Below, in pieces: positions 1-64,000 of a stretch of 64,000 nt of DNA. A program made the translations under genes and the position numbers. The DNA comes from Bryopsis sp. KO-2023 (Eukaryota; Chlorophyta; Ulvophyceae; Bryopsidales; Bryopsidaceae). Location: the NCBI GenBank assembly GCA_030272585.1, contig BSYQ01000004.1:4588001-4652000 (forward strand), written 5' to 3'. Every line of letters begins with the position of its first letter. The first letter of the stretch is position 1. Below the pieces are notes generated by a model that was not told the origin of the DNA, ran no database searches, and saw only the letters and a program-made list of their open reading frames with translations.

Positions 1-465
1 GAAAACAAATGATGCTTTTTTAATTCAGACAACGTGAAAAAACTTATTATTCCGAGGCGTCTACGTTCAGCCCCATTTCACGTAGTGCACGTGAAATGCT
101 GGATGTTCAAGACTCACGCTATTTTCCATCAGTTTCATAATGAGACCTCTTGGATGGGAAAAAAAAGGAAAACGATCCTGGCTAGTTGATCACCGCCTCC
201 GCCCGCGCCCAATCCTCTCTCTCTCTCTTGCCCGTTATCGCCCCTCCTATCGAGTGATACGCCTGGGCTGACGCTTTTGGGAGTGAGAACGGAGCGTCTC
301 AACGAAACTGGAAGACAGACCCACCGTACGGTGTCGTACATATCCAGAATCAGCGGGTTCCCCCGTCTGTCATCCGATTCGGAAAAATGGTCCTCCCACC
401 CCTATTGAACGACAGCGACATTTGGTTTTCGCGAGCTCTTCGCGCCGTTGATAGTTGTTGGAGTG
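1..465. other. Upstream flank of ISD11; possible terminal exon on minus strand
   Basis: No recognisable gene. On the minus strand a pyrimidine-rich stretch ending in AG (acceptor near 149-150) is followed by about 26 open codons ending in TGA at 67-69, which could be the last exon of a gene reading toward the left edge. No upstream exon with a matching phase was found, so this stays a guess. The CG-rich stretch around 180-420 probably contains the ISD11 promoter. Confidence 0.2.
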
Positions 466-1113
466 ATGCCTACGGCAGCTGACGTCCGTGCGTTGTACAG
501 AGCGTTCCTGAGACAAGGTAGGAATGCGCCACACATCTTCGGGGTGTTTGGAGGTGGCGGCTTTGCGCTCTTCTGGTGCTTTGGTGCATGTTGATCGGGC
601 GGTTTGGTGGACACTCACCGTTGGAGATTTTCTCTGTCGCAGGCGAACTGTTCCCCCAGTATAACATCAGAGAGTAAGTTGGATGTTGGATGGCCAAACT
701 CGTAGGCATTTATTTTCTCCTTTTTTTTTAGTGCGTGCTTTCTTTCGGGATCGTTGGAGGGTTGAAATCGGCGGTGGTTCTCTTTCGAAATAATAGCTTG
801 AATAGGTTTCATTCCCTGGGTATAGATACATTAAGCGACGTGCGCGTGAGGGATTCGAAGCGCAGAGGAAAACCACTCAGCCGGAGGCCATCGAAGCCGC
901 TTGGAAAAAAGCTAAAGAAGACTTGGAAGTCGCGAAGCGCCAAGCGGTCGTTTACTCGCTCTTCTCTAGGCCGCAAAAGAGTGTTATGGTATGCTCGGCT
1001 CGATCGCTTCACTCGTCCTTTCATATCGTTACGATGACAAGAAAGCGTGAAAATTTCAATGCCTAGACTTTACTTTCTATTAGCTTGTGGAACGCAACCC
1101 TCTGTTTTCTTAA
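466..1113 (+). CDS. LYRM4: ISD11/LYRM4-type LYR-motif protein (Fe-S cluster biogenesis), 4 exons
   Basis: Spliced from 466-517, 643-673, 826-988 and 1084-1113, with GT-AG introns and phases that close exactly, giving 91 residues. The family's usual length is about 90. The LYR tripeptide is at residues 10-12 inside the typical RALYRAFLR helix, and the downstream conserved phenylalanine is F38 in the REGF motif. The helix around 53-70 (AAWKKAKEDLEVAKRQ) and the C-terminal LVERNPLF resemble ISD11 more than other LYR proteins. ISD11 binds and stabilises the cysteine desulfurase NFS1, together with acyl-carrier protein, in mitochondria. The ATG at 466 begins directly before the LYR helix, as in other members. 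All exons are short, so no single long reading frame marks the gene. Another small LYR protein is possible but less likely. Confidence 0.82.
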
Positions 1114-1716
1114 AACGTTGAAGGGAAAAAAAGTGGTATGTGGGATGCTTACCTCATACCACATAGTGGAGATGAGCTGTGGCAACCCATTTTATGCTGG
1201 TTATGAAAACAACTGTGCAGTTTTGCCCTTTTCCAAAAAACTTTACAGAGCAGTTAGAGAGCTTATTCTGCTTATGCATTTTTCAGGACAATCGTTTGGC
1301 TTTCAGTTTTTGATTTGGTTACAGAGGTGCTTGATGTCCAGCCTGAAGCACCAATTCTGTAGAAAGAATTTACTGGAGGATTCGTTGAATGTCGCTTTTT
1401 GTCCATCATTCCAGAAAGTGGCTGATTTGTTTACACTCCCAGCTAAACCGGCTTGCAACACTTAGCAAATACCCTTAAGTAATCAACCATATCAGGTTCT
1501 GAGATTAAGAAAAATAGGAAAAACTTGCAGGTGGCGGTGGGAAAATGCGTTTTGAACCTCTTTTTTTTGTGTGTGTATCATCCAGGAACAAACCTCCCCC
1601 AAGTGAAGCAATTTTCCCATTCGAGTTCAAAAAGGTCCCACGGGTTGAGGGGGGAAAAACATAAAAAAGAGAAAGAGAGAGAGAGAGAACCTAGTGTCTG
1701 TGCTAGGTGAGCCTAC
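1114..1716. other. ISD11-PRORP spacer
   Basis: No gene is recognised. It should hold the ISD11 3' UTR and the PRORP promoter. A perfect 8-bp inverted repeat (GTGGTATG at about 1134-1141 and CATACCAC at about 1166-1173) could form a small hairpin. A short GA-rich run lies at 1669-1686. Confidence 0.5.
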
Positions 1717-3729
1717 ATGGTTGCACTTTGCTTGGGTTGTTCATTTCTTCGTTACGCTGGGGTGTTGGTTTCACGGAGAGCCTCATTAAACCGCTCACAC
1801 TTCCAAAACAAGATATCGATAGGCAGTTGTCCTGGTGGTTTGAGGTCTTTTGGGCGTCTTACAGAGTCAAGCCGAGGGTTGAGTGTCGGAGCGTTGCTGG
1901 ACCATCAAAGAAGTGGAAAAGAAGCTTCCTTCGTGGGCAGAGCTGAGAGTCACGAGAAAGGGGGTGTCGGAGAAATATCGACAGAAGAAATCGAAATCGA
2001 TTTGGGTAGATCGAACGGAGAGTCGACCATGTCGCAGCAAAGAGGAAATGAGAGGGGGGATTTGAATGCTGGTGGTGGGGGGGGAGGGAAAGGATTGCAA
2101 GGCGAAGGTTTGGACGATCAAGCTGGGAAACGCCGGAAGATGAACGACGGAGGGGTGCAAGCCAGGGAGGGGCCTGACAAAGGGCAAGAGGGTGATGGAT
2201 TGGACGCCAAAGGGAAGAGGAAAAGAGCCAGGATCAATCGGGGACCCCCCAACAAGTTCATCAAAGCGATTCACATGGCTGCAAAGTACTGCGATCGGCA
2301 AGCTGCGATGGCCGCGTTTCGTGGGGCCAAGGCGGCCGGGATGAAACTCAACCAAGACACAATGAATTCTCTGTTGTACATTCTGGTGGGTGGGGACAAA
2401 TGGAGCGACCATGCCAGGAGTGCATGCGAAAAAGTCCTGGGCGAGCCAAAGGAAGCAAAGTCGTTGGAAGATGGAGCTGCGAACGAGCCGGAAGGGCCGA
2501 AAAAGGAAACTCCTGAGGGGAGCGCCATTCCTGGGCAGGACGATTTTCGGACGGAGGTTTTCGAGTATATGAAAGATGGCCAGATGCTGAACAGCGAAAT
2601 GGGGTTCACCGCTCAAGCGCGATTGGCAGCTTGCCATGGGGATGCGGAGCAAGCCTTTGAGTTCCTGGACAAGATGCTGGAGCAGAGAATTCCAGGGAAG
2701 CTCCGCATGTTCACTCCGGCCCTTGTGTGCTACGCTGTGCTGGGCAACATAGAAGGCGCCCTGAAGGTGGAAAAACGCATCAAAGGCGAGAATCTGGACC
2801 TGACGGAGCTGGAGTTCCGACTGCTGTTGGAAGCTTGTGCCACTTCAGGGTCGTACGATCAGTTCGCCACGCTTTTGGCCTCGGTGGGGAAAGAGAGAAC
2901 TTTCTTGGAGGAGTCCACCGTGGAGCATATAATGAGATACTTCAAGTCGGGCAGAGCCGACGAGGCTTTCGCCAAGGGGGCACCCCACGAAGGAAAGGAA
3001 ATGTGGGCTGTCAAGCACGTGGATGTGAGTCCGGATGGCTACTGCGATCTGGCTGGAGGCAAAGTGGCTCCGATCGACCTCGAAGAGGCAGACTGGGGTA
3101 AGTTCTTGGACGGCGTGAAACAGATCGCCCTGGATCGTGAGAAAAACAACGCTTTTTCCGTTTACCTGAATTGGCTCGAGCGAAACGGACCTTTCGACAT
3201 CATCGTGGATGGAGCGAACGTAGCCATGCACGGGCAGAATTTCGAGGGGGCGTTCTTCCGGTTCAACCAAATCGAATGCCTGATGCACATGCTGGCCACG
3301 GAGTTCCCCCAGAGACGTGCCTTAGTGATTTTGCACGTCGGCCGACTGCATGGCGGCCCTGCGAAAGATCCGAAAGCTCAGCAGCTCATCAACAGCTTGC
3401 GGAGCTCCGGGCAGCTGTACTCCACCCCTGTGGGGTCGAATGATGATTGGTACTGGCTGTATGCTGCGATCAAGGCCCAGGGGAATGGACTGGTGGTGAG
3501 CAACGACGAGTGCAGGGACCACAGCTTCCAGCTGCTGGCTCCGAAATATTTTTTGAAGTGGAAGGAGAGGCATTTGGTGAGGTTTGGTATCCACAAGGAC
3601 AGGTTCAAAGGGATGATGGCAGACTTTCGGCTGCCGGCTCCATACACCCCTTGCACCCAACAGCTATATAACGGCACTTGGATGATTCCCTGCGTAGGAG
3701 GGAAATGGTTGTGTGCGAAACCTCTGTAA
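1717..3729 (+). CDS. PRORP: Protein-only RNase P (PRORP): PPR domain plus NYN metallonuclease
   Basis: Intronless, 670 residues. PRORP removes 5' leaders from pre-tRNAs without an RNA subunit. Residues 1-180 are a low-complexity extension with a basic, serine-rich start (SRRASLNRSHFQNK) that looks like an organelle presequence. The PPR-like helical region is about 185-410 and the nuclease domain about 485-620. The catalytic aspartates are all present: D498 (VDGANVA), D576 and D577 (GSNDDWYW) and D597 (SNDECRDH). The RNA-facing KWKERH motif follows. The structural zinc site looks altered: C443 is present, but the partner three residues on is A446; the C-terminal histidine position is M656 (WMIP), while the last cysteine, C666 (KWLC), remains. 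A second in-frame ATG at codon 105 precedes two basic NLS-like clusters (GKRRK, KGKRKRAR), so two protein forms are possible. Confidence 0.93.
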   Translation: MVALCLGCSFLRYAGVLVSRRASLNRSHFQNKISIGSCPGGLRSFGRLTESSRGLSVGALLDHQRSGKEASFVGRAESHEKGGVGEISTEEIEIDLGRSNGESTMSQQRGNERGDLNAGGGGGGKGLQGEGLDDQAGKRRKMNDGGVQAREGPDKGQEGDGLDAKGKRKRARINRGPPNKFIKAIHMAAKYCDRQAAMAAFRGAKAAGMKLNQDTMNSLLYILVGGDKWSDHARSACEKVLGEPKEAKSLEDGAANEPEGPKKETPEGSAIPGQDDFRTEVFEYMKDGQMLNSEMGFTAQARLAACHGDAEQAFEFLDKMLEQRIPGKLRMFTPALVCYAVLGNIEGALKVEKRIKGENLDLTELEFRLLLEACATSGSYDQFATLLASVGKERTFLEESTVEHIMRYFKSGRADEAFAKGAPHEGKEMWAVKHVDVSPDGYCDLAGGKVAPIDLEEADWGKFLDGVKQIALDREKNNAFSVYLNWLERNGPFDIIVDGANVAMHGQNFEGAFFRFNQIECLMHMLATEFPQRRALVILHVGRLHGGPAKDPKAQQLINSLRSSGQLYSTPVGSNDDWYWLYAAIKAQGNGLVVSNDECRDHSFQLLAPKYFLKWKERHLVRFGIHKDRFKGMMADFRLPAPYTPCTQQLYNGTWMIPCVGGKWLCAKPL

Positions 3730-5261
3730 ACAGAAGGCCACCCCGCCAAAAAAGAACAAGAAAACGGGTGATCGTTTTTGAAAAAGGGGGAAAGAGAAAG
3801 ACAGGCCTAGAAAGAAGAAGTTGGAAAAAAAGGGAGGCGGGGTTCTGGTGGTTTCGTCTTTTTTTTTTTGTTTGATTGTTTGTTTTGGAAGTTGCAGTTT
3901 GGTGCATACAGTTGTGTTCGAATTGAGAAGGAGAAGTTGAGATGAGGATATTAACCAGGTTGAACAACATTTGTTTGCACTTTTTTTTTATTATTTTAAA
4001 TATATAATTTCATCGGACAATGTTTCGAGCCAAAGATGCATAGAGATATTTTGCCGTATACGGGAAAGAAGTCAAGAGACGTCCCATCGAGCTGAAAATC
4101 AGCTTTTGTCAATCTCCTGAAAAATTTCTGTTGATGGGAGGTGATTGCAATGGTAATCCTCCATTGTACGCATTAGTTTCAGAAAAGCAACATCCATTGC
4201 GATGGATTCGAATTGGACAAACTTCAGCATTAGTGTTTGGTGATTTTATGTTAAAACATTCACTCAGTTTGAACAAATAGACATTTTCTATGATAATAAA
4301 AGTTTCAAACGATGTGGCAGTTGTACGCAAATGTGTGCGGGAGTCCAAGTGGGGAACGGAGAAAAACAAATCGTTCAGCATGTTTGGCCAGCCTTTACAT
4401 CCATGGATGGGGCTGTGTTTCGGCTGCCGCCATCGCAGCTTGCACTTGTGCTGGGACCAGAACTCGGTTCTCTTTCCTGAATCTAAAGCCCAGAAACCAA
4501 GCAAAGGTGGCCCCGGCCTGTCTCTGAGAACCTAACAGGTTTTTGAAAAGTTTTCAGGAACCTGGTGACCAAACAGAGAAGCAGATGATTGGACGAGAAG
4601 GCGGAAATATTGATTTATCACACAAATCAACCTTCCTACAATACATTGAATGCTTTTGACAGATCCTGTGTTTTTTGCTTCTGTGTGTGTATGTTTATTG
4701 GTTTTTTTCACTTTTGTCTATCCTCTCCCAGGCACTCTGGTGGCTGTGGTGGATTCCTGGCTCTTGTACCAAAACTGAACAGGATTACGAACCCACCCCC
4801 CTCCTTTGTATTCTCATTTTTGTTTCTGAATGAGCATCTCTGCCAGTAGCAACTCGTTTCGATGTCCGAAAATTGCACTCACCGAATTCTGCCCCAACAC
4901 CGAAAACCACTCCCCCACAAACTGCGAAAATATGGCAAAAAATCAAATGATATATAATATAAAAAGTAGTACAAGAGAAGGATTGATACATCGACGCTTG
5001 GTTACTGATCACCAAGACTCCCAACCCCCACCTTCACCCCATTTGACCTTAATTGCCGAAATGACAAAATACAAGATTTAGAAAAAAAATACAATAAACA
5101 TGAACCACCACACCATACACAGATAAAAAACAAAGCAGCATTTTTTTTCAAAAATCCTCTCTTCCCCATATGCCCTAACAACTATAAAAAGATCCATCCC
5201 ACCACTCAAAGCGTTCTCTGATAAAAATGCTAATAATAAGGGGGAGGTAAAACATCACCAC
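3730..5261. other. Convergent intergenic region between PRORP and ABCA
   Basis: Holds the 3' ends of the converging PRORP and ABCA genes. Short open frames on both strands around 4,109-4,535 lack splice context, recognisable motifs or family resemblance. The region is AT-rich, with A runs near the ABCA stop. Nothing else supportable is seen. Confidence 0.5.
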
Positions 5262-8200
5262 CTAATCGATCTGTACAGTGAATGCATTGGCTCCTTGGGC
5301 CAGATGCAGGAAAACATCTTCCAGCTTGGTTTGCGAAATGGAGTAGTCCAAAACTTTTCCCGAGAGTTTGGCTTTTTCGACGATTTCGAACAATTTTGGA
5401 ACGTCGACCTCTTCGTTGGGGATCTTGAAACGAATTCGATCGTCGACTTCCTCCATGACAGACGAGGATGGGCAAGCATCATGCACGGCTGCTTTGATGT
5501 TGTTTTCTCCGGCTTGGGGAGTGCGAACCTCCAGAATGTAGCCTGGAAATAAGAAATCAATGTTTAATGTTTTGGACCAAAACAGAATGCAATTTGAAGT
5601 ATTGATGGCGAAAAAATCAGGATCGAAAATCAGGTACAAGGGGTTCGAACGTGGGTGTGGAAAACTCCCGAAGACTCCATTATAGAAAAAGAAAACATAG
5701 TACTTAGTTAAGAAACAGAAACAAGCAAATATGAAATGAGTAAGAAACAGAAAGCAACCAAGCACCAAGACATTCTGTTCCTCCATTGTTTGTGGATCCT
5801 CACCCGTTCCATATCGATTTTTCAACTGTTGCTGCGTTCCTAAAGCTTTCAATTGTCCATCCACCATGATTCCGATCCGCGTGCACAGGGCTTCGCACTC
5901 TTCCATGGAATGACTGGACAGCACCACGCAATGCCCCACCGAGGTCGTTTCAGACTTGATCACTTCCCACAAAAACCTTCTGGCTCCAGGATCCATTCCG
6001 CTCGAAGGTTCATCCAGCAACACAACTGGAGAATTCCCTGTTTTTTTTTCCAACCCCCCCAAAAAAGCAGGAACAAAACGATCAACAAAAGCCAACCAAA
6101 AAGAAAAAGAAAGAAAAAGCTGCACATCGGCATATTCGTAAAAAGAAGGATTGAACCCGAATGACTAAAAAGAAGGTTTTTTGAGCTGGCTCGATTGGTG
6201 CACTATTTCAAAACTGGAGCGAAATTGGGATAAAAAAAATACTCCATCCAATTAAATTCGGCAAGAAACTCTGGATCACTGACCAAGAAAATCAATGCCC
6301 CGGTTCCCTCTCACCGATGATCGCCAATGCCACACTCAGCTTCCTTTTGTTCCCCCCAGAGTAAGTTCCGCAAGTTTGATCGGCATATTTCCGCAGCGAC
6401 AGGTGGTCCAGCAGAAACCCAATCATCTCCGAAACATCTCGGCTCTTTGCCCCGCGCAATCTAGCAAACAATGTCAGGACTTCCCTGCCCGTCAGCAAAA
6501 CTGGCAGCCCGTGCATTTGGGGAGCGTAGCCGGTCCGCCGTCTGGCATGCTGCAGCTCCGATTCCGTGGAGAATCCGGACACGAACGCTTCTCCGTTTGT
6601 GGGAAGTGCTTGGCCCGTCAGCATTTTGAAAGTCGTGGTTTTTCCTTTGAAACGAGAGGATGGGGAAAAAAAATCCAACCTCAGCATATACGTCTTGTCC
6701 AAAACTGGTTTCCATGATTCTTTCTTTGGAAAATAAACAAGAGCAGTTGGAAGTGAAAATTTCGATGGCAGGGGGATTCTTTTTTTGTTTTTGTTTTCAT
6801 TTTTCTTTCTCTTTTTTTTTTTGGGGGGGGGGGGGAGGTGGTTCGAAAAGACTGTTACACCCAATGTTACCTGCTCCATTAGTTCCAAGCAATCCGAAGC
6901 ACTCGCCCTCTGCAATGCCCAGCGAAAGGTTTTCGACGGCTCTGATGGGAGGCCGCCGTCCAAACAACCCTCGTTGATACGTTTTGGAGATGTTCTGAAC
7001 ACCCACGTTGAACGCCTTGACTTCACCTGCGCAAATATCATTCCTAGGTTATAATCCTAACCCTGTCCAAGCCTGATTCGAATCGGGGGGGGGGGAAGCT
7101 TGTGGACGACTATGACGTCTTTTCGAAAAATGGCGGCGCCGCCGCCTGAATGAGCTCTCTGAGAGATAGCAGTCATGGAATAACGTTTTGCGAACCCCAC
7201 CTTGGGCCACGCGGTCGATCTCCTCCAGCACGAGATCGTCAGCATCCTGTGGCGGCCCGCCGCCGCCTTCGTGATTCCTCCGCACCAATCTTCTCCACAA
7301 TCGCGCAAACCCTCGATTGATCGGGCCCTCCTCCAAACCGAACACGATGATCCAAAAGGCGGCGCATTGCGCGACGATTATGGCGGCGGGCTCGCCGACG
7401 ATGTTCCAGCGCCAGGGAGAGCACGCCCCTGAGTCCGTTTCGATGTCGATGTCTACCTCTTTGCCGCACACTTCCAAAATGTTGAAATAAGAGTTCGCGA
7501 TGTCTTTCAGCCCTTGGGCGAACGTGAAGTGCGGCGAGATGATCCTCAAAACGATTTTCACCGCCTTGCTCGACCTCACGAACTAGGAAACAAATTTAAA
7601 CACGACGGAAGCATATTATCCGACCATCATCTTTTTACCATGAAAATGAGATGTCGTCAATTTTTCGATTCTTGATTTCGCCAATATGTTTATTCAATTT
7701 CCTTTCTGTCCTTTCCAGTTTATGGCTTTTTTTTGTCTTTTCGCAAATTTCGAAGAGGAAATGTTGCCCTACTGCAACCATCAGTGCCACAATACCTACT
7801 AGTTCAGAAAGAAAGAAAGCTGATTTCAAATTTCGATCCCTTTTTCTTTTTTAGTGGATGGATTGCGAATGCATAGTGTCTTTTCTCATTCTTATTATAT
7901 ATTAGCAATTTGACAATCTTTTGCCCGACAATTCTGACTCACCCTGGCGTGGTGTTTGGCTTCTTCATCCAGAGCAAGCACATCCAAAATCGAAACGGCG
8001 ATAAAACCCACCACAGATTCGAGAAAATACAGAGTGGTTGCCCTCTGCAAGCCTTTCATTTCGTTGGAGAAAGCAAAAGACATCGCATAAGTTTTGGGAA
8101 TGAAGCCGAAGCCGAACAAGATGAAAAGGAACACCACGGCCGCCAGTCGCTCTCCGCTGAACATCGGCAGATCCATGACGGCGATCAAAACGATGGTGAT

Positions 8201-11200
8201 GGCGGCTGGGATCAGAAAGATCAGGAAATCCATGGCACTGTGAGCCAACCAGAAGGCTCCCACGGAAGCCCCTGTGAAAAGCAAAATTAATTAAAAAAAA
8301 GTCTGGAATCTTCTGTTTTTCGTTTTGAGAATGGATGGTAAACATAGTAGTAGCATTTATGATTCCATCCACCCCAACCAGACTTGGAGAATATTGAAAC
8401 ATTGGAAAACGGTGGTGGTTTTTATCGATGATTATGATTGGTTTGCATGCATGTTTAGATCGGAGCCATCGAAAATACTCGATCGCCTGGATACTTTTTT
8501 TTTTCTTCTGAAATCCGGAAACAGCACTGTGAGAACTGTTTTTTTTTTTCTTTTTTTTTTCAAATCGAGGACGAAAGCAGCAGCTGATAACCCCACATCC
8601 TGTTTTTTGAATAAAACGAATTATTCACAGAATGAAGAAAAAAACATTTAAGCAAAAAAAAAAGGAAAAAAAAAGAAAATCTCGATTTTTGTCTCACCAG
8701 AAACGAGCTGGACTTGCTTAGATCCGGATTCCTCCTCTCTAACGATAAACATGATGAAGGAGGCTGCCATGACAGACATGGCGATGATCAACAGCAGAAT
8801 CAGCAGAAAAGTCAGCAAAGACTCGATGACGATATCTTTGATGATATTTTTCTCATAGCCGATGCGAGGCAGGGGATGGTTCACAACCTGCAACAATAAG
8901 ATGGATTTTTAGGTTTCTTTTATAAAAAATCCACTGGAGTTCAAATCGTATTTTGAGTTCGTGGCCCTAATTTAGAATATAAACGTTTTCGACCTATCAT
9001 TCCTTGGATCATGAATTTGTGAGTTGAGAAATATTCGATAAGGAAAAAAGAAGTGAAAAAAATAAAATATGAAAAAGGAAAGATAGACCTGGTCAATATT
9101 GGGGATGGAGCGTGAGAGGAGGGGGGGGCGAATTCACGTCGAGGCCAGAACAAAAAGGAAAATAAAAACGGCAAAATGGGAATTTTAATACTGTACTATA
9201 ATAATATATATACATATATATTTACATATATACCTTTTTTTAATTTTGTCATAATTTTGATGATTTTTTGTTTGATTTGTCTTGCCCACACCTCTATTTT
9301 CCCCTCGCCACTCAAAAGCTGAAACAGACCGTTGTGGAAAGAATTCAAAGCCGCCGGATATGCATGGAAAGCCGAATTGTTGAACATCAATCTGATGGAT
9401 ATGTTCCCCACCCCATCCCTTATGTCTGCCATGGAAGGCATCTCAAAAAATTCCACGGCATCGTAAATCGCTTCGTTTTGGTACCACCTTATATCCAATC
9501 ACAACAAAAAAAAGAAGCAATAATTTTAAGAAGAAGGAAAAAAAAAGCAACTAATAAACTAATCGATTTTTAACCCACTCACCCACCATTCAGAGAAGAA
9601 ACGGGAAAAAAAACCCAACTAAATTCTTGATAAGAAACGGGAAAAAATAAAATAAAAATCATTATTTGCTTTTCTTTGTTGAAAAAAAAAATGCACAATA
9701 TAATAACAATAATATATAGTTTATACTCACCGTTCTCTTATGTTTTCGCCCAAAGGTTCCATGCTTTCCACAGGATTGGTGTTGGGCACTTCATCCCATG
9801 CAGAAACGAAAGCCGAAAAATTGACCTCGTCGCTGGGAAGCACTCCATCAGTTTTGAACAGGGGTTGCTTGCCATCGAGCGCAGTTTTTCTGTTCAACAG
9901 AAGGGGGCTTCTTTTGTCCGTGGGATCAATCTGTCCCATAAGAAAAAATAGTAATACATAAAACATAAGTAAATCATGCATGCCAAGTTTCCACAGAACT
10001 GATTTGTATTGTACATCTGCTCAAAACAGGAATGCTTGATTTCCCCATGGCGAAGCATATCTTTTTTCTTTTCTTGTTTCACTTCAACTTCTTCAAGACA
10101 AACTTATTTTTAGGGAGATTAAATCATGCTCTTTTTTTTCTTAAAAGAGGAAATTTCAAAACACCCCTACAAGTTCCCCTCCCCCCTCCCCCCCCCAAAA
10201 AAAATTGAAAAATTGAAAAAAAATAAAAATTGAAAAAATATATACAAAGAATACATAAAAAACATACCTGTCTGACGAGCACTGCAGTTAATACGAGCAG
10301 AAGCGGAATGACCATTTGCCACAGCAGCACCGATCGCTCTCTTCTGCTGGTGTTGACCCGTTTCATGAACAAGCCCCAGAATTGCTGAAGGAAAAGCTTC
10401 AAACCTGTGTTTCTCTCTTTTCCGGAAAGGATGCTGGCTGCCTCTCTGTGACTATTTTGTTCCATCGATGCAACCCCTGCGTCATAATATAGAAGTTGAA
10501 AAAAACAATTTCTTTAGAAATGCAACTCAGCAATTTTCATTTTTTTTAATCAGTTGAGAAAACACAAGAATCACTCGCCTCATTTTCTTTTCTTTTGTTC
10601 TTTTTTTTTTAATCGAATTAAATGTCCCACAAAGATACAGTTGGAAAAGAAGCCAAAAAAATTGATTTTCTTTCAAGGTTTAAAAAAAAGTAAAAATGAG
10701 GTGGTATGTGTGGTGGCAACAATGCAATTTTTTTCTTTCTTTTTTTCGTGCGAAAACATAATCGGGTGTATGATCAATACAAACATATCAGACCCCCAAT
10801 TCTTTTTTTCCACACAGAACGCATGCAAACGCTACCTGCTTTGCCTTGATATGTCTGGTCATTGATTTTCAAAAACACTTCCTCCAGCGTAGTCACCGAC
10901 AGGCCATAGCCCACGATTCCCAGCTCCTTTTTCCTGCCTTCGATTTTCCTCAAAAGATCAGGAAAACTTCGAGCATCCCCCCTGGGCAACCTGAACGAAA
11001 CCTCATTCCCTGCCGAACTGAGCACTTTGGAGCTGGGCACATGGCCCTCCACCAATTCCACCACCCTGCGAACGGACGGACTCGCCAAGCTGCTGGCATC
11101 TGTCTTGCCGATGGTTGCTGCCGTTTTTGTGCAAGAGATTAACGTCACAATCAAGGAAAGCACCTTTCAATGGAACAAGGCCAGTGCAGTTTTTTTGCTG

Positions 11201-14200
11201 AGGTAATTCAGTTACAATTCATTGCATCGTGAAATTCCAAGTTTGGGAGTAATATAATACCATGAATTCTTACATGATGAAACGGGGTTGCCGTTTTTTT
11301 GAGAGGAAGTTTCAGAATTCAGGACGAAAGTGAGGGTGTAGCCCTCTCCGTATTCTGATTTCAATTCCAAGCTGGTGCCCACCGCCGCCAGCGTGCCTTC
11401 TGCCATAATTGCGATTTTGTCGCTCAAGGCATCCGCTTCCTGGTCCAATGAAATGCCCAATGGGGTAAAACTCACCAAGAAAAAAAAATCTTTTCAGAAA
11501 AGGTTTCAAAATGTACATATATAAATATCGCACAAAAAGGCAGGCTGCTCCATTATTAATGGATCGACTTTTTCCTGATTTTTTCGAGGGTTTTTTTTTC
11601 AGCGGGTTGTTTTTTCAGACATTATTGCATTTGTACATTGTGCCTCGAAAAACACAAACAGAAGAAGAAAAAAAATGGAAAAGGGATGTGGTTCCACATC
11701 CAGCCAGACATGCAGACATCCAGTCAGACATGCAGGTTAAACTACGACTCACCTCCATCGAGTGCGTGGTGACAATGATTGCCCTGTCCTTCTTCCGACT
11801 CCTGATGATATCCATGGTTTGCCTTCTGGCAGATGGATCCATCCCTGTGGTGGGTTCATCCAAGAAAACGACTTCGGGTTCCCCCATGAAAGCGATGGCC
11901 ACGCTCAATTTCCTCCTTTGCCCTCCAGAAAGAGTCCCTGTTTTGAAAAAATAAAAAAATTCATAAAACTACCAGGGAAAAACAAAAAGTGTTCCCTTTG
12001 CGGTGGAAAGTGTGAAAAAAAAAAAAAAAAACGGAAAAAACACGAACCAAATTAATTTGAAAAAAATAATAATGGTCGCTTATTTGTTTTCAATACTAGC
12101 TAGTTGAAAGGGAGCCAAATGAACATTTAAAAAAAAAATACTCGTCGCTTATTGGTTCCCAAAAGTTGAAAACCAATAAGGGGGTGGGGGGGCGGAGGGT
12201 AGTGAAATCTACTGAATTTCCATCGTAGATTGATCCCCACACCTGCATTGTCCAGGAATTTTTCCTGGAGCCCCACATCGTTCGCCGCCTGCTGGGCAGC
12301 CGCCATCTTATGCACCCCCACAAAGCCTTTGATGGAAGCATACAGCTCCAAATGCTGTTTCACGGACAGCATCGGCCACAGAATATCAAACTGAGGGCAA
12401 AGCCCGATTTTGTTCCTGATTCTGCTCATCTGCGAACGGATGGAGAGGCCAGAAATGAAAGCTCCACCTCCGGAGGGGGTGGTCAGTCCCGTCAGCATGT
12501 TGATGGTGGTGGTTTTCCCGGCTCCATTGTGGCCCAGCAATGCCAGGATGGTGTCGTTGTGAATGTCCAGAGAGAGCCCATCGACTGCACATCGTTTCGT
12601 TCCGTCGTTGAGGGTGAAATCCTTTCTGAGGTTCGAGATTTTGACGGCCGCCCTGTTTTCCTCCTGGTTTTCGAGGAGGCCAGACCCTATGTTCTCGGTG
12701 GCGGAGATGTCTGTTTCCAGGAGGGAGGTTTTGGAACAGTCCGGCCGCCAGTAGGAAGGGATGAAGATGAACCAAGGGGGAAAGGTCTGTCCGAATTCCT
12801 TTGGGATTACCTTTGAAAAACAAAAAAAAAAAAAAAAAACAGCCTGTAATAAAGGTGATGCCCCCTGAAAGAAAATGGTGATGTTCATTTTTTTTTATCG
12901 TATCACTCAGTTTATATTTGTTTTCATCAAGTTTTTTGGTTTCAGTTTTTGACTGGGACCAAAAAAAAAAAAACGAACAAGAATCTAAAGCAAAAAACCA
13001 CCCCATGCTAAAAAAAATGAATTTCTCAGAGGATATTTGCGATGGATCTTTTTTCCTAATCTACAACCCTTTCTCAAGCTCTCCCCCCCCCCCCCAAATT
13101 AAAAAATAAAAATAATAGTAAGAAATAAATAAATATGAGAGATAATTTTTAAAAAATTATCCCCACCCCTCTCTCATGCATTCTTACCTTGTCCAAGTAC
13201 CAGGTCAAAACCGCAAAAATCACCACATCCGCCAGCACGATTCCGAAAATGGATGCCAAAGAGAAATGATGCTCGTAGTGAATGGATTGAGCAGCCGTTT
13301 CAAAATTTAACCCCCGATCCGCCTGATACTCCCACGTGTCCAGCACCCTCGCAAACATGACAATGGCAGAGGGGGGCAGCAGACAAGCCGCATTCCAACT
13401 GGGCCCCCCATGCTGATCAGCAATCGGAGCCACAATTCCTGGCACCATGCTCAACACATAAATCAGCAGGGTGAGGGTGCCCGCGATTTTAGCCTTGGAA
13501 AAGAGGGTGGAAATGCAGAAGCCGTAGGTGATGAGGGAGAGGCCTGCTGTGAAATAGAACAGGCCGAGCAGGAGGGGTTGGGAGCGGCCGAGGGGGTACC
13601 AGCCCACCAAAGCTAAGATGATGGCAATGGCCAGGAAGTAGAGGCCATGGGTGATGGCCCAGGAAACCCAATAAGGTCCATCCTTCAGGCCCAAGATTCG
13701 CATGCCTTCTCGCAGGCGGAGCTCCTTTTCTCGGACTATGTCCGCCACGATCGACCTGAAAAAAGATGATGGGAAGAAGAACGATCGTTAAAAAAAAAAA
13801 AAAAAAGGGGGAAAAAAAGGTCGGTGTGTGAGCCCCCCCAATCTGCCAAAAAAAAAAATCAAAAACATCGCAGGGAAATGGGGTGGAGAGCTGGATATGG
13901 ACATTGTGATGATACGGTTGGTTTATTTCTGAGTCAGACTACGACACATTTCCGTGAACGGGCTGCAATCGGCCATTTGGCCTTGTGTGTAAACTACTTT
14001 CAATTCAATTCTATTCAATCACAGGGAAAAACCAACCGAACGGTTTGTCGGTGAATGGACGGCCGCATGTCTTACTTGGTGTTCATGATGAAAGCGAGAC
14101 TCAGCAGGAACTGCAAAAAGAACCCCAGGGTGGTGGCTCCTCCGTGGATGCTGGTGTAGGTGGGGGGCAGGAATTCTTGGACGGTGACGTTGATGCTCAA

Positions 14201-14365
14201 TGGATTTAAACTCTCCGTGGCTTGGGGGGGGTCTATTCCCTGGGCTTGCGCCCCCAGAATGGACGTCTCGATCGCACTCTGGATGTTTACGAAAGCGGCG
14301 TACTCCCCCACAATGTAGCTCCTGAAACGTCACATGAGTGGGGACTGGATTTTAAAAAAATTGTA

Positions 14366-14405
<40 letters not shown>

Positions 14406-17400
14406 AGTAAATGCTTGATTTACGTTGGGCAAACTTGCCCAACGAAGGCTTGCCGGAAAGATGATTTCGTCAATATGTATGGTATGTATTATGTTATTAT
14501 ATAATATATATTAACTGACATTTGTATATTATCGTCTTATATTTGACTTGACAAACATTTTTTAAACTATATTATATAATATAATTATATAATGTTTAGT
14601 AGAAATGTCTCAGGCATATCGAATAATGCCCTCTCATTTCATTTAATTTTCTTTTTCTTTTTTTGGGTGAGGGGGGGGGGAATGTTGGTGGGAGGAGCGG
14701 ACAGTTTGTTTTGCGAAACGCTTAAGATGACTAGAATCGAAATTGAACGAGAATCGAACGTCTTTGGAAGTTTCCCAAGGATCTCGCCGATCATCCTCCG
14801 ACATTCCGACAAATCTGGTGCGCCAGATTCCCCCCTCCAGAAAGGTCCAGTACAGAAGCAAAGGGACCAAATTTCCGACAAACCCTGTTGTCCACAGCAA
14901 TTCTTCCGTCTACTTCTCCGTCTTTTTTCGGCGCGCAACTTTTCCGTGCAACGTCGTCCCACACTCTCTTCGGGAGCGGTAGAAATTCATCATGGTGGTC
15001 ACCGCGCTCTTGGGACAATCGCTTGGCGGGATCTCGCGGCTGGGGGGTGTCCGGTCCATCAGGTCGAGGCCAGTAACTACCCCTGCGAAACGGGGCAGAC
15101 CGCAGCTTCCGACGCTGCCCCAGAGGCTGTTTGTTGGCGATGGAGTGGTGGGATCCGGAAAAGGACCCGAGGACAGCGTCAGAGGGCGCTTCGAATGCTC
15201 GGCCGGCAGCGACGGGGGCTCCCCTTCCGCGTTCAAAACCTTTAGCGAGCTCTACGCTAACCTGTTCCCCCTTTGGCTGGCGATTGGAGGAATCGCCGCT
15301 GCTCTCAGGCCCGCGACCTTCACGTGGATGACTACCAACTACTTCACCGCTGGGCTGGCCTTGTTGATGTTCAGCATGGGAATCACGCTCACGGTGGACG
15401 ATTTCAAACGGTGCGCGACCAAGCCCGCGCCCGTGGCGGTGAATTTCCTCGCGTGTTACGGAGTGATGCCTCTGCTCGGTTTCGTGATCGGAAAGGTGAT
15501 GGGCTTTTCGGACGCTTTCGTCGCTGGTCTGGTGTTGGTGGGAGCCACGAATGGAGGGCAAGCCTCCAACCTGTGCACGTACATCGCCCGGGGGGATGTG
15601 GCGCTGTCGGTTCTTATGACGACATCCACCACCTTGGGATGCATCGCTATGACCCCCCTGATCTGCAAACTCGCCGTGGGCGCAGTGGTCCCGATCGACG
15701 CTGTAGGCATGGCGTTGTCCACCATCCAAGTGGTGCTCCTCCCCATCGTTCTGGGACTCACTCTCAACACCTTCGCCCCCAAATTCTGCCGCAAAGTGGA
15801 ACCCTTCTGCCCCGTTGTGGGAGTAACGTCGACCATCGCTCTGGTGGGTGGCTCCATCGCCCCATGCGCCGCGACCGTGCTGGAGTCGGGGCTCCCTCTC
15901 CACATTGGGTGCGCGCTCCTGCACATCGCGGGCGGTTTGCTGGGCTACCTGGGGTGCAAGGTTTGCGGCTTCGGGGAAAGGACCGCCAGAACGACTGCCA
16001 TAGAGACCTCCATGAAGAGCTCTGCTTTCAGTTTCCTGCTGGCTAGCTTGCATTTCGGGGATTTCATGGTCAGGGTGCCAGCTGCAGTTTCGGTTGTTTG
16101 GATGGCCATCATTGGATCCATGCTGGCGGTGTTCTGGAGGGGAATTCCGGTCGATGATGAGGCCACCGCTGCCGCTTGAAAACCCCGCTTGAAAAACGAT
16201 GTTTTTTTTCCATATAATATCGTTGTTCGGGGAATCGAAGAGAAAAAACAAATAACCCCCAGAAGAATATGCCCATGAAGAAGAAGCTGCGATTGGAAAT
16301 GCTCCAGGGGGTGGATTAACTGAACTGATTGACTAAGATTTGAAGAGGGGTGGAAAGAAAAACAAAAAAAAGTATGATTTGGAAGGAAGATTTGAAGAGA
16401 GGGGAGGAAAAAGAAAACCCCAGAAAAGAAAAACGAAATATCATAATGGATGTTGTGGGGTTGGGTTTTTTTTTAAACCTTTTTCGTTTAGGTCATCTAT
16501 ATTTGTTCTTTTTTCCTATTTTTCATTTATTTCCTTTTTTTGCATTTTCTTGAAAGGGAAGGGGGATAAAATCTGAGTAAAGAGGAGGGAAAAAGAAGTG
16601 TGTGGGAAAATCAGAGAGGAAAAAAAAAGTCGGCATTGAAAAAAACTACAAAAGGAAGAAAAAGGAGAGGAAAAAAAAGGGGAGGAAAAAGTTATGCAAC
16701 TATCTATATAAAAAGAAAAAAATACAACTCATGCCTACATTTAACGAAAAAATGAAATTTTAATCTACAGTTTTCATTCGACAAAGGGGGATGAAGAAAA
16801 AAAAATCAACAAGGGAAAGAACTGAAACAAGGTTCTTTTTTTTGTTTTTCATTTTGTTTCGATTCCTTCTTTCTTTTTTGATAAAAAACTGTGAAAGAAA
16901 AAAAATATCAAATTCCTTACCCTCTAAAAAGAAAAAAAGAAAGGCAAAAAAGAAGAAAAAAAAGGGGTATGTATTGCTTGTGGGTAGAGAACGTTGTGAG
17001 GCTAGAAAAAGGAGTTTTAAGAAAAAAATGGAGAGGGTGGGGTTGGATGGGGGGTGATAAAAAAAAGAAAATTAAGCGAAGGTTTAGTGGGATGGTTGCA
17101 TAGGGTGTGTAACCAATTTTCAAAATGTCAAAAACCCCCGCATAATTCCTCCATTACTGACGAAAAAAAGGAAAGATTGCATGTTTCTCCACTACCAAAA
17201 TCTGATAAGGCATGCGTGGTTTCTGTGTATGTGTTTTGCCTGCATTTATGGCTGATGGATAGGTCAGCCATGGCGTTTTGGAGATAATCTGGCTTCCTGC
17301 GATTTCTTTTTCGTTTTCCCTTCCAGCGACCAAGCGTTGGGAATACATATCCATATATATGTCTATATATATTTACTTTCACTTTTCGTTTTTTTTTGGG

Positions 17401-19421
17401 GGGGAGGGGGAGATCAAAAGAATTAATCAGTATCATGTACTGCCAGTATTACAGAATATAATTGTGGGAATTTTAGATTATTTTAGATTATTTTAATATT
17501 TTGATTTTAAGGTGGGAGGGAGGATGGGGTATTGTCATATTCTTACTCATGCAACTCGCGGATCTTGATCATGTTGTAGCGACCGCCGGTTCCCGGAACG
17601 AGAGAATCGTTCAGCCTAATGGAGTACTTCATCAGGTCATCTGACTCGAAAATGACGGCGGCTGTGGCCTCGTTTGGCTGTTCTCGAATGAAATCCATCG
17701 TGGAATCTGCAGATTCCTCCAGCAGGAAATTATCTTGCACGATTTGTCCGTAACAGGCGACGTCCGAAATGCAAGTGTCATAGTCCTGAATCCCCAGAGA
17801 AAAATAATTAATAAATAAATATATGAACAAATAAATAAGAGAAAGAAATGAAAGAAATTCTGTCATAGATCCATGATGGGCTCCACGTCATTATCATCAT
17901 CTGTTTTACCCAGGGTTGCACCAGGCAATCTCATTTCCATTTTCATTTCAGAACTCATGACATGAAATATGTTCGACCGACAGGAGTACATGCAAAAAAA
18001 AAATATCCAAAAAAAACAACAGCATCTGAAATATGATTCATTTGAAGTCTTCTGAGATACGCAAGGGACTGTACAAACTTTCAACAAATGTCGGTGATTT
18101 ATTTGTAAACCCATCTTTTTTTTTAACATTTATGTTTGTGCATTCGTTCATTACCTTGCACTCGGGGGCTAAATCGAAGAGGAATGGAAAATCACCGTAA
18201 TACCAGGATGACACAGTTTCGTCTGATCGGGCGCATCCCATGGCTTTCGCAAACACCGGCAGCATGTTTTTGACGGCCTCCGAATCGCTCGGAGCGAATA
18301 TTACTTTGAAGCCGTCGTCGCCTCTGCTGGAACACTCTGAATCACCAAAAATGGAAAAAAAAGAGTAGGAAAAATGAAAAAAAGAGTAAGGAAAAATGGA
18401 AAAAAAGAAGAGTAAGAAAATAATGGAAGGGAAAATAAAATGATTTCAGTTTGTGGAGGGTGTGTGCAAGAAAAATGGAGAAAAGCGAAGAATCATTTTT
18501 TATCGGGGTTCCCCCCCCCCCCCCTCTCCTCTCTGTTTTTTGTTTTTACAATTTTATAGTTAATATTTGGCACAGTAAAGCTTGCCGTACCATAACATTG
18601 ATGCAAGTCGACCGGAAAGTTGGTGGTGTACTCTCCATGCAGCTCCGTTCCCCACAAGGTTGTGGCAAATAATATCAGAAAAAATAAAACCGGAATAAGC
18701 ATATCGAACACGAGAGCGCACCACCCTGCATTCAACAACAACAAAAACCAGATTCACTTATTTAGCATTATTATATTATTGTTACATTAAAAATAATACA
18801 CACACACACACATACATATATATATGTATATTGATGATATCGGTGATGGATCCAATGGATGCAGCATTATTTATTTTCTCATTTATTTCAGTTTCAGAAA
18901 GATTTACACCTACATCCCCCCCCCAAAAAAAAACCCACCAACATCGAAGAAAGAGAGAAATATTTTAAAATAACTAAAAGAGTAATAGCAGAATATAAAA
19001 CAAAAATGGAAGAAACTAAAATAAATGAACAGATGTTTTGAAATAGAACGAAACAAACAAAATAAATAAATAAATAATAGCAAGAAAATGAAACAAAACA
19101 TGAAAACTACCAACCCGATTACATAATTTTTTTACAATCCATTTTTTTTTTCATTCACGGTGAACCCACATCGCATCTTTCCACGAGTGGATGGGTTTTT
19201 TGCATCCTCTCGATGCAAAAACTAGGGGTGAAAGAAAAAAGAAAGGAACAAAGAGGAAAAAATAAAAAGAATCACACACCTGTGCAACAAAAGCATGTTC
19301 TTCTGCTGGTTCTATTGACCAAAAAATTCTTTTTCAAGACGGCCTTCAATTGCCGCGATCTCATATTTTTTTCATCGATTCGTGGAGCCCCCTCCGGTTC
19401 CTCCACATCCATCGGTACCAT
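5262..19421 (-). CDS. Full-length ABC transporter, subfamily A (ABCA), 20 exons
   Basis: Exons from the start: 19280-19421, 18591-18725, 18155-18336, 17547-17785, 14076-14321, 13188-13755, 12243-12810, 11753-11937, 11274-11439, 10836-11117, 10268-10476, 9731-9930, 9292-9487, 8698-8887, 7943-8271, 7201-7582, 6871-7026, 6315-6644, 5804-6037, 5262-5542. All phases close, giving 1,739 residues, within the ABCA range. The order is TMD1-NBD1-TMD2-NBD2. TM1 is about residues 50-70, followed by a large extracytoplasmic loop and a membrane cluster from about 295. NBD1 has GHNGAGKT (597-604), LSGGQ (696-700), [13 protein letters not shown] and THSMEEAD. NBD2 has GTNGAGKT (1454-1461), a [10 protein letters not shown] signature, [13 protein letters not shown] and SSHSMEECE. 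Both ATP sites look intact. ABCA proteins move lipids across membranes; the substrate cannot be told. An acceptor-like CAG lies 2 bases before the ATG, so a 5' UTR exon is likely. Intron 5 contains the BASS gene. Confidence 0.93.
13929..14020 (+). repeat. Dispersed short repeat, copy 1 (SINE-like)
   Basis: The family shares CTGAGTCAG, then GTGAACGGGCTGCA, a GGCC-TTTT-GGCC mini-hairpin, TTGTGT and a terminal TTTCAATTCAAT. This copy, in ABCA intron 6, is the most complete, at about 90 bp. All five copies found are on the plus strand. The class is unknown. Confidence 0.7.
14370..14402. repeat. (AC)n microsatellite
   Basis: About 16 AC units, in ABCA intron 5, close to the exon 5 donor. Confidence 0.95.
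14423..14444. repeat. Perfect 22-bp palindrome
   Basis: CGTTGGGCAA and its exact complement, separated by two bases. It sits 20 bases after the AC repeat, and could be a fold-back relic or a protein-binding palindrome. Confidence 0.8.
14992..16179 (+). CDS. BASS-family (bile acid:Na+ symporter-like) transporter
   Basis: A single 395-codon exon. The BASS fold with about nine to ten membrane segments begins near residue 88. The conserved crossover region [15 protein letters not shown] (187-201) with the following [12 protein letters not shown], and the late [18 protein letters not shown]-type helix (338-355), identify the family. The second crossover has MKSS where classical members have GMQN/S, so the sodium site may differ. 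Residues 1-80 are basic and rich in serine and threonine with few acids, consistent with a plastid or mitochondrial transit peptide. Plastid BASS proteins carry pyruvate or other organic anions; this substrate is unknown. The gene lies antisense inside an ABCA intron, is GC-rich and has no intron, unlike its host. Retroposition or lateral gain are possible origins. Confidence 0.9.
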   Translation: MVVTALLGQSLGGISRLGGVRSIRSRPVTTPAKRGRPQLPTLPQRLFVGDGVVGSGKGPEDSVRGRFECSAGSDGGSPSAFKTFSELYANLFPLWLAIGGIAAALRPATFTWMTTNYFTAGLALLMFSMGITLTVDDFKRCATKPAPVAVNFLACYGVMPLLGFVIGKVMGFSDAFVAGLVLVGATNGGQASNLCTYIARGDVALSVLMTTSTTLGCIAMTPLICKLAVGAVVPIDAVGMALSTIQVVLLPIVLGLTLNTFAPKFCRKVEPFCPVVGVTSTIALVGGSIAPCAATVLESGLPLHIGCALLHIAGGLLGYLGCKVCGFGERTARTTAIETSMKSSAFSFLLASLHFGDFMVRVPAAVSVVWMAIIGSMLAVFWRGIPVDDEATAAA

Positions 19422-20720
19422 ATCTGTTCGGAGAAAAATAAAATAATAAATTACAAAAAAAAATGCCAGCTTGTACCACGTTTTTTTCTTCTTTTTTCCG
19501 TGAACGGGCTGCACTCGGCCTTTTGGCCCAGTGTGAAATAATTTCAATTCAATAAAAAAACCAACAGAAAGACGAAGTATTCTGAAAGCTGGAAGCAAAG
19601 GGGGTGCCTTTGCTGAATTCCCCTTTTTCGGCACTGTGTCATATATGTATATGGAAAAAAAGAATAATGGAAAATTGGGAAAGAAAACAAAGCAAAACTG
19701 ACGCCGTCGAGACGCTCTGCTTGGGTGCAAAAGAAGAGGCCACCCTGGGTTAATCGAACGTCAAGAAAACGAATCGATCGAAGCGTGCTGTCGTACAATG
19801 CCGTTCGCAGTTTCTGGTGGAAGCGATACGGAAGCTTCCGCGAATCTACGTCGAGCGTTTCTTGGTGTGCTGCTGCGAGAAAGCGAAACGCTGTGTTTTT
19901 GAGGGGAGCTGCCAAGGCAAAAAGCAAAAAAGAAGAAAGAGAAACACCGTCCCGATCAACAAAGCAAACAAGGGCAGTTCGACGTCGAGGTCGAGATCGA
20001 AAAGGGAATCGAAAAAAACAATCGAGCGAAAGCGTCACGAAAAACAGCTGAGGGCGGATCCTTTCTCTCACGCCAACACGCCCGTTGCACGAGTAAACAT
20101 TAAGGATAGAGATCGTCGGATATGCGGATCGACCGTCAGCCAGGGAAAATTAGGACGGGTAACTTCGAGGCGAGCAAAAGACGCTGCTGTGGCATATCAT
20201 CCAAGAGGGGTGCTTCAAAAAACACTCGATCAGAGGGATGCCAACTTTCCGAAGGCTCCGCTCTAGCAACAGCGCTGCACGAGATCGTTTACCTTCTCTC
20301 TTTTCCCGTTTTTTCACACGCTCTCTTCCAAGCTTTTTGGGGGTGGCTGTGAAACCTCCTTGTGGAGGTCGTTGGGATGCAATCTGAACTTTGACATCGC
20401 TGTTACGAAAATTCTTTTTGTAGCAAAATCGCTGGAGTAACCCAAAGCTGAAGTCCCTTCGTTTCGATGACTGACTGTGTGTGAAAGTGTGACTCAATCC
20501 AAAAATAGATTCTCTGCAGCTTCGGATCCAAATTTTTGATTTTTTTTTTTTGGGGGGGGGGGAGGGGGGATCCCAACACATCAAGGTAGAAATAAAATCC
20601 AGGATTTATACACTCCCGTCATGGCATTTAAGAGGTGAAATGGGTGTAGAAAGATTTGGTATTGCGGCAGGGTTTTTCACAAAATGAAAGAACTCACGAA
20701 TTGCACATCTTGATTCAGTA
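19422..20720. other. ABCA upstream region, CpG-rich
   Basis: Between about 19,690 and 20,270 the sequence is clearly richer in CG than its surroundings (many TCGA and CGAA steps), as expected for a promoter or untranslated first exon of ABCA. A plus-strand open frame at 19,817-20,266 encodes a very basic low-complexity peptide with no recognisable domain and is not called. A G run follows at 20,550. Confidence 0.45.
19497..19553 (+). repeat. Dispersed short repeat, copy 2 (5'-truncated)
   Basis: Starts at the CCGTGAACGGGCTG part, keeps the GGCC-TTTT-GGCC hairpin and ends in TTTCAATTCAAT followed by an A run. It lies 76 bp upstream of the ABCA start codon. Confidence 0.65.
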
Positions 20721-21297
20721 CCACTCCAGTACTGGACTGGTGGAGAAACCAAGAACACCTGTGGTTTTTATTGATCTCGACTGTTCCCTCATAGATCAAT
20801 CAATCTCATCGCTAAACGCTTGCGAAATCTGGAGGGATTTTCCATGAGTCATTATGTAAGTGATGTCAATGTGTACAAGAGCAAGCCCCTGGTTGAAACT
20901 GGATGCTTGGAATACGAAGTGAAACAGCAGTCTGTAACACGAAGGCACTTTCTGCACATCACCTTGACGGTCAATTTCATTTGCCCACAGGTGGAATGAA
21001 TGAATATCTGTCTGTTCATGAATGTATGCATGAAGATTCACAGTTTGGAATCACCTGCTTCCAGGAGCTGGAGCCATCGCTTTATCTGGACAATTTTCCA
21101 TTTATCAGCACATTGATTTTTAGTCATCTAAACAAGAACAATTGAAATCCCATTCGATGTGCATGCCAAACAAACAAAGAGACGAGTTGTTTGCTGTCCA
21201 ATTTTTTTTACAGAATTTTTTGGACTGTTCTAAGCCACCCCCTTTTGTCCCCCTCACTCTTCCCCCCGCCCTGTCATTTTTTTTGGGGTGTCCAGTC

Positions 21298-21338
21298 GAT
21301 CGCCGCCGACCTCTCTTAATCGGAGGTTGGTGACGATC
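21298..21338. repeat. Long hairpin element 1 of 7
   Basis: Arms GATCGCCGCCGACCTC and GAGGTTGGTGACGATC pair over 16 positions with two G.U and one mismatch, with a 9-base loop. It is preceded by a pyrimidine-rich run and followed by CCACCACCC. Confidence 0.8.
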
Positions 21339-22140
21339 CACCACCCACGATCCCCTACCATTTGGGAAGAGGAGCGGGACTAGGGGGTGGCCCACTATCA
21401 AAAAAAATTCCGAATTTTTGTCCATTAATGAACACATTTCTGGTCCATTTCCAGTCTGCCCCAGAGACATCCACACTTCATTCACCCATTTTTCTCCATA
21501 GATATCCGCATTTTTTTTTCCAACAAATTCTTTTTCCCCAACATACATTTTCCCATCTCTTCCCATTTTTCACTCCTTCACCTCATTTCTTTTCCGCAGT
21601 CACTTTTTTTTCTCTCCACAAAAAAACATTTGCTTCTACAAGAAGCCACCATGACTATAAGTCAGTGCTCAGTCTGACTGTGAACACTTAACCCACCAAC
21701 CTTTCTTCATAGTCGTTCAACCGAGGTCCCACCCTCTTCTGTCCCCCGCCCACTTCCCCCCCTCACCCAATTTTTTGTTTTTCGGGTTTCGGGGGGGGCA
21801 GAAGGACTAGAGGATGAGCCTCGGAAAATCATTTTTTTCTACTTTTTCTCATTTCTTTTGTTTGCGACATAAACCCCATCATCTTTTTTTGACGCTGCCC
21901 ATCAAAAATATGCTTCACCCAGCACAAAAGAATTTCCCTCAGAACAAAATCAGGCTTATCAAAACCCCCAAGTCGGTTTTCTTCGACACATGAAACTGTG
22001 TCCCTCCATTTCCCCTTACTTCTCTCTTTCTCCAAGCTGCTTCTAATTATCTTTCTCACAAATCCCACCCTCCCCAGCCCCCAGCCCACTTCCCTCCCGT
22101 ACCCGATTCAGCACCCTTGTTGAGGTGTGAAGTCCAGTCC

Positions 22141-22178
22141 ATCACCGCCAACCTCCACAATAGGAGGTTGGTGGTGAT
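22141..22178. repeat. Long hairpin element 2 of 7
   Basis: ATCACCGCCAACCTCC pairs with GGAGGTTGGTGGTGAT over all 16 positions (one G.U), with a 6-base loop. At stem position 4 it has A-T where elements 6 and 7 have G-C, a compensatory change. Confidence 0.8.
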
Positions 22179-22546
22179 CCACCACCCATTTTTTTTCGTT
22201 TTGGGTTTAAAGAGGGAAGAAGGGCTGGAGGGTGGGAAATGTGAGATGTTGCAAAAGTCTTTTTCTTTCATTCAAGTGCAGTGTTTGTTATAGCTTAATA
22301 TCCCCCGCCATTGAATCTCCAAATCCCATTTCACCACCAAATCACACCTCGGTTTCGGCTCGACAGGAAAATCTTGCCCTCTTTATCCCCAGTCCTCCTT
22401 TTCAGCTTTTCCAACAAGAACTCCCTCTGCCGCGATCTGAAAGCCAAAACTTGACAGATGATCCTCCAGTCAGACATAGCAGCACCCTTTCAACCACACC
22501 CGGAATTTGTGTGTCTGATTTGCCATCCAGAGCATGCAGCCTCGTC

Positions 22547-25500
22547 CAACAATCGACAGGAAAATCCTGCCATCCGAATCCAGAATGCTCCTCTTTCTCC
22601 TCCGGCGTGTTCTTGAATTTTAACGGATAATAATGAAGTTTTTCCTCTCGATTCCAAAAATCCCAGATTTGCCCTCCAAACCACATTCTGTTTTGATTGG
22701 ACAGGAAAATCCTGCCATCTGAATCCAGAATGCTCCTCTTTCTCCTCCAGCGTGTTCTTGAATTTTAACGGATAATAACAAAGTTTTCTCCTCCCGATTC
22801 CAACAATCCCAGTTTTGCCCTCCAAACCACATTCTGTTTTGATTGGACAGGAAAATCCTGCCATCTGAATCCAGAATGCTCCTCTTTCTCCTCCAGCGTG
22901 TTCTTGAATTTTAACGGATAATAACAAAGTTTTCTCCTCCCGATTCCAACAATCCCAGTTTTGCCCTCCAAACCACATTCTGTTTTGATTGGACAGGAAA
23001 ATCCTGCCATCTGAATCCAGAATGCTCCTCTTTCTCCTCCAGCGTGTTCTTGAATTTTAACGGATAATAACAAGTTTTCTCCTCCCGATTCCAACAATCC
23101 CAGTTTTGCCCTCCAAACCACATTCTGTTTTGATTGGACAGGAAAATCCTGCCATCTGAATCCAGAATGCTCCTCTTTCTCCTCCAGCGTGTTCTTGAAT
23201 TTTAACGGATAATAACAAAGTTTTCTCCTCCCGATTCCAACAATCCCAGTTTTGCCCTCCAAACCACATTCTGTTTTGATTGGACAGGAAAATCCTGCCA
23301 TCTGAATCCAGAATGCTCCTCTTTCTCCTCCAGCGTGTTCTTGAATTTTAACGGATAATAACAAAGTTTTCTCCTCCCGATTCCAACAATCCCAGTTTTG
23401 CCCTCCAAACCACATTCTGTTTTGATTGGACAGGAAAATCCTGCCATCTGAATCCAGAATGCTCCTCTTTCTCCTCCAGCGTGTTCTTGAATTTTAACGG
23501 ATAATAACAAAGTTTTCTCCTCCCGATTCCAACAATCCCAGTTTTGCCCTCCAAACCACATTCTGTTTTGATTGGACAGGAAAATCCTGCCATCTGAATC
23601 CAGAATGCTCCTCTTTCTCCTCCAGCGTGTTCTTGAATTTTAACGGATAATAACAAGTTTTCTCCTCCCGATTCCAACAATCCCAGTTTTGCCCTCCAAA
23701 CCACATTCTGTTTTGATTGGACAGGAAAATCCTGCCATCTGAATCCAGAATGCTCCTCTTTCTCCTCCAGCGTGTTCTTGAATTTTAACGGATAATAACA
23801 AAGTTTTCTCCTCCCGATTCCAACAATCCCAGATTTGCCCTCCAAACCACATTCTGTTTTGATTAGACAGGAAAATCCTGCCATCTGAATCCAGAATGCT
23901 CCTCTTTCTCCTCCGGCGTGTTCTTGAATTTTAACGGATAATAACAAGTTTTCTCCTCCCGATTCCAACAATCTCAGTTTTGCCCTCCAAACCACATTCT
24001 GTTTTGATTGGACAGGAAAATCCTGCCATCTGAATCCAGAATGCTCCTCTTTCTCCTCCAGCGTGTTCTTGAATTTTAACGGATAATAACAAGTTTTCTC
24101 CTCCCGATTCCAACAATCCCAGTTTTGCCCTCCAAACCACATTCTGTTTTGATTGGACAGGAAAATCCTGCCATCTGAATCCAGAATGCTCCTCTTTCTC
24201 CTCCAGCGTGTTCTTGAATTTTAACGGATAATAACAAAGTTTTCTCCTCCCGATTCCAACAATCCCAGATTTGCCCTCCAAACCACATTCTGTTTTGATT
24301 AGACAGGAAAATCCTGCCATCTGAATCCAGAATGCTCCTCTTTCTCCTCCAGCGTGTTCTTGAATTTTAACGGATAATAACAAAGTTTTCTCCTCCCGAT
24401 TCCAACAATCCCAGTTTTGCCCTCCAAACCACATTCTGTTTTGATTGGACAGGAAAATCCTGCCATCTGAATCCAGAATGCTCCTCTTTCTCCTCCAGCG
24501 TGTTCTTGAATTTTAACGGATAATAACAAAGTTTTCTCCTCCCGATTCCAACAATCCCAGTTTTGCCCTCCAAACCACATTCTGTTTTGATTGGACAGGA
24601 AAATCCTGCCATCTGAATCCAGAATGCTCCTCTTTCTCCTCCAGCGTGTTCTTGAATTTTAACGGATAATAACAAAGTTTTCTCCTCCCGATTCCAACAA
24701 TCCCAGTTTTGCCCTCCAAACCACATTCTGTTTTGATTGGACAGGAAAATCCTGCCATCTGAATCCAGAATGCTCCTCTTTCTCCTCCAGCGTGTTCTTG
24801 AATTTTAACGGATAATAACAAGTTTTCTCCTCCCGATTCCAACAATCCCAGTTTTGCCCTCCAAACCACATTCTGTTTTGATTGGACAGGAAAATCCTGC
24901 CATCTGAATCCAGAATGCTCCTCTTTCTCCTCCAGCGTGTTCTTGAATTTTAACGGATAATAATGAAGTTTTCTCCTCCCGATTCCAACAATCCCAGATT
25001 TGCCCTCCAAACCACATTCTGTTTTGATTAGACAGGAAAATCCTGCCATCTGAATCCAGAATGCTCCTCTTTCTCCTCCGGCGTGTTCTTGAATTTTAAC
25101 GGATAATAACAAGTTTTCTCCTCCCGATTCCAACAATCTCAGTTTTGCCCTCCAAACCACATTCTGTTTTGATTGGACAGGAAAATCCTGCCATCTGAAT
25201 CCAGAATGCTCCTCTTTCTCCTCCAGCGTGTTCTTGAATTTTAACGGATAATAACAAGTTTTCTCCTCCCGATTCCAACAATCCCAGTTTTGCCCTCCAA
25301 ACCACATTCTGTTTTGATTGGACAGGAAAATCCTGCCATCTGAATCCAGAATGCTCCTCTTTCTCCTCCAGCGTGTTCTTGAATTTTAACGGATAATAAC
25401 AAAGTTTTCTCCTCCCGATTCCAACAATCCCAGATTTGCCCTCCAAACCACATTCTGTTTTGATTAGACAGGAAAATCCTGCCATCTGAATCCAGAATGC

Positions 25501-25565
25501 TCCTCTTTCTCCTCCAGCGTGTTCTTGAATTTTAACGGATAATAATGAAGTTTTTCTCCCGATTC
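22547..25565. repeat. Satellite array I: about 20 monomers of 145/146 bp in 8-mer higher-order repeats
   Basis: Monomers are almost identical. Landmarks recur every 145 or 146 bases (the reverse-strand ATG of the CATTCTGTTTTGA... segment lies at 22,686, 22,832, 22,978 and so on to 25,453). The 145/146 pattern and rare variants (ATTAGACAGG for ATTGGACAGG; CTCCGGC for CTCCAGC) recur every 8 monomers, 1,165 bp: 23,123 matches 24,288, 23,269 matches 24,434, 23,561 matches 24,726. Reading frames over the array are by-products, since the period is not a multiple of three. Confidence 0.97.
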
Positions 25566-26073
25566 CAACACTCCTTGTTTTGCCCGTAGTAGCGACCCCA
25601 GAAAAAGATATCGACAGATTTTTTTTTGAAGGCCCCACTCTATTTCTGAATATTTGGAACCACACCATCTTCTTTTCTTTCCCCGAACGAACTTTTTTTT
25701 CTCCCCAAAACAATTTTTTTTCCGGACAACTTTTTTTGTTTGTTGTTTTTTCTGTTTTTCTCCCCGAACAATTTTTTTTTCTCCCCCGAGAAAACCATTC
25801 TTTTTTTTCCCCACCCAGAAAGGAAACTGAGGTCATTCCATGCAAGTTAACCCTGTTTGCATGATTTTTTTAATTTTTTTGTTTTTCCTATTCCCTAACC
25901 CGAACTGATACCCTAAACTGGAAAAAAGGAAGTTCCACTCACTTCATCATCCCTATGAGTGATTTTTTTAACTTTGTTTGGTTTTTTTGTTTGAAACTAA
26001 AAAATGCCCTCCCCTCCCCCTCCCCCCCCCCCAAGTGACTTGGAGGGGGGGGGTTATTCTTTTTTTTTGTTTT
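25566..26073. other. Post-satellite spacer with T/C tracts
   Basis: Poly-T and TTCTCCCC tracts, then a copy of a roughly 100-bp repeat (about 25,895-25,990: a GTTCCACTCAC...TGAGTGA stem and TTTGTTTGGTTTTTTT), then C and G runs at 26,010-26,052. The same repeat flanks the 3' side of the other two small-membrane-protein genes. No gene is seen. Confidence 0.6.
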
Positions 26074-26817
26074 CTACAGGGGCTGTAGCCCCGCCCGCCG
26101 TCGAATTCGTAAACAAATCCGAATAACGGTCGCCGTTGATCTATCGATACTTGTGGTGGTGAAAGCGATAATTCTGGGATTGGTGGTGATGAAGGTGAAA
26201 AAGCATCGGAAGAAAAAGCGCATGGTCAGCAGGATCAGCACATCGACCAAATGCTGGAGGCACTTTTCACGGAAGGGAATCTCGAGAACAGGCTCGGTGG
26301 AGTCAGACGTGGCGGTAATTGGTGCATCACAAGTCTGCAAAAATAATATTCGAGCTTTTGATGCTGCAGATTTGTTTTTTGGTCTTTTGAGTGAACCAAA
26401 AATTTTTCAAATGAAAATGCATGAATTGATCGAACTTTGATCTACAGGGCTGAAAAATGGTGATCGATATCGCAAGGAAGGATAGAGAAAGGGGATTTAA
26501 AAATCACTTTTTTCTTCATTTCCTTTCCCCCCTCTTTTTGTTCCACTCTGTAGTCTCAATTCAGATTTGATTTTTTTCTTTTCCCTCCCTTTTTCTCAAA
26601 ATCAAGTTGTTTTTTTGGTTTTTCTGTTTCTCACCTCGTAGACAATTTTATCGAATGAATGGGCGATCTGCCCATAATAAGGCCCGTAATAGTAGCCATC
26701 TCCTTTGTCGGTGTCGATATCACTCTTAATCTCCCTTCTTGTGACGAGCCCACACATCAACGCTGATGTGATGATACCCGCAAGGATGCAAAGCATGATG
26801 CTCCTGGTCAGACACAT
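26074..26817 (-). CDS. Small membrane protein of unknown family, copy 1 (2 exons)
   Basis: Exon 1 is 26635-26817 and exon 2 is 26074-26334; the donor follows VYE and the acceptor precedes TCDAP, both phase 0, giving 147 residues. Residues 7-25 form an N-terminal membrane segment (IMLCILAGIITSALMCGLV). A Gly/Tyr-rich stretch then carries YYYGPYYGQIAHSFDK (42-57). Exon 2 holds a long hydrophobic region with arginines (VDVLILLTMRFFFRCFF, then IIAFTTTSID) and a basic tail (ICLRIRRRAGL). I do not recognise the family. Two relatives at 37,807 and 50,846 keep the same intron position, donor and acceptor context and YYG-x-IAH-x-FDK motif, which argues for a real gene. The upstream 26,940-27,090 stretch is similar to the region upstream of copy 3. 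Confidence 0.72.
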
Positions 26818-27488
26818 TCAAAACATTAATTTTAATATTTTCACATTAATTGTTCGATTATTTAATTAAAGGCAAGAAGAAAAAGAAAACAAAACGGTGA
26901 GGAGCATTCCTGGTCTGATCTGAAAAAAAACCACCACCAAAAGAATCCACCTGTGGCTGGTTTAATTATTATTCCAATTTAAGTAAAAACGTGATTTTTC
27001 TGGTAGTCTGACTGGTGTCACAAGGGACCAGCGCATAATATCCTGACGGGTTGATTATGATCACTCCAATTTCCCCTTTTTTTCTATCTGGAGATGAAGG
27101 AAAGGAGATCATTCTCATTTCCATTCATATTTGTTATTCCATTTTTTTTTCCAAGGGAAGACAGAAAATCTAATCATATCGTAATTGCGCGCGCTTCAAT
27201 TAACGGTACAACAAGGAACGAGAATTCGATCGGATGTCAATCAAACCCAAAGGCCAGGTAACCCATTGAGGAGCTGGTGAAAGGGCTGCAGCAAATTTTG
27301 CAAATTTTTCTCGTGCAACTAACCAACTTCAATTTCAAGGTGGGGGTTCGGTTGGATAAACGATTGGAAAGAGCGATTTTCCTGGAGGGTCCCGACCCAG
27401 TTTCTTCTTAGTAGTTAACCTTTGGGGTCTAGATATAGATATAGATCTAGATAGACTTCTATATAATGTAGACATTAGGATGTCATAT
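26818..27488. promoter_or_regulatory. Upstream region of small-membrane-protein copy 1
   Basis: Shares two short blocks with the region upstream of copy 3 (51,680-51,800): AATCCACCTGTG followed by CCAATTTAA, and a GATCA-TTCC-like block ending in CCAATTTCCCCTTTTTTT. Conservation of these blocks between duplicons is consistent with a promoter, but no TATA box or start site can be fixed. No gene is found in this stretch. Confidence 0.35.
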
Positions 27489-27572
27489 CTGAGTCAGCCT
27501 ATAACACAGTTCCTTGAGTGGGCTGCACTTGGCCTTTTGGCCTTGTGGAAAATAGTTTCAATTTTAAACAAT
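27489..27572 (+). repeat. Dispersed short repeat, copy 3
   Basis: CTGAGTCAG, TGGGCTGCAC, GGCC-TTTT-GGCC and the TTTCAATTTTAA end are all present. Confidence 0.65.
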
Positions 27573-27631
27573 ATTGGGGAGTCAGGTGGGATTATGTATG
27601 TAATAAGAATAATTTCTACATTCGGGTCTGA

Positions 27632-27699
27632 CAGAGGCGGATCCAGGGGGTGCGCAGGACCGCGCGCACCCCCCTCTCTGGAATCCTGGATCCGCTTTG
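27632..27699. mobile_element. hAT-like fold-back / mini-element
   Basis: 68 bp bounded by CAGAGGCGGATCCAGG and the complement of CAAAGCGGATCCAGG. Inside, GGGGGTGCGC faces GCGCACCCCC, making a nested hairpin. Terminal CAGAGGCGGATCC-type repeats are typical of many hAT elements. The flanking 8-mers GGGTCTGA and AGGTCTTG share the core GGTCT and could be a worn 8-bp target duplication. Confidence 0.5.
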
Positions 27700-28028
27700 A
27701 GGTCTTGAAAACAGAAAGAGCAAGGGAAAAAAAGGGACTGCCCCTCCTCTCAGAAAACAAGTCGGAACATACGGACTCGTTCGAGATCAATCAACCGACA
27801 GATTGCGTGCTCCTCGGAAAAACAGGTCGGAACATAAGGACTCGTTCGAGATCAATCAGCGACGGATTGCGTTTTCGTCACGTTGAAAGACGTCGACGCT
27901 TTTTCAAGCTCCTGTTGGAATTTCTGGAAACAGAGGGGTGTTCTTACCGGTCTTTTCCCATTTTTGATGTCGACGACGATACGTTCGCTCCGAATAACAA
28001 AGGCACTCTCCGCAGTTGGCACACACAA

Positions 28029-28100
28029 AGGGCAAGAAAGCGAAGAAGAAAAAATGCGCGACGAAAGTTAAATAGGGGGCGCCGTCAACGTCGGTCTGCC
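28029..28100 (+). promoter_or_regulatory. Promoter-like module, duplicon copy A
   Basis: GGCAAGAAAGCGAAG, then TTAAATAGGGGGCGCC, GTCAACGTCGGTCTG, followed about 30 bases on by TGTCTGACTGGAGG. The same blocks with the same spacing recur at 39,905 and 52,641. TTAAATAG at a fixed distance from a conserved block resembles a TATA-type core promoter. The reading frame downstream in this copy is closed. Confidence 0.4.
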
Positions 28101-28199
28101 AGAATTACGAGAAAAATTTCATTTTGTCTGACTGGAGGAGGCATTCGATTCTGGCAACACCAATTTCCTTGTGGAGGGGTTTGCAGAAGTCGGGTTTGT

Positions 28200-30815
28200 G
28201 ATTATTCTCAGCCATGCTGAAAGCCCACCTGTGTAAATGAATGGCAGGGTGGTTAGTGCAACTGTTTTGGTTGGATATGGAACCACTTTTAATTAAACCC
28301 ATCTGGATGCTGTTTCACACTCCATTCCCAGCAACATTCATTTTTTTATGGTGGGAAGCCATGAAATTTGTTAGGAGGCTCACTCAGCGTCCCAATACTC
28401 TTTTTGGATGGGGTTCTTTCCCTAAGAGAAAAAGAATTTGCTCAATGCGAAGTAAAGAAAATGAGTTTTTTCCTCTCACGCCCGTGTGAGAAAATGGCGG
28501 CTTAGTAAGCAGTCGGTTGTTCAGTGCGATTGAGAGAGTGAAATGAGTCATAAGACTTTGTTCCTTGTGGATGGTAATTATGTTTTTGGAGGGTGGGGTG
28601 GAGAACATTTCCTAAACAAATAAATTAAAACAAAACAAACAGTTGGCATTAAGTCTGAGACACTACAGAAATCTTCCGAAACGCCCTTGATTACTTCCCC
28701 GTTTCAAGGAAACTCAAAAGTCGCAATCTCTCAAATGCATTTGTTCAGTTTCATCATCCCACACAAACCAAAATAAAACTACCCCAACGATATCGAAAAC
28801 AAAAAAACAGAGGTGAAAAAGCTAATCCAGTATTTCTTGATCGTCTCTCTGACCCTCCCTGTTCCCGCCACCAGACAATTTACAAGCCTTCGATTAACCA
28901 TTATATCAAAATTCAAACCTTCCAATCCCTCCTCAGAAAACTTGTCAAAATGTTTTCTGAGCATGCCCACGGGGTCCTTCAATTTTTCCTTTACTTTTTT
29001 TTGTTTTTCCTCTCAACATCCCCCCAGCTTTTCCTTCAGCATAAGGAGAGACCTGGATCCATTGGAGCAGCCGCTGCTTTCCTCGATTTGGGAAAACAGA
29101 TCCAGATACACTCCTAAAAAACAGGAAGGGCCCCACGCCTCCTTTCAATTTCCACCCTTTGCCACCACCATTTCCTCTCAATTCATTCTTCCTCAACATT
29201 TTCAGATGGAGCAGCAGCAACATCCCTAGAGGAAAGCTCTCACCGTCCCTCTCCCTCAGTAAGACACTGGGACAGGCAAAATCTCCTCAGCACAGCAGCG
29301 AATTGTCTTAAGTGATCGACAAACCCCTCAGCAAGCTGGTTTGCCGACTCCATGAGCACCTGCTAGGAGGTTTTCTTCAACAAGCCCTTGTCCATTAACA
29401 GAACTCTCCATCAAAACCCCAGCATATCTATCGCCTCCTTCCTGGTGCTGGAGTTTCTGGCCAGGTGGATGAATGAAATCAGCGGGAGGTTCTCCCCTGA
29501 ATTCTGGGAGTGATCTCCTGAACTGATTAAAGCCTCCTCTGGAGTTTCAGCTCCACCCGTTTGTTTGGGTTCAACCGGGATCCCGACAGGAAAACCTGCA
29601 ACTCCAACAAGAAAAAAAGAACTAATCAAACGAAGCATTTCCAATAACGAATGTCAACAATGAACAATCAATGTGGAATTCTGCTTTTTCTCTATTTCCA
29701 AAGCGGACAGGAAGTAATGTCGGTCGTTGTGATGAGCAGTTCTAAGAGTTCAGTTCGTTGTTATGAAATCTGTCCAAGAGACAAAAAGTGTGGTCTTGTT
29801 ACCTCTGGAATGCGATATCCAGCTGTTGTGCATTGCCACAACCCTTCATGACTGTGCTGCACACGAAACAGCGTCAGGGCAGAATTCATCACCACCACTA
29901 CCACATTCCCCCATGAGCTTCAATGCTTTCAACCACTGAGGTGGGTCAGCTCTTCCATGTTGCGTAAGCCGCCAACAGAAAGCTACAGCACACCCTGCAT
30001 GGATGGGGATACGTTCAAGACATTCTCTTTTTCCCTCAAGAATATTGACTCGCTGTATTTACCTGTTGGGTTCTGTCAGTTCTCCTGTTGTTGATGCTCC
30101 CTGTCACCCCTGGCGATCGGCATGAGCTTGCCTTTGACATGGCACTCTGGAATCTGACTGCTGCAGGTTATGTTGCCCAAAAGTAGAACTGGCCTGGCCC
30201 AACCCCACCAGCCATCCTGTTTGGATCGCTGGGTGCGAATGCACTTGAGCGCTCCCATCAACCACTTCACATTCCTTGATTGATACTGGTAAAAAAGGGC
30301 CGATTTACATTCATGAAGGGCAGAACTCAACCCAGCACTATCAAGGCTCATACACAACTTGAGTAGCACATCTGCGTTCTGATCCTGACCGGCATTGGAC
30401 AACCCAGACATAGCTTGCTGTATGTATGTCTGGAAAACTAGAGAGGCCTGAGAGCGCCCAGCTGATGTACAAAGTCACCTGACAATCGACATAAGCTTCA
30501 GCATCAGGATCACCTAAGTCAATTAAGACAAAGAATTTGCGAATTTGGAGTCGAGCATGAGAGAGGCTGGTCGACGAACCTCAAGTGAGCGTCCTTCTTG
30601 GCCCTGTTGCAAAGAAGGGGAGCCACCTCTCTGGGGATGGCTCGAAATCGAAGGAAATAATCCATTTGACCAGGGGATAATTCCCAGCACTGTTGGTTCA
30701 ACGAATGTGAAAGGGGTGCTGGGTGGCGGCTGGAAAGAAATGTCAGCAAGCGACTCACGCGAATCGTTTTCAATCCACCAATAAGCAAACTCCGGTGGAA
30801 TTGTATGGCTTGCGC
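28200..30815. repeat. Duplicated block D, copy A (decayed)
   Basis: About 95% similar by eye to 40,150-42,800 over long stretches (compare 28,620-28,810 with 40,357-40,560); 52,850-53,640 is a more diverged partial copy. On the minus strand the copies share protein-like strings, such as one starting with a hydrophobic, signal-like segment (SSFFLVGVAGFPVG) at about 29,640 followed by PEEAL and ENLPLISFIHLARNSS, and another, GLSSALHECKSALFYQ, near 30,330. The frame in this copy closes at the place where the 41-kb copy reads on. I recognise no family. Confidence 0.7.
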
Positions 30816-31373
30816 CCCACTCGAATACTGGACTGGTGGAGCATCCGAGAACACCTGTGGTTTTTGTAGATCTCGACTGTCCCCTCATAGATCAATCAAT
30901 CTCATCACTAAACGCTTGCGAAATCTGGTGGGATTTTCCATGATTCATTACGTAAGTGATGTTAATGTATACAAGAGAAAGCCCCCTGGTTGAAACTGGA
31001 TGCTTGGAATAGGAAGGTACTTTCTGCACATCACCTTGACAGCCAATTTCATTTGCCCACAGGTGGAATGAATGAATGAATGTCTACCTGTTCATAAACG
31101 TATGCATGGAGATTCACAGTCTGGAAAAACCTGCTTCCAGGAGCTGGAGCCATCGCTTTATCTGGACAATTTTCCATTTATCAGCACAGTAATTTTTAGT
31201 CATCTAAACAATAACATTTGAAATCCCATTCGATGTGCATGCCAAACAAACAAAGAGACAAGTTGTTTGCTGTCCAAATTTTTTTACAGAATTTTTTGGA
31301 CTGTTCTAAGCCACCCCCTTTTGTCCCCCTCACTCTTCCCCCCGCCCTGTCATTTTTTTTGGGGTGTCCAGTC

Positions 31374-31415
31374 GATCGCCGCCGACCTCTCTTAAATCGG
31401 AGGTTGGTGACGATC
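31374..31415. repeat. Long hairpin element 3 of 7
   Basis: Same arms as element 1, with one extra loop base. Confidence 0.75.
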
Positions 31416-32232
31416 CACCACCCACGATCCCCAACCATTTGGGAAGAGGAGAGGGACTAGGGGGTGGCCCACTATAAAAAAATTCCGAATTTTTTTCCTT
31501 TCACAAACACATTTTCATTCCTTGTCTATTTCCAGTCTTCCCAAGAGACATCCGCACTTCATTCACCAATTCCTTTCCCACAGATATCCGCATTTTTTTT
31601 TCCAACAAATTCTTTTTCCCCAACGTACATTTTCCCATCTCTTCTCATTTTTCACTTCTTCAACCTCATTTCTTTTCCGCAGTCACTTTTTTTTCTTTCC
31701 CAAAAAAACATTGGCTTTTACAAAAAGCCACCATGATAATAAGTCAGTGCTCAGTCTGACTGTGAACACTCATCCCAGCAACACCCTTCTTCACTTAACC
31801 GTTCAACCGAGGTCCCACCCTCTTGTGTCCCCCGCCCACTTCCCCCCCTCACCCACTTTCTTTGTTTTTCGGGTTTCGGGGGGGCAGAAGGACTAGAGGG
31901 TGAGCCTCGGAAAATCAATTTTTTTCTACTTTTTTTCCCTTTTTTTTTGGTGCGACAATTAAACCCCATCATCTTTCTGGAAAGACGCCGCCCATCAGAA
32001 ACATGCTTCACCCAGCACAAAAAGATTTCCTCAGAAGAAAATCAGGCTTATCAAAACCCCCAAGTCGGTTTTCTTTGACACATGAAACTGTGTCGCTCCA
32101 TTTCCCCTCACTTCTCTCCTTTTCCAAGCTGCTTCTAATTATCTTTCTCACAAATCCCACCCTCCCCAGCCCCCAGCCCACTTCCCTCCCTTACCCCTTT
32201 CAACACCCTTGTTGAGGTGCGAAGTCCAGTCC

Positions 32233-32270
32233 ATCACCGCCAACCTCCACAATAGGAGGTTGGTGATGAT
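32233..32270. repeat. Long hairpin element 4 of 7
   Basis: Same type as element 2, with a single stem mismatch (GGTGATGAT in the right arm). Confidence 0.75.
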
Positions 32271-33085
32271 CCACCACCCATTTTTTTTTCGTTTTGGGTT
32301 TAGAGAGGGAAGAAGGGCTGGAGGGTGGGAAATGTGAGGTGTTGCAGGAAATTTTTTTCTTTCTTTCCAATGCAGTGCTTGTCATAGTTCATAGCTTGAT
32401 AGCTCCCGCCAGTGAATATCCAAATCCCAGTTTTGCCCTCCAAACCACACCCCGGATTCAACTCGACAGGAAAATCCTGCCCTCTTTATCCCCAGCCCTC
32501 CTTTTCAGCTTTTCCAACAAGAACTCCCTCTGCTGCGATCTGAAAGCCAAAACTTGACTGATGATCCTCCAGTCAGACATAGCAACACCCTTTCGACCAC
32601 ACCCGGAATTTGTGTGTCTGATTTGCCATCCAGAGAATTCAGTCTTCTGCAAAGCATGTTGAAATTCTCATCGAGTGTTGATTCCAACAGGTCGTACATT
32701 TTCCTCCTTTGCTTTTCCATGATCATCTCAATCCTGGTAGCGTCTTGTTTCTCAGCGACCCCCCTGCATTTTTTTCTTCTCAAAAATGCATAAAACCCAC
32801 TGAGGGTCAACAACATCTTCGCCCCCCCCCCCCCCTCCCTTTTTTTCCCAAATGAAAAATGAACAAATAAAGAATAGAAAAATAAAGAATAAAGAATAAA
32901 AAAGTATACTTCTGTTCCCTCACGGACTCCATGGTGAAAAAAGCCAGGTAAAAAAAATAAGAAAGAAAACCCAGGAGCCATGCATAATAACTCTATTTTC
33001 GTTGTTGCGCTTGAATCCCCTCCACCAGGATCCAGTTGAAAGAATGCTTCTCCTCCACCACCATGTTCTAAAATCTTAACCGAAA

Positions 33086-36000
33086 TTAATGAAGTTTTCC
33101 TCTTGATTCCCACCATCCCAATTTTGCCCTCCAAATCACACTCCGTTTTGATTTGACAGAATATCCTGCCATCCAAATCCAGAATATGTCTCCTCCTCCG
33201 GCATGTTCTAAAATTTTAACCGAAATTAATGAAATTTTCCTCTTGATTCCCACCCCCATCCCAATTTTACCCTCCAAATCACACTTCGTTTTGATTTGAC
33301 AGGAAAATCCTGCCATCCAAATCCAGAATATGTCTCCTCCTCCGGCATGTTCTAGAATTTTAACAGAAATAAATGAAGTTTTCCTCTTGATTCCCACCCC
33401 CATCCCAATTTTACCCTCCAAATCACACTCCGTTTTGATTTGACAGGAATATCCCGCCATCCAAATCCAGAATGTGTCTCCTCCTCCGGCATGTTCTAAA
33501 ATTTTAACCGAAATTAATGAAATTTTCCTCTTGATTCCCACCCCCATCCCAATTTTACCCTCCAAATCACACTCCGTTTTGATTTGACAGGAAAATCCTG
33601 CCATCCAAATCCAGAATATGTCTCCTCCTCCGGCATGTTCTAAAATTTTAACCGAAATAAATGAAGTTTTCCTCTTGATTCCCACCATCCCAATTTTGCC
33701 CTCCAAATCACACTCCGTTTTGATTTGACAGGAAAATCCTGCCATCCAAATCCAGAATATGTCTCCTCCTCCGGCATGTTCTAAAATTTTAACCGAAATT
33801 AATGAAATTTTCCTCTTGATTCCCACCATCCCAATTTTGCCCTCCAAATCACACTCCGTTTTGATTTGACAGGAAAATCCTGCCATCCAAATCCAGAATA
33901 TGTCTCCTCCTCCGGCATGTTCTAAAATTTTAACCGAAATAAATGAAGTTTTCCTCTTGATTCCCACCATCCCAATTTTGCCCTCCAAATCACACTCCGT
34001 TTTGATTTGACAGGAATATCCTGCCATCCAAATCCAGAATGTGTCTCCTCCTCCGGCATGTTCTAAAATTTTAACCGAAATAAATGAAGTTTTCCTCTTG
34101 ATTCCCACCATCCCAATTTTGCCCTCCAAATCACACTCCGTTTTGATTTGACAGGAATATCCCGCCATCCAAATCCAGAATGTGTCTCCTCCTCCGGCAT
34201 GTTCTAAAATTTTAACCGAAATTAATGAAATTTTCCTCTTGATTCCCACCCCCATCCCAATTTTACCCTCCAAATCACACTCCGTTTTGATTTGACAGGA
34301 AAATCCTGCCATCCAAATCCAGAATATGTCTCCTCCTCCGGCATGTTCTAAAATTTTAACCGAAATAAATGAAGTTTTCCTCTTGATTCCCACCATCCCA
34401 ATTTTGCCCTCCAAATCACACTCCGTTTTGATTTGACAGGAAAATCCTGCCATCCAAATCCAGAATATGTCTCCTCCTCCGGCATGTTCTAAAATTTTAA
34501 CCGAAATTAATGAAATTTTCCTCTTGATTCCCACCATCCCAATTTTGCCCTCCAAATCACACTCCGTTTTGATTTGACAGGAAAATCCTGCCATCCAAAT
34601 CCAGAATATGTCTCCTCCTCCGGCATGTTCTAAAATTTTAACCGAAATAAATGAAGTTTTCCTCTTGATTCCCACCATCCCAATTTTGCCCTCCAAATCA
34701 CACTCCGTTTTGATTTGACAGGAATATCCTGCCATCCAAATCCAGAATGTGTCTCCTCCTCCGGCATGTTCTAAAATTTTAACCGAAATAAATGAAGTTT
34801 TCCTCTTGATTCCCACCATCCCAATTTTGCCCTCCAAATCACACTCCGTTTTGATTTGACAGGAATATCCCGCCATCCAAATCCAGAATGTGTCTCCTCC
34901 TCCGGCATGTTCTAAAATTTTAACCGAAATAAATGAAGTTTTCCTCTTGATTCCCACCATCCCAATTTTGCCCTCCAAATCACACTCCGTTTTGATTTGA
35001 CAGGAATATCCTGCCATCCAAATCCAGAATGTGTCTCCTCCTCCGGCATGTTCTAAAATTTTAACCGAAATTAATGAAATTTTCCTCTTGATTCCCACCC
35101 CCATCCCAATTTTACCCTCCAAATCACACTCCGTTTTGATTTGACAGGAAAATCCTGCCATCCAAATCCAGAATATGTCTCCTCCTCCGGCATGTTCTAA
35201 AATTTTAACCGAAATAAATGAAGTTTTCCTCTTGATTCCCACCATCCCAATTTTGCCCTCCAAATCACACTCCGTTTTGATTTGACAGGAAAATCCTGCC
35301 ATCCAAATCCAGAATATGTCTCCTCCTCCGGCATGTTCTAAAATTTTAACCGAAATTAATGAAATTTTCCTCTTGATTCCCACCATCCCAATTTTGCCCT
35401 CCAAATCACACTCCGTTTTGATTTGACAGGAAAATCCTGCCATCCAAATCCAGAATATGTCTCCTCCTCCGGCATGTTCTAAAATTTTAACCGAAATAAA
35501 TGAAGTTTTCCTCTTGATTCCCACCATCCCAATTTTGCCCTCCAAATCACACTCCGTTTTGATTTGACAGGAATATCCTGCCATCCAAATCCAGAATGTG
35601 TCTCCTCCTCCGGCATGTTCTAAAATTTTAACCGAAATTAATGAAATTTTCCTCTTGATTCCCACCCCCATCCCAATTTTACCCTCCAAATCACACTCCG
35701 TTTTGATTTGACAGGAAAATCCTGCCATCCAAATCCAGAATATGTCTCCTCCTCCGGCATGTTCTAAAATTTTAACCGAAATAAATGAAGTTTTCCTCTT
35801 GATTCCCACCATCCCAATTTTGCCCTCCAAATCACACTCCGTTTTGATTTGACAGGAAAATCCTGCCATCCAAATCCAGAATATGTCTCCTCCTCCGGCA
35901 TGTTCTAAAATTTTAACCGAAATTAATGAAATTTTCCTCTTGATTCCCACCATCCCAATTTTGCCCTCCAAATCACACTCCGTTTTGATTTGACAGGAAA

Positions 36001-37087
36001 ATCCTGCCATCCAAATCCAGAATATGTCTCCTCCTCCGGCATGTTCTAAAATTTTAACCGAAATAAATGAAGTTTTCCTCTTGATTCCCACCATCCCAAT
36101 TTTGCCCTCCAAATCACACTCCGTTTTGATTTGACAGGAATATCCTGCCATCCAAATCCAGAATGTGTCTCCTCCTCCGGCATGTTCTAAAATTTTAACC
36201 GAAATTAATGAAATTTTCCTCTTGATTCCCACCCCCATCCCAATTTTACCCTCCAAATCACACTCCGTTTTGATTTGACAGGAAAATCCTGCCATCCAAA
36301 TCCAGAATATGTCTCCTCCTCCGGCATGTTCTAAAATTTTAACCGAAATAAATGAAGTTTTCCTCTTGATTCCCACCATCCCAATTTTGCCCTCCAAATC
36401 ACACTCCGTTTTGATTTGACAGGAAAATCCTGCCATCCAAATCCAGAATATGTCTCCTCCTCCGGCATGTTCTAAAATTTTAACCGAAATAAATGAAGTT
36501 TTCCTCTTGATTCCCACCATCCCAATTTTGCCCTCCAAATCACACTCCGTTTTGATTTGACAGGAATATCCTGCCATCCAAATCCAGAATATGTCTCCTC
36601 CTCCGGCATGTTCTAGAATTTTAACCGAAATAAATGAAGTTTTCCTCTTGATTCCCACCATCCCAATTTTGCCCTCCAAATCACACTCCGTTTTGATTTG
36701 ACAGGAATATCCTGCCATCCAAATCCAGAATATGTCTCCTCCTCCGGCATGTTCTAAAATTTTAACCGAAATAAATGAAGTTTTCCTCTTGATTCCCACC
36801 ATCCCAATTTTGCCCTCCAAATCACACTCCGTTTTGATTTGACAGGAATATCCTGCCATCCAAATCCAGAATGTGTCTCCTCCTCCGGCATGTTCTAAAA
36901 TTTTAACCGAAATAAATGAAGTTTTCCTCTTGATTCCCACCATCCCAGTTTTGCCCTCCAAATCACACTCCGTTTTGATTTGACAGGAATATCCTGCCAT
37001 CCAAATCCAGAATATGTCTCCTCCTCCGGCATGTTCTAAAATTTTAACCGAAATAAATGAAGTTTTCCTCTTGATTCCCACAGCCAT
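33086..37087 (-). repeat. Satellite array II: about 28 monomers of 141/144 bp, open for 1,333 codons
   Basis: Each monomer is 141 bp, or 144 bp where an extra CCC is present. All length variants are multiples of three, so one minus-strand frame stays open from 37,087 to 33,086, repeating a 47-48 residue unit (with strings ISVKILEHAGGGD, FWIWMAG and IKTECDLEGK). Variant monomers follow a four-unit higher-order pattern of 567 bp, repeated with added single units. Homology with array I is plain (GACAGGAAAATCCTGCCAT, a following TCCAGAAT, CTCCTCC and GTGTTCT/ATGTTCT). A one-base deletion in the last monomer shifts the frame. Variants among monomers often change the amino acid, which gives no sign of purifying selection. 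It is annotated as a satellite, not as a gene. Confidence 0.95.
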
Positions 37088-37089
37088 CC

Positions 37090-37720
37090 CATTTCCACCA
37101 TTTCTCCTCCACCAGGATCCAGTTCACAAAAAGTGACCTTGCCTTGATGTCCCCTCCAATGCCACCATGCCCTCAGTTGACTGAAAGTTATTTTGCAGCT
37201 CATCCACTCGATTCCGCTGGCCCTCACATGATCCACTCCACAGTAGTTTTCAATTTTCCATGAACATTTTGACGAATTTCACCCCAAAAAAGCCCATCCG
37301 CTTCAATTGTCTCCTCTTCGAACACAGAGTCCAAAGAAAGACTGCCAGCATTTCAAAGTCCCCATTCACATTCACATTCCCCTTTTTTTTTCCCCCAGAA
37401 TCTTTTTTTTTTAATCCCTGACCCCGAAATTGGAAAATAAGGCAGTTCCACTCCATTAATATCCTTGAGTGATTTTTTTTCTTTGTTGGGTTTTTCTTAT
37501 AGAAAAAATAAAAACTTCCCTGACTCTGACCCCGAAATTGGAAAATAAGGCAGTTCCACCCGACTAATCCCCTCGAGTGACTTTATATATTTGTTGGGTT
37601 TTTTTGATAGAAAAAATAAAAAATTCCCCGACCCTGACCCCGAAAATGGAAAATAAGGCAGTTCCACTCAATTAATTTCCCTGAGTGACTTTATCTATTT
37701 GTTTGGTTTTTTTAGGGTAA
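37090..37720. repeat. Spacer with coiled-coil-like fragment and three direct repeats of about 105 bp
   Basis: 37,105-37,300 is similar to 49,740-49,940 and 50,240-50,440 (minus-strand strings like EGQ-NRVDELQN). Then three direct repeats start at about 37,420, 37,525 and 37,632, each with CCCCGAAA-TGGAAAATAAGGCAGTTCCAC, a GAGTGA and TTTGTTGGGTTTTT. This is the triplicated form of the repeat found once at 25.9 kb and about twice at 50.6-50.8 kb. Confidence 0.75.
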
Positions 37721-37806
37721 AAAAAAAAATCCCCCCCCCCCCCCCCACCCCCTCTCCCATGGCCCCTCGGCCCCCCGCCCCCCCCCCCCCCCCCCGAAGT
37801 TTTTTT

Positions 37807-38496
37807 TTAGACCGGCAGATCCAGCTTACGCCGGATATACTGGCAGATTTTGATGGTGTAGAAGGTGGTGACGTCGGTAGATTTGAGGCAGGTGAGCTGG
37901 ATGGCGGTCAGGGTCAATTCGACGGCAAAATTGATCCCCTTGTAGATGGCGAAAATGTTGACGGTGTCGGACCCGGACCACCATTGGTAGAGCAGCCCCA
38001 TCCCCAAACCTTGGAGGAAAGCACAGAGGGTCGCCATGAAGTCGTCAAAGGAGGAAGGGCTGGGCTGGTCAGAATTGACGGTGACGGTGGAAGGAGCCTT
38101 GCAAGTCTACGAACACGTAAGAACATACAAAATTCAGGTTGGGAGCAAGGATTTTATTTCGAGGTGAGAGAAAATCAGATTGCATTATTATTCCATCATG
38201 TGGTTGGCGATTCATCGAAAGGACGAACTTTGAATTGGAATAAGGTGAAAATAATAACACTATTGATTTTACGAACTATTAGATCATTTTTTTTTTCTTT
38301 TGCTTACCTTGTAAACTGGTTTATCGAAGCCGTGGGCGATGGTCCCGTAGTAGCGACCCCAGTAGGTTCCGTCTTCATCCCAAAAGCGCTCCACCACCAC
38401 CTCCTCCTCCCCCTCAGCTCGCTTCACCACGTACAGGAGCATGGACACCACCACCACCAACGCGATGCACATCAAAAAAATCCTGGTCAGCCACAA
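37807..38496 (-). CDS. Small membrane protein of unknown family, copy 2 (2 exons)
   Basis: Exon 1 is 38308-38496 and exon 2 is 37807-38106; the intron sits at the same phase-0 site after VYK and before TCKAP, giving 162 residues. The N-terminal membrane segment is IFLMCIALVVVVSMLLYVV (6-24), then an acidic stretch (EGEEEVVVERFWDED) and WGRYYGTIAHGFDK (46-59). Exon 2 differs strongly from copies 1 and 3 but keeps hydrophobic runs (ATLCAFLQGLGMGLLY; INFAVELTLTAIQL) and ends in a basic ICQYIRRKL comparable to ICLRIRRRAGL. It is the most diverged member, perhaps with a different function. Its 3' side is a C-rich tract of 60 bp (37,733-37,797). Expression cannot be judged from sequence. Confidence 0.7.
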
Positions 38497-38651
38497 AAAA
38501 AAACTTTAGTCGTTTTTTCACAACAACATCAAGGGATTCGGGTAAGCGACCGTTTCTGGGATGACCCATGCAAATATGGCCAGTGATAATTTCTGGAGGT
38601 TTTCCAAAACCAGTTCTTTATTAGTTTATCTTTGAAAAAAAAAAAAAAAAA

Positions 38652-38794
<143 letters not shown>

Positions 38795-38821
38795 GACATT
38801 TGATAATATAGTGGGGTTTTT

Positions 38822-38902
38822 CTGAGTCAGCCCACTAACACATTTCAATAAACGGGACTGCCACTCCACCTTTTGGCATCGTGTAGAACACTTTCAATTC
38901 AA
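38822..38902 (+). repeat. Dispersed short repeat, copy 4
   Basis: CTGAGTCAG, then diverged AAACGGGACTGCCAC, CCTTTTGG and the CTTTCAATTCAAG end. It directly follows the GAAA microsatellite. Confidence 0.6.
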
Positions 38903-39663
38903 GTACAGATATAAACAAATCTTCACAGATTCTACAGGTCAGACCAGCTCCCCATTTTCAACATACCTGAAGAAAATGCCGGCCTTGGCTGAACCCTCGG
39001 TGCACCCCGAGCGCCTCATCGATCCACGTCGCCTGCTGCCACCACCAAATTCATGCTCCATTCTGTAACTGTAAGCACATCAACACTCAGTTGCATTATT
39101 TGGCTGCAGAAATGGAGCAGATTCCGCTGCTGCAAATGACTAACTTCAATTTCGGGGTGGGGCTGACCAATTCCAAGGAAGGGGACAGAACTCCACCCTC
39201 CCTTTTCTTTGTTCCAATATATATATTTTATATATATTATGTTTGTTTTTTTCTGGATAAAATGGGGGGGAGGTGGTGTGGCTGGATTTTGGAGAAAACA
39301 CTCCATGTTTTTTTCTTTTCTTAATGTTGTTTGTAAAGTTGAAAATTCCCCTAAACCCTGACCCCTATATATGTTTTTTAATTTATTTTTCATTTTTATT
39401 TTGGATCATTCAGGCCTGGCACATTCTGTATTTTCCCTGGCAGTTTTTTAAACCATCTAACAAGGCTCTTCAAAAGGGGATTTTTTCCCATACTGTATTT
39501 CGTTGGATAATCGATTCGGATAACCGATTTTTTTCTTGTTCTAGAATTACCCATGTAATTCTGCTCAGCATTTTTCTTAAAACTTCCCCACCCAATTTCT
39601 TCTAAGCCTACTCTTGGGGTTGAGAGCTAACTGTAGACAATAGAATAAAAAGATGCTTTACCT

Positions 39664-39742
39664 CTTGAGTCAGTCTAGAACACTTTTCGTGAACGGACTC
39701 CACTTCGTCTTTTTGGCCTTGTTTAAAACAGTTCCAATATTC
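39664..39742 (+). repeat. Dispersed short repeat, copy 5
   Basis: TTGAGTCAG, CGTGAACGGACTCCAC, TTTTTGGCCTTG. It lies at the same place relative to the promoter-like module as copy 3 does in the previous duplicon, so it was probably duplicated with it. Confidence 0.6.
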
Positions 39743-39904
39743 GAAAACATTTGGGATTCTGTTGAGATTATACACATCCTGACAAGATTTACATATTCGC
39801 GTCTTCTGAAAGCACAGGGTCGTTCTTACCTGTCGTTGCGGCCCATCTTCTTCTCTCACTCGTCGACGATAAGCTCCACGCAAAAGCTCAATAACGCTCG
39901 AAAA

Positions 39905-39979
39905 AGGCAAGAAAGCGAAGAAGAACAAAGGGCGGGAAAAGTATTAAATAGGGGGGTGCCGTCAACATCGGTCTGGCAG
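39905..39979 (+). promoter_or_regulatory. Promoter-like module, duplicon copy B
   Basis: GGCAAGAAAGCGAAG, GGCGGGAAAAG, TTAAATAGGGGGG, GTCAACATCGGTCTGGCAG. An ATG follows at about 39,990 and opens a 22-codon frame (MPDWRRD...) that corresponds to the 48-codon frame of copy C. Confidence 0.4.
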
Positions 39980-40149
39980 TTTTTTCCGCTATGCCCGACT
40001 GGAGGAGGGACCGATTCTGGCACCAGAATCATGTTTTTCTGCGAAAATTCGGCTTGTAGAGGTGGAGGAGGTATTGGGTGCTTGCATAAGTTTGAATCAA
40101 CCATCTCAATTGTTGGAAAAAAGAACCTGCACTCATGATTACTTTCAGC

Positions 40150-42800
40150 CATGGTTGAGAAATGGCAGGATCGATTGTGCAATTGTTTTGGTTGGATATG
40201 AAGACACTGTGAAACTCATTTGAATTGACTTGCTGCCCTGCAACAGGCAGGAAGTCATCAAATTTAGTACTGGGAGGCTGATCAAACACCCCAATACCCA
40301 TGGACTGAATAAAACACACACACACACACACACACACGAAGACTATCTCCTACACAAATGTATTAAAACAAAACAAACAACAGTTGGCATTAAGTCTGAG
40401 GCACTATAGAAATCTTCCGAAACGCCCTTGATTACTTCCCCTTTTCGAGGAAACTCAAAAGTCGCAATCTCTCAAATGCATTTGTTCAGTTTCATCAACT
40501 CACACAAACCTAAATCAAACTACCCCAACGATGTCGAAAACAAAAAAACAGAGGTGAAAAAGCTAATCCAGCTGGATCCATACTGCAGTATTTCTTGATC
40601 GTCAGACAATTCAGAAGCCTTCGATTAACCATAGCCCAAAATCCTGGTTATATCAAAATCCAAACCTTCCAATCCCTCCTCAGAAAACTTGTCAAAATGT
40701 TTTCTGAGCATGCCCACGGGGTCCTTCACTTTTTCCTTTACTTTTTTTTGTTTTTCCTCTCAACAACATCCCCCCAGCTTTTCCTTCAGCATAAGGAGAG
40801 ACCTGGATCCATTGGAGCAGCCGCAGCTTTCCTCGATTTGGGAAAACAGATCCAGACACACTCTTAAAAAACAGGAAGGGCCCCACGCCTCTTTTCAATT
40901 TCCACCTTCCGTCACCACCATTTCCTCTCATTTCATTCTTCCTCAACATTTCCACAGGGAGAAGCAGCAACATCCCTAGAGGAAAGCTCTCTCTCCACCC
41001 CTCTCCCTCAGTAAGACATTGGGACAGGCAAATTCTCCTCAGCACTACCCATCTGTGTGATCGACAAACCCCTCAGCAAGCTGGTTTGCCGACTTCATCA
41101 ACACCTGCCAGGACGTTTCCTTCAACGAGTCCTTGTTCATAAACCCCAGCATATCTATCGCCTCCTTCCTGGTGCTGGAGTTTCTGGCCAGGTGGATGAA
41201 TGAAATCAGCGGGAGGTTCTCCCCTGAATTCTGGGAGTGATTCCCTGAATTGATCAAAGCCTCCTCTGGAGTTTCAGCTCCACCCGTTTGTTTGGGTTCA
41301 ACCGGGATCCCAACAGGAAAACCTGCAACTCCAACAAGAAAAAAGAACTTATCAAACGAAGCATCCCCAATAAAGGATGTCAACAATGAACAATCAATGT
41401 GGAATTCTGCTTTTTCTCTTTTTCCAAAGCCGACAGGAAAGCAGTGGCACAGTGCGATGTTAAACTCCAAATCGTAATGCTGCAGCCATTCCTCGACCTC
41501 AATCACCCGGTCATACCACTGGACATCGCTTGCCTCGGTGATCAAAGCCCCAAACATAGCAATCCAGGCAAGCCATCCTGATGCTCTTGTTTCATAAACC
41601 CATGTGAAATCAAGAAGAGTGCAGCGTTTATACACAAATATCCTTTGTTGGTTGACGGCAGTCGTTGTGATGAGCAGTTCTAAGAGTTCAGTTCGTTGTT
41701 ATGAAATCTGCCCAGGAGACAAAAAGTGCGCTCTTGTTACCTCTGGAATGCGATATCCAGCTGTTGTGCATTGCCACAACCCTTCATGACTGTGCTGCAC
41801 ACGACACGGTGTCAGGGCAGAATTCATCACCACCACCACCACCAAACTCCCACATGAGCTCCAACAGCTTCACTGCTTTCAACCACTGAGGTGAGTCAGC
41901 TATTGCATGCATAAGCCGCAGAAAGCCACAGCACACCCTACCCCACATGGATGAGGATATGTTCAAGATGGAGCACATTCTCTCTTTCCCTCAAGCGTTT
42001 TCAAACAAACGTTGGTTACGCTTCTTCACGCTTTTTGTACCTGGAACGGGTTTATGGATGAGTGCTATTGGGGTATTAGGTATATTTACTCGCTGTATTC
42101 ACTTGTTCGGTGCAGTTCTCCTGTTGCTGATGCTCCCTGTCACCCCTGGCAATGAGCACGAGCTAGCCCATGGCATGGCACCTCTGGGACCTGACTGATG
42201 CGGGTTCCGTTGCCCAAAAGTAGACTCCAAGCCTGGCCCAACCCCACCAGCCATCCTGTTTGGATTGCTGGGTCCGAATGCACTTGAGCATTCCCATCAA
42301 CCACTTCACATTCCTTGATTGATACTGGTAAAAAAGGGCCGATTGACATTCATGAAGGGCAGAACTCAACCCAGCACTATCAAGGCTCATAGACAACTTG
42401 AGTAGCACATCTGCCTTCTGATCCTGACCGCCATTGCACAACCCATACATAACTTGCTGCATGTCTGGAAAACCAGAGAACCCTGAGAGCGCCACGGATG
42501 TCCAAAGTCATCTGACAATCGATCATAAGCTTCAGTATATGGTGATGGATCAGGATCACCAAGGTCAATTAAGACAAAGAATTTGCGAATTTGGAGTCGA
42601 GCATGGGAGAGGCTGGTCGACGAACCTCAGGCGAGCGTCATTCTTGGTACTGTTGGGAGCAGCCTCTCTGGGGACGGCTCGGATATGTATGTGGACAAGG
42701 GACCCAGGGGATGAATAATTTTCAGTCTTGTTGGTTCAATGAATGGGAAAGGGCTGCTGGGTGGCGGCTCGGAGGAAATGTCAGCTATTGTCTTGAGCGA
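40150..42800. repeat. Duplicated block D, copy B
   Basis: Collinear with 28,200-30,815. On the minus strand 41,045-41,635 stays open for 196 codons, containing WLAWIAMFGALITEASDVQW, VIEVEEWLQHYDLEF, the hydrophobic FFLVGVAGFPVG and PEEAL...ENLPLISFIHLARNSS. Other shared strings are HECQSALFYQYQSRNVKWL near 42,330 and a PPPSSPFPF string near 42,750. Together they suggest the remains of one or more multi-exon genes that were duplicated and then decayed; no splice chain links them convincingly. Confidence 0.65.
41045..41635 (-). pseudogene. Protein-like remnant of unknown family in block D
   Basis: A 196-codon open stretch whose counterpart at 29,300-29,650 is only partly open. The C-terminal half (VPVGIPVEPKQTGG, PEEAL, LISFIHLARNSS, DMLGF, SANQLAEGFVDH) is nearly identical between copies. 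An acceptor-like TTGCAG lies before GTTTTCCTG, so it could be an exon. No domain is recognised. It is called a remnant because the paired copy is interrupted. Confidence 0.3.
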
Positions 42801-43341
42801 ATCGTATGAAACCCACCAGCGACATTCGCAGACTCCAGAACCGCACAGTTTTTGCGCCACCCAAGTACTGGACTGGTGGAGCATCCAAGAACACAATCCC
42901 TCACGAACCAATCAATCTCATCAATGAACGCTTGGGACGTCACCTCAACTGTCAATTCCATCCGTCCACATGTACAGGTCGAACGAATCAATGAATGTCT
43001 CTGCGTGAATGTGAGCACTGCCATTCAGCCTCCTTCTGGCAGCTGTTAGCAGGCCCTGGTTCCACCTACGATCCCACAGGGTTGCAGCCAGAGGGTTGAT
43101 TTCATCTGAACCTCCACCAGGTTTTGGAGCCTTGTGGTAAGAAATATCACACTGAATCAACAAAACCATGTTGGATTTTGCAAAAAACGAAATCCCAATT
43201 GATGTGCATGCCAGAAAACAAAGAGAAGCGTTGTTTGCTGTCCAATTGTTTCACAGGATCCAAATTTGGATTGTTTTAAGCCACCCCCTTTTGTCCCCCT
43301 CACTCTTCCCCCCACCCTACCCATTTTTGGGGTGTCCAGTC

Positions 43342-43382
43342 GATCGCCGCCGACCTCACCTCAATCGGAGGTTGGTGGATCC
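43342..43382. repeat. Long hairpin element 5 of 7 (shortened)
   Basis: Left arm GATCGCCGCCGACCTC; right arm GAGGTTGGTGGATC lacks a few bases, so the outer stem is shortened. Confidence 0.65.
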
Positions 43383-43945
43383 ACCACCCACTTTCCCATA
43401 TCATTTGGGAAGAGGAGAGGGACTAGGGGGTGGCCCATTAAAAGTAAACAAATCCATTTTTTTTTCTATGAAACATAATATCCAATCTTGCCCACAGAAC
43501 TCAGTTTCTGCTCCCCTTTCCTTTCTTTTGGCAGCAAACGGCCTGTTTCCCCAAAACGAAACTGTTTCAGTTCATTTAAAAACCCAGCTGCAGAAAACCT
43601 TCAATCGCAATATCTTGTACCTTGAACCCTAACAGAATTCAGATTGCAAGAATCTATAACAGTGCTCCACCCCTTCCATTTTTCGCTCCCCAACAAATTC
43701 TGCCCCTGTTTTTTCCCGTAGAAAAGGTTTCATTATCACCAAACACTACCTTTCCTCCAATAAAAAGTGCTTCCTTTGAACAGTCCCTTTTTCACAGCAA
43801 CACTTTTGGTTCACACTTGGTTTAAAATTAAAATTTCCTCATCGATGAATGTTCGTTCCCACAGGAATCCCACCCCCTTCTGCCCCCTGACCACTTCCCC
43901 CCCCTAAACCTAATCCACCACCCTTGTTGAGGTGGGGTTTGAGTA

Positions 43946-43985
43946 GATCGCCGCCGACCTCATCCGATCAGAGGTTGGTGGCGAT
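43946..43985. repeat. Long hairpin element 6 of 7
   Basis: GATCGCCGCCGACCTC with GAGGTTGGTGGCGATC: 16 pairs, two of them G.U, no mismatch, and an 8-base loop. Confidence 0.8.
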
Positions 43986-44367
43986 CCACTGTCCACTTTT
44001 TTTTTTTTCTTCTAGGTTTTTTTTGGGGGGGGGGCAGAAGAACTACAGGGTGGGACTCCGGAAAAAAAAACAAAAACTTTCTTTTCATGCAACGAAAAAA
44101 TCCCATTGCCTTTCCACCTGATTGTCGTAATACAACACTGTGCACAGCGCATAAAACTTCCCACAGCCCAGGTTCCTAAAAATCCCAACTCTATCCGACA
44201 CCACCATACCAAGGATGTCCATTCATTCCGCCTACATTTTTCTTCTTCATTTTCTACTTTTCCCCTTCTCAGCTCCCCCTTCCAAGAATCCCAGCCTTCT
44301 GAGCAGCCCGCCCACTTCCCTCCCTTACCCGATCCACCACCCATGTTGAGGTGGGGTTTCCTAGTCA

Positions 44368-44405
44368 ATCGCCGCCGACCTCTACCATAAGAGGTTGGTG
44401 GCGAT
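44368..44405. repeat. Long hairpin element 7 of 7
   Basis: ATCGCCGCCGACCTC with GAGGTTGGTGGCGAT, loop TACCATAA. The stem equals element 6, while the loop and flanks differ. Confidence 0.8.
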
Positions 44406-44849
44406 AAACTGTCCACTTTTTGAATCTGGGTTTTCCTTGAGAGGGAAGAAATGCTACAGGCTGGGCTCCCGGAAAACATGCTTTTTATGATCATCTTGAT
44501 CCCAGTCGCCTTGCTTCTTAGCAACCCTGTTCTTGTACCTTTTCCAGGAAAACGGAATCTTGTCTGGAAAATTATTCTCTTGATGAAGGCATCCACTTTT
44601 CCAGACAGACTCAAAGCAGCTGCCTTTGCTCTCTTCCTCGAGAGATTCATTATTCACTACTGCTGGAAGATCTCCAGATTCAATCAAGGAGTTCACCACA
44701 TGAGATTGACCATCCAGTCATATCAAAAGGAATCCCCATTTCCTTCCTTTCTTTCCTGAAAAAAAACTATCTTTTCTCGACAGGGAAAATAAATCACTCA
44801 TCGATACTTCTCTCTGATTTTTTTACCGAAGAAAAGAAAACTCATTTCA

Positions 44850-45154
44850 CTTTGCTTTTGACATCCCATATCGGGAAATCTGGACCACCGGCTTCCACAC
44901 AAACTGAAAGTCCGATGAATTTCTTCTTTGTTTTTGCCTGACCATCACCGATTTCCCTTCCAAACTCCATATTTCTTTGCTCCCCATGCTCCCTTTTTTC
45001 CGATTTTCCCAAAGGTGCATGAAAAAGCAATCGATTAGCCTTCTCCAATCTTTGTCGCATGGTTTCTTGTTCGTTTTCTCTTGTACTTCTTTTCCAAAAA
45101 ATCATATCCTTTTCAAGCACCCACCCCTTCCAAATCCTGATTGAGGATCCCCTA
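44850..45154. repeat. Tandem unit of about 600 bp, interrupted (left part)
   Basis: Matches 48,160-48,393 of the next unit (CCGATTTCC, GCTCCCCATGCTCCC, CCAAAGGTGCATGAAAAAGC, CCTGATTGAGGATCCCCTA) and stops exactly at the transposon insertion point. Confidence 0.8.
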
Positions 45155-45164
45155 CGTCGGAATG

Positions 45165-45385
45165 TTTGGAGGCTTCGCTTCCACGGAAGCACAAGGTGGA
45201 AGCGCGCTTCCAAACCGCTTCCTCGGAAGCGGTGCGCTTCCATATGCTTCCGTGGAAGCGACTTCGCTTCCAGCAGCGCTTCCATGGAAGCGGCCTCGCC
45301 TCCAGCAGCGCTTCCATGGAAGCGACCTCGCCTCCAGCAGCGCTTCCAACCACGCTTCCACTGGAAGCAAGCGTTTCCACAAACG
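45165..45385. repeat. Left palindrome cluster of the transposon
   Basis: At least six inverted pairs of GCTTCC and GGAAGC separated by 2-3 bases (AC, TC, GT, AT, AT, ACT), plus single GCTTCC or GGAAGC copies. These are probably subterminal binding sites for the transposase. Confidence 0.85.
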
Positions 45386-47249
45386 TTCCCAGCACACTGG
45401 TGTGGTGGTGGATGTGATGATTGAGGGAAATGATTGATGTTATATTTTTCATCGCGACATCGTTGCGCCGTAATTTTTTGAACCATTTTTCTTGCGGCTG
45501 CTGTCGAGACTACGAACTAAGCGGGAGAGAAACGAACAGGGCAGCAAGCGAAAAACGTGAACTGCGAATGACAGGCCTGCGGCAGCAAAGGAAAAATGGA
45601 AGTCCTTTGCGAAGTTCGCTAACCCTTGCTGTGCGGTACCGCCTCTCCAGGTTTTGGGGATCCTTTGTTTTTTCTGTAGGTTTGACACAGGGAAGTAACA
45701 AAAAAACCCAAGAAAAAACAAACGCGACCGCGTGAGGTATGGCGTGAGGGTCCCGTCCGTACCCTGTCTTTCCTGGTTTAAGTCGCTCCTGTACGAATTT
45801 CTCAGTGCTGATGGGTTGCTTTGCTGGGTTTGTTTCGTCACGAAACTGCGAAATCCCAGGTTCCAGGTCAGGGTTGGCCTCAGGTCAGGGTTGGCGATAA
45901 TTGCTGTGCTTTGAAAAATGATGACTGTTTTGTCTCCAGTGCCCTTTGTGGGGTTATGATGGTTGGTAAGTGTATTGATTCAATCAGGGATAAACTCCAC
46001 CTGGAGATCGAAAACTTGTTGGATGTATAGGTAGGCCACTGAGCTGAGCAAGGAAGCCAGATTGTCCCAGTACTTTTCGTGACTTTGCTGCTTATGGATA
46101 TAGAGAGGATCTTTGCAAAGTAGAGGTTAGGACTTGGCGAAGGAAATATATTTGGTTTCCCAGTGACTCGGATTGTCCTCTGTATTATGGAAGCTGGACA
46201 GCAAGGTGGGGCTTCCTCTCGTTTTTCATTCTGTTGCAAAAGAGTGATCCATCGCATTAATGTTTATTCTTGCTGAATTAGTTTATTTCGAGATTCCCAA
46301 ACTTCTGTCCCAATCAGGCAAATCTACACAGTGCACAGATGTTTTCCTCATAGTTCAAAATCTGGGAAGGATTGTTTAAGAGTTCCTGGGTGATTTATTC
46401 GTTTTGATTTGCTTGTTTGAATTATGTTGAGCCATCAGCACCCTGACACAAGGAATGAGGAGCATCCTTATTTTTTGTGGGGGGGGTGAAGGTGTTGGGT
46501 AGTCAAGAAATCGAGGAGAGGTTGCTGAGGTTTGGGATAAAAGGGAAAACAAGGGAAGCAGGCATTGCAGACTTCTGCAAAAGAAACAAGGAGGGAGGAA
46601 GAGAAAGGCGTGTGCTTGACACAATGCAACAAAAACTGGGTGAGTTTTCTTGGCGGCATATGCTCTTTTCGTGTGAACCTTACAGTTGTATTTTCCTTTC
46701 TTTGTTTCCAGTATTTGGCAGTCAAGGACATTATGGATCCTTACCATGGTGGAGACACTGTTTTGCCGAGTGGTGTGGCGAGGCTACTGCAACAGTTAAT
46801 CAAACAATTTTGTGGAAGTGTGTGCGTGTGGGGGGGATCACCTGAACCGTAAATGTACACAGCTCTCAGGTGGATACGTATCCGGGTATACCCGGCAACT
46901 CTGATGTTGAAGGGACTCTGGAGGTCGAGAGCATGTTCAATTCTTTTTTTGGTGTGGACAACCCAAATCTATCGGATGGTATTGACTTTTTGCCAGACCC
47001 TGCCCTGTTCCCTTTTATGGAAGTGGACTGGAGGAGAGCAAGAGCCAGCTGTGCCATCACAACTTCCAATGAACACAGGGAGGCAATGTTGCTGCATGTA
47101 GAAAGCTAACGATCAAAATTGAAGAGCAGGCACAAGACGAGGCAGCACTTCTTGACTAGGTTCAGGCAAATGCATGTGAACTCTTAGGGGGCAGTGCATC
47201 TTTTTTGTGTGAGTTCCACAGAGTATTTAAAAAATTGCAGAATGTAAAG

Positions 47250-47297
47250 ATGATATGTCAGGTGGCAATCCAACCAGGTTCGAGTCCTGGATATCAT
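47250..47297 (+). other. tRNA-like mini-structure (acceptor stem plus T arm)
   Basis: ATGATAT (47,250-47,256) pairs perfectly with ATATCAT (47,291-47,297). Between them is a perfect 5-bp T stem CCAGG/CCTGG with the loop TTCGAGT, which contains an exact pol III B box (GGTTCGAGTCC). Only 17 bases replace the D and anticodon arms. It is most likely a relic of a tRNA with the middle deleted; a functional tRNA is not claimed. It lies inside the transposon near its right palindrome cluster. Confidence 0.45.
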
Positions 47298-47504
47298 TGA
47301 ATTCTTCCCATTATCTCAGGTTTCCATGTAAACAGTGTACGACACGACCCCACTACGATATCGGTGATATCGCGATATCGACGTTTCCATCAATACATCG
47401 TACGCTACAGTCCATCCAATGTGCGATATTTCTCTCAAAACATCGGACGCTACATTCCAGATGTCATACCATACAAAAAACGTATAGCCAAGCTGTTCTC
47501 GTAG

Positions 47505-47770
47505 TGCCAGTGGAAGCGAAACTGGAATCCATCGCTTCCACTGGAAACAATCGCTTCCATTCTCGCTTCCATCGTGGTTCCATCTTCCGCTTCCGTGGAA
47601 GTGAGTGTGGTAGCGACCGCTTCCATGGAAGCAGTCTTGGAAGCGAGCTGTGGGCGTTACAATCGCACGCTTCCACGATCGCTTCCGCGGAAGCGATCGG
47701 TGCCACACTCATTTCCATGGAAGCGGAAGATGGAACCACGATGGAAGCGACGTTGGAAGCGTGCAAACAT
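47505..47770. repeat. Right palindrome cluster of the transposon
   Basis: Same motif as the left cluster (GCTTCC-AT-GGAAGC, GCTTCC-GC-GGAAGC and variants, plus singles), ending seven bases before the right terminal repeat. Confidence 0.85.
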
Positions 47771-47777
47771 TCCGACG

Positions 47778-49260
47778 TATAATGTTCATCTTTTATCTTT
47801 CCCCAGCTTTTTTGTGACACTCCTTCCTTGCAGAATGTATGCATAACTGTTTTCTGACCCCAAGCTCTCAATCAGTCCCTATTCCGTTTTCCTTCCTTTT
47901 TTGAACTGAAAAATTGAAAATTAAAAAATCATAAAAAAAAATATATATATATATATCTCTGTTCCCTCACGAACTCCATGGTAAAAAGTAAGCATAAAAA
48001 AAAAGAGAAACCAGGAGCGATGAATAATAATTCTTTTCTCTTGCTGCGATTAAATCCCCTCCACTCGGATCCACTCGACGATTGAAACCCTTCCACCTGA
48101 TTCCAGGGCTGCTTTTCCGCTTCCAGAAGCTTCCACCAAAACAAAAACTCCAATACATTTCATTTCCGGACCGCCACCACCGATTTCCATCCCAAAATCC
48201 ATATTGCTTTGCTCCCCATGCTCCCTTTTTTCCGATTTTCCCAAAGGTGCATGAAAAAGCAATCGATTGGCCTTCTCCAATCTTTGTCGTATGGATTCTT
48301 GTTTGTTTTCTCTTGTACTTCTCTTCTAGATTTAATCCTTTCCTTTTCACCCCCCCCCCCCCTTCTTCCAAATCCTGATTGAGGATCCCCTATACTGTTC
48401 ATCTTTTTTCCTTTCCCCAGATTTTTTGTGACACTCCTTCCTTGCAGAATGTATGCATAATTGTTTTCTGACCCCAAGCTCTCAATCACTCCCTATCCCG
48501 TTTTCCTTCCTTTTTTTGAACTGAAAAATTGAAAATTAAGAATCATAAAAATTAAAAATCGATATCTCTGTTCCCTCACAAACTCCATGGTAAAAAGCAA
48601 CCATAAAAAAGAAAGAAAAACCAGGAGCCATGAATAATAATTCTTTTCTCTTGCTGCGATTCAATCCTCTCCACCAGGATCCACTCGACGATATATATAT
48701 AGTATCCACCAAAAACTCGAATACATTTCATTTCCGGACCGCCACCACCGATTTCCATCCCAAAATCCATATTGCTTTGCTCCCCATGCTCCCCATGCTC
48801 CCTTTTTTCCGATTTTCTCACAGGTAAACCTACTGAGGATCGACAATATCTTTTGGTCCCTCCCCTTTTTTCCTTCTCCTCAAGCGCACAAAAACAATCA
48901 ATAAACCTTCCCCAATCTTTGTCACCTTGAATCACAGCATGGCTTCTTTCCTTTGCTTCTTGTCCATAATCATATTCTTTTTTCAAGCCCCCCCCGCCCC
49001 CCCCTCCCCCCTCCCTTCTTCATCGAGGGATACTCTTTTTTTTCATCTTTTTTTTTTTTTTTTCTCCAGGTTTTTGGTGATACTGCATCCTTCAAGACTG
49101 TGTTCATCGATTCCTGACGCCAATTCCATCCCTTTTTTTTCCAACTGAAAAATGAATAAATGAATAAATAAAAAATAGAAAACAAGAATATCCACCTCTG
49201 TTCCCTCACGAACTCCATGGTAAAGGGACTTGCCATAACCATTTTCATCTTTTTTTCATT
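47778..49260. repeat. Tandem array of about 600-bp units (two and a half units)
   Basis: Units start at about 47,785, 48,398 and 49,040, each with TTTCCCCAG, GTGACACTCC(TTCC)TTGCAGAATG, a TTCCTTTTTTGAACTG-like block, CTCTGTTCCCTCAC-AACTCCATGG and CAGGAGC-ATGAATAATAATT. The CTCTGTTCCCTCACG block also occurs at 32,910 next to array II. Minus-strand frames are short and contain hydrophobic low-complexity sequence. Confidence 0.8.
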
Positions 49261-49289
49261 AAATTGAATTCGGTGATGTCATCATTTAT

Positions 49290-50210
49290 TGCTCATTTTC
49301 CCTCGCCATTGAATCTCCAAATCCCATTACTCTATTTCTCCATTCCACTCGCAATCCAGTCTCCAGTCGACAGAGGAAAACCTTTACACACTCGATTCCA
49401 AGCTGCTATTTCTCCTCCAGTATGTTCTCATTCAACAGATCGTCATTTAATTTTCCGCTCAGTTCCTGCATCCACCCATTTCTTCATTCCACTCGCAACC
49501 CAGTCTCCAGCCGACAGAGGAAAACCTTGTCCACCCGATTCCAAGCAACATTTCCTCCTCCTTCATGTTCTCATTCAACAGAAAGTCAATCACGTTTTCC
49601 ACTCAGTTCCTGCATCCACCCATTTTCTCCATTCCAATCCCACTTCAGTCTTTAGCCACCAGGAAAAACCTTTATCCACTCGATTTCCCCAAAAAAATCA
49701 GAACCATGAATAATTTCTTTTCTTTTTTCTTTTGCACTTGATTCCGCTCCACCAGGATCCAGTTGACAAAAACTGCCCCTGTCTCCTCTAATGCCATCCT
49801 GTCCTTGATTGACTGAAAGAAATTTTGCAGCTCATCCACTCGATTCTGCTGGCCCTCACATGCCCCACTCCACAACAGGTTTTTAAGATTTCCCATGAAC
49901 TTTTCAATGCATTTCACCCCAAAAATACCTATCCACTTCATACTATTGTTCCATAATCCGTAAAGAGATTGGCAGATTGTTTTTTCAAAGGCCCCACTCT
50001 TTTCTCAACCTGAGGTATTAATAAACACCATCTTTTTTTTTATCTCATTGCTCCATTCCTCCATTCCACTTGCAATCCAGTCTCATTCAACAGATAGTCA
50101 TTTTGGTAATCCACTCAGTTCCTGCATCCACCCTTTTTCTCCATTCCAACCCCAATCCAGTCTCCAGCCGCCAAGAAAAACCTTTATCCACTTGATTTCC
50201 AAAAGAAAAA
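49290..50210. repeat. Satellite array III: a few highly diverged monomers
   Basis: Three to four units of about 145 bp (49,330-49,690) with CTCAGTTCCTGCATCCACCC, TTCCACTCGCAA-CCAGTCTCCAG, CGACAGAGGAAAACCTT, CGATTCCAAGC and CCTCC-TCATGTTCTCATTCAACAG, and one or two more at 50,050-50,210. GACAG-GGAAAACC...GATTCCAA...TGTTCT aligns with GACAGGAAAATCC...AATCCAGAA...TGTTCT of arrays I and II. These look like old members of the same satellite family. Confidence 0.7.
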
Positions 50211-50470
50211 TCAGAACCATGAATAATTTCTTTTTTCTTTTGCACTTGGTTCCGCTCCACCAGGATCCAGTTGACAAAAATTGCCCCTGCTCCGATGTCT
50301 CCTCCAATGCCATCCTGTCCTTGATTGACCGAAAGAAATTCTGCAGCTCATCCACTCGATTCCACTGGCCCTCACAAGTTTCCAACATTTCCGTGAACTT
50401 TTCAATGCATTTCACCCCAAAAATACCTATCCACTTCATACACTTGTTCCATAATCCATAAAGAGATTGG
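49735..50470 (-). repeat. Duplicated coiled-coil-like segment, two copies
   Basis: 49,740-49,945 and 50,235-50,445 are near duplicates and resemble 37,105-37,300. On the minus strand they read MKWIGIFGVKCIEKF, then NRVDELQNFF-SIKDRMALEE, a heptad-like pattern, and WILVER or its frame-shifted equivalent. This could be an exon of an old gene. No complete frame is found. Confidence 0.5.
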
Positions 50471-50584
50471 CAGATTTGTTTTTTCAAAGGCCCCACTCTT
50501 TTTCACTCTTTTTCTCAACTTGAGATACTAATGAACACCATCTGTTTTTTCCCAAAACATTTTTTTCCCTTGAATTTTTTTTCT

Positions 50585-50800
50585 TTTTAACCCCTCCCAC
50601 CCAAATTTGGAAACTAAGGCATGTCCATACAACTTCTTCCCTGTTTGTATGAATTTATATATTTTTTTGTTTTTTTGTTTTCCCGAAAACCCACTGACCC
50701 CAAATTGGTAAAAAGGAAGTTCCACTCACATTATATTCCCCGTGAGTGCATTTTTATATTTGTTTGGTTTTTTTTCGGAATAAAATAAAAAATCCCCTCC
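50585..50800. repeat. 3'-flanking repeat of about 100 bp, two copies
   Basis: CAAATTTGGAAACTAAGGCATGTCC and CAAATTGGTAAAAAGGAAGTTCC each start a unit that ends in TTTGTTTGGTTTTTT-like sequence. They are the counterpart of the repeats at 25.9 and 37.4-37.7 kb, again just 3' of a small-membrane-protein gene. Confidence 0.6.
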
Positions 50801-50845
50801 CCCCCCCCCCCTCCCCCCTGTTTCATTTTTTTTCAAAAAAGGGGC

Positions 50846-51626
50846 CTATAGCCCCGCCAGCCGCCGGATTTGTAGACAAATCCGTATGATGGTTGCCGTT
50901 GATTTATCGACAGCGGTGATGGTGATGGCAATAATGGTGGGGCTGGCAGTGACGAAGGCAAAAAACGACCGGAACAGAAAACGCACTATGATGTAGATGA
51001 CGACATCCACCAAGTAGGTCGGCCACTTTTGGCGGAAAGAGAGCTCAGGCTCGGGATCAGCAGTGGAGGTGGGGATGACGGGGGCCTTGCAAGTCTGCAA
51101 ACACATAACAATATAAAAAAAAATTAAGGATGTCAGGGATTTTTATTTTTCCAGGTGTGGGAAAATCAGGTGCGTTCCGATTATTAGTGTTGCGGCGATA
51201 TCGAAAGGAAAGAAAGAATTCAACGGGGGTAACGTAGAGGGGCTGAAAATCATGCCTGCAGAATATTTCTATCAAGATCGGGAGAGAGGATCACTTCTTT
51301 CAATTTCATTTTATCCCCCTTTTATATTCGATCATCTTAATGCAAATTTCAGATTCTTTTTCGTTGCTAAACGTGTTTTTTTTTTCCTTTTTCTCGATTT
51401 TTCAGTGTTTCCTTTTACTCACCTCATACACAATTTTGTCAAACGAATGAGCGATGCGCCCATAATAGTTCCCGTAGTAATATCCATCATTGCCGTAGCC
51501 GTTTCCATTACCGTCGCTCTTTTCCTTGGGGATCGTGTCAGTCATTTGGTGGACCAGTCCACACATCAATGCTGATGTCAGCACACCAGCCAGGATGCAA
51601 TAGAGGGTGATCCTGATCAGCCACAT
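50846..51626 (-). CDS. Small membrane protein of unknown family, copy 3 (2 exons)
   Basis: Exon 1 is 51423-51626 and exon 2 is 50846-51094, phase 0, with a GTGAGT donor after VYE and a TTTGCAG acceptor before TCKAP, giving 150 residues. The N-terminal membrane segment is nearly identical to copy 1 (CILAGVLTSALMCGLV). A Gly/Asn/Tyr-rich loop (DGNGNGYGNDGYYYGNYYG) leads to RIAHSFDKIVYE. Exon 2 has LVDVVIYIIVRFLFRSFFAFV, then PTIIAITITAVDKSTATIIRIC and a basic end. It is clearly the sister of copy 1. Conserved hydrophobicity with swapped residues (I/V, F/L) suggests selection on the protein. The two-to-three-helix layout with a basic C terminus facing one side is an inference. Confidence 0.74.
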
Positions 51627-52640
51627 TTAAATCTTTTATTCTGCTTGGTAAGAACTTAAAAACACTTGAATAATCCACCTGTGAAGATGGTTATTTACCA
51701 ATTTAAACAGAATGATAATGTTTCAAGCATCCGACTGGGGGATCAGTGCAATATTTCCTAATTATTATGATCATTTCAATTTCCCCTTTTTTTATTTGTG
51801 GAGAATAAGGAAAGGAGGTCATTTCTAAATTAATTTCTGAAAGAAAAAAAACCTTAAATAAAGTACATAGATTTGTATACATTGGGGATTTATTGAAAAA
51901 AAACGAAATCAGGTCTGAGTAGACTGCAAGCGATAACGTGCATGCAGATTTGCATTTGAATTTGATTTGATGTCGATTTGAGAGTGTAATAGATGCTTCT
52001 ACTAATGTTCTGCCAGAAAGAAAACCGACGGCTTGTGCCTCTGTTCGAAAAATTTCGTCGCCTCTTGTGCGACCTATAATTCCCATTAAGCGTGTCCAGC
52101 TTTTCGAACGTCGTGCAATCACTGAACTTGAATATTAACCAAGGTTCGCGTCCAGCTCCAGTGGGGTTGGATTATTGTCGCGTGCTCTGTGGATTCCGAA
52201 TCTAGACGATCGAGTTCGCTTCTCGTTACGCAGATGGTGTTAACGTAGACGCACACGTCGACGAACGACGGGTTCCCCGAAAAAAGAAAAGGAAACAAAA
52301 ATCCGAGCGCGCACGGAAGAGACGTCAAAGAAACGTCGTCCAGAAACGCAGCGAGAAACGACAAAGATCGACCCTCTTGAAATAAACGAGTGTCTTTTTC
52401 AGCAATGCTGTTGACGCATTGCTAAAGAACTCGAACCCACTCCTACCCTGGCGAGTTGTCACCAACTGATCCTGCTGCACAGGTGCTGTGACTTGCACAA
52501 CACCTTCACTTGATCGTATCTGGGCGATCTCTCCCGACCCCAGCAAACAGTTTTGATCACTCACCGTTCTTCGCTCCTCATTTTGTCCGACGATAAGATC
52601 CGCAGTAGGCACAAGCAACGCTCCGCAGTAGTGGGCACGA
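51627..52640. other. Upstream region of small-membrane-protein copy 3 and CG-rich stretch
   Basis: 51,680-51,800 shares blocks with the region upstream of copy 1. 52,000-52,400 is CG-rich (ACGTCGACGAACGACGG), comparable with 27,730-28,030, and precedes the promoter-like module. No gene is recognised. Confidence 0.4.
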
Positions 52641-52712
52641 AAGGCAAGAAAGCGAAGGCAAAAAAAGGGCGGGAAAAGAACTAAATAGGGGGGCGCCGTC
52701 AACATCAGTCTA
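52641..52712 (+). promoter_or_regulatory. Promoter-like module, duplicon copy C
   Basis: GGCAAGAAAGCGAAGG, GGGCGGGAAAAG, CTAAATAGGGGGGCGCC, GTCAACATCAGTC. It is followed 18 bases on by an ATG that opens the longest downstream frame of the three copies. Confidence 0.4.
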
Positions 52713-52730
52713 CATCCAAGTTTCCCCGTT

Positions 52731-52877
52731 ATGTCTGACTGGAGGGAGCCGATTCTGGCAGCACCGAATGCCTCCGACGAAAGCAAATTGCCTTTCTTTT
52801 CCCAAACACTTTCGAAAGGAAACGAAGTTTGCTTGTTTCATGGGCGAATGTCGGGTTGGTTGAATAGGGCAGGATAG
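52731..52877 (+). CDS. Hypothetical 48-residue peptide downstream of the promoter-like module
   Basis: Opens with MSDWREPILAAPN and stops at TAG (52,875-52,877). The first codons are conserved in all three duplicons (SDWR or PDWRR), but the ATG is TTG at 28 kb and the frame shifts at 40 kb, so only this copy gives more than 25 codons after an ATG. No family is recognised. It might be the first exon of a spliced transcript, although no good donor was found. Confidence 0.25.
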   Translation: MSDWREPILAAPNASDESKLPFFSQTLSKGNEVCLFHGRMSGWLNRAG

Positions 52878-54902
52878 ATTGTTTTTGGTTCGTATGAAGA
52901 GACTGTCAAACCAATTCGAACGAAGTGTGTTGCGCACCTTCCTGCCCAATACCAAGCAAGAAGCAAAAAAATTTGCTTGGAGGCTGCCTGACCATCCCTT
53001 TGCCCATGGAACGAATCAACCAGACAAATGTAAAGACTCTTTCTTACATGAGTAAATTACAACGAAACAAACAGCAGTTGAGAGCTGGCAAAAAGTCAGG
53101 CCCTGCAATCAAGAGCAATCTCAACTTCCAAAAGAAAAACTGCCCAAACACTTTAAACCCCCTTTACCGTCTTGTGTCTAACTCAAAGTTGCAATCCCTC
53201 AAGCTCACCTTTGTTCAGTTGCTTGACCCTAAATCAAAATTCCCAACGATGTCAAAAAAGAAGCCAAAAAAAAAGTCTGAAAAAGAAGCCCAAAAAGAAG
53301 CCCGAAAAAACCAAAAGAGGAGAAAAAGCAAGTCCATATTTCTTGATCGTCATTCTGGCCCTCCTGTCCCCACCACCAGACAATTTGGAAGCCTCCAAGT
53401 CATAGCTGTCCAAGGCCATGGTGATATCGAGATCCAAACCTTGTCGGAATATTCTCAGAGCATGTCACAGGTGTCCTCTACTTTTTCCCCACTCAATGGC
53501 TGTATTTATATCATCCTGCCCCCCCGAGCCCAATGCTCCACCAAGGAGACCAATGAACGCAAGTTTTTTTTTCTTTCTTTTGGGATACGGTCGAGAAGGA
53601 GACCTGGATTCAAAGGGGCTTCTGGTGCTCTTAAGTTGGGACATCAGCTCCAGGCACAAATATAACTATGTCGAAGGAGCCCAGGCCTCTGCTGCAACCA
53701 ACCAACAATAATAGACAGAACAAAAGAGATACCCACAAACAGAATCAGGGAAAACACAAATACTTTCAGCATCTTCCAGTTCTGAAATGGAATCAGGAAA
53801 TTCAGGAAAACAATTCAGGAAAACAGGGATCTATATATGCATCTGCACATCAGGACGATAAACCCTTATTGCTTTCTTTAAATCACGAAGGAGTGGTCAC
53901 CATGTCCCATTCGAAACACCACCCCCTTCCAGTGGCGAAACAATTTCCACATGGATATTTATCATTGTTCGACTTTTATTTTCTTCGACACAAGCAAAGC
54001 TCATGGAGTTCCCTCAAGGCATTAAATGTCCCAAAAAAAAACGAATCGAAATGACAAATCGATGAGAAGCTATTCGTGTTTCAAGCCAATATATACATAT
54101 TTACACATATTTGGTCCATACGTATATAATCTATATACATATGTACAGGATCAAGGACATTTTCCCCCCCTTGACTTTTAACCCACCAAAAAAACCCATC
54201 AAAAAAACAAAATCAAACGAGAAGAAATACCTGTTCACATAATAACCATATCCCTTCTTTTTCTTTTTTTTTAATTATCACGAACTCAAGTCCTCTAGAA
54301 TGACAATTTTCACCGAAAAAACAAACAAACATCCAATATTAGATTTGTATATTTATCTCTCCAGAAAATTAATGGCCGACCTCCTTTTTTGATGACTAAA
54401 AAAAACTAGTCCACGGAAAGTCAAGAAAAAGAAATATAAGAGTCGAATTTCACCGCACTTGTTGCTGATCTCTTTTTCTTAACGGCTGATTCAGTCCATG
54501 GAAATTACAAAAAAAAATAAAAATAGGAGTGTAGTTCCACCACACTTTTTTCTTTTTTTTTTTTTTTTAACCCCCCCCCTCCTTGAAACAAAAATATTTA
54601 CAGGAATTTTTTTTTGACTCTTTTTAACCCCCCCTCCAGAATTTTTTGTGGTTTCAGTCACCACCCTCCTAAATTTGGTCCTAAATTTGCAAAGAAAAAA
54701 AACCAAAAAAAACCAGGTCGCCATAGGACTGTATTTGTAATATATCTGACTCAGTATACCCAACCTTTGAATAAGTTGCTTCCTATTAAATTTTTTAAAA
54801 CGTGAAGTCTGAGTCTGTCACAGTTTGTCAATTTTGTTGGTAATCACAATCGTTGAGTAAAAGTCATTGGCATAAAAAAATATATATATATGCAAAAAAA
54901 TA
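52850..54902. other. Diverged block D, copy C, then AT-rich spacer
   Basis: 52,960-53,640 matches block D landmarks at perhaps 60% (TTTCTTGATCGTC, CACCAGACAATTT, CAACGATGTC). A long plus-strand frame over 52,925-53,665 is very lysine-rich and unsupported in the other copies, so it is not called. From 54,050 to 54,900 the sequence is AT-rich with A, T and C runs and AT dinucleotide repeats; nothing else is seen. Confidence 0.5.
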
Positions 54903-57900
54903 TTATCCGGACTGAAGCTCCAACCCGGGTGGAGCTCCAGCATAATCGAACCTGCAAAACAGATATCAAGAAAAAAGGGAATTCAAGTCACACAATGTCC
55001 ATTCGACTGAACAGCGAAAACTACAATTTAACAAAAAAAATATATATATATATATATATTTATTATTATTCAACAAAAAAACAGAGAAAACAATCAGTGT
55101 GTGTTTTGAGGTCTTTTGGTTTGTCATTTTTCAATTTCTTCCAAAAAATACATTTAAGAAACCGTCCATTTAAACAAAAAATAACCATCCAAATAAAAAA
55201 TATATATATATATATATATCTGAGATGACAAGAGTTGAATACACTTTAAGATAAATGTGTAAAAAAATATTTACGGGATGATACCTGATCTCAAGAAGCT
55301 TTATAAATCCTTCTCCGGAAGTCACAGTCATCGTCAGAAAGCAGTTTTGACCGGCCTGGGAAATCTCCATCGTGGCAACGTAGCCACCCGGCTGCACCTC
55401 CCCACCGGCAACGGAAATCGACTCGCCACACACAACCTTGAACTCAAGGCTTCCAAACCATTCACCCCATTTCTTCACCTGTGCATCAAATTCAAAACAC
55501 TAATTGTCTTATTTTTTTAAAATTCGATCTAAAACACAGTGGGACACCAAATTATAAAAGAGAAAAAGGCACAAAAAGAAACCAGAAGATCGTCACTCAG
55601 GAAAGTTTACGTGCAAAAAAAAAACTCTTTTCTTTTTTTTATTGCTAAATTCAGCTGTTTTGCTGTTGGAAAAACCATACCATAAATACAGCTGTTGATG
55701 TTAAAAAACCTCATACCATGAACAGCACTAACATATGTAATTTTTTTTGTTATAATATTTTATATTTAAAAAATGAAAAAAATGAAATTTTAGCATTGTT
55801 CCCTCACCCTGATGTTGAAAGTCCCCGTCCTAGCAACGATAACCTTATATTTCAAATAATTCCCTGGAACCACATTCCCCTCGGTGCTGTGCTCGAAGAG
55901 CGTCCAGTCCCCAGATTTCTCCCCCGCACCCGAAGGAAGGATCAGCCCCGAGGAAGAACCAGGGTAGCCAATGAAAAACACCGGCACCGTGAAAGAGCCA
56001 CTATCTTTCAGAATTCCTTGCCACCAATTCCAGAGTTTGGACCTCAGGTGGTCCATCATTTCCAGGTTCAAGGAGGGGGCACTCTCCTGACGGTCGTCCG
56101 CCAAATTGTACAGAGCCTCACCCCCGTTCCAGTTGATCAATTTCCAGTTGCCCTGGCGGGCAGCCCATCGACCTTCCCTTCCTAAGATGAGTCCGGATTT
56201 ATCTTTGCCGAAATCTGGGAGGAGTTGGTAGCCCCCGAATCGGGTCCATTCTGGGGCCATAATCGTGTGATATAGGGTCCTATGTGTGGAGCAAAAAAGC
56301 AAACACCATCATTCACCCACTTTTCCAAAAACACAATGGTCCAAAGGAGAATAACACCAACTCCCTATTTAAAAAAAAAAAGCCAGGAAAAAAAAAAAAG
56401 CAAAACGCAACCTCTCCTCCCCTCCATACAAAAAAACATGACCAGCGTGGAGTTTCCACGTTATTTCCACACCAAACCCCCCCTTTGAGAAATAAAGCAA
56501 ACGAAAAAAGAATGTGGATTGGATTTCGAATTGAGCTGTGGTTTTTGGAAAATGGGGTTATATACCTTTGGGAAAAGCCACCATCTTCCTCGGGGTTATA
56601 CAGGACCGGAGTGAGACTGACTCCATCCAGTGGTTTAGCCCCAGGGGCGGCCCCCGCTATATCTGCAACCGTCGGCAGGATATCTTCCACCATTGCCAAT
56701 TGGGAGGGTGCAACCGTCCCGCCAGGGAAATTCCCCCTCCATCGTACAAACAATGGACTGCGAACCCCATTTTCAGTAACCTATGAAAAACCCCCACACC
56801 GTTGCCCCCTCAAAAAAAAATCAGGCAAAGGAAAAAAACCACCCAAGGAGAACATACAAAAGCTTGTATTCGAGGGGGGGGGGGGGCTTTCAGATGTTCT
56901 GAATTGATCGATGGATGGATTTTTGAAAAACGGAGAAGTGCATTACCTGTCCTTTTTCTCCTTTCAAGCCATGATGATTCCGCCTCCACCAATCATCCAT
57001 CAAATGCTGCCCCGTGGCACCATTGTCCGAAAAAAACATCACCACGGTATCGTCCCCCAGCCCACTCTCATCCAAATGATTCAGAACCCTCCCCACGGCG
57101 GAGTCCATCATTTCGATCATCCCATAGAGAGTTGACAGACCGTGGGAAAGCCCCTTGGCCAAATACTTCTGTATCAGATCAGCTCGGGCATGCCAATACT
57201 CGGGCTGTCCCCCTTCCGCATAACCCAAGTGAGGTGTCATGAAAGGCACGTACAGCAGGAAGGGCAGCCCCTCGCTGGTTTTTCTGTCGATGAAATTCGT
57301 TGCCCAGGACGCTATTGTGTCTTGGACCCAGCCTCCGGTTTGGACCGTCCTGCCATTGCAGGTGGCCTTGTTGTTTAGGTAATGGTACAGCTCTGTGGTG
57401 CAAGCTTCTCGGAAGCCTCGTTGCCATGGAAAGTAGCCGTCTGACTTTCCATTGTGCCTATACCCCAAACAAACATTCCTCAACACATTACCGATGTACC
57501 CTTTTTGAATTGGACACGCTCGATTGCATAAATAAAACAGGGGTACTTGAGGGAACAATCAAGAAACCTGACCAACGTGGGGGCTTTCCACTGATGATGA
57601 AATTTTATCAACATTAGTTTCTTGCTGCAAAGGTGAATTAGCAATGGAAAATCTCACTCATGATCTTGAAAGCCTATTCCACTCTTAAATCAAATGCATG
57701 GATCACTCAAACATTAGGCTCCGGCCAGGACACAACAGAAGAGCAAATCGACCAACCAACAAAGAACTTTGCCTCCCAGAAGGATTTTGAAGTAACAGAA
57801 GTCCTGAAACGCTCACCATTTTCCAAATAACCCTGTAGCATATCCTGCATCTGACAGGACATTACCAATGGTTGATTCGTCAAGATTAATGTAATCGCGT

Positions 57901-58680
57901 CCCCCATGGACGCCCCACACCCCTGTCCGTAAAGGGTACCTAGAATAATAAAAGGAAGAGGAAAAAAATCCATCAACACCTTTTTTTCACAAAAAATTAC
58001 ATGCAAATGTGAGTCCGTTTTACTGCAGGTTATGATTTGCCTCACTGGGCCTCCAAAGAACCCAAATAAAAATGGGGGCTGAAAAAAGAGTCAAAGATCA
58101 CCAACAAAGATTGAAAACCAGAGCCTAAACCTTAATGAATATCGATTCTGGATTGCCATCCTAACCCTTCAAACCCAAACAGGCGTCATTTCTTGAACAC
58201 AAGCTGACCAACCGCGTTCTGTCCAGAAGGTTTTTCCTCAACGGACAGCGCAGCATGAACAATTGTCGTAACGTTATTTTACGAGCGTTACAATCAAAGC
58301 AAAGCGAGCGCGAACCCCCCACGATCTTGGGCGTTTCTGATCGGACCGGACCGGCCGAGACACGAGCAGGCACCGGTCTGCGATCGCGACAATGAGAAAC
58401 TGCAAAAACACATGAATCCTCACCTCCCAGTTAAAAGGGCGGCGCGGGTGGGTGCACACACCGGAGCCACATAGAAGTTTGGAAAAAACACCGATTCGGC
58501 CGCCAAACTGTCAATGTTGGGAGTTTCGACGTCCTTATTTCCCGTGGCGCCCAAGTCCCCATACCCCAGATCGTCCGCCATAAAAATCACGAAATTCGGC
58601 TTGGCGTTGGCCAGCCCAACACAGAGCGTCGCGGCCATCGCTAGTGATGACCACGCGCTGAAGAATCTTAAAACTCCCAT
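54903..58680 (-). CDS. Secreted sulfatase (arylsulfatase type) with C-terminal CBM6-like domain, 7 exons
   Basis: Exons: 58424-58680, 57817-57939, 56947-57457, 56566-56780, 55808-56279, 55285-55478, 54903-54951, all in phase, giving 606 residues. Residues 1-26 are a signal peptide (hydrophobic core, ANA cleavage site). The metal ligands D35 and D36 (MADDLGYGD), C75 in CAPTR (the formylglycine site C-x-P-x-R), K126/H128 (GKWH), H203 (TPH), D271/N272 (FFSDNGA) and K294 are all present, so activity is expected. Residues of about 450-600 look like a beta-sandwich ([15 protein letters not shown], later [12 protein letters not shown]), resembling carbohydrate-binding module family 6. This suggests removal of sulfate from a polysaccharide outside the cell or in the secretory route. 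The last exon adds only 16 codons including the stop; reading through its donor would give an AT-rich nonsense tail. Confidence 0.92.
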
Positions 58681-59560
58681 AGCGTTCGGGGCGCCGCACT
58701 CGTATCAAGGTCACACAGAAATCGCGATATTCGTTTTTCGTCCGGGGACCGTATGTATATATATATATATATATATATATAGCTCTCTCTATCTATGCAG
58801 GTGCGTATTCTTTTGAAAGCAAATTTGCTTCTGCGTGAAAAAAAAGTCTGCGTGTTGAGGCGGTGGGGGGTTTGGCGGCGATCGTCTGGATCGCGCGCAG
58901 TTTTTAGGATATGCTCTCTTCGACCAGGCCGAAGGAATATTTTTTAAAGCAAATGCCCCCCGAAGTCACGTCGTGCGGCGCCGTTTAACATAGCCAGGGG
59001 CCATAACTTGATGGCGGTCAGTCGACCCGAGGAAGACAGAGCTGAGGAACTACCGACTGGGTCCGATGGGTTTTCTGGTAGGCTTCCTAGGGTGAAGAAT
59101 CTCATTGTGGTTTCTCTGTGTGCGAAATCGTTGTTTCGCCCCCATGCAAAAAAAAGTGAAAACCGATGCGCGGGGGGAAAGCATGAGGATGGAATATGGA
59201 CGTGTCTGGCAGTGCTCTCAGAACTTCTGGGGCCATTCGATGGAGAAAATCGGGCACCAGCAAGGAATCCTGTCTATTTTTTCATTCTGTTGCTCCAGGG
59301 GTGCCATTGGTAAACAAACAAATTTGAATGCTACCATCCCCCCTTCCCCTTTAAAAAGGCCATCAGCACACCCCTCCCACGATCTGAAAATTTAGCATAT
59401 CCACAGCTTAGTTACATTTTCTGAAACTTGATCGCTATGACAGCCTCCCAGCCAGAAGTCCATCATGATCCAGCACCGAACACAGACACCCCCCCCCCCC
59501 TATTGCTCCATCAAACTTGATTCGATTTCAATTTCACCCCTGGTTGGGCAAAACTAGCAT
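58681..59560. other. Sulfatase promoter side and TAF6 3' flank
   Basis: Holds an (AT)n run at about 58,757-58,780 starting 75 bases upstream of the sulfatase ATG, and a CG-rich stretch at 58,860-59,000. Short open frames have no recognisable content. C-rich run at 59,490-59,500. Confidence 0.5.
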
Positions 59561-62500
59561 TCACAGAACAAGATGGCCGATGTGCTGGCCTTCCATTCCT
59601 GCAATCATGGGTTCAGAGGGAATATCCTCGATTGCTATCAACCCGGATTCTGAGGAGGCGCTGCTTCTCACCACATCATGCAAAGCGGACTGACACTGCA
59701 AAACCTGCAAAAGCAACAGCCCGTCGTATCAAATAGCTTGGTTTCCCACGAGTGTGTGTGTGTGTGGGGGGGGGGGGGATATCAGAGCTGATTTGCTGGG
59801 TCAAGATCTTTTATGCATGAACATAATTGTGGTGGATCCATGCATCTTGTGATTGGGTGGTTGATTTTGAGGAGGAGGACATTTGCATCACATCTCATTA
59901 GCAGTATCAGCCACAATTCATGAAATTTGCACTTCTTAAATCTGCGATTCGTTGGGGATTTGCTTATTAAAAAAGAAAAAGATACAACTATTTTTTTATT
60001 CTGTTTTATTACTGTTTCTCTTTTTTATTTTTTGGGGGAAATTGGGAATAAAATAATATTATTGAAAAAAAAAACACTGACCTCATGATACTGTCCGGTC
60101 GAATCCTTAAGATTTTCTAGTCTCTTCTCCAGTTTGCCAGCCACAGTGCTCAGTAATTGAGAAACAGAAGGAACTTCACACACTTTCAATTCATGGAGCC
60201 CAACAATCGCACCTACAAAAAAACAGGAAAACGCAAACACACACACAGTTCATTTTCAAGGGATACCCAAAACAACTGCATCCTCTGTCTGAGAAATGCT
60301 TAAAAACAGAACAAAAAACCTTTTGAATTTTGAAAAATTGGCTGGGGGAGTGCCACGCAAAAAAAGTCATCCACCCAAAATAAACCAAAAAACAGTTACT
60401 CCCTCGAAAACCATCTTGAAGAAACTCACCATACTGTGTGACCAGCGGTCTGTCTTGTTTCAAGCATTCACACAGCTCCCTAGAAATCCTGCCCCTCAAA
60501 TCGTTCAAAGAGTTCCCGAAAACCTCCACCGAAACCCGCAACACCACCGCCGCCAGTTTTCTCAAGCCCCAATGGTCCTTTTTCGTTCCGGCCGTGGCTT
60601 CCCCTTGCTCCTCCACCCCCAACGAACTCGACAAAAGACATGACGAAACGGTGGGTAAAATCTGATGCCCGTATCGCTCCAAATCCAAATGCGAATTTTG
60701 AACGAGGTTGCCCATCAGAAGGAGGACTCGGTGGATGATAAGAGTGTCGGTCAAAAAGTGTTTTTTCACTTGCCGAGTGATGTACCGGACGAGGTAGGGA
60801 ACCAGAGGCTGGAGTGCTGTAAAAAAACAACCCAGAAAAGAGGTGGGGGGCGGCGGAGGGGGAAAGACGCACACACACAATCACATCAAAGTAATCTTTA
60901 GCATAACAAACCATGCTGCAGACACTTTTCATTTTCATTTCCATTTTGTACTTTTTCATTTTCTGTTTTTTTTTTGGGGGGGGGGGGGGGGGGAGGGGGT
61001 TTCCAGCTGCATCCATGTGGTGTGTTTTTCCGTACCAGCATCTTGAGACATGCTTTCCAGCACTTGCATGTTTTCGAAACTGCTGACATCTGTACCAGAA
61101 GCTTCCACAGCGTTTTGAACCTGCAATAATATCAAACGTTTAGTATGTCATTGCATGGAAACCCCCTCTTAGCTTGTCTTAGATCAAGAAAGTCGGCAAA
61201 CAGACCATTATTTTGCTATTCTTTTCTCCCGAAGAAAACAAGGGTCCACATTTTTTTTTTCTCGGATGATCAAAGTGTAATTTGGGAAAGAAACAAAAAA
61301 ACAAGTCAAGGAACGGGGCTGGAAAAAGCACCTTTCGAAAACATGTCTGCTGCTCCTCGCTCAGAATATGCACGACCGGAAGATTCAACTCCACGTTGCC
61401 ATCGATCATTCCGCTCAAAACCGATCTCGAATTTCCTGGAAAAAAAATAAACATATGCCAAGAAATCCAAGAAATCAACGATTAGGTTGAATTTTTTTTC
61501 GGCCACAGGAAATTCTGGTCTGAGTTTTTCCCGAACAGAAGAAGATGAACTGAAATTCAAAAATCAGAAAACACTATCAGAAGCTCATCCATTTTCCATT
61601 TTCCTTTTCCTTTTTCATATTTGCTGCAACTTCAACGATCATTCTCGAACCTCTTTTTCTCGCTCGCCCGTCGCCTTTCATGATGTCCGTTTTCCTCTTC
61701 TTTTTCGAGACCGGCCGATTTTCCGGGATGTCCGGTTGAATTCCATCGATCGCCAGCCAGTGAGGGGAAACGGTTGCATCCACTGGTGCAGTTGGTAGGG
61801 ACATGCTATCCACCTTTGAAAGAAAAAGAAAGGGCACAAAAACATCTCTAAATTGCCAAAAAATAATAAAGACTTTACACTGCGCAGCGCTCCACAATAA
61901 CCACAGGACATATTTCGATATTCGACCCATCCATATCCACCACTACGAAATTACTCCTGGAAATTTTGCTGATTGAAAAAAAATTCGTAAATATGTATAT
62001 GTATATATATGAACCAGGTGTGCCAATTGTGAGTTAAACCTCAAAGAAAATTCTTTCATGATGAGAATGCACAGCACATTTTGTTTCCTGAGACTGGATT
62101 GTCAAGGACACTGCCATTCTTTTTCATCACCATGACAAAGAAATAAAAACCAAGTGAAAAATACTTGAAAAAAAAAAAAAAGCAGACAGGGCCCCACTTC
62201 TGATGTAAGAATTTCTTTGTCCCATCCGAAGAAAGCTGATCGACCTCCAGAACACCACAGCCATTCTCGCTTTCTTACCCGCTCTATACCATAGACAGGC
62301 TACATCATAACAAAAAGAAAAAAAAATCACAAAAAAAAAATAAAGCCTCTGAAGGAACCAAAACAAAACAAAAACACAAGAAAAAAACTTCCGGTCCAAA
62401 AACAGGTAAAGAAAATCGAAACTGAAACTCGAAATCGAAAAGCTTTGGGGGTTTGGGTCACTCAGTTCTACAGAAGAGGAAGCTATATTTTTATTTTTAT

Positions 62501-63035
62501 TTAAAAAAATAGGTAGTTTACTTTTTTTGTAAATCTAAATATATCACATATAAAAAAATATGTACACAGGTAAAATTTGTACTTACAAATTCCATTTGCC
62601 TCATATTCCAATGAGGTCCATCTGACACAATCCAAAAAAATGAAATCTAAAAATAGAACCACCACCAGTTTCCGAAGTCTCCCCCTTCCCTCCCCTCCCA
62701 CCTCGAAGCCCCTCAGTCGCAGCGCATCGTTAACGTCCTCCGTCTCGATAACCGTTCGCTTACCGTGCAGAGCTCCACTTTTGGCATCCTAATCCCACAC
62801 ACTAGGAAAAAGAAAGTCAGCGACCGTGAGAAAAAATAAAAAAAACATGCACACGAGTCCAAACCCTCCGGAAAAAGAGTGAGAAGTGCGAAAAATACGG
62901 CGAAGAAAAAGCCACCTTGACGACTTTGAGGATGGTGTCCAGCGCCAAGTTTCCCAACGAACGAGCGGCTTCGGAAGGTAATTCGAGATTAGGACATAGG
63001 CTTTGCACGGCGCTGGCCAATGCAGAATCCGACAT
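59561..63035 (-). CDS. TAF6: TFIID subunit TAF6 (histone fold plus HEAT domain), 9 exons
   Basis: Exons: 62916-63035, 62702-62788, 62198-62281, 61651-61813, 61332-61435, 61036-61120, 60430-60816, 60082-60212, 59561-59704; the phases close, giving 434 residues, shorter than plant or animal TAF6. Residues 1-69 are the histone fold (LPSEAARSLGNLALD; KRTVIETEDVNDALRLRGFE). Next come DKEI, LPTAPVDATVSPHWLAIDG and QPDIPENRP, the classic TAF6 middle motif, then VVHILSEEQQTCFRK. The HEAT region has LQPLVPYLVRYI, HWGLRKLAAVVL, RISRELCECL and TQYGAIVGL. TAF6 pairs with TAF9 in TFIID and SAGA-like complexes. The usual PLYGF/YGY stretch after the histone fold is missing in this splice form. A 35-nt exon-like segment with good splice sites (62,587-62,621) lies there, but including it breaks the frame. 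The donors at 62,701 and 62,197 (GTGGGA, GTGGGG) are weak, so that junction is the least certain. Confidence 0.9.
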
Positions 63036-64000
63036 GTGATTTCCCTTCACGACGCAGGTGGGGTGAATTACCCAGAGTATACCTGGTGTGTTTTTTTTCA
63101 CCCTTTGAAAGATTGCTGGGTGGAGGAGGGGTGTTGGGAAAAATTGTCTGATGGTCGGACCGCGAGATAATGGTGATCGATCGATCTGAATCAACAAATG
63201 AGAGATGGTGTGTGAAAGGGAGAAATGAGAAAGGTGGTATATGATGCTTGGCTTGGTCCAACAAAAATTGTCTGGAAGGAGGTGCTTGGCATTTTGCCTC
63301 GGCTAGTGATTTTCGTTCTTGGTCTTTTTTTGTTCACCATAACAAAAAAAACAGCAGCCCCCACCCACTGACATGGAAACTGAAAATAAAAAGTGCAGCC
63401 AGTAAAAAAAAAGCATGATCAGCCCAATTTATGGCAACCAAATATAAGGAAAAAAAATTGGGCCGCAGTGTAAAATGAATAAGGTGGTGAAGTCTTGAGG
63501 AAACTGTGAAGCCTACAAATGAAATGAAAAAGCAAAGTGGCACGAATCGAATCGGTTATAATTTTTTTTGCATTCCTTCTTCCTAAAACCACGAATTCAT
63601 TACACCACTCAAGAAGGCTTCCAACAACAGTTTCGGTGCTGTACATATCTTTTTTAAACACACATTCTCTCTCTTTTTTCCCCCCTCCATTTGCACAAAG
63701 ATTTCATACCCAGCCCCCATCAATTTTAGCGATGATATTTATTCAGGCCTCCTTAATTTTAGTCTCTTTTTTTTTTCCCTTCTGTGTCTCTCTCGCTCGT
63801 CACCATTGTAATGAAGCCCCTCAAATTTACACACAGCGTATTTTCATGTGTTTTTTTCTCCCCTCCTCTCGTTCGCACACTCGTCACTTTTTTTCAAATA
63901 GAGGAAGGGAAAAACAACTGTCGAAATGATGATGGACTGGTTGATCTTTTCGTTAGTTTCCCCAGTTTTCGACGTATGTGTACCATTTCCCTCACAATAC
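63036..64000. other. TAF6 upstream flank to window edge
   Basis: Should contain the TAF6 promoter. A minus-strand frame at 63,419-63,661 has a protein-like stretch (MYSTETVVGSLLEWCNEFVV) but no convincing donor or start, and is not called. The rest is T/C-rich. Confidence 0.4.

Follow-up and report, generated by a model that had tools for sequence, protein, structure and literature searches.

A dispersed family of predicted small membrane-protein genes in the green alga Bryopsis

Three genes in the 64-kb window analysed (the whole stretch of DNA, 4.59-4.65 Mb of a 7.4-Mb contig, i.e. its interior) probably belong to a multigene family that codes for small membrane proteins and would have evolved by birth and death with at least one cassette exchange. 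The libraries searched gave no relative of it. The host is very probably the siphonous green alga Bryopsis: an LHC protein encoded in the genome differs from Lhca-h of PDB 6igz, a Bryopsis corticulans structure, at six positions in an alignment covering 264 of 264 residues. A chlorarachniophyte host was rejected on this evidence and because the polyubiquitin units follow one another directly, lacking the insert diagnostic of that group. The exon structure, selection and subgroups appear in the compared sequences themselves. The family would have grown by tandem and dispersed duplication and lost copies by decay, and a promoter-plus-gene cassette would have moved between loci at least once.

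Gene models and genome-wide distribution

The predicted features of the three copies, and the tandem units in which they lie, are as follows.

27948-28159, minus strand: copy 1 upstream block (28027-28159; TATTTAA at 28068-28074) and mini-exon 0 (ATG at 27961; ATGGGAAAAGACCG followed by GT)
26635-26803, minus strand: copy 1 exon 1, with the last base of a phase-2 split codon, membrane segment 1 and the YYGPYYGQIAHSFDK loop
26335-26634, minus strand: copy 1 intron 2
26074-26334, minus strand: copy 1 exon 2 and stop codon, with TCDAP..., hydrophobic segment(s) and a basic tail
39830-40030, minus strand: copy 2 upstream block (39890-40030; TATTTAA at 39944-39950) and mini-exon 0 (ATG at 39846; ATGGGCCGCAACGACAG followed by GT)
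38308-38482, minus strand: copy 2 exon 1, with membrane segment 1 and the YWGRYYGTIAHGFDK loop
38107-38307, minus strand: copy 2 intron 2
37807-38106, minus strand: copy 2 exon 2 and stop codon, with TCKAP..., two hydrophobic segments and a basic tail
52565-52763, minus strand: copy 3 upstream block (52640-52763; TATTTAG replacing TATTTAA) and mini-exon 0 (ATG at 52581; ATGAGGAGCGAAGAACG followed by GT)
51423-51612, minus strand: copy 3 exon 1, with membrane segment 1 and the YYGNYYGRIAHSFDK loop
51095-51422, minus strand: copy 3 intron 2
50846-51094, minus strand: copy 3 exon 2 and stop codon, with TCKAP..., two hydrophobic segments and a basic tail
20721-30854 and 30817-42894, no strand: two units in tandem, each about 10-12 kb long and with one family copy
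From 43189, no strand: third, weaker tandem unit, containing copy 3

A sequence-only reading had described a three-copy family of two-exon genes encoding 147, 162 and 150 residues. Much of that description was recovered in all three genes: their common strand, the phase-0 intron at the same codon (now intron 2), the N-terminal membrane segment, the loop ending in YYG-x-IAH-(S/G)FDK, the TC-x-AP start of the last exon, the hydrophobic segments and the basic tail. The gene structure had to be revised. Each copy is modelled with three exons and two introns, its start codon lying in a mini-exon 0.95-1.35 kb 5′ of the start proposed earlier, and the lengths become 147, 163 and 151 aa. At the earlier starts a splice acceptor (CAG, then G; phase 2) precedes membrane segment 1. 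Those ATGs were rejected as starts, since locus L013 has TTG there and an acceptor occupies that spot in every model.

The number of copies was also revised, as whole-genome searches ruled out a family of three. They yielded 25 modelled loci, one further two-exon locus known from the hit list only (C7:3.859 Mb) and, counted from the hit lists, 23 fragments, 20 of them on contig C2. The models, whose exon edges we set ourselves, span 113-168 aa, with exon 0 included in nine only. A YAG acceptor followed by G, in phase 2, precedes membrane segment 1 in all 25. Intron 2 is in phase 0, ends in AG in 25 of 25 models and starts with GT in 23; the two without the GT donor, L064 and L026, count against our favoured explanation. 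Eight subfamilies were distinguished, each being one side of a branch in the tree.

In the 91 Mb of the genome the upstream block of copy 2 has 10 occurrences, all of them 5′ of family genes and on the strand of the gene. An upstream ATG mini-exon with a phase-2 GT donor at its end was present in all 10 close copies. Fourteen further upstream regions were scanned with a pattern that itself required phase 2, and a mini-exon candidate conserved between relatives was found in 11 of them; L018 and L067 had a weaker candidate only, and no convincing one was found upstream of L026.

Searches with 13 of the 25 modelled members found no family match in Pfam, NCBIfam or PHROGs (best E = 0.0024 in one member, 0.0037 in two members and 0.0061 in one member, respectively). 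A 13-member profile had no match among PDB sequences (best E = 0.14). Scans of IMG/VR and GTDB contigs, each with one short peptide pattern, gave 0 of 14 and 0 of 18 stretches confirmed, and no description of the family was found in the literature, going by titles and the starts of abstracts. The earlier impression that no known family is involved thus holds for the protein, structure, viral and prokaryotic collections searched. Frames that might represent a second gene in the tandem unit (30079-30474, 42166-42507, 40695-41072 and 41045-41698) had no Pfam match. A 1345-residue open frame over the array of copy 2 (33086-37123) was taken as a by-product of the repeat; it gave three Pfam rows, with 0 stretches passing alone.

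Protein features, selection and alternative explanations

Each gene consists of the start-codon mini-exon, an exon with membrane segment 1 and a Y-x-G-x-YYG-x-x-A loop, and a last exon. This last exon starts at an invariant Cys or close to it, and in most cases it has two additional hydrophobic segments together with an invariant Arg. Eight residues are invariant among the 13 members aligned. Membrane segment 1 was predicted in 25 of 25 models and three segments in 20; in the other five, one later hydrophobic segment fell below the threshold. The predicted topology would be a three-pass insertion, to be read with caution because the sign of the loop charge differs between subfamilies and because of these five models. 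The Tyr/Gly loop and the Cys would form the conserved working part, probably packing with itself or with a partner, while the rest diversifies. As a guess, the proteins may be accessory or recognition components at the cell surface or in endomembranes, any specific role being doubtful. N-myristoylation, for which the start motif is M-G-x-x-x-[ST], was ruled out because the N-termini differ (MGKDRS in copy 1, which fits, MGRNDR in copy 2 and MRSEER in copy 3).

Selection on the protein is supported, as the sequence-only reading had suspected: of 24 pairs compared, 23 gave a dN/dS under 1 (0.19-0.64) and the remaining one gave no value. Copies 1 and 3, the pair it had proposed for this comparison, gave 0.21, with dS near saturation (1.31). 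Fisher tests on 13 of the pairs, which are not independent, gave p <= 0.016 in 12 and 0.065 in one. Copies 1 and 3 were correctly seen as close (60% protein identity) and copy 2 as distant (33% between copies 1 and 2). The claim that the surrounding DNA has decayed more than the frames stands for copies 1 and 3, with the intron 49% different and the exons different at 136 of 414 sites (33%). For copies 1 and 2 it does not hold: the identity is 81-90% in their outer flanks as against 33% in the proteins. Further observations count against our favoured explanation: dN/dS of exon 2 reaches 0.95 in one pair, exons and intron 2 are similarly diverged in close copies, and in each of the 23 pairs that gave a value dS is higher than the divergence of the intron, the exon-versus-intron pattern being absent in the LHC control.

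That high exon 2 value, the non-GT donors in 2 of 25 models and the 23 fragments, 20 of them on C2, would all suit a family that is mostly a graveyard of once-active genes, its apparent conservation being shared descent. We consider this unlikely, however, as 23 of 25 models keep both intron 2 signals, the intron 1 acceptor and an open frame. Moreover, the 24 pairs compared come from several subfamilies, and 23 of them have a dN/dS under 1; none of the 10 close copies has lost the upstream block. It is very improbable that the relevant unit is instead a non-coding transcript including the 3′ array, with the short frame secondary. The upstream block is indeed as distinctive as the frame, and in seven loci (L037, L038, L066, L069, L014, L067 and copy 2) arrays begin only about 10-90 bp past the stop codon, but dN/dS values under 1, the fixed intron phases and the invariant residues extend across subfamilies whose arrays differ.

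Still less probable is a mobile element that carries the frames as passengers or has them among its own parts. The fragments on C2 are near-identical and dispersed, with common surroundings (read from translated frames), and a frame beside one of them (L039) resembles by eye what we take to be the end of a non-LTR reverse transcriptase. This frame, however, had no reverse transcriptase match in Pfam, and the genome contains just 5 matches to it. Pfam scans of 7 + 8 frames of the window found neither a transposase nor a polymerase domain, and the copies carry introns and were therefore copied as DNA and not as processed transcripts. For the two-exon copies, these scans thus gave the mobile-element reading no support. 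The alternative to which we give somewhat more weight, though still little, is that membrane segment 1 is removed as a signal peptide, leaving defence-type peptides that are secreted or anchored in the wall. The short N-terminus, which leads into a strong hydrophobic stretch, and the divergence around kept core residues would fit, but 20 of 25 models have two hydrophobic segments beyond the first and there is a single invariant Cys, both of which argue against it.

Tandem arrays and the mosaic locus of copy 1

Tandem arrays with a period of at least 60 bp, a threshold picked after the data were seen, lie 3′ of 18 of 26 loci and 5′ of 1 of 26; just under this threshold, L011 and L012 carry 57-bp arrays on their 5′ side. 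At the other 8 loci no array of at least 60 bp was found within the 3′ flank examined. The controls for this association were few and partly redundant. The arrays of the window and the putative exchanged segment are the following.

22555-25585, no strand: 146-bp minisatellite, 20.8 copies, beginning 489 bp 3′ of the stop codon of copy 1
33049-37081, no strand: 141-bp minisatellite, 28.5 copies, 726 bp 3′ of the stop codon of copy 2
37416-37735, no strand: 108-bp array, 3 copies, 72 bp 3′ of the stop codon of copy 2
49334-49685, no strand: 144-bp array, 2.4 copies, 1161 bp 3′ of the stop codon of copy 3
25600-28605, minus strand: exchanged cassette in the locus of copy 1, with approximate edges

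The arrays are mostly G-rich on the sense strand, with little skew in L037, L038 and the 108-bp type. Words common to the arrays of different subfamilies were set aside, as by eye they resemble A-runs.

The block that holds copy 1 seems to derive from a different locus and to have been exchanged into its present one. This cassette of about 3 kb is of type A (like L009, L010 and L011) within a locus of type B (like copy 2, L019 and L020), and the 146-bp unit of the array of copy 1 resembles the units of the latter three (77-80%). The 3′ edge of the cassette lies at an array. It is plausible that the 3′ arrays serve as recombination boundaries, one exchange being documented in this sole mosaic. 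A broader version seems improbable to us. In it the family would be a repertoire of membrane proteins, and recombination anchored in these mostly G-rich 3′ arrays would carry whole expression cassettes, from the promoter and mini-exon through all coding exons to the 3′ end, from one locus to another. Such cassette switching, in an alga that is free-living and coenocytic, might serve self-recognition or defence.

Comparison with known systems

If expressed, the family that we favour would give a giant-celled alga 26 or more genes for membrane proteins that have no match in the libraries searched. Its core signature makes searches in other Ulvophyceae direct, and the 3′ minisatellites together with the exchanged cassette offer a testable case of family diversification in an organism that is not a pathogen and in genes outside immune systems.

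Multigene families of small membrane proteins that are confined to one lineage and evolve by birth and death are a known general kind, with which the Bryopsis family has in common tandem clusters, fragments and fast divergence around a small conserved core. It differs in its family-specific upstream block and 3′ arrays, and no sequence relation to any named family was found. Immunoglobulin switch regions are likewise long, G-rich tandem arrays beside a gene; the likeness to the mostly sense-strand G-rich arrays of Bryopsis is an analogy only, and the arrays with little skew depart from it. The 70-bp repeats of trypanosome VSG genes sit 5′, whereas the Bryopsis arrays are 3′, the window is inside its contig and a single exchange is documented. 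The Bryopsis proteins are unrelated to VSGs as far as compared. The likeness to the VSG cassettes with 70-bp repeats (PMC4858185, PMC8612549) is that of a gene cassette which changes its locus and has repeats along one of its edges, as the cassette of copy 1 seems to have done.

Family size and gene structure

Three minus-strand genes of the window had been described from the sequence alone as a three-copy, two-exon family of membrane proteins:

26,074-26,817 (minus strand): family gene, copy 1
37,807-38,496 (minus strand): family gene, copy 2
50,846-51,626 (minus strand): family gene, copy 3

The sequence does contain their frames, the phase-0 intron, the loop with YYG-x-IAH-(S/G)FDK and a last exon that opens with TC-x-AP, and the closeness of copies 1 and 3 was recovered as well (60% identity in the alignment, versus 33% for copies 1 and 2). 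The family is larger than three copies, however. Seven protein queries against the species' own genome (28 contigs, 91,088,769 bases, with the window at C4:4588001-4652000; according to PMC12509668, GCA_030272585.1 is a public assembly of Bryopsis sp. KO-2023) detected members on contigs C1, C2, C3, C4, C7, C10 and C11. Gene models were built for 25 loci, and a 26th two-exon locus (C7:3859267-3859715) is known from the match list alone. Neighbouring genes in the window, at 1711-16179 and 56313-60880, are ordinary ones according to their Pfam domains (protein-only RNase P, ABCA-type transporter pieces, SBF symporter, sulfatase and TAF6 C-terminal domain).

Fragments, defined as at most one exon or a degenerate first exon (locus L014), numbered at least 23 in a hand count of the match lists (20 on C2, 2 on C3 and 1 on C4), which like the locus count is a lower bound. 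Several had E values above 0.001 and rested on a short motif. Sequence was inspected for 19 of the 23, while C2:130015, C2:3194921, C2:3496562 and C3:7027032 were counted from the match list alone. None of the 26 two-exon loci lies on C2 (8.83 Mb). Several fragments there form near-identical pairs, far apart and in opposite orientation (L027/L028, L040/L041, L043/L044 and L039/L068), as if from large inverted duplications, and C2 may be a special chromosome.

The two-exon structure had to be revised, as the start position first proposed is a splice acceptor and the ATG lies in a mini-exon further 5′. Alignment of upstream DNA revealed a block, located some 1.0-2.2 kb upstream of exon 1, conserved in all nine close copies aligned and containing TATTTA, then ATG and a few codons ending at a phase-2 GT donor. 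This donor was found in 10/10 close copies, including L012, and a matching YAG/G acceptor precedes exon 1 in all 25 models, with exon edges set by us. In the other subfamilies, a mini-exon candidate conserved between relatives was present in 11 of the 14 upstream regions scanned, with a pattern that itself demanded phase 2 and also returned unrelated candidates (L061 was left out).

Mini-exon candidates conserved between relatives in the other subfamilies
L021/L059: MKHR/MKQR
Four C1 copies: MCVVCQYVGWGSCSE
L066/L069: MSVGSLFGVVGMMSK
L037/L038/L065: three candidates

Loci L018 and L067 had a weaker candidate, with the first codons common to both and the donor not, and the upstream scan of L026 gave no convincing one. 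A DNA search of the genome with the block of copy 2 gave 10 matches, all of them 5′ of a family gene and on its strand. We suggest that the block is a promoter, a 5′ UTR or both. Intron 2 starts with TTAAG in L064 and ATAAG in L026, in place of GTRAG, and these copies may be inactive. An AAAG microsatellite of 39 units (38637-38794 in the window) lies within intron 1 of copy 2. We are highly confident of the family and of its gene structure as described here.

Protein features and relatives

Eight residues were invariant in a 13-member alignment (Y38, G40, Y42, Y43, G44, A47, C58 and R134). A Kyte-Doolittle scan (19 residues, cut-off 1.0 or more) identified the first hydrophobic segment in 25/25 models and three segments in 20, the remaining five missing one of the two later segments. 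Membrane sides were left unassigned because the sign of the loop charge varies between subfamilies. The products would be small proteins inserted via the first membrane segment, with the Tyr/Gly loop and one Cys as a putative shared core. In the tree of the 25 models each of eight subgroups formed one side of a branch, though type A (L009, L010 and L011) alone was weakly supported (58/76) and long branches met, according to the tool's warning.

The impression that no known family is involved held for the databases searched: there was no convincing match in Pfam, NCBIfam, PHROGs or PDB, no relative was confirmed in the viral and prokaryotic contigs searched, and membership of a named family failed in every test made. 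Any specific molecular function proposed for these proteins would be unlikely to be correct.

Selection and divergence

The Nei-Gojobori dN/dS between copies 1 and 3 was 0.21, with a dS of 1.31, in line with the selection first proposed. Among 24 chosen pairs 23 gave values, ranging from 0.19 to 0.64; copy 2 versus copy 1 gave none, and the value for copies 2 and 3, 0.46, depends on a dS of 1.73. Exon 2 values reached 0.95 (copy 1 and L011) and 0.74 (copy 2 and L019). The argument that the frames had decayed less than the surrounding DNA finds no backing among the close copies, in which exons do not show clearly lower divergence than intron 2. Copy 1 and L009 differed at 18/168 and 47/255 exon positions versus 53/292 in intron 2. 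In each of the 23 pairs that gave values, dS was higher than the intron distance. The C10 loci L037 and L038 differed at 21/198 positions in exon 1, 3/259 in intron 2 and 3/231 in exon 2; judging from these sequences, their history is patchwise.

Light-harvesting (LHC) genes of the green type are present in this genome (107 exon-level matches to PF00504). One LHC protein aligned over 264/264 residues with Lhca-h of PDB 6igz, presumably from Bryopsis corticulans, with six differences. A piece of a second matched a multi-domain chain (9vfj) at rank 1, followed by Lhcb-d of 9jzr and Bry-Lhcb1 (siphonaxanthin LHCII) of 8hlv. In six pairs of four LHC genes, unlike in the family, introns were far more diverged than exons (e.g. 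14/119 versus 1/510). Patchwise gene conversion is one candidate explanation for this contrast. Birth-and-death evolution of the family is likely.

Tandem arrays and the mosaic copy 1

In the window, each tandem array with a period of at least 60 bp (periods up to 500 searched) is located 3′ of copy 1, 2 or 3. Counted across 26 loci, the 25 models plus L014, arrays of this kind were found in 18 3′ flanks and one 5′ flank (L010), counts for which Fisher values overstate the association because the loci are related. The 60-bp threshold was set post hoc, with the data already seen, and L011 and L012 have 57-bp arrays in their 5′ flanks that fall just below it; about 1-1.7 kb of 3′ flank was examined outside the window. 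At three of the 18 loci the array has under 2.5 copies (L063 1.8, L018 2.2 and copy 3 2.4). At 29 other loci (87,405 bases) the only such arrays were coding repeats in four polyubiquitin loci, but this control does not stand for gene ends in general, since 17 of the loci are C2 fragments, five are LHC stretches of 0.7-0.8 kb, and some of the 29 overlap or are near-identical.

Array units were related within subfamilies and hardly between them. Sense-strand G skew was 0.27-0.70 in most arrays and 0.00-0.14 in L037, L038 and the 108-bp type (L063 and L064 left out). Between each stop codon and the arrays are runs of C or G (about 26003-26053, 37731-37795 and 50795-50818 in the window). In the 141-bp array (47 codons), one frame on copy 2's sense strand stays open for 1345 residues (33086-37123, minus strand), probably as a side effect of the array being young.

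In 300-base sliding comparisons, the copy 1 unit resembled type B (copy 2, L019 and L020) at coordinates above about 28,605, type A between that point and about 25,600, and type B once more across the array and far flank, as far as 20,721. Both types match near 25,350-25,800, and short stretches common to both, including the upstream block, lie inside the type A part. With blastn the 5′ edge was the same, type B similarity ending at -1804 and type A beginning at -1793 relative to exon 1. Thus a roughly 3-kb cassette that carries the upstream block and every exon sits within a locus belonging to the other subtype. Such an exchange in copy 1 is probable, its direction and mechanism being inferred. 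Sense-strand frames at 28600-31000 and 40300-43000 (minus strand) are similar between units and also occur in L014 and L020; those scanned had no Pfam match, and the frames are possibly remnants of a second duplicated gene.

Within resolution, the 3′ edge of the cassette coincides with the array edge. A role for the arrays in the exchange is conceivable, although we consider it somewhat doubtful. In how they work, the closest analogues are cassette families bounded by repeats, but no more than one of the features that define such families is touched here.
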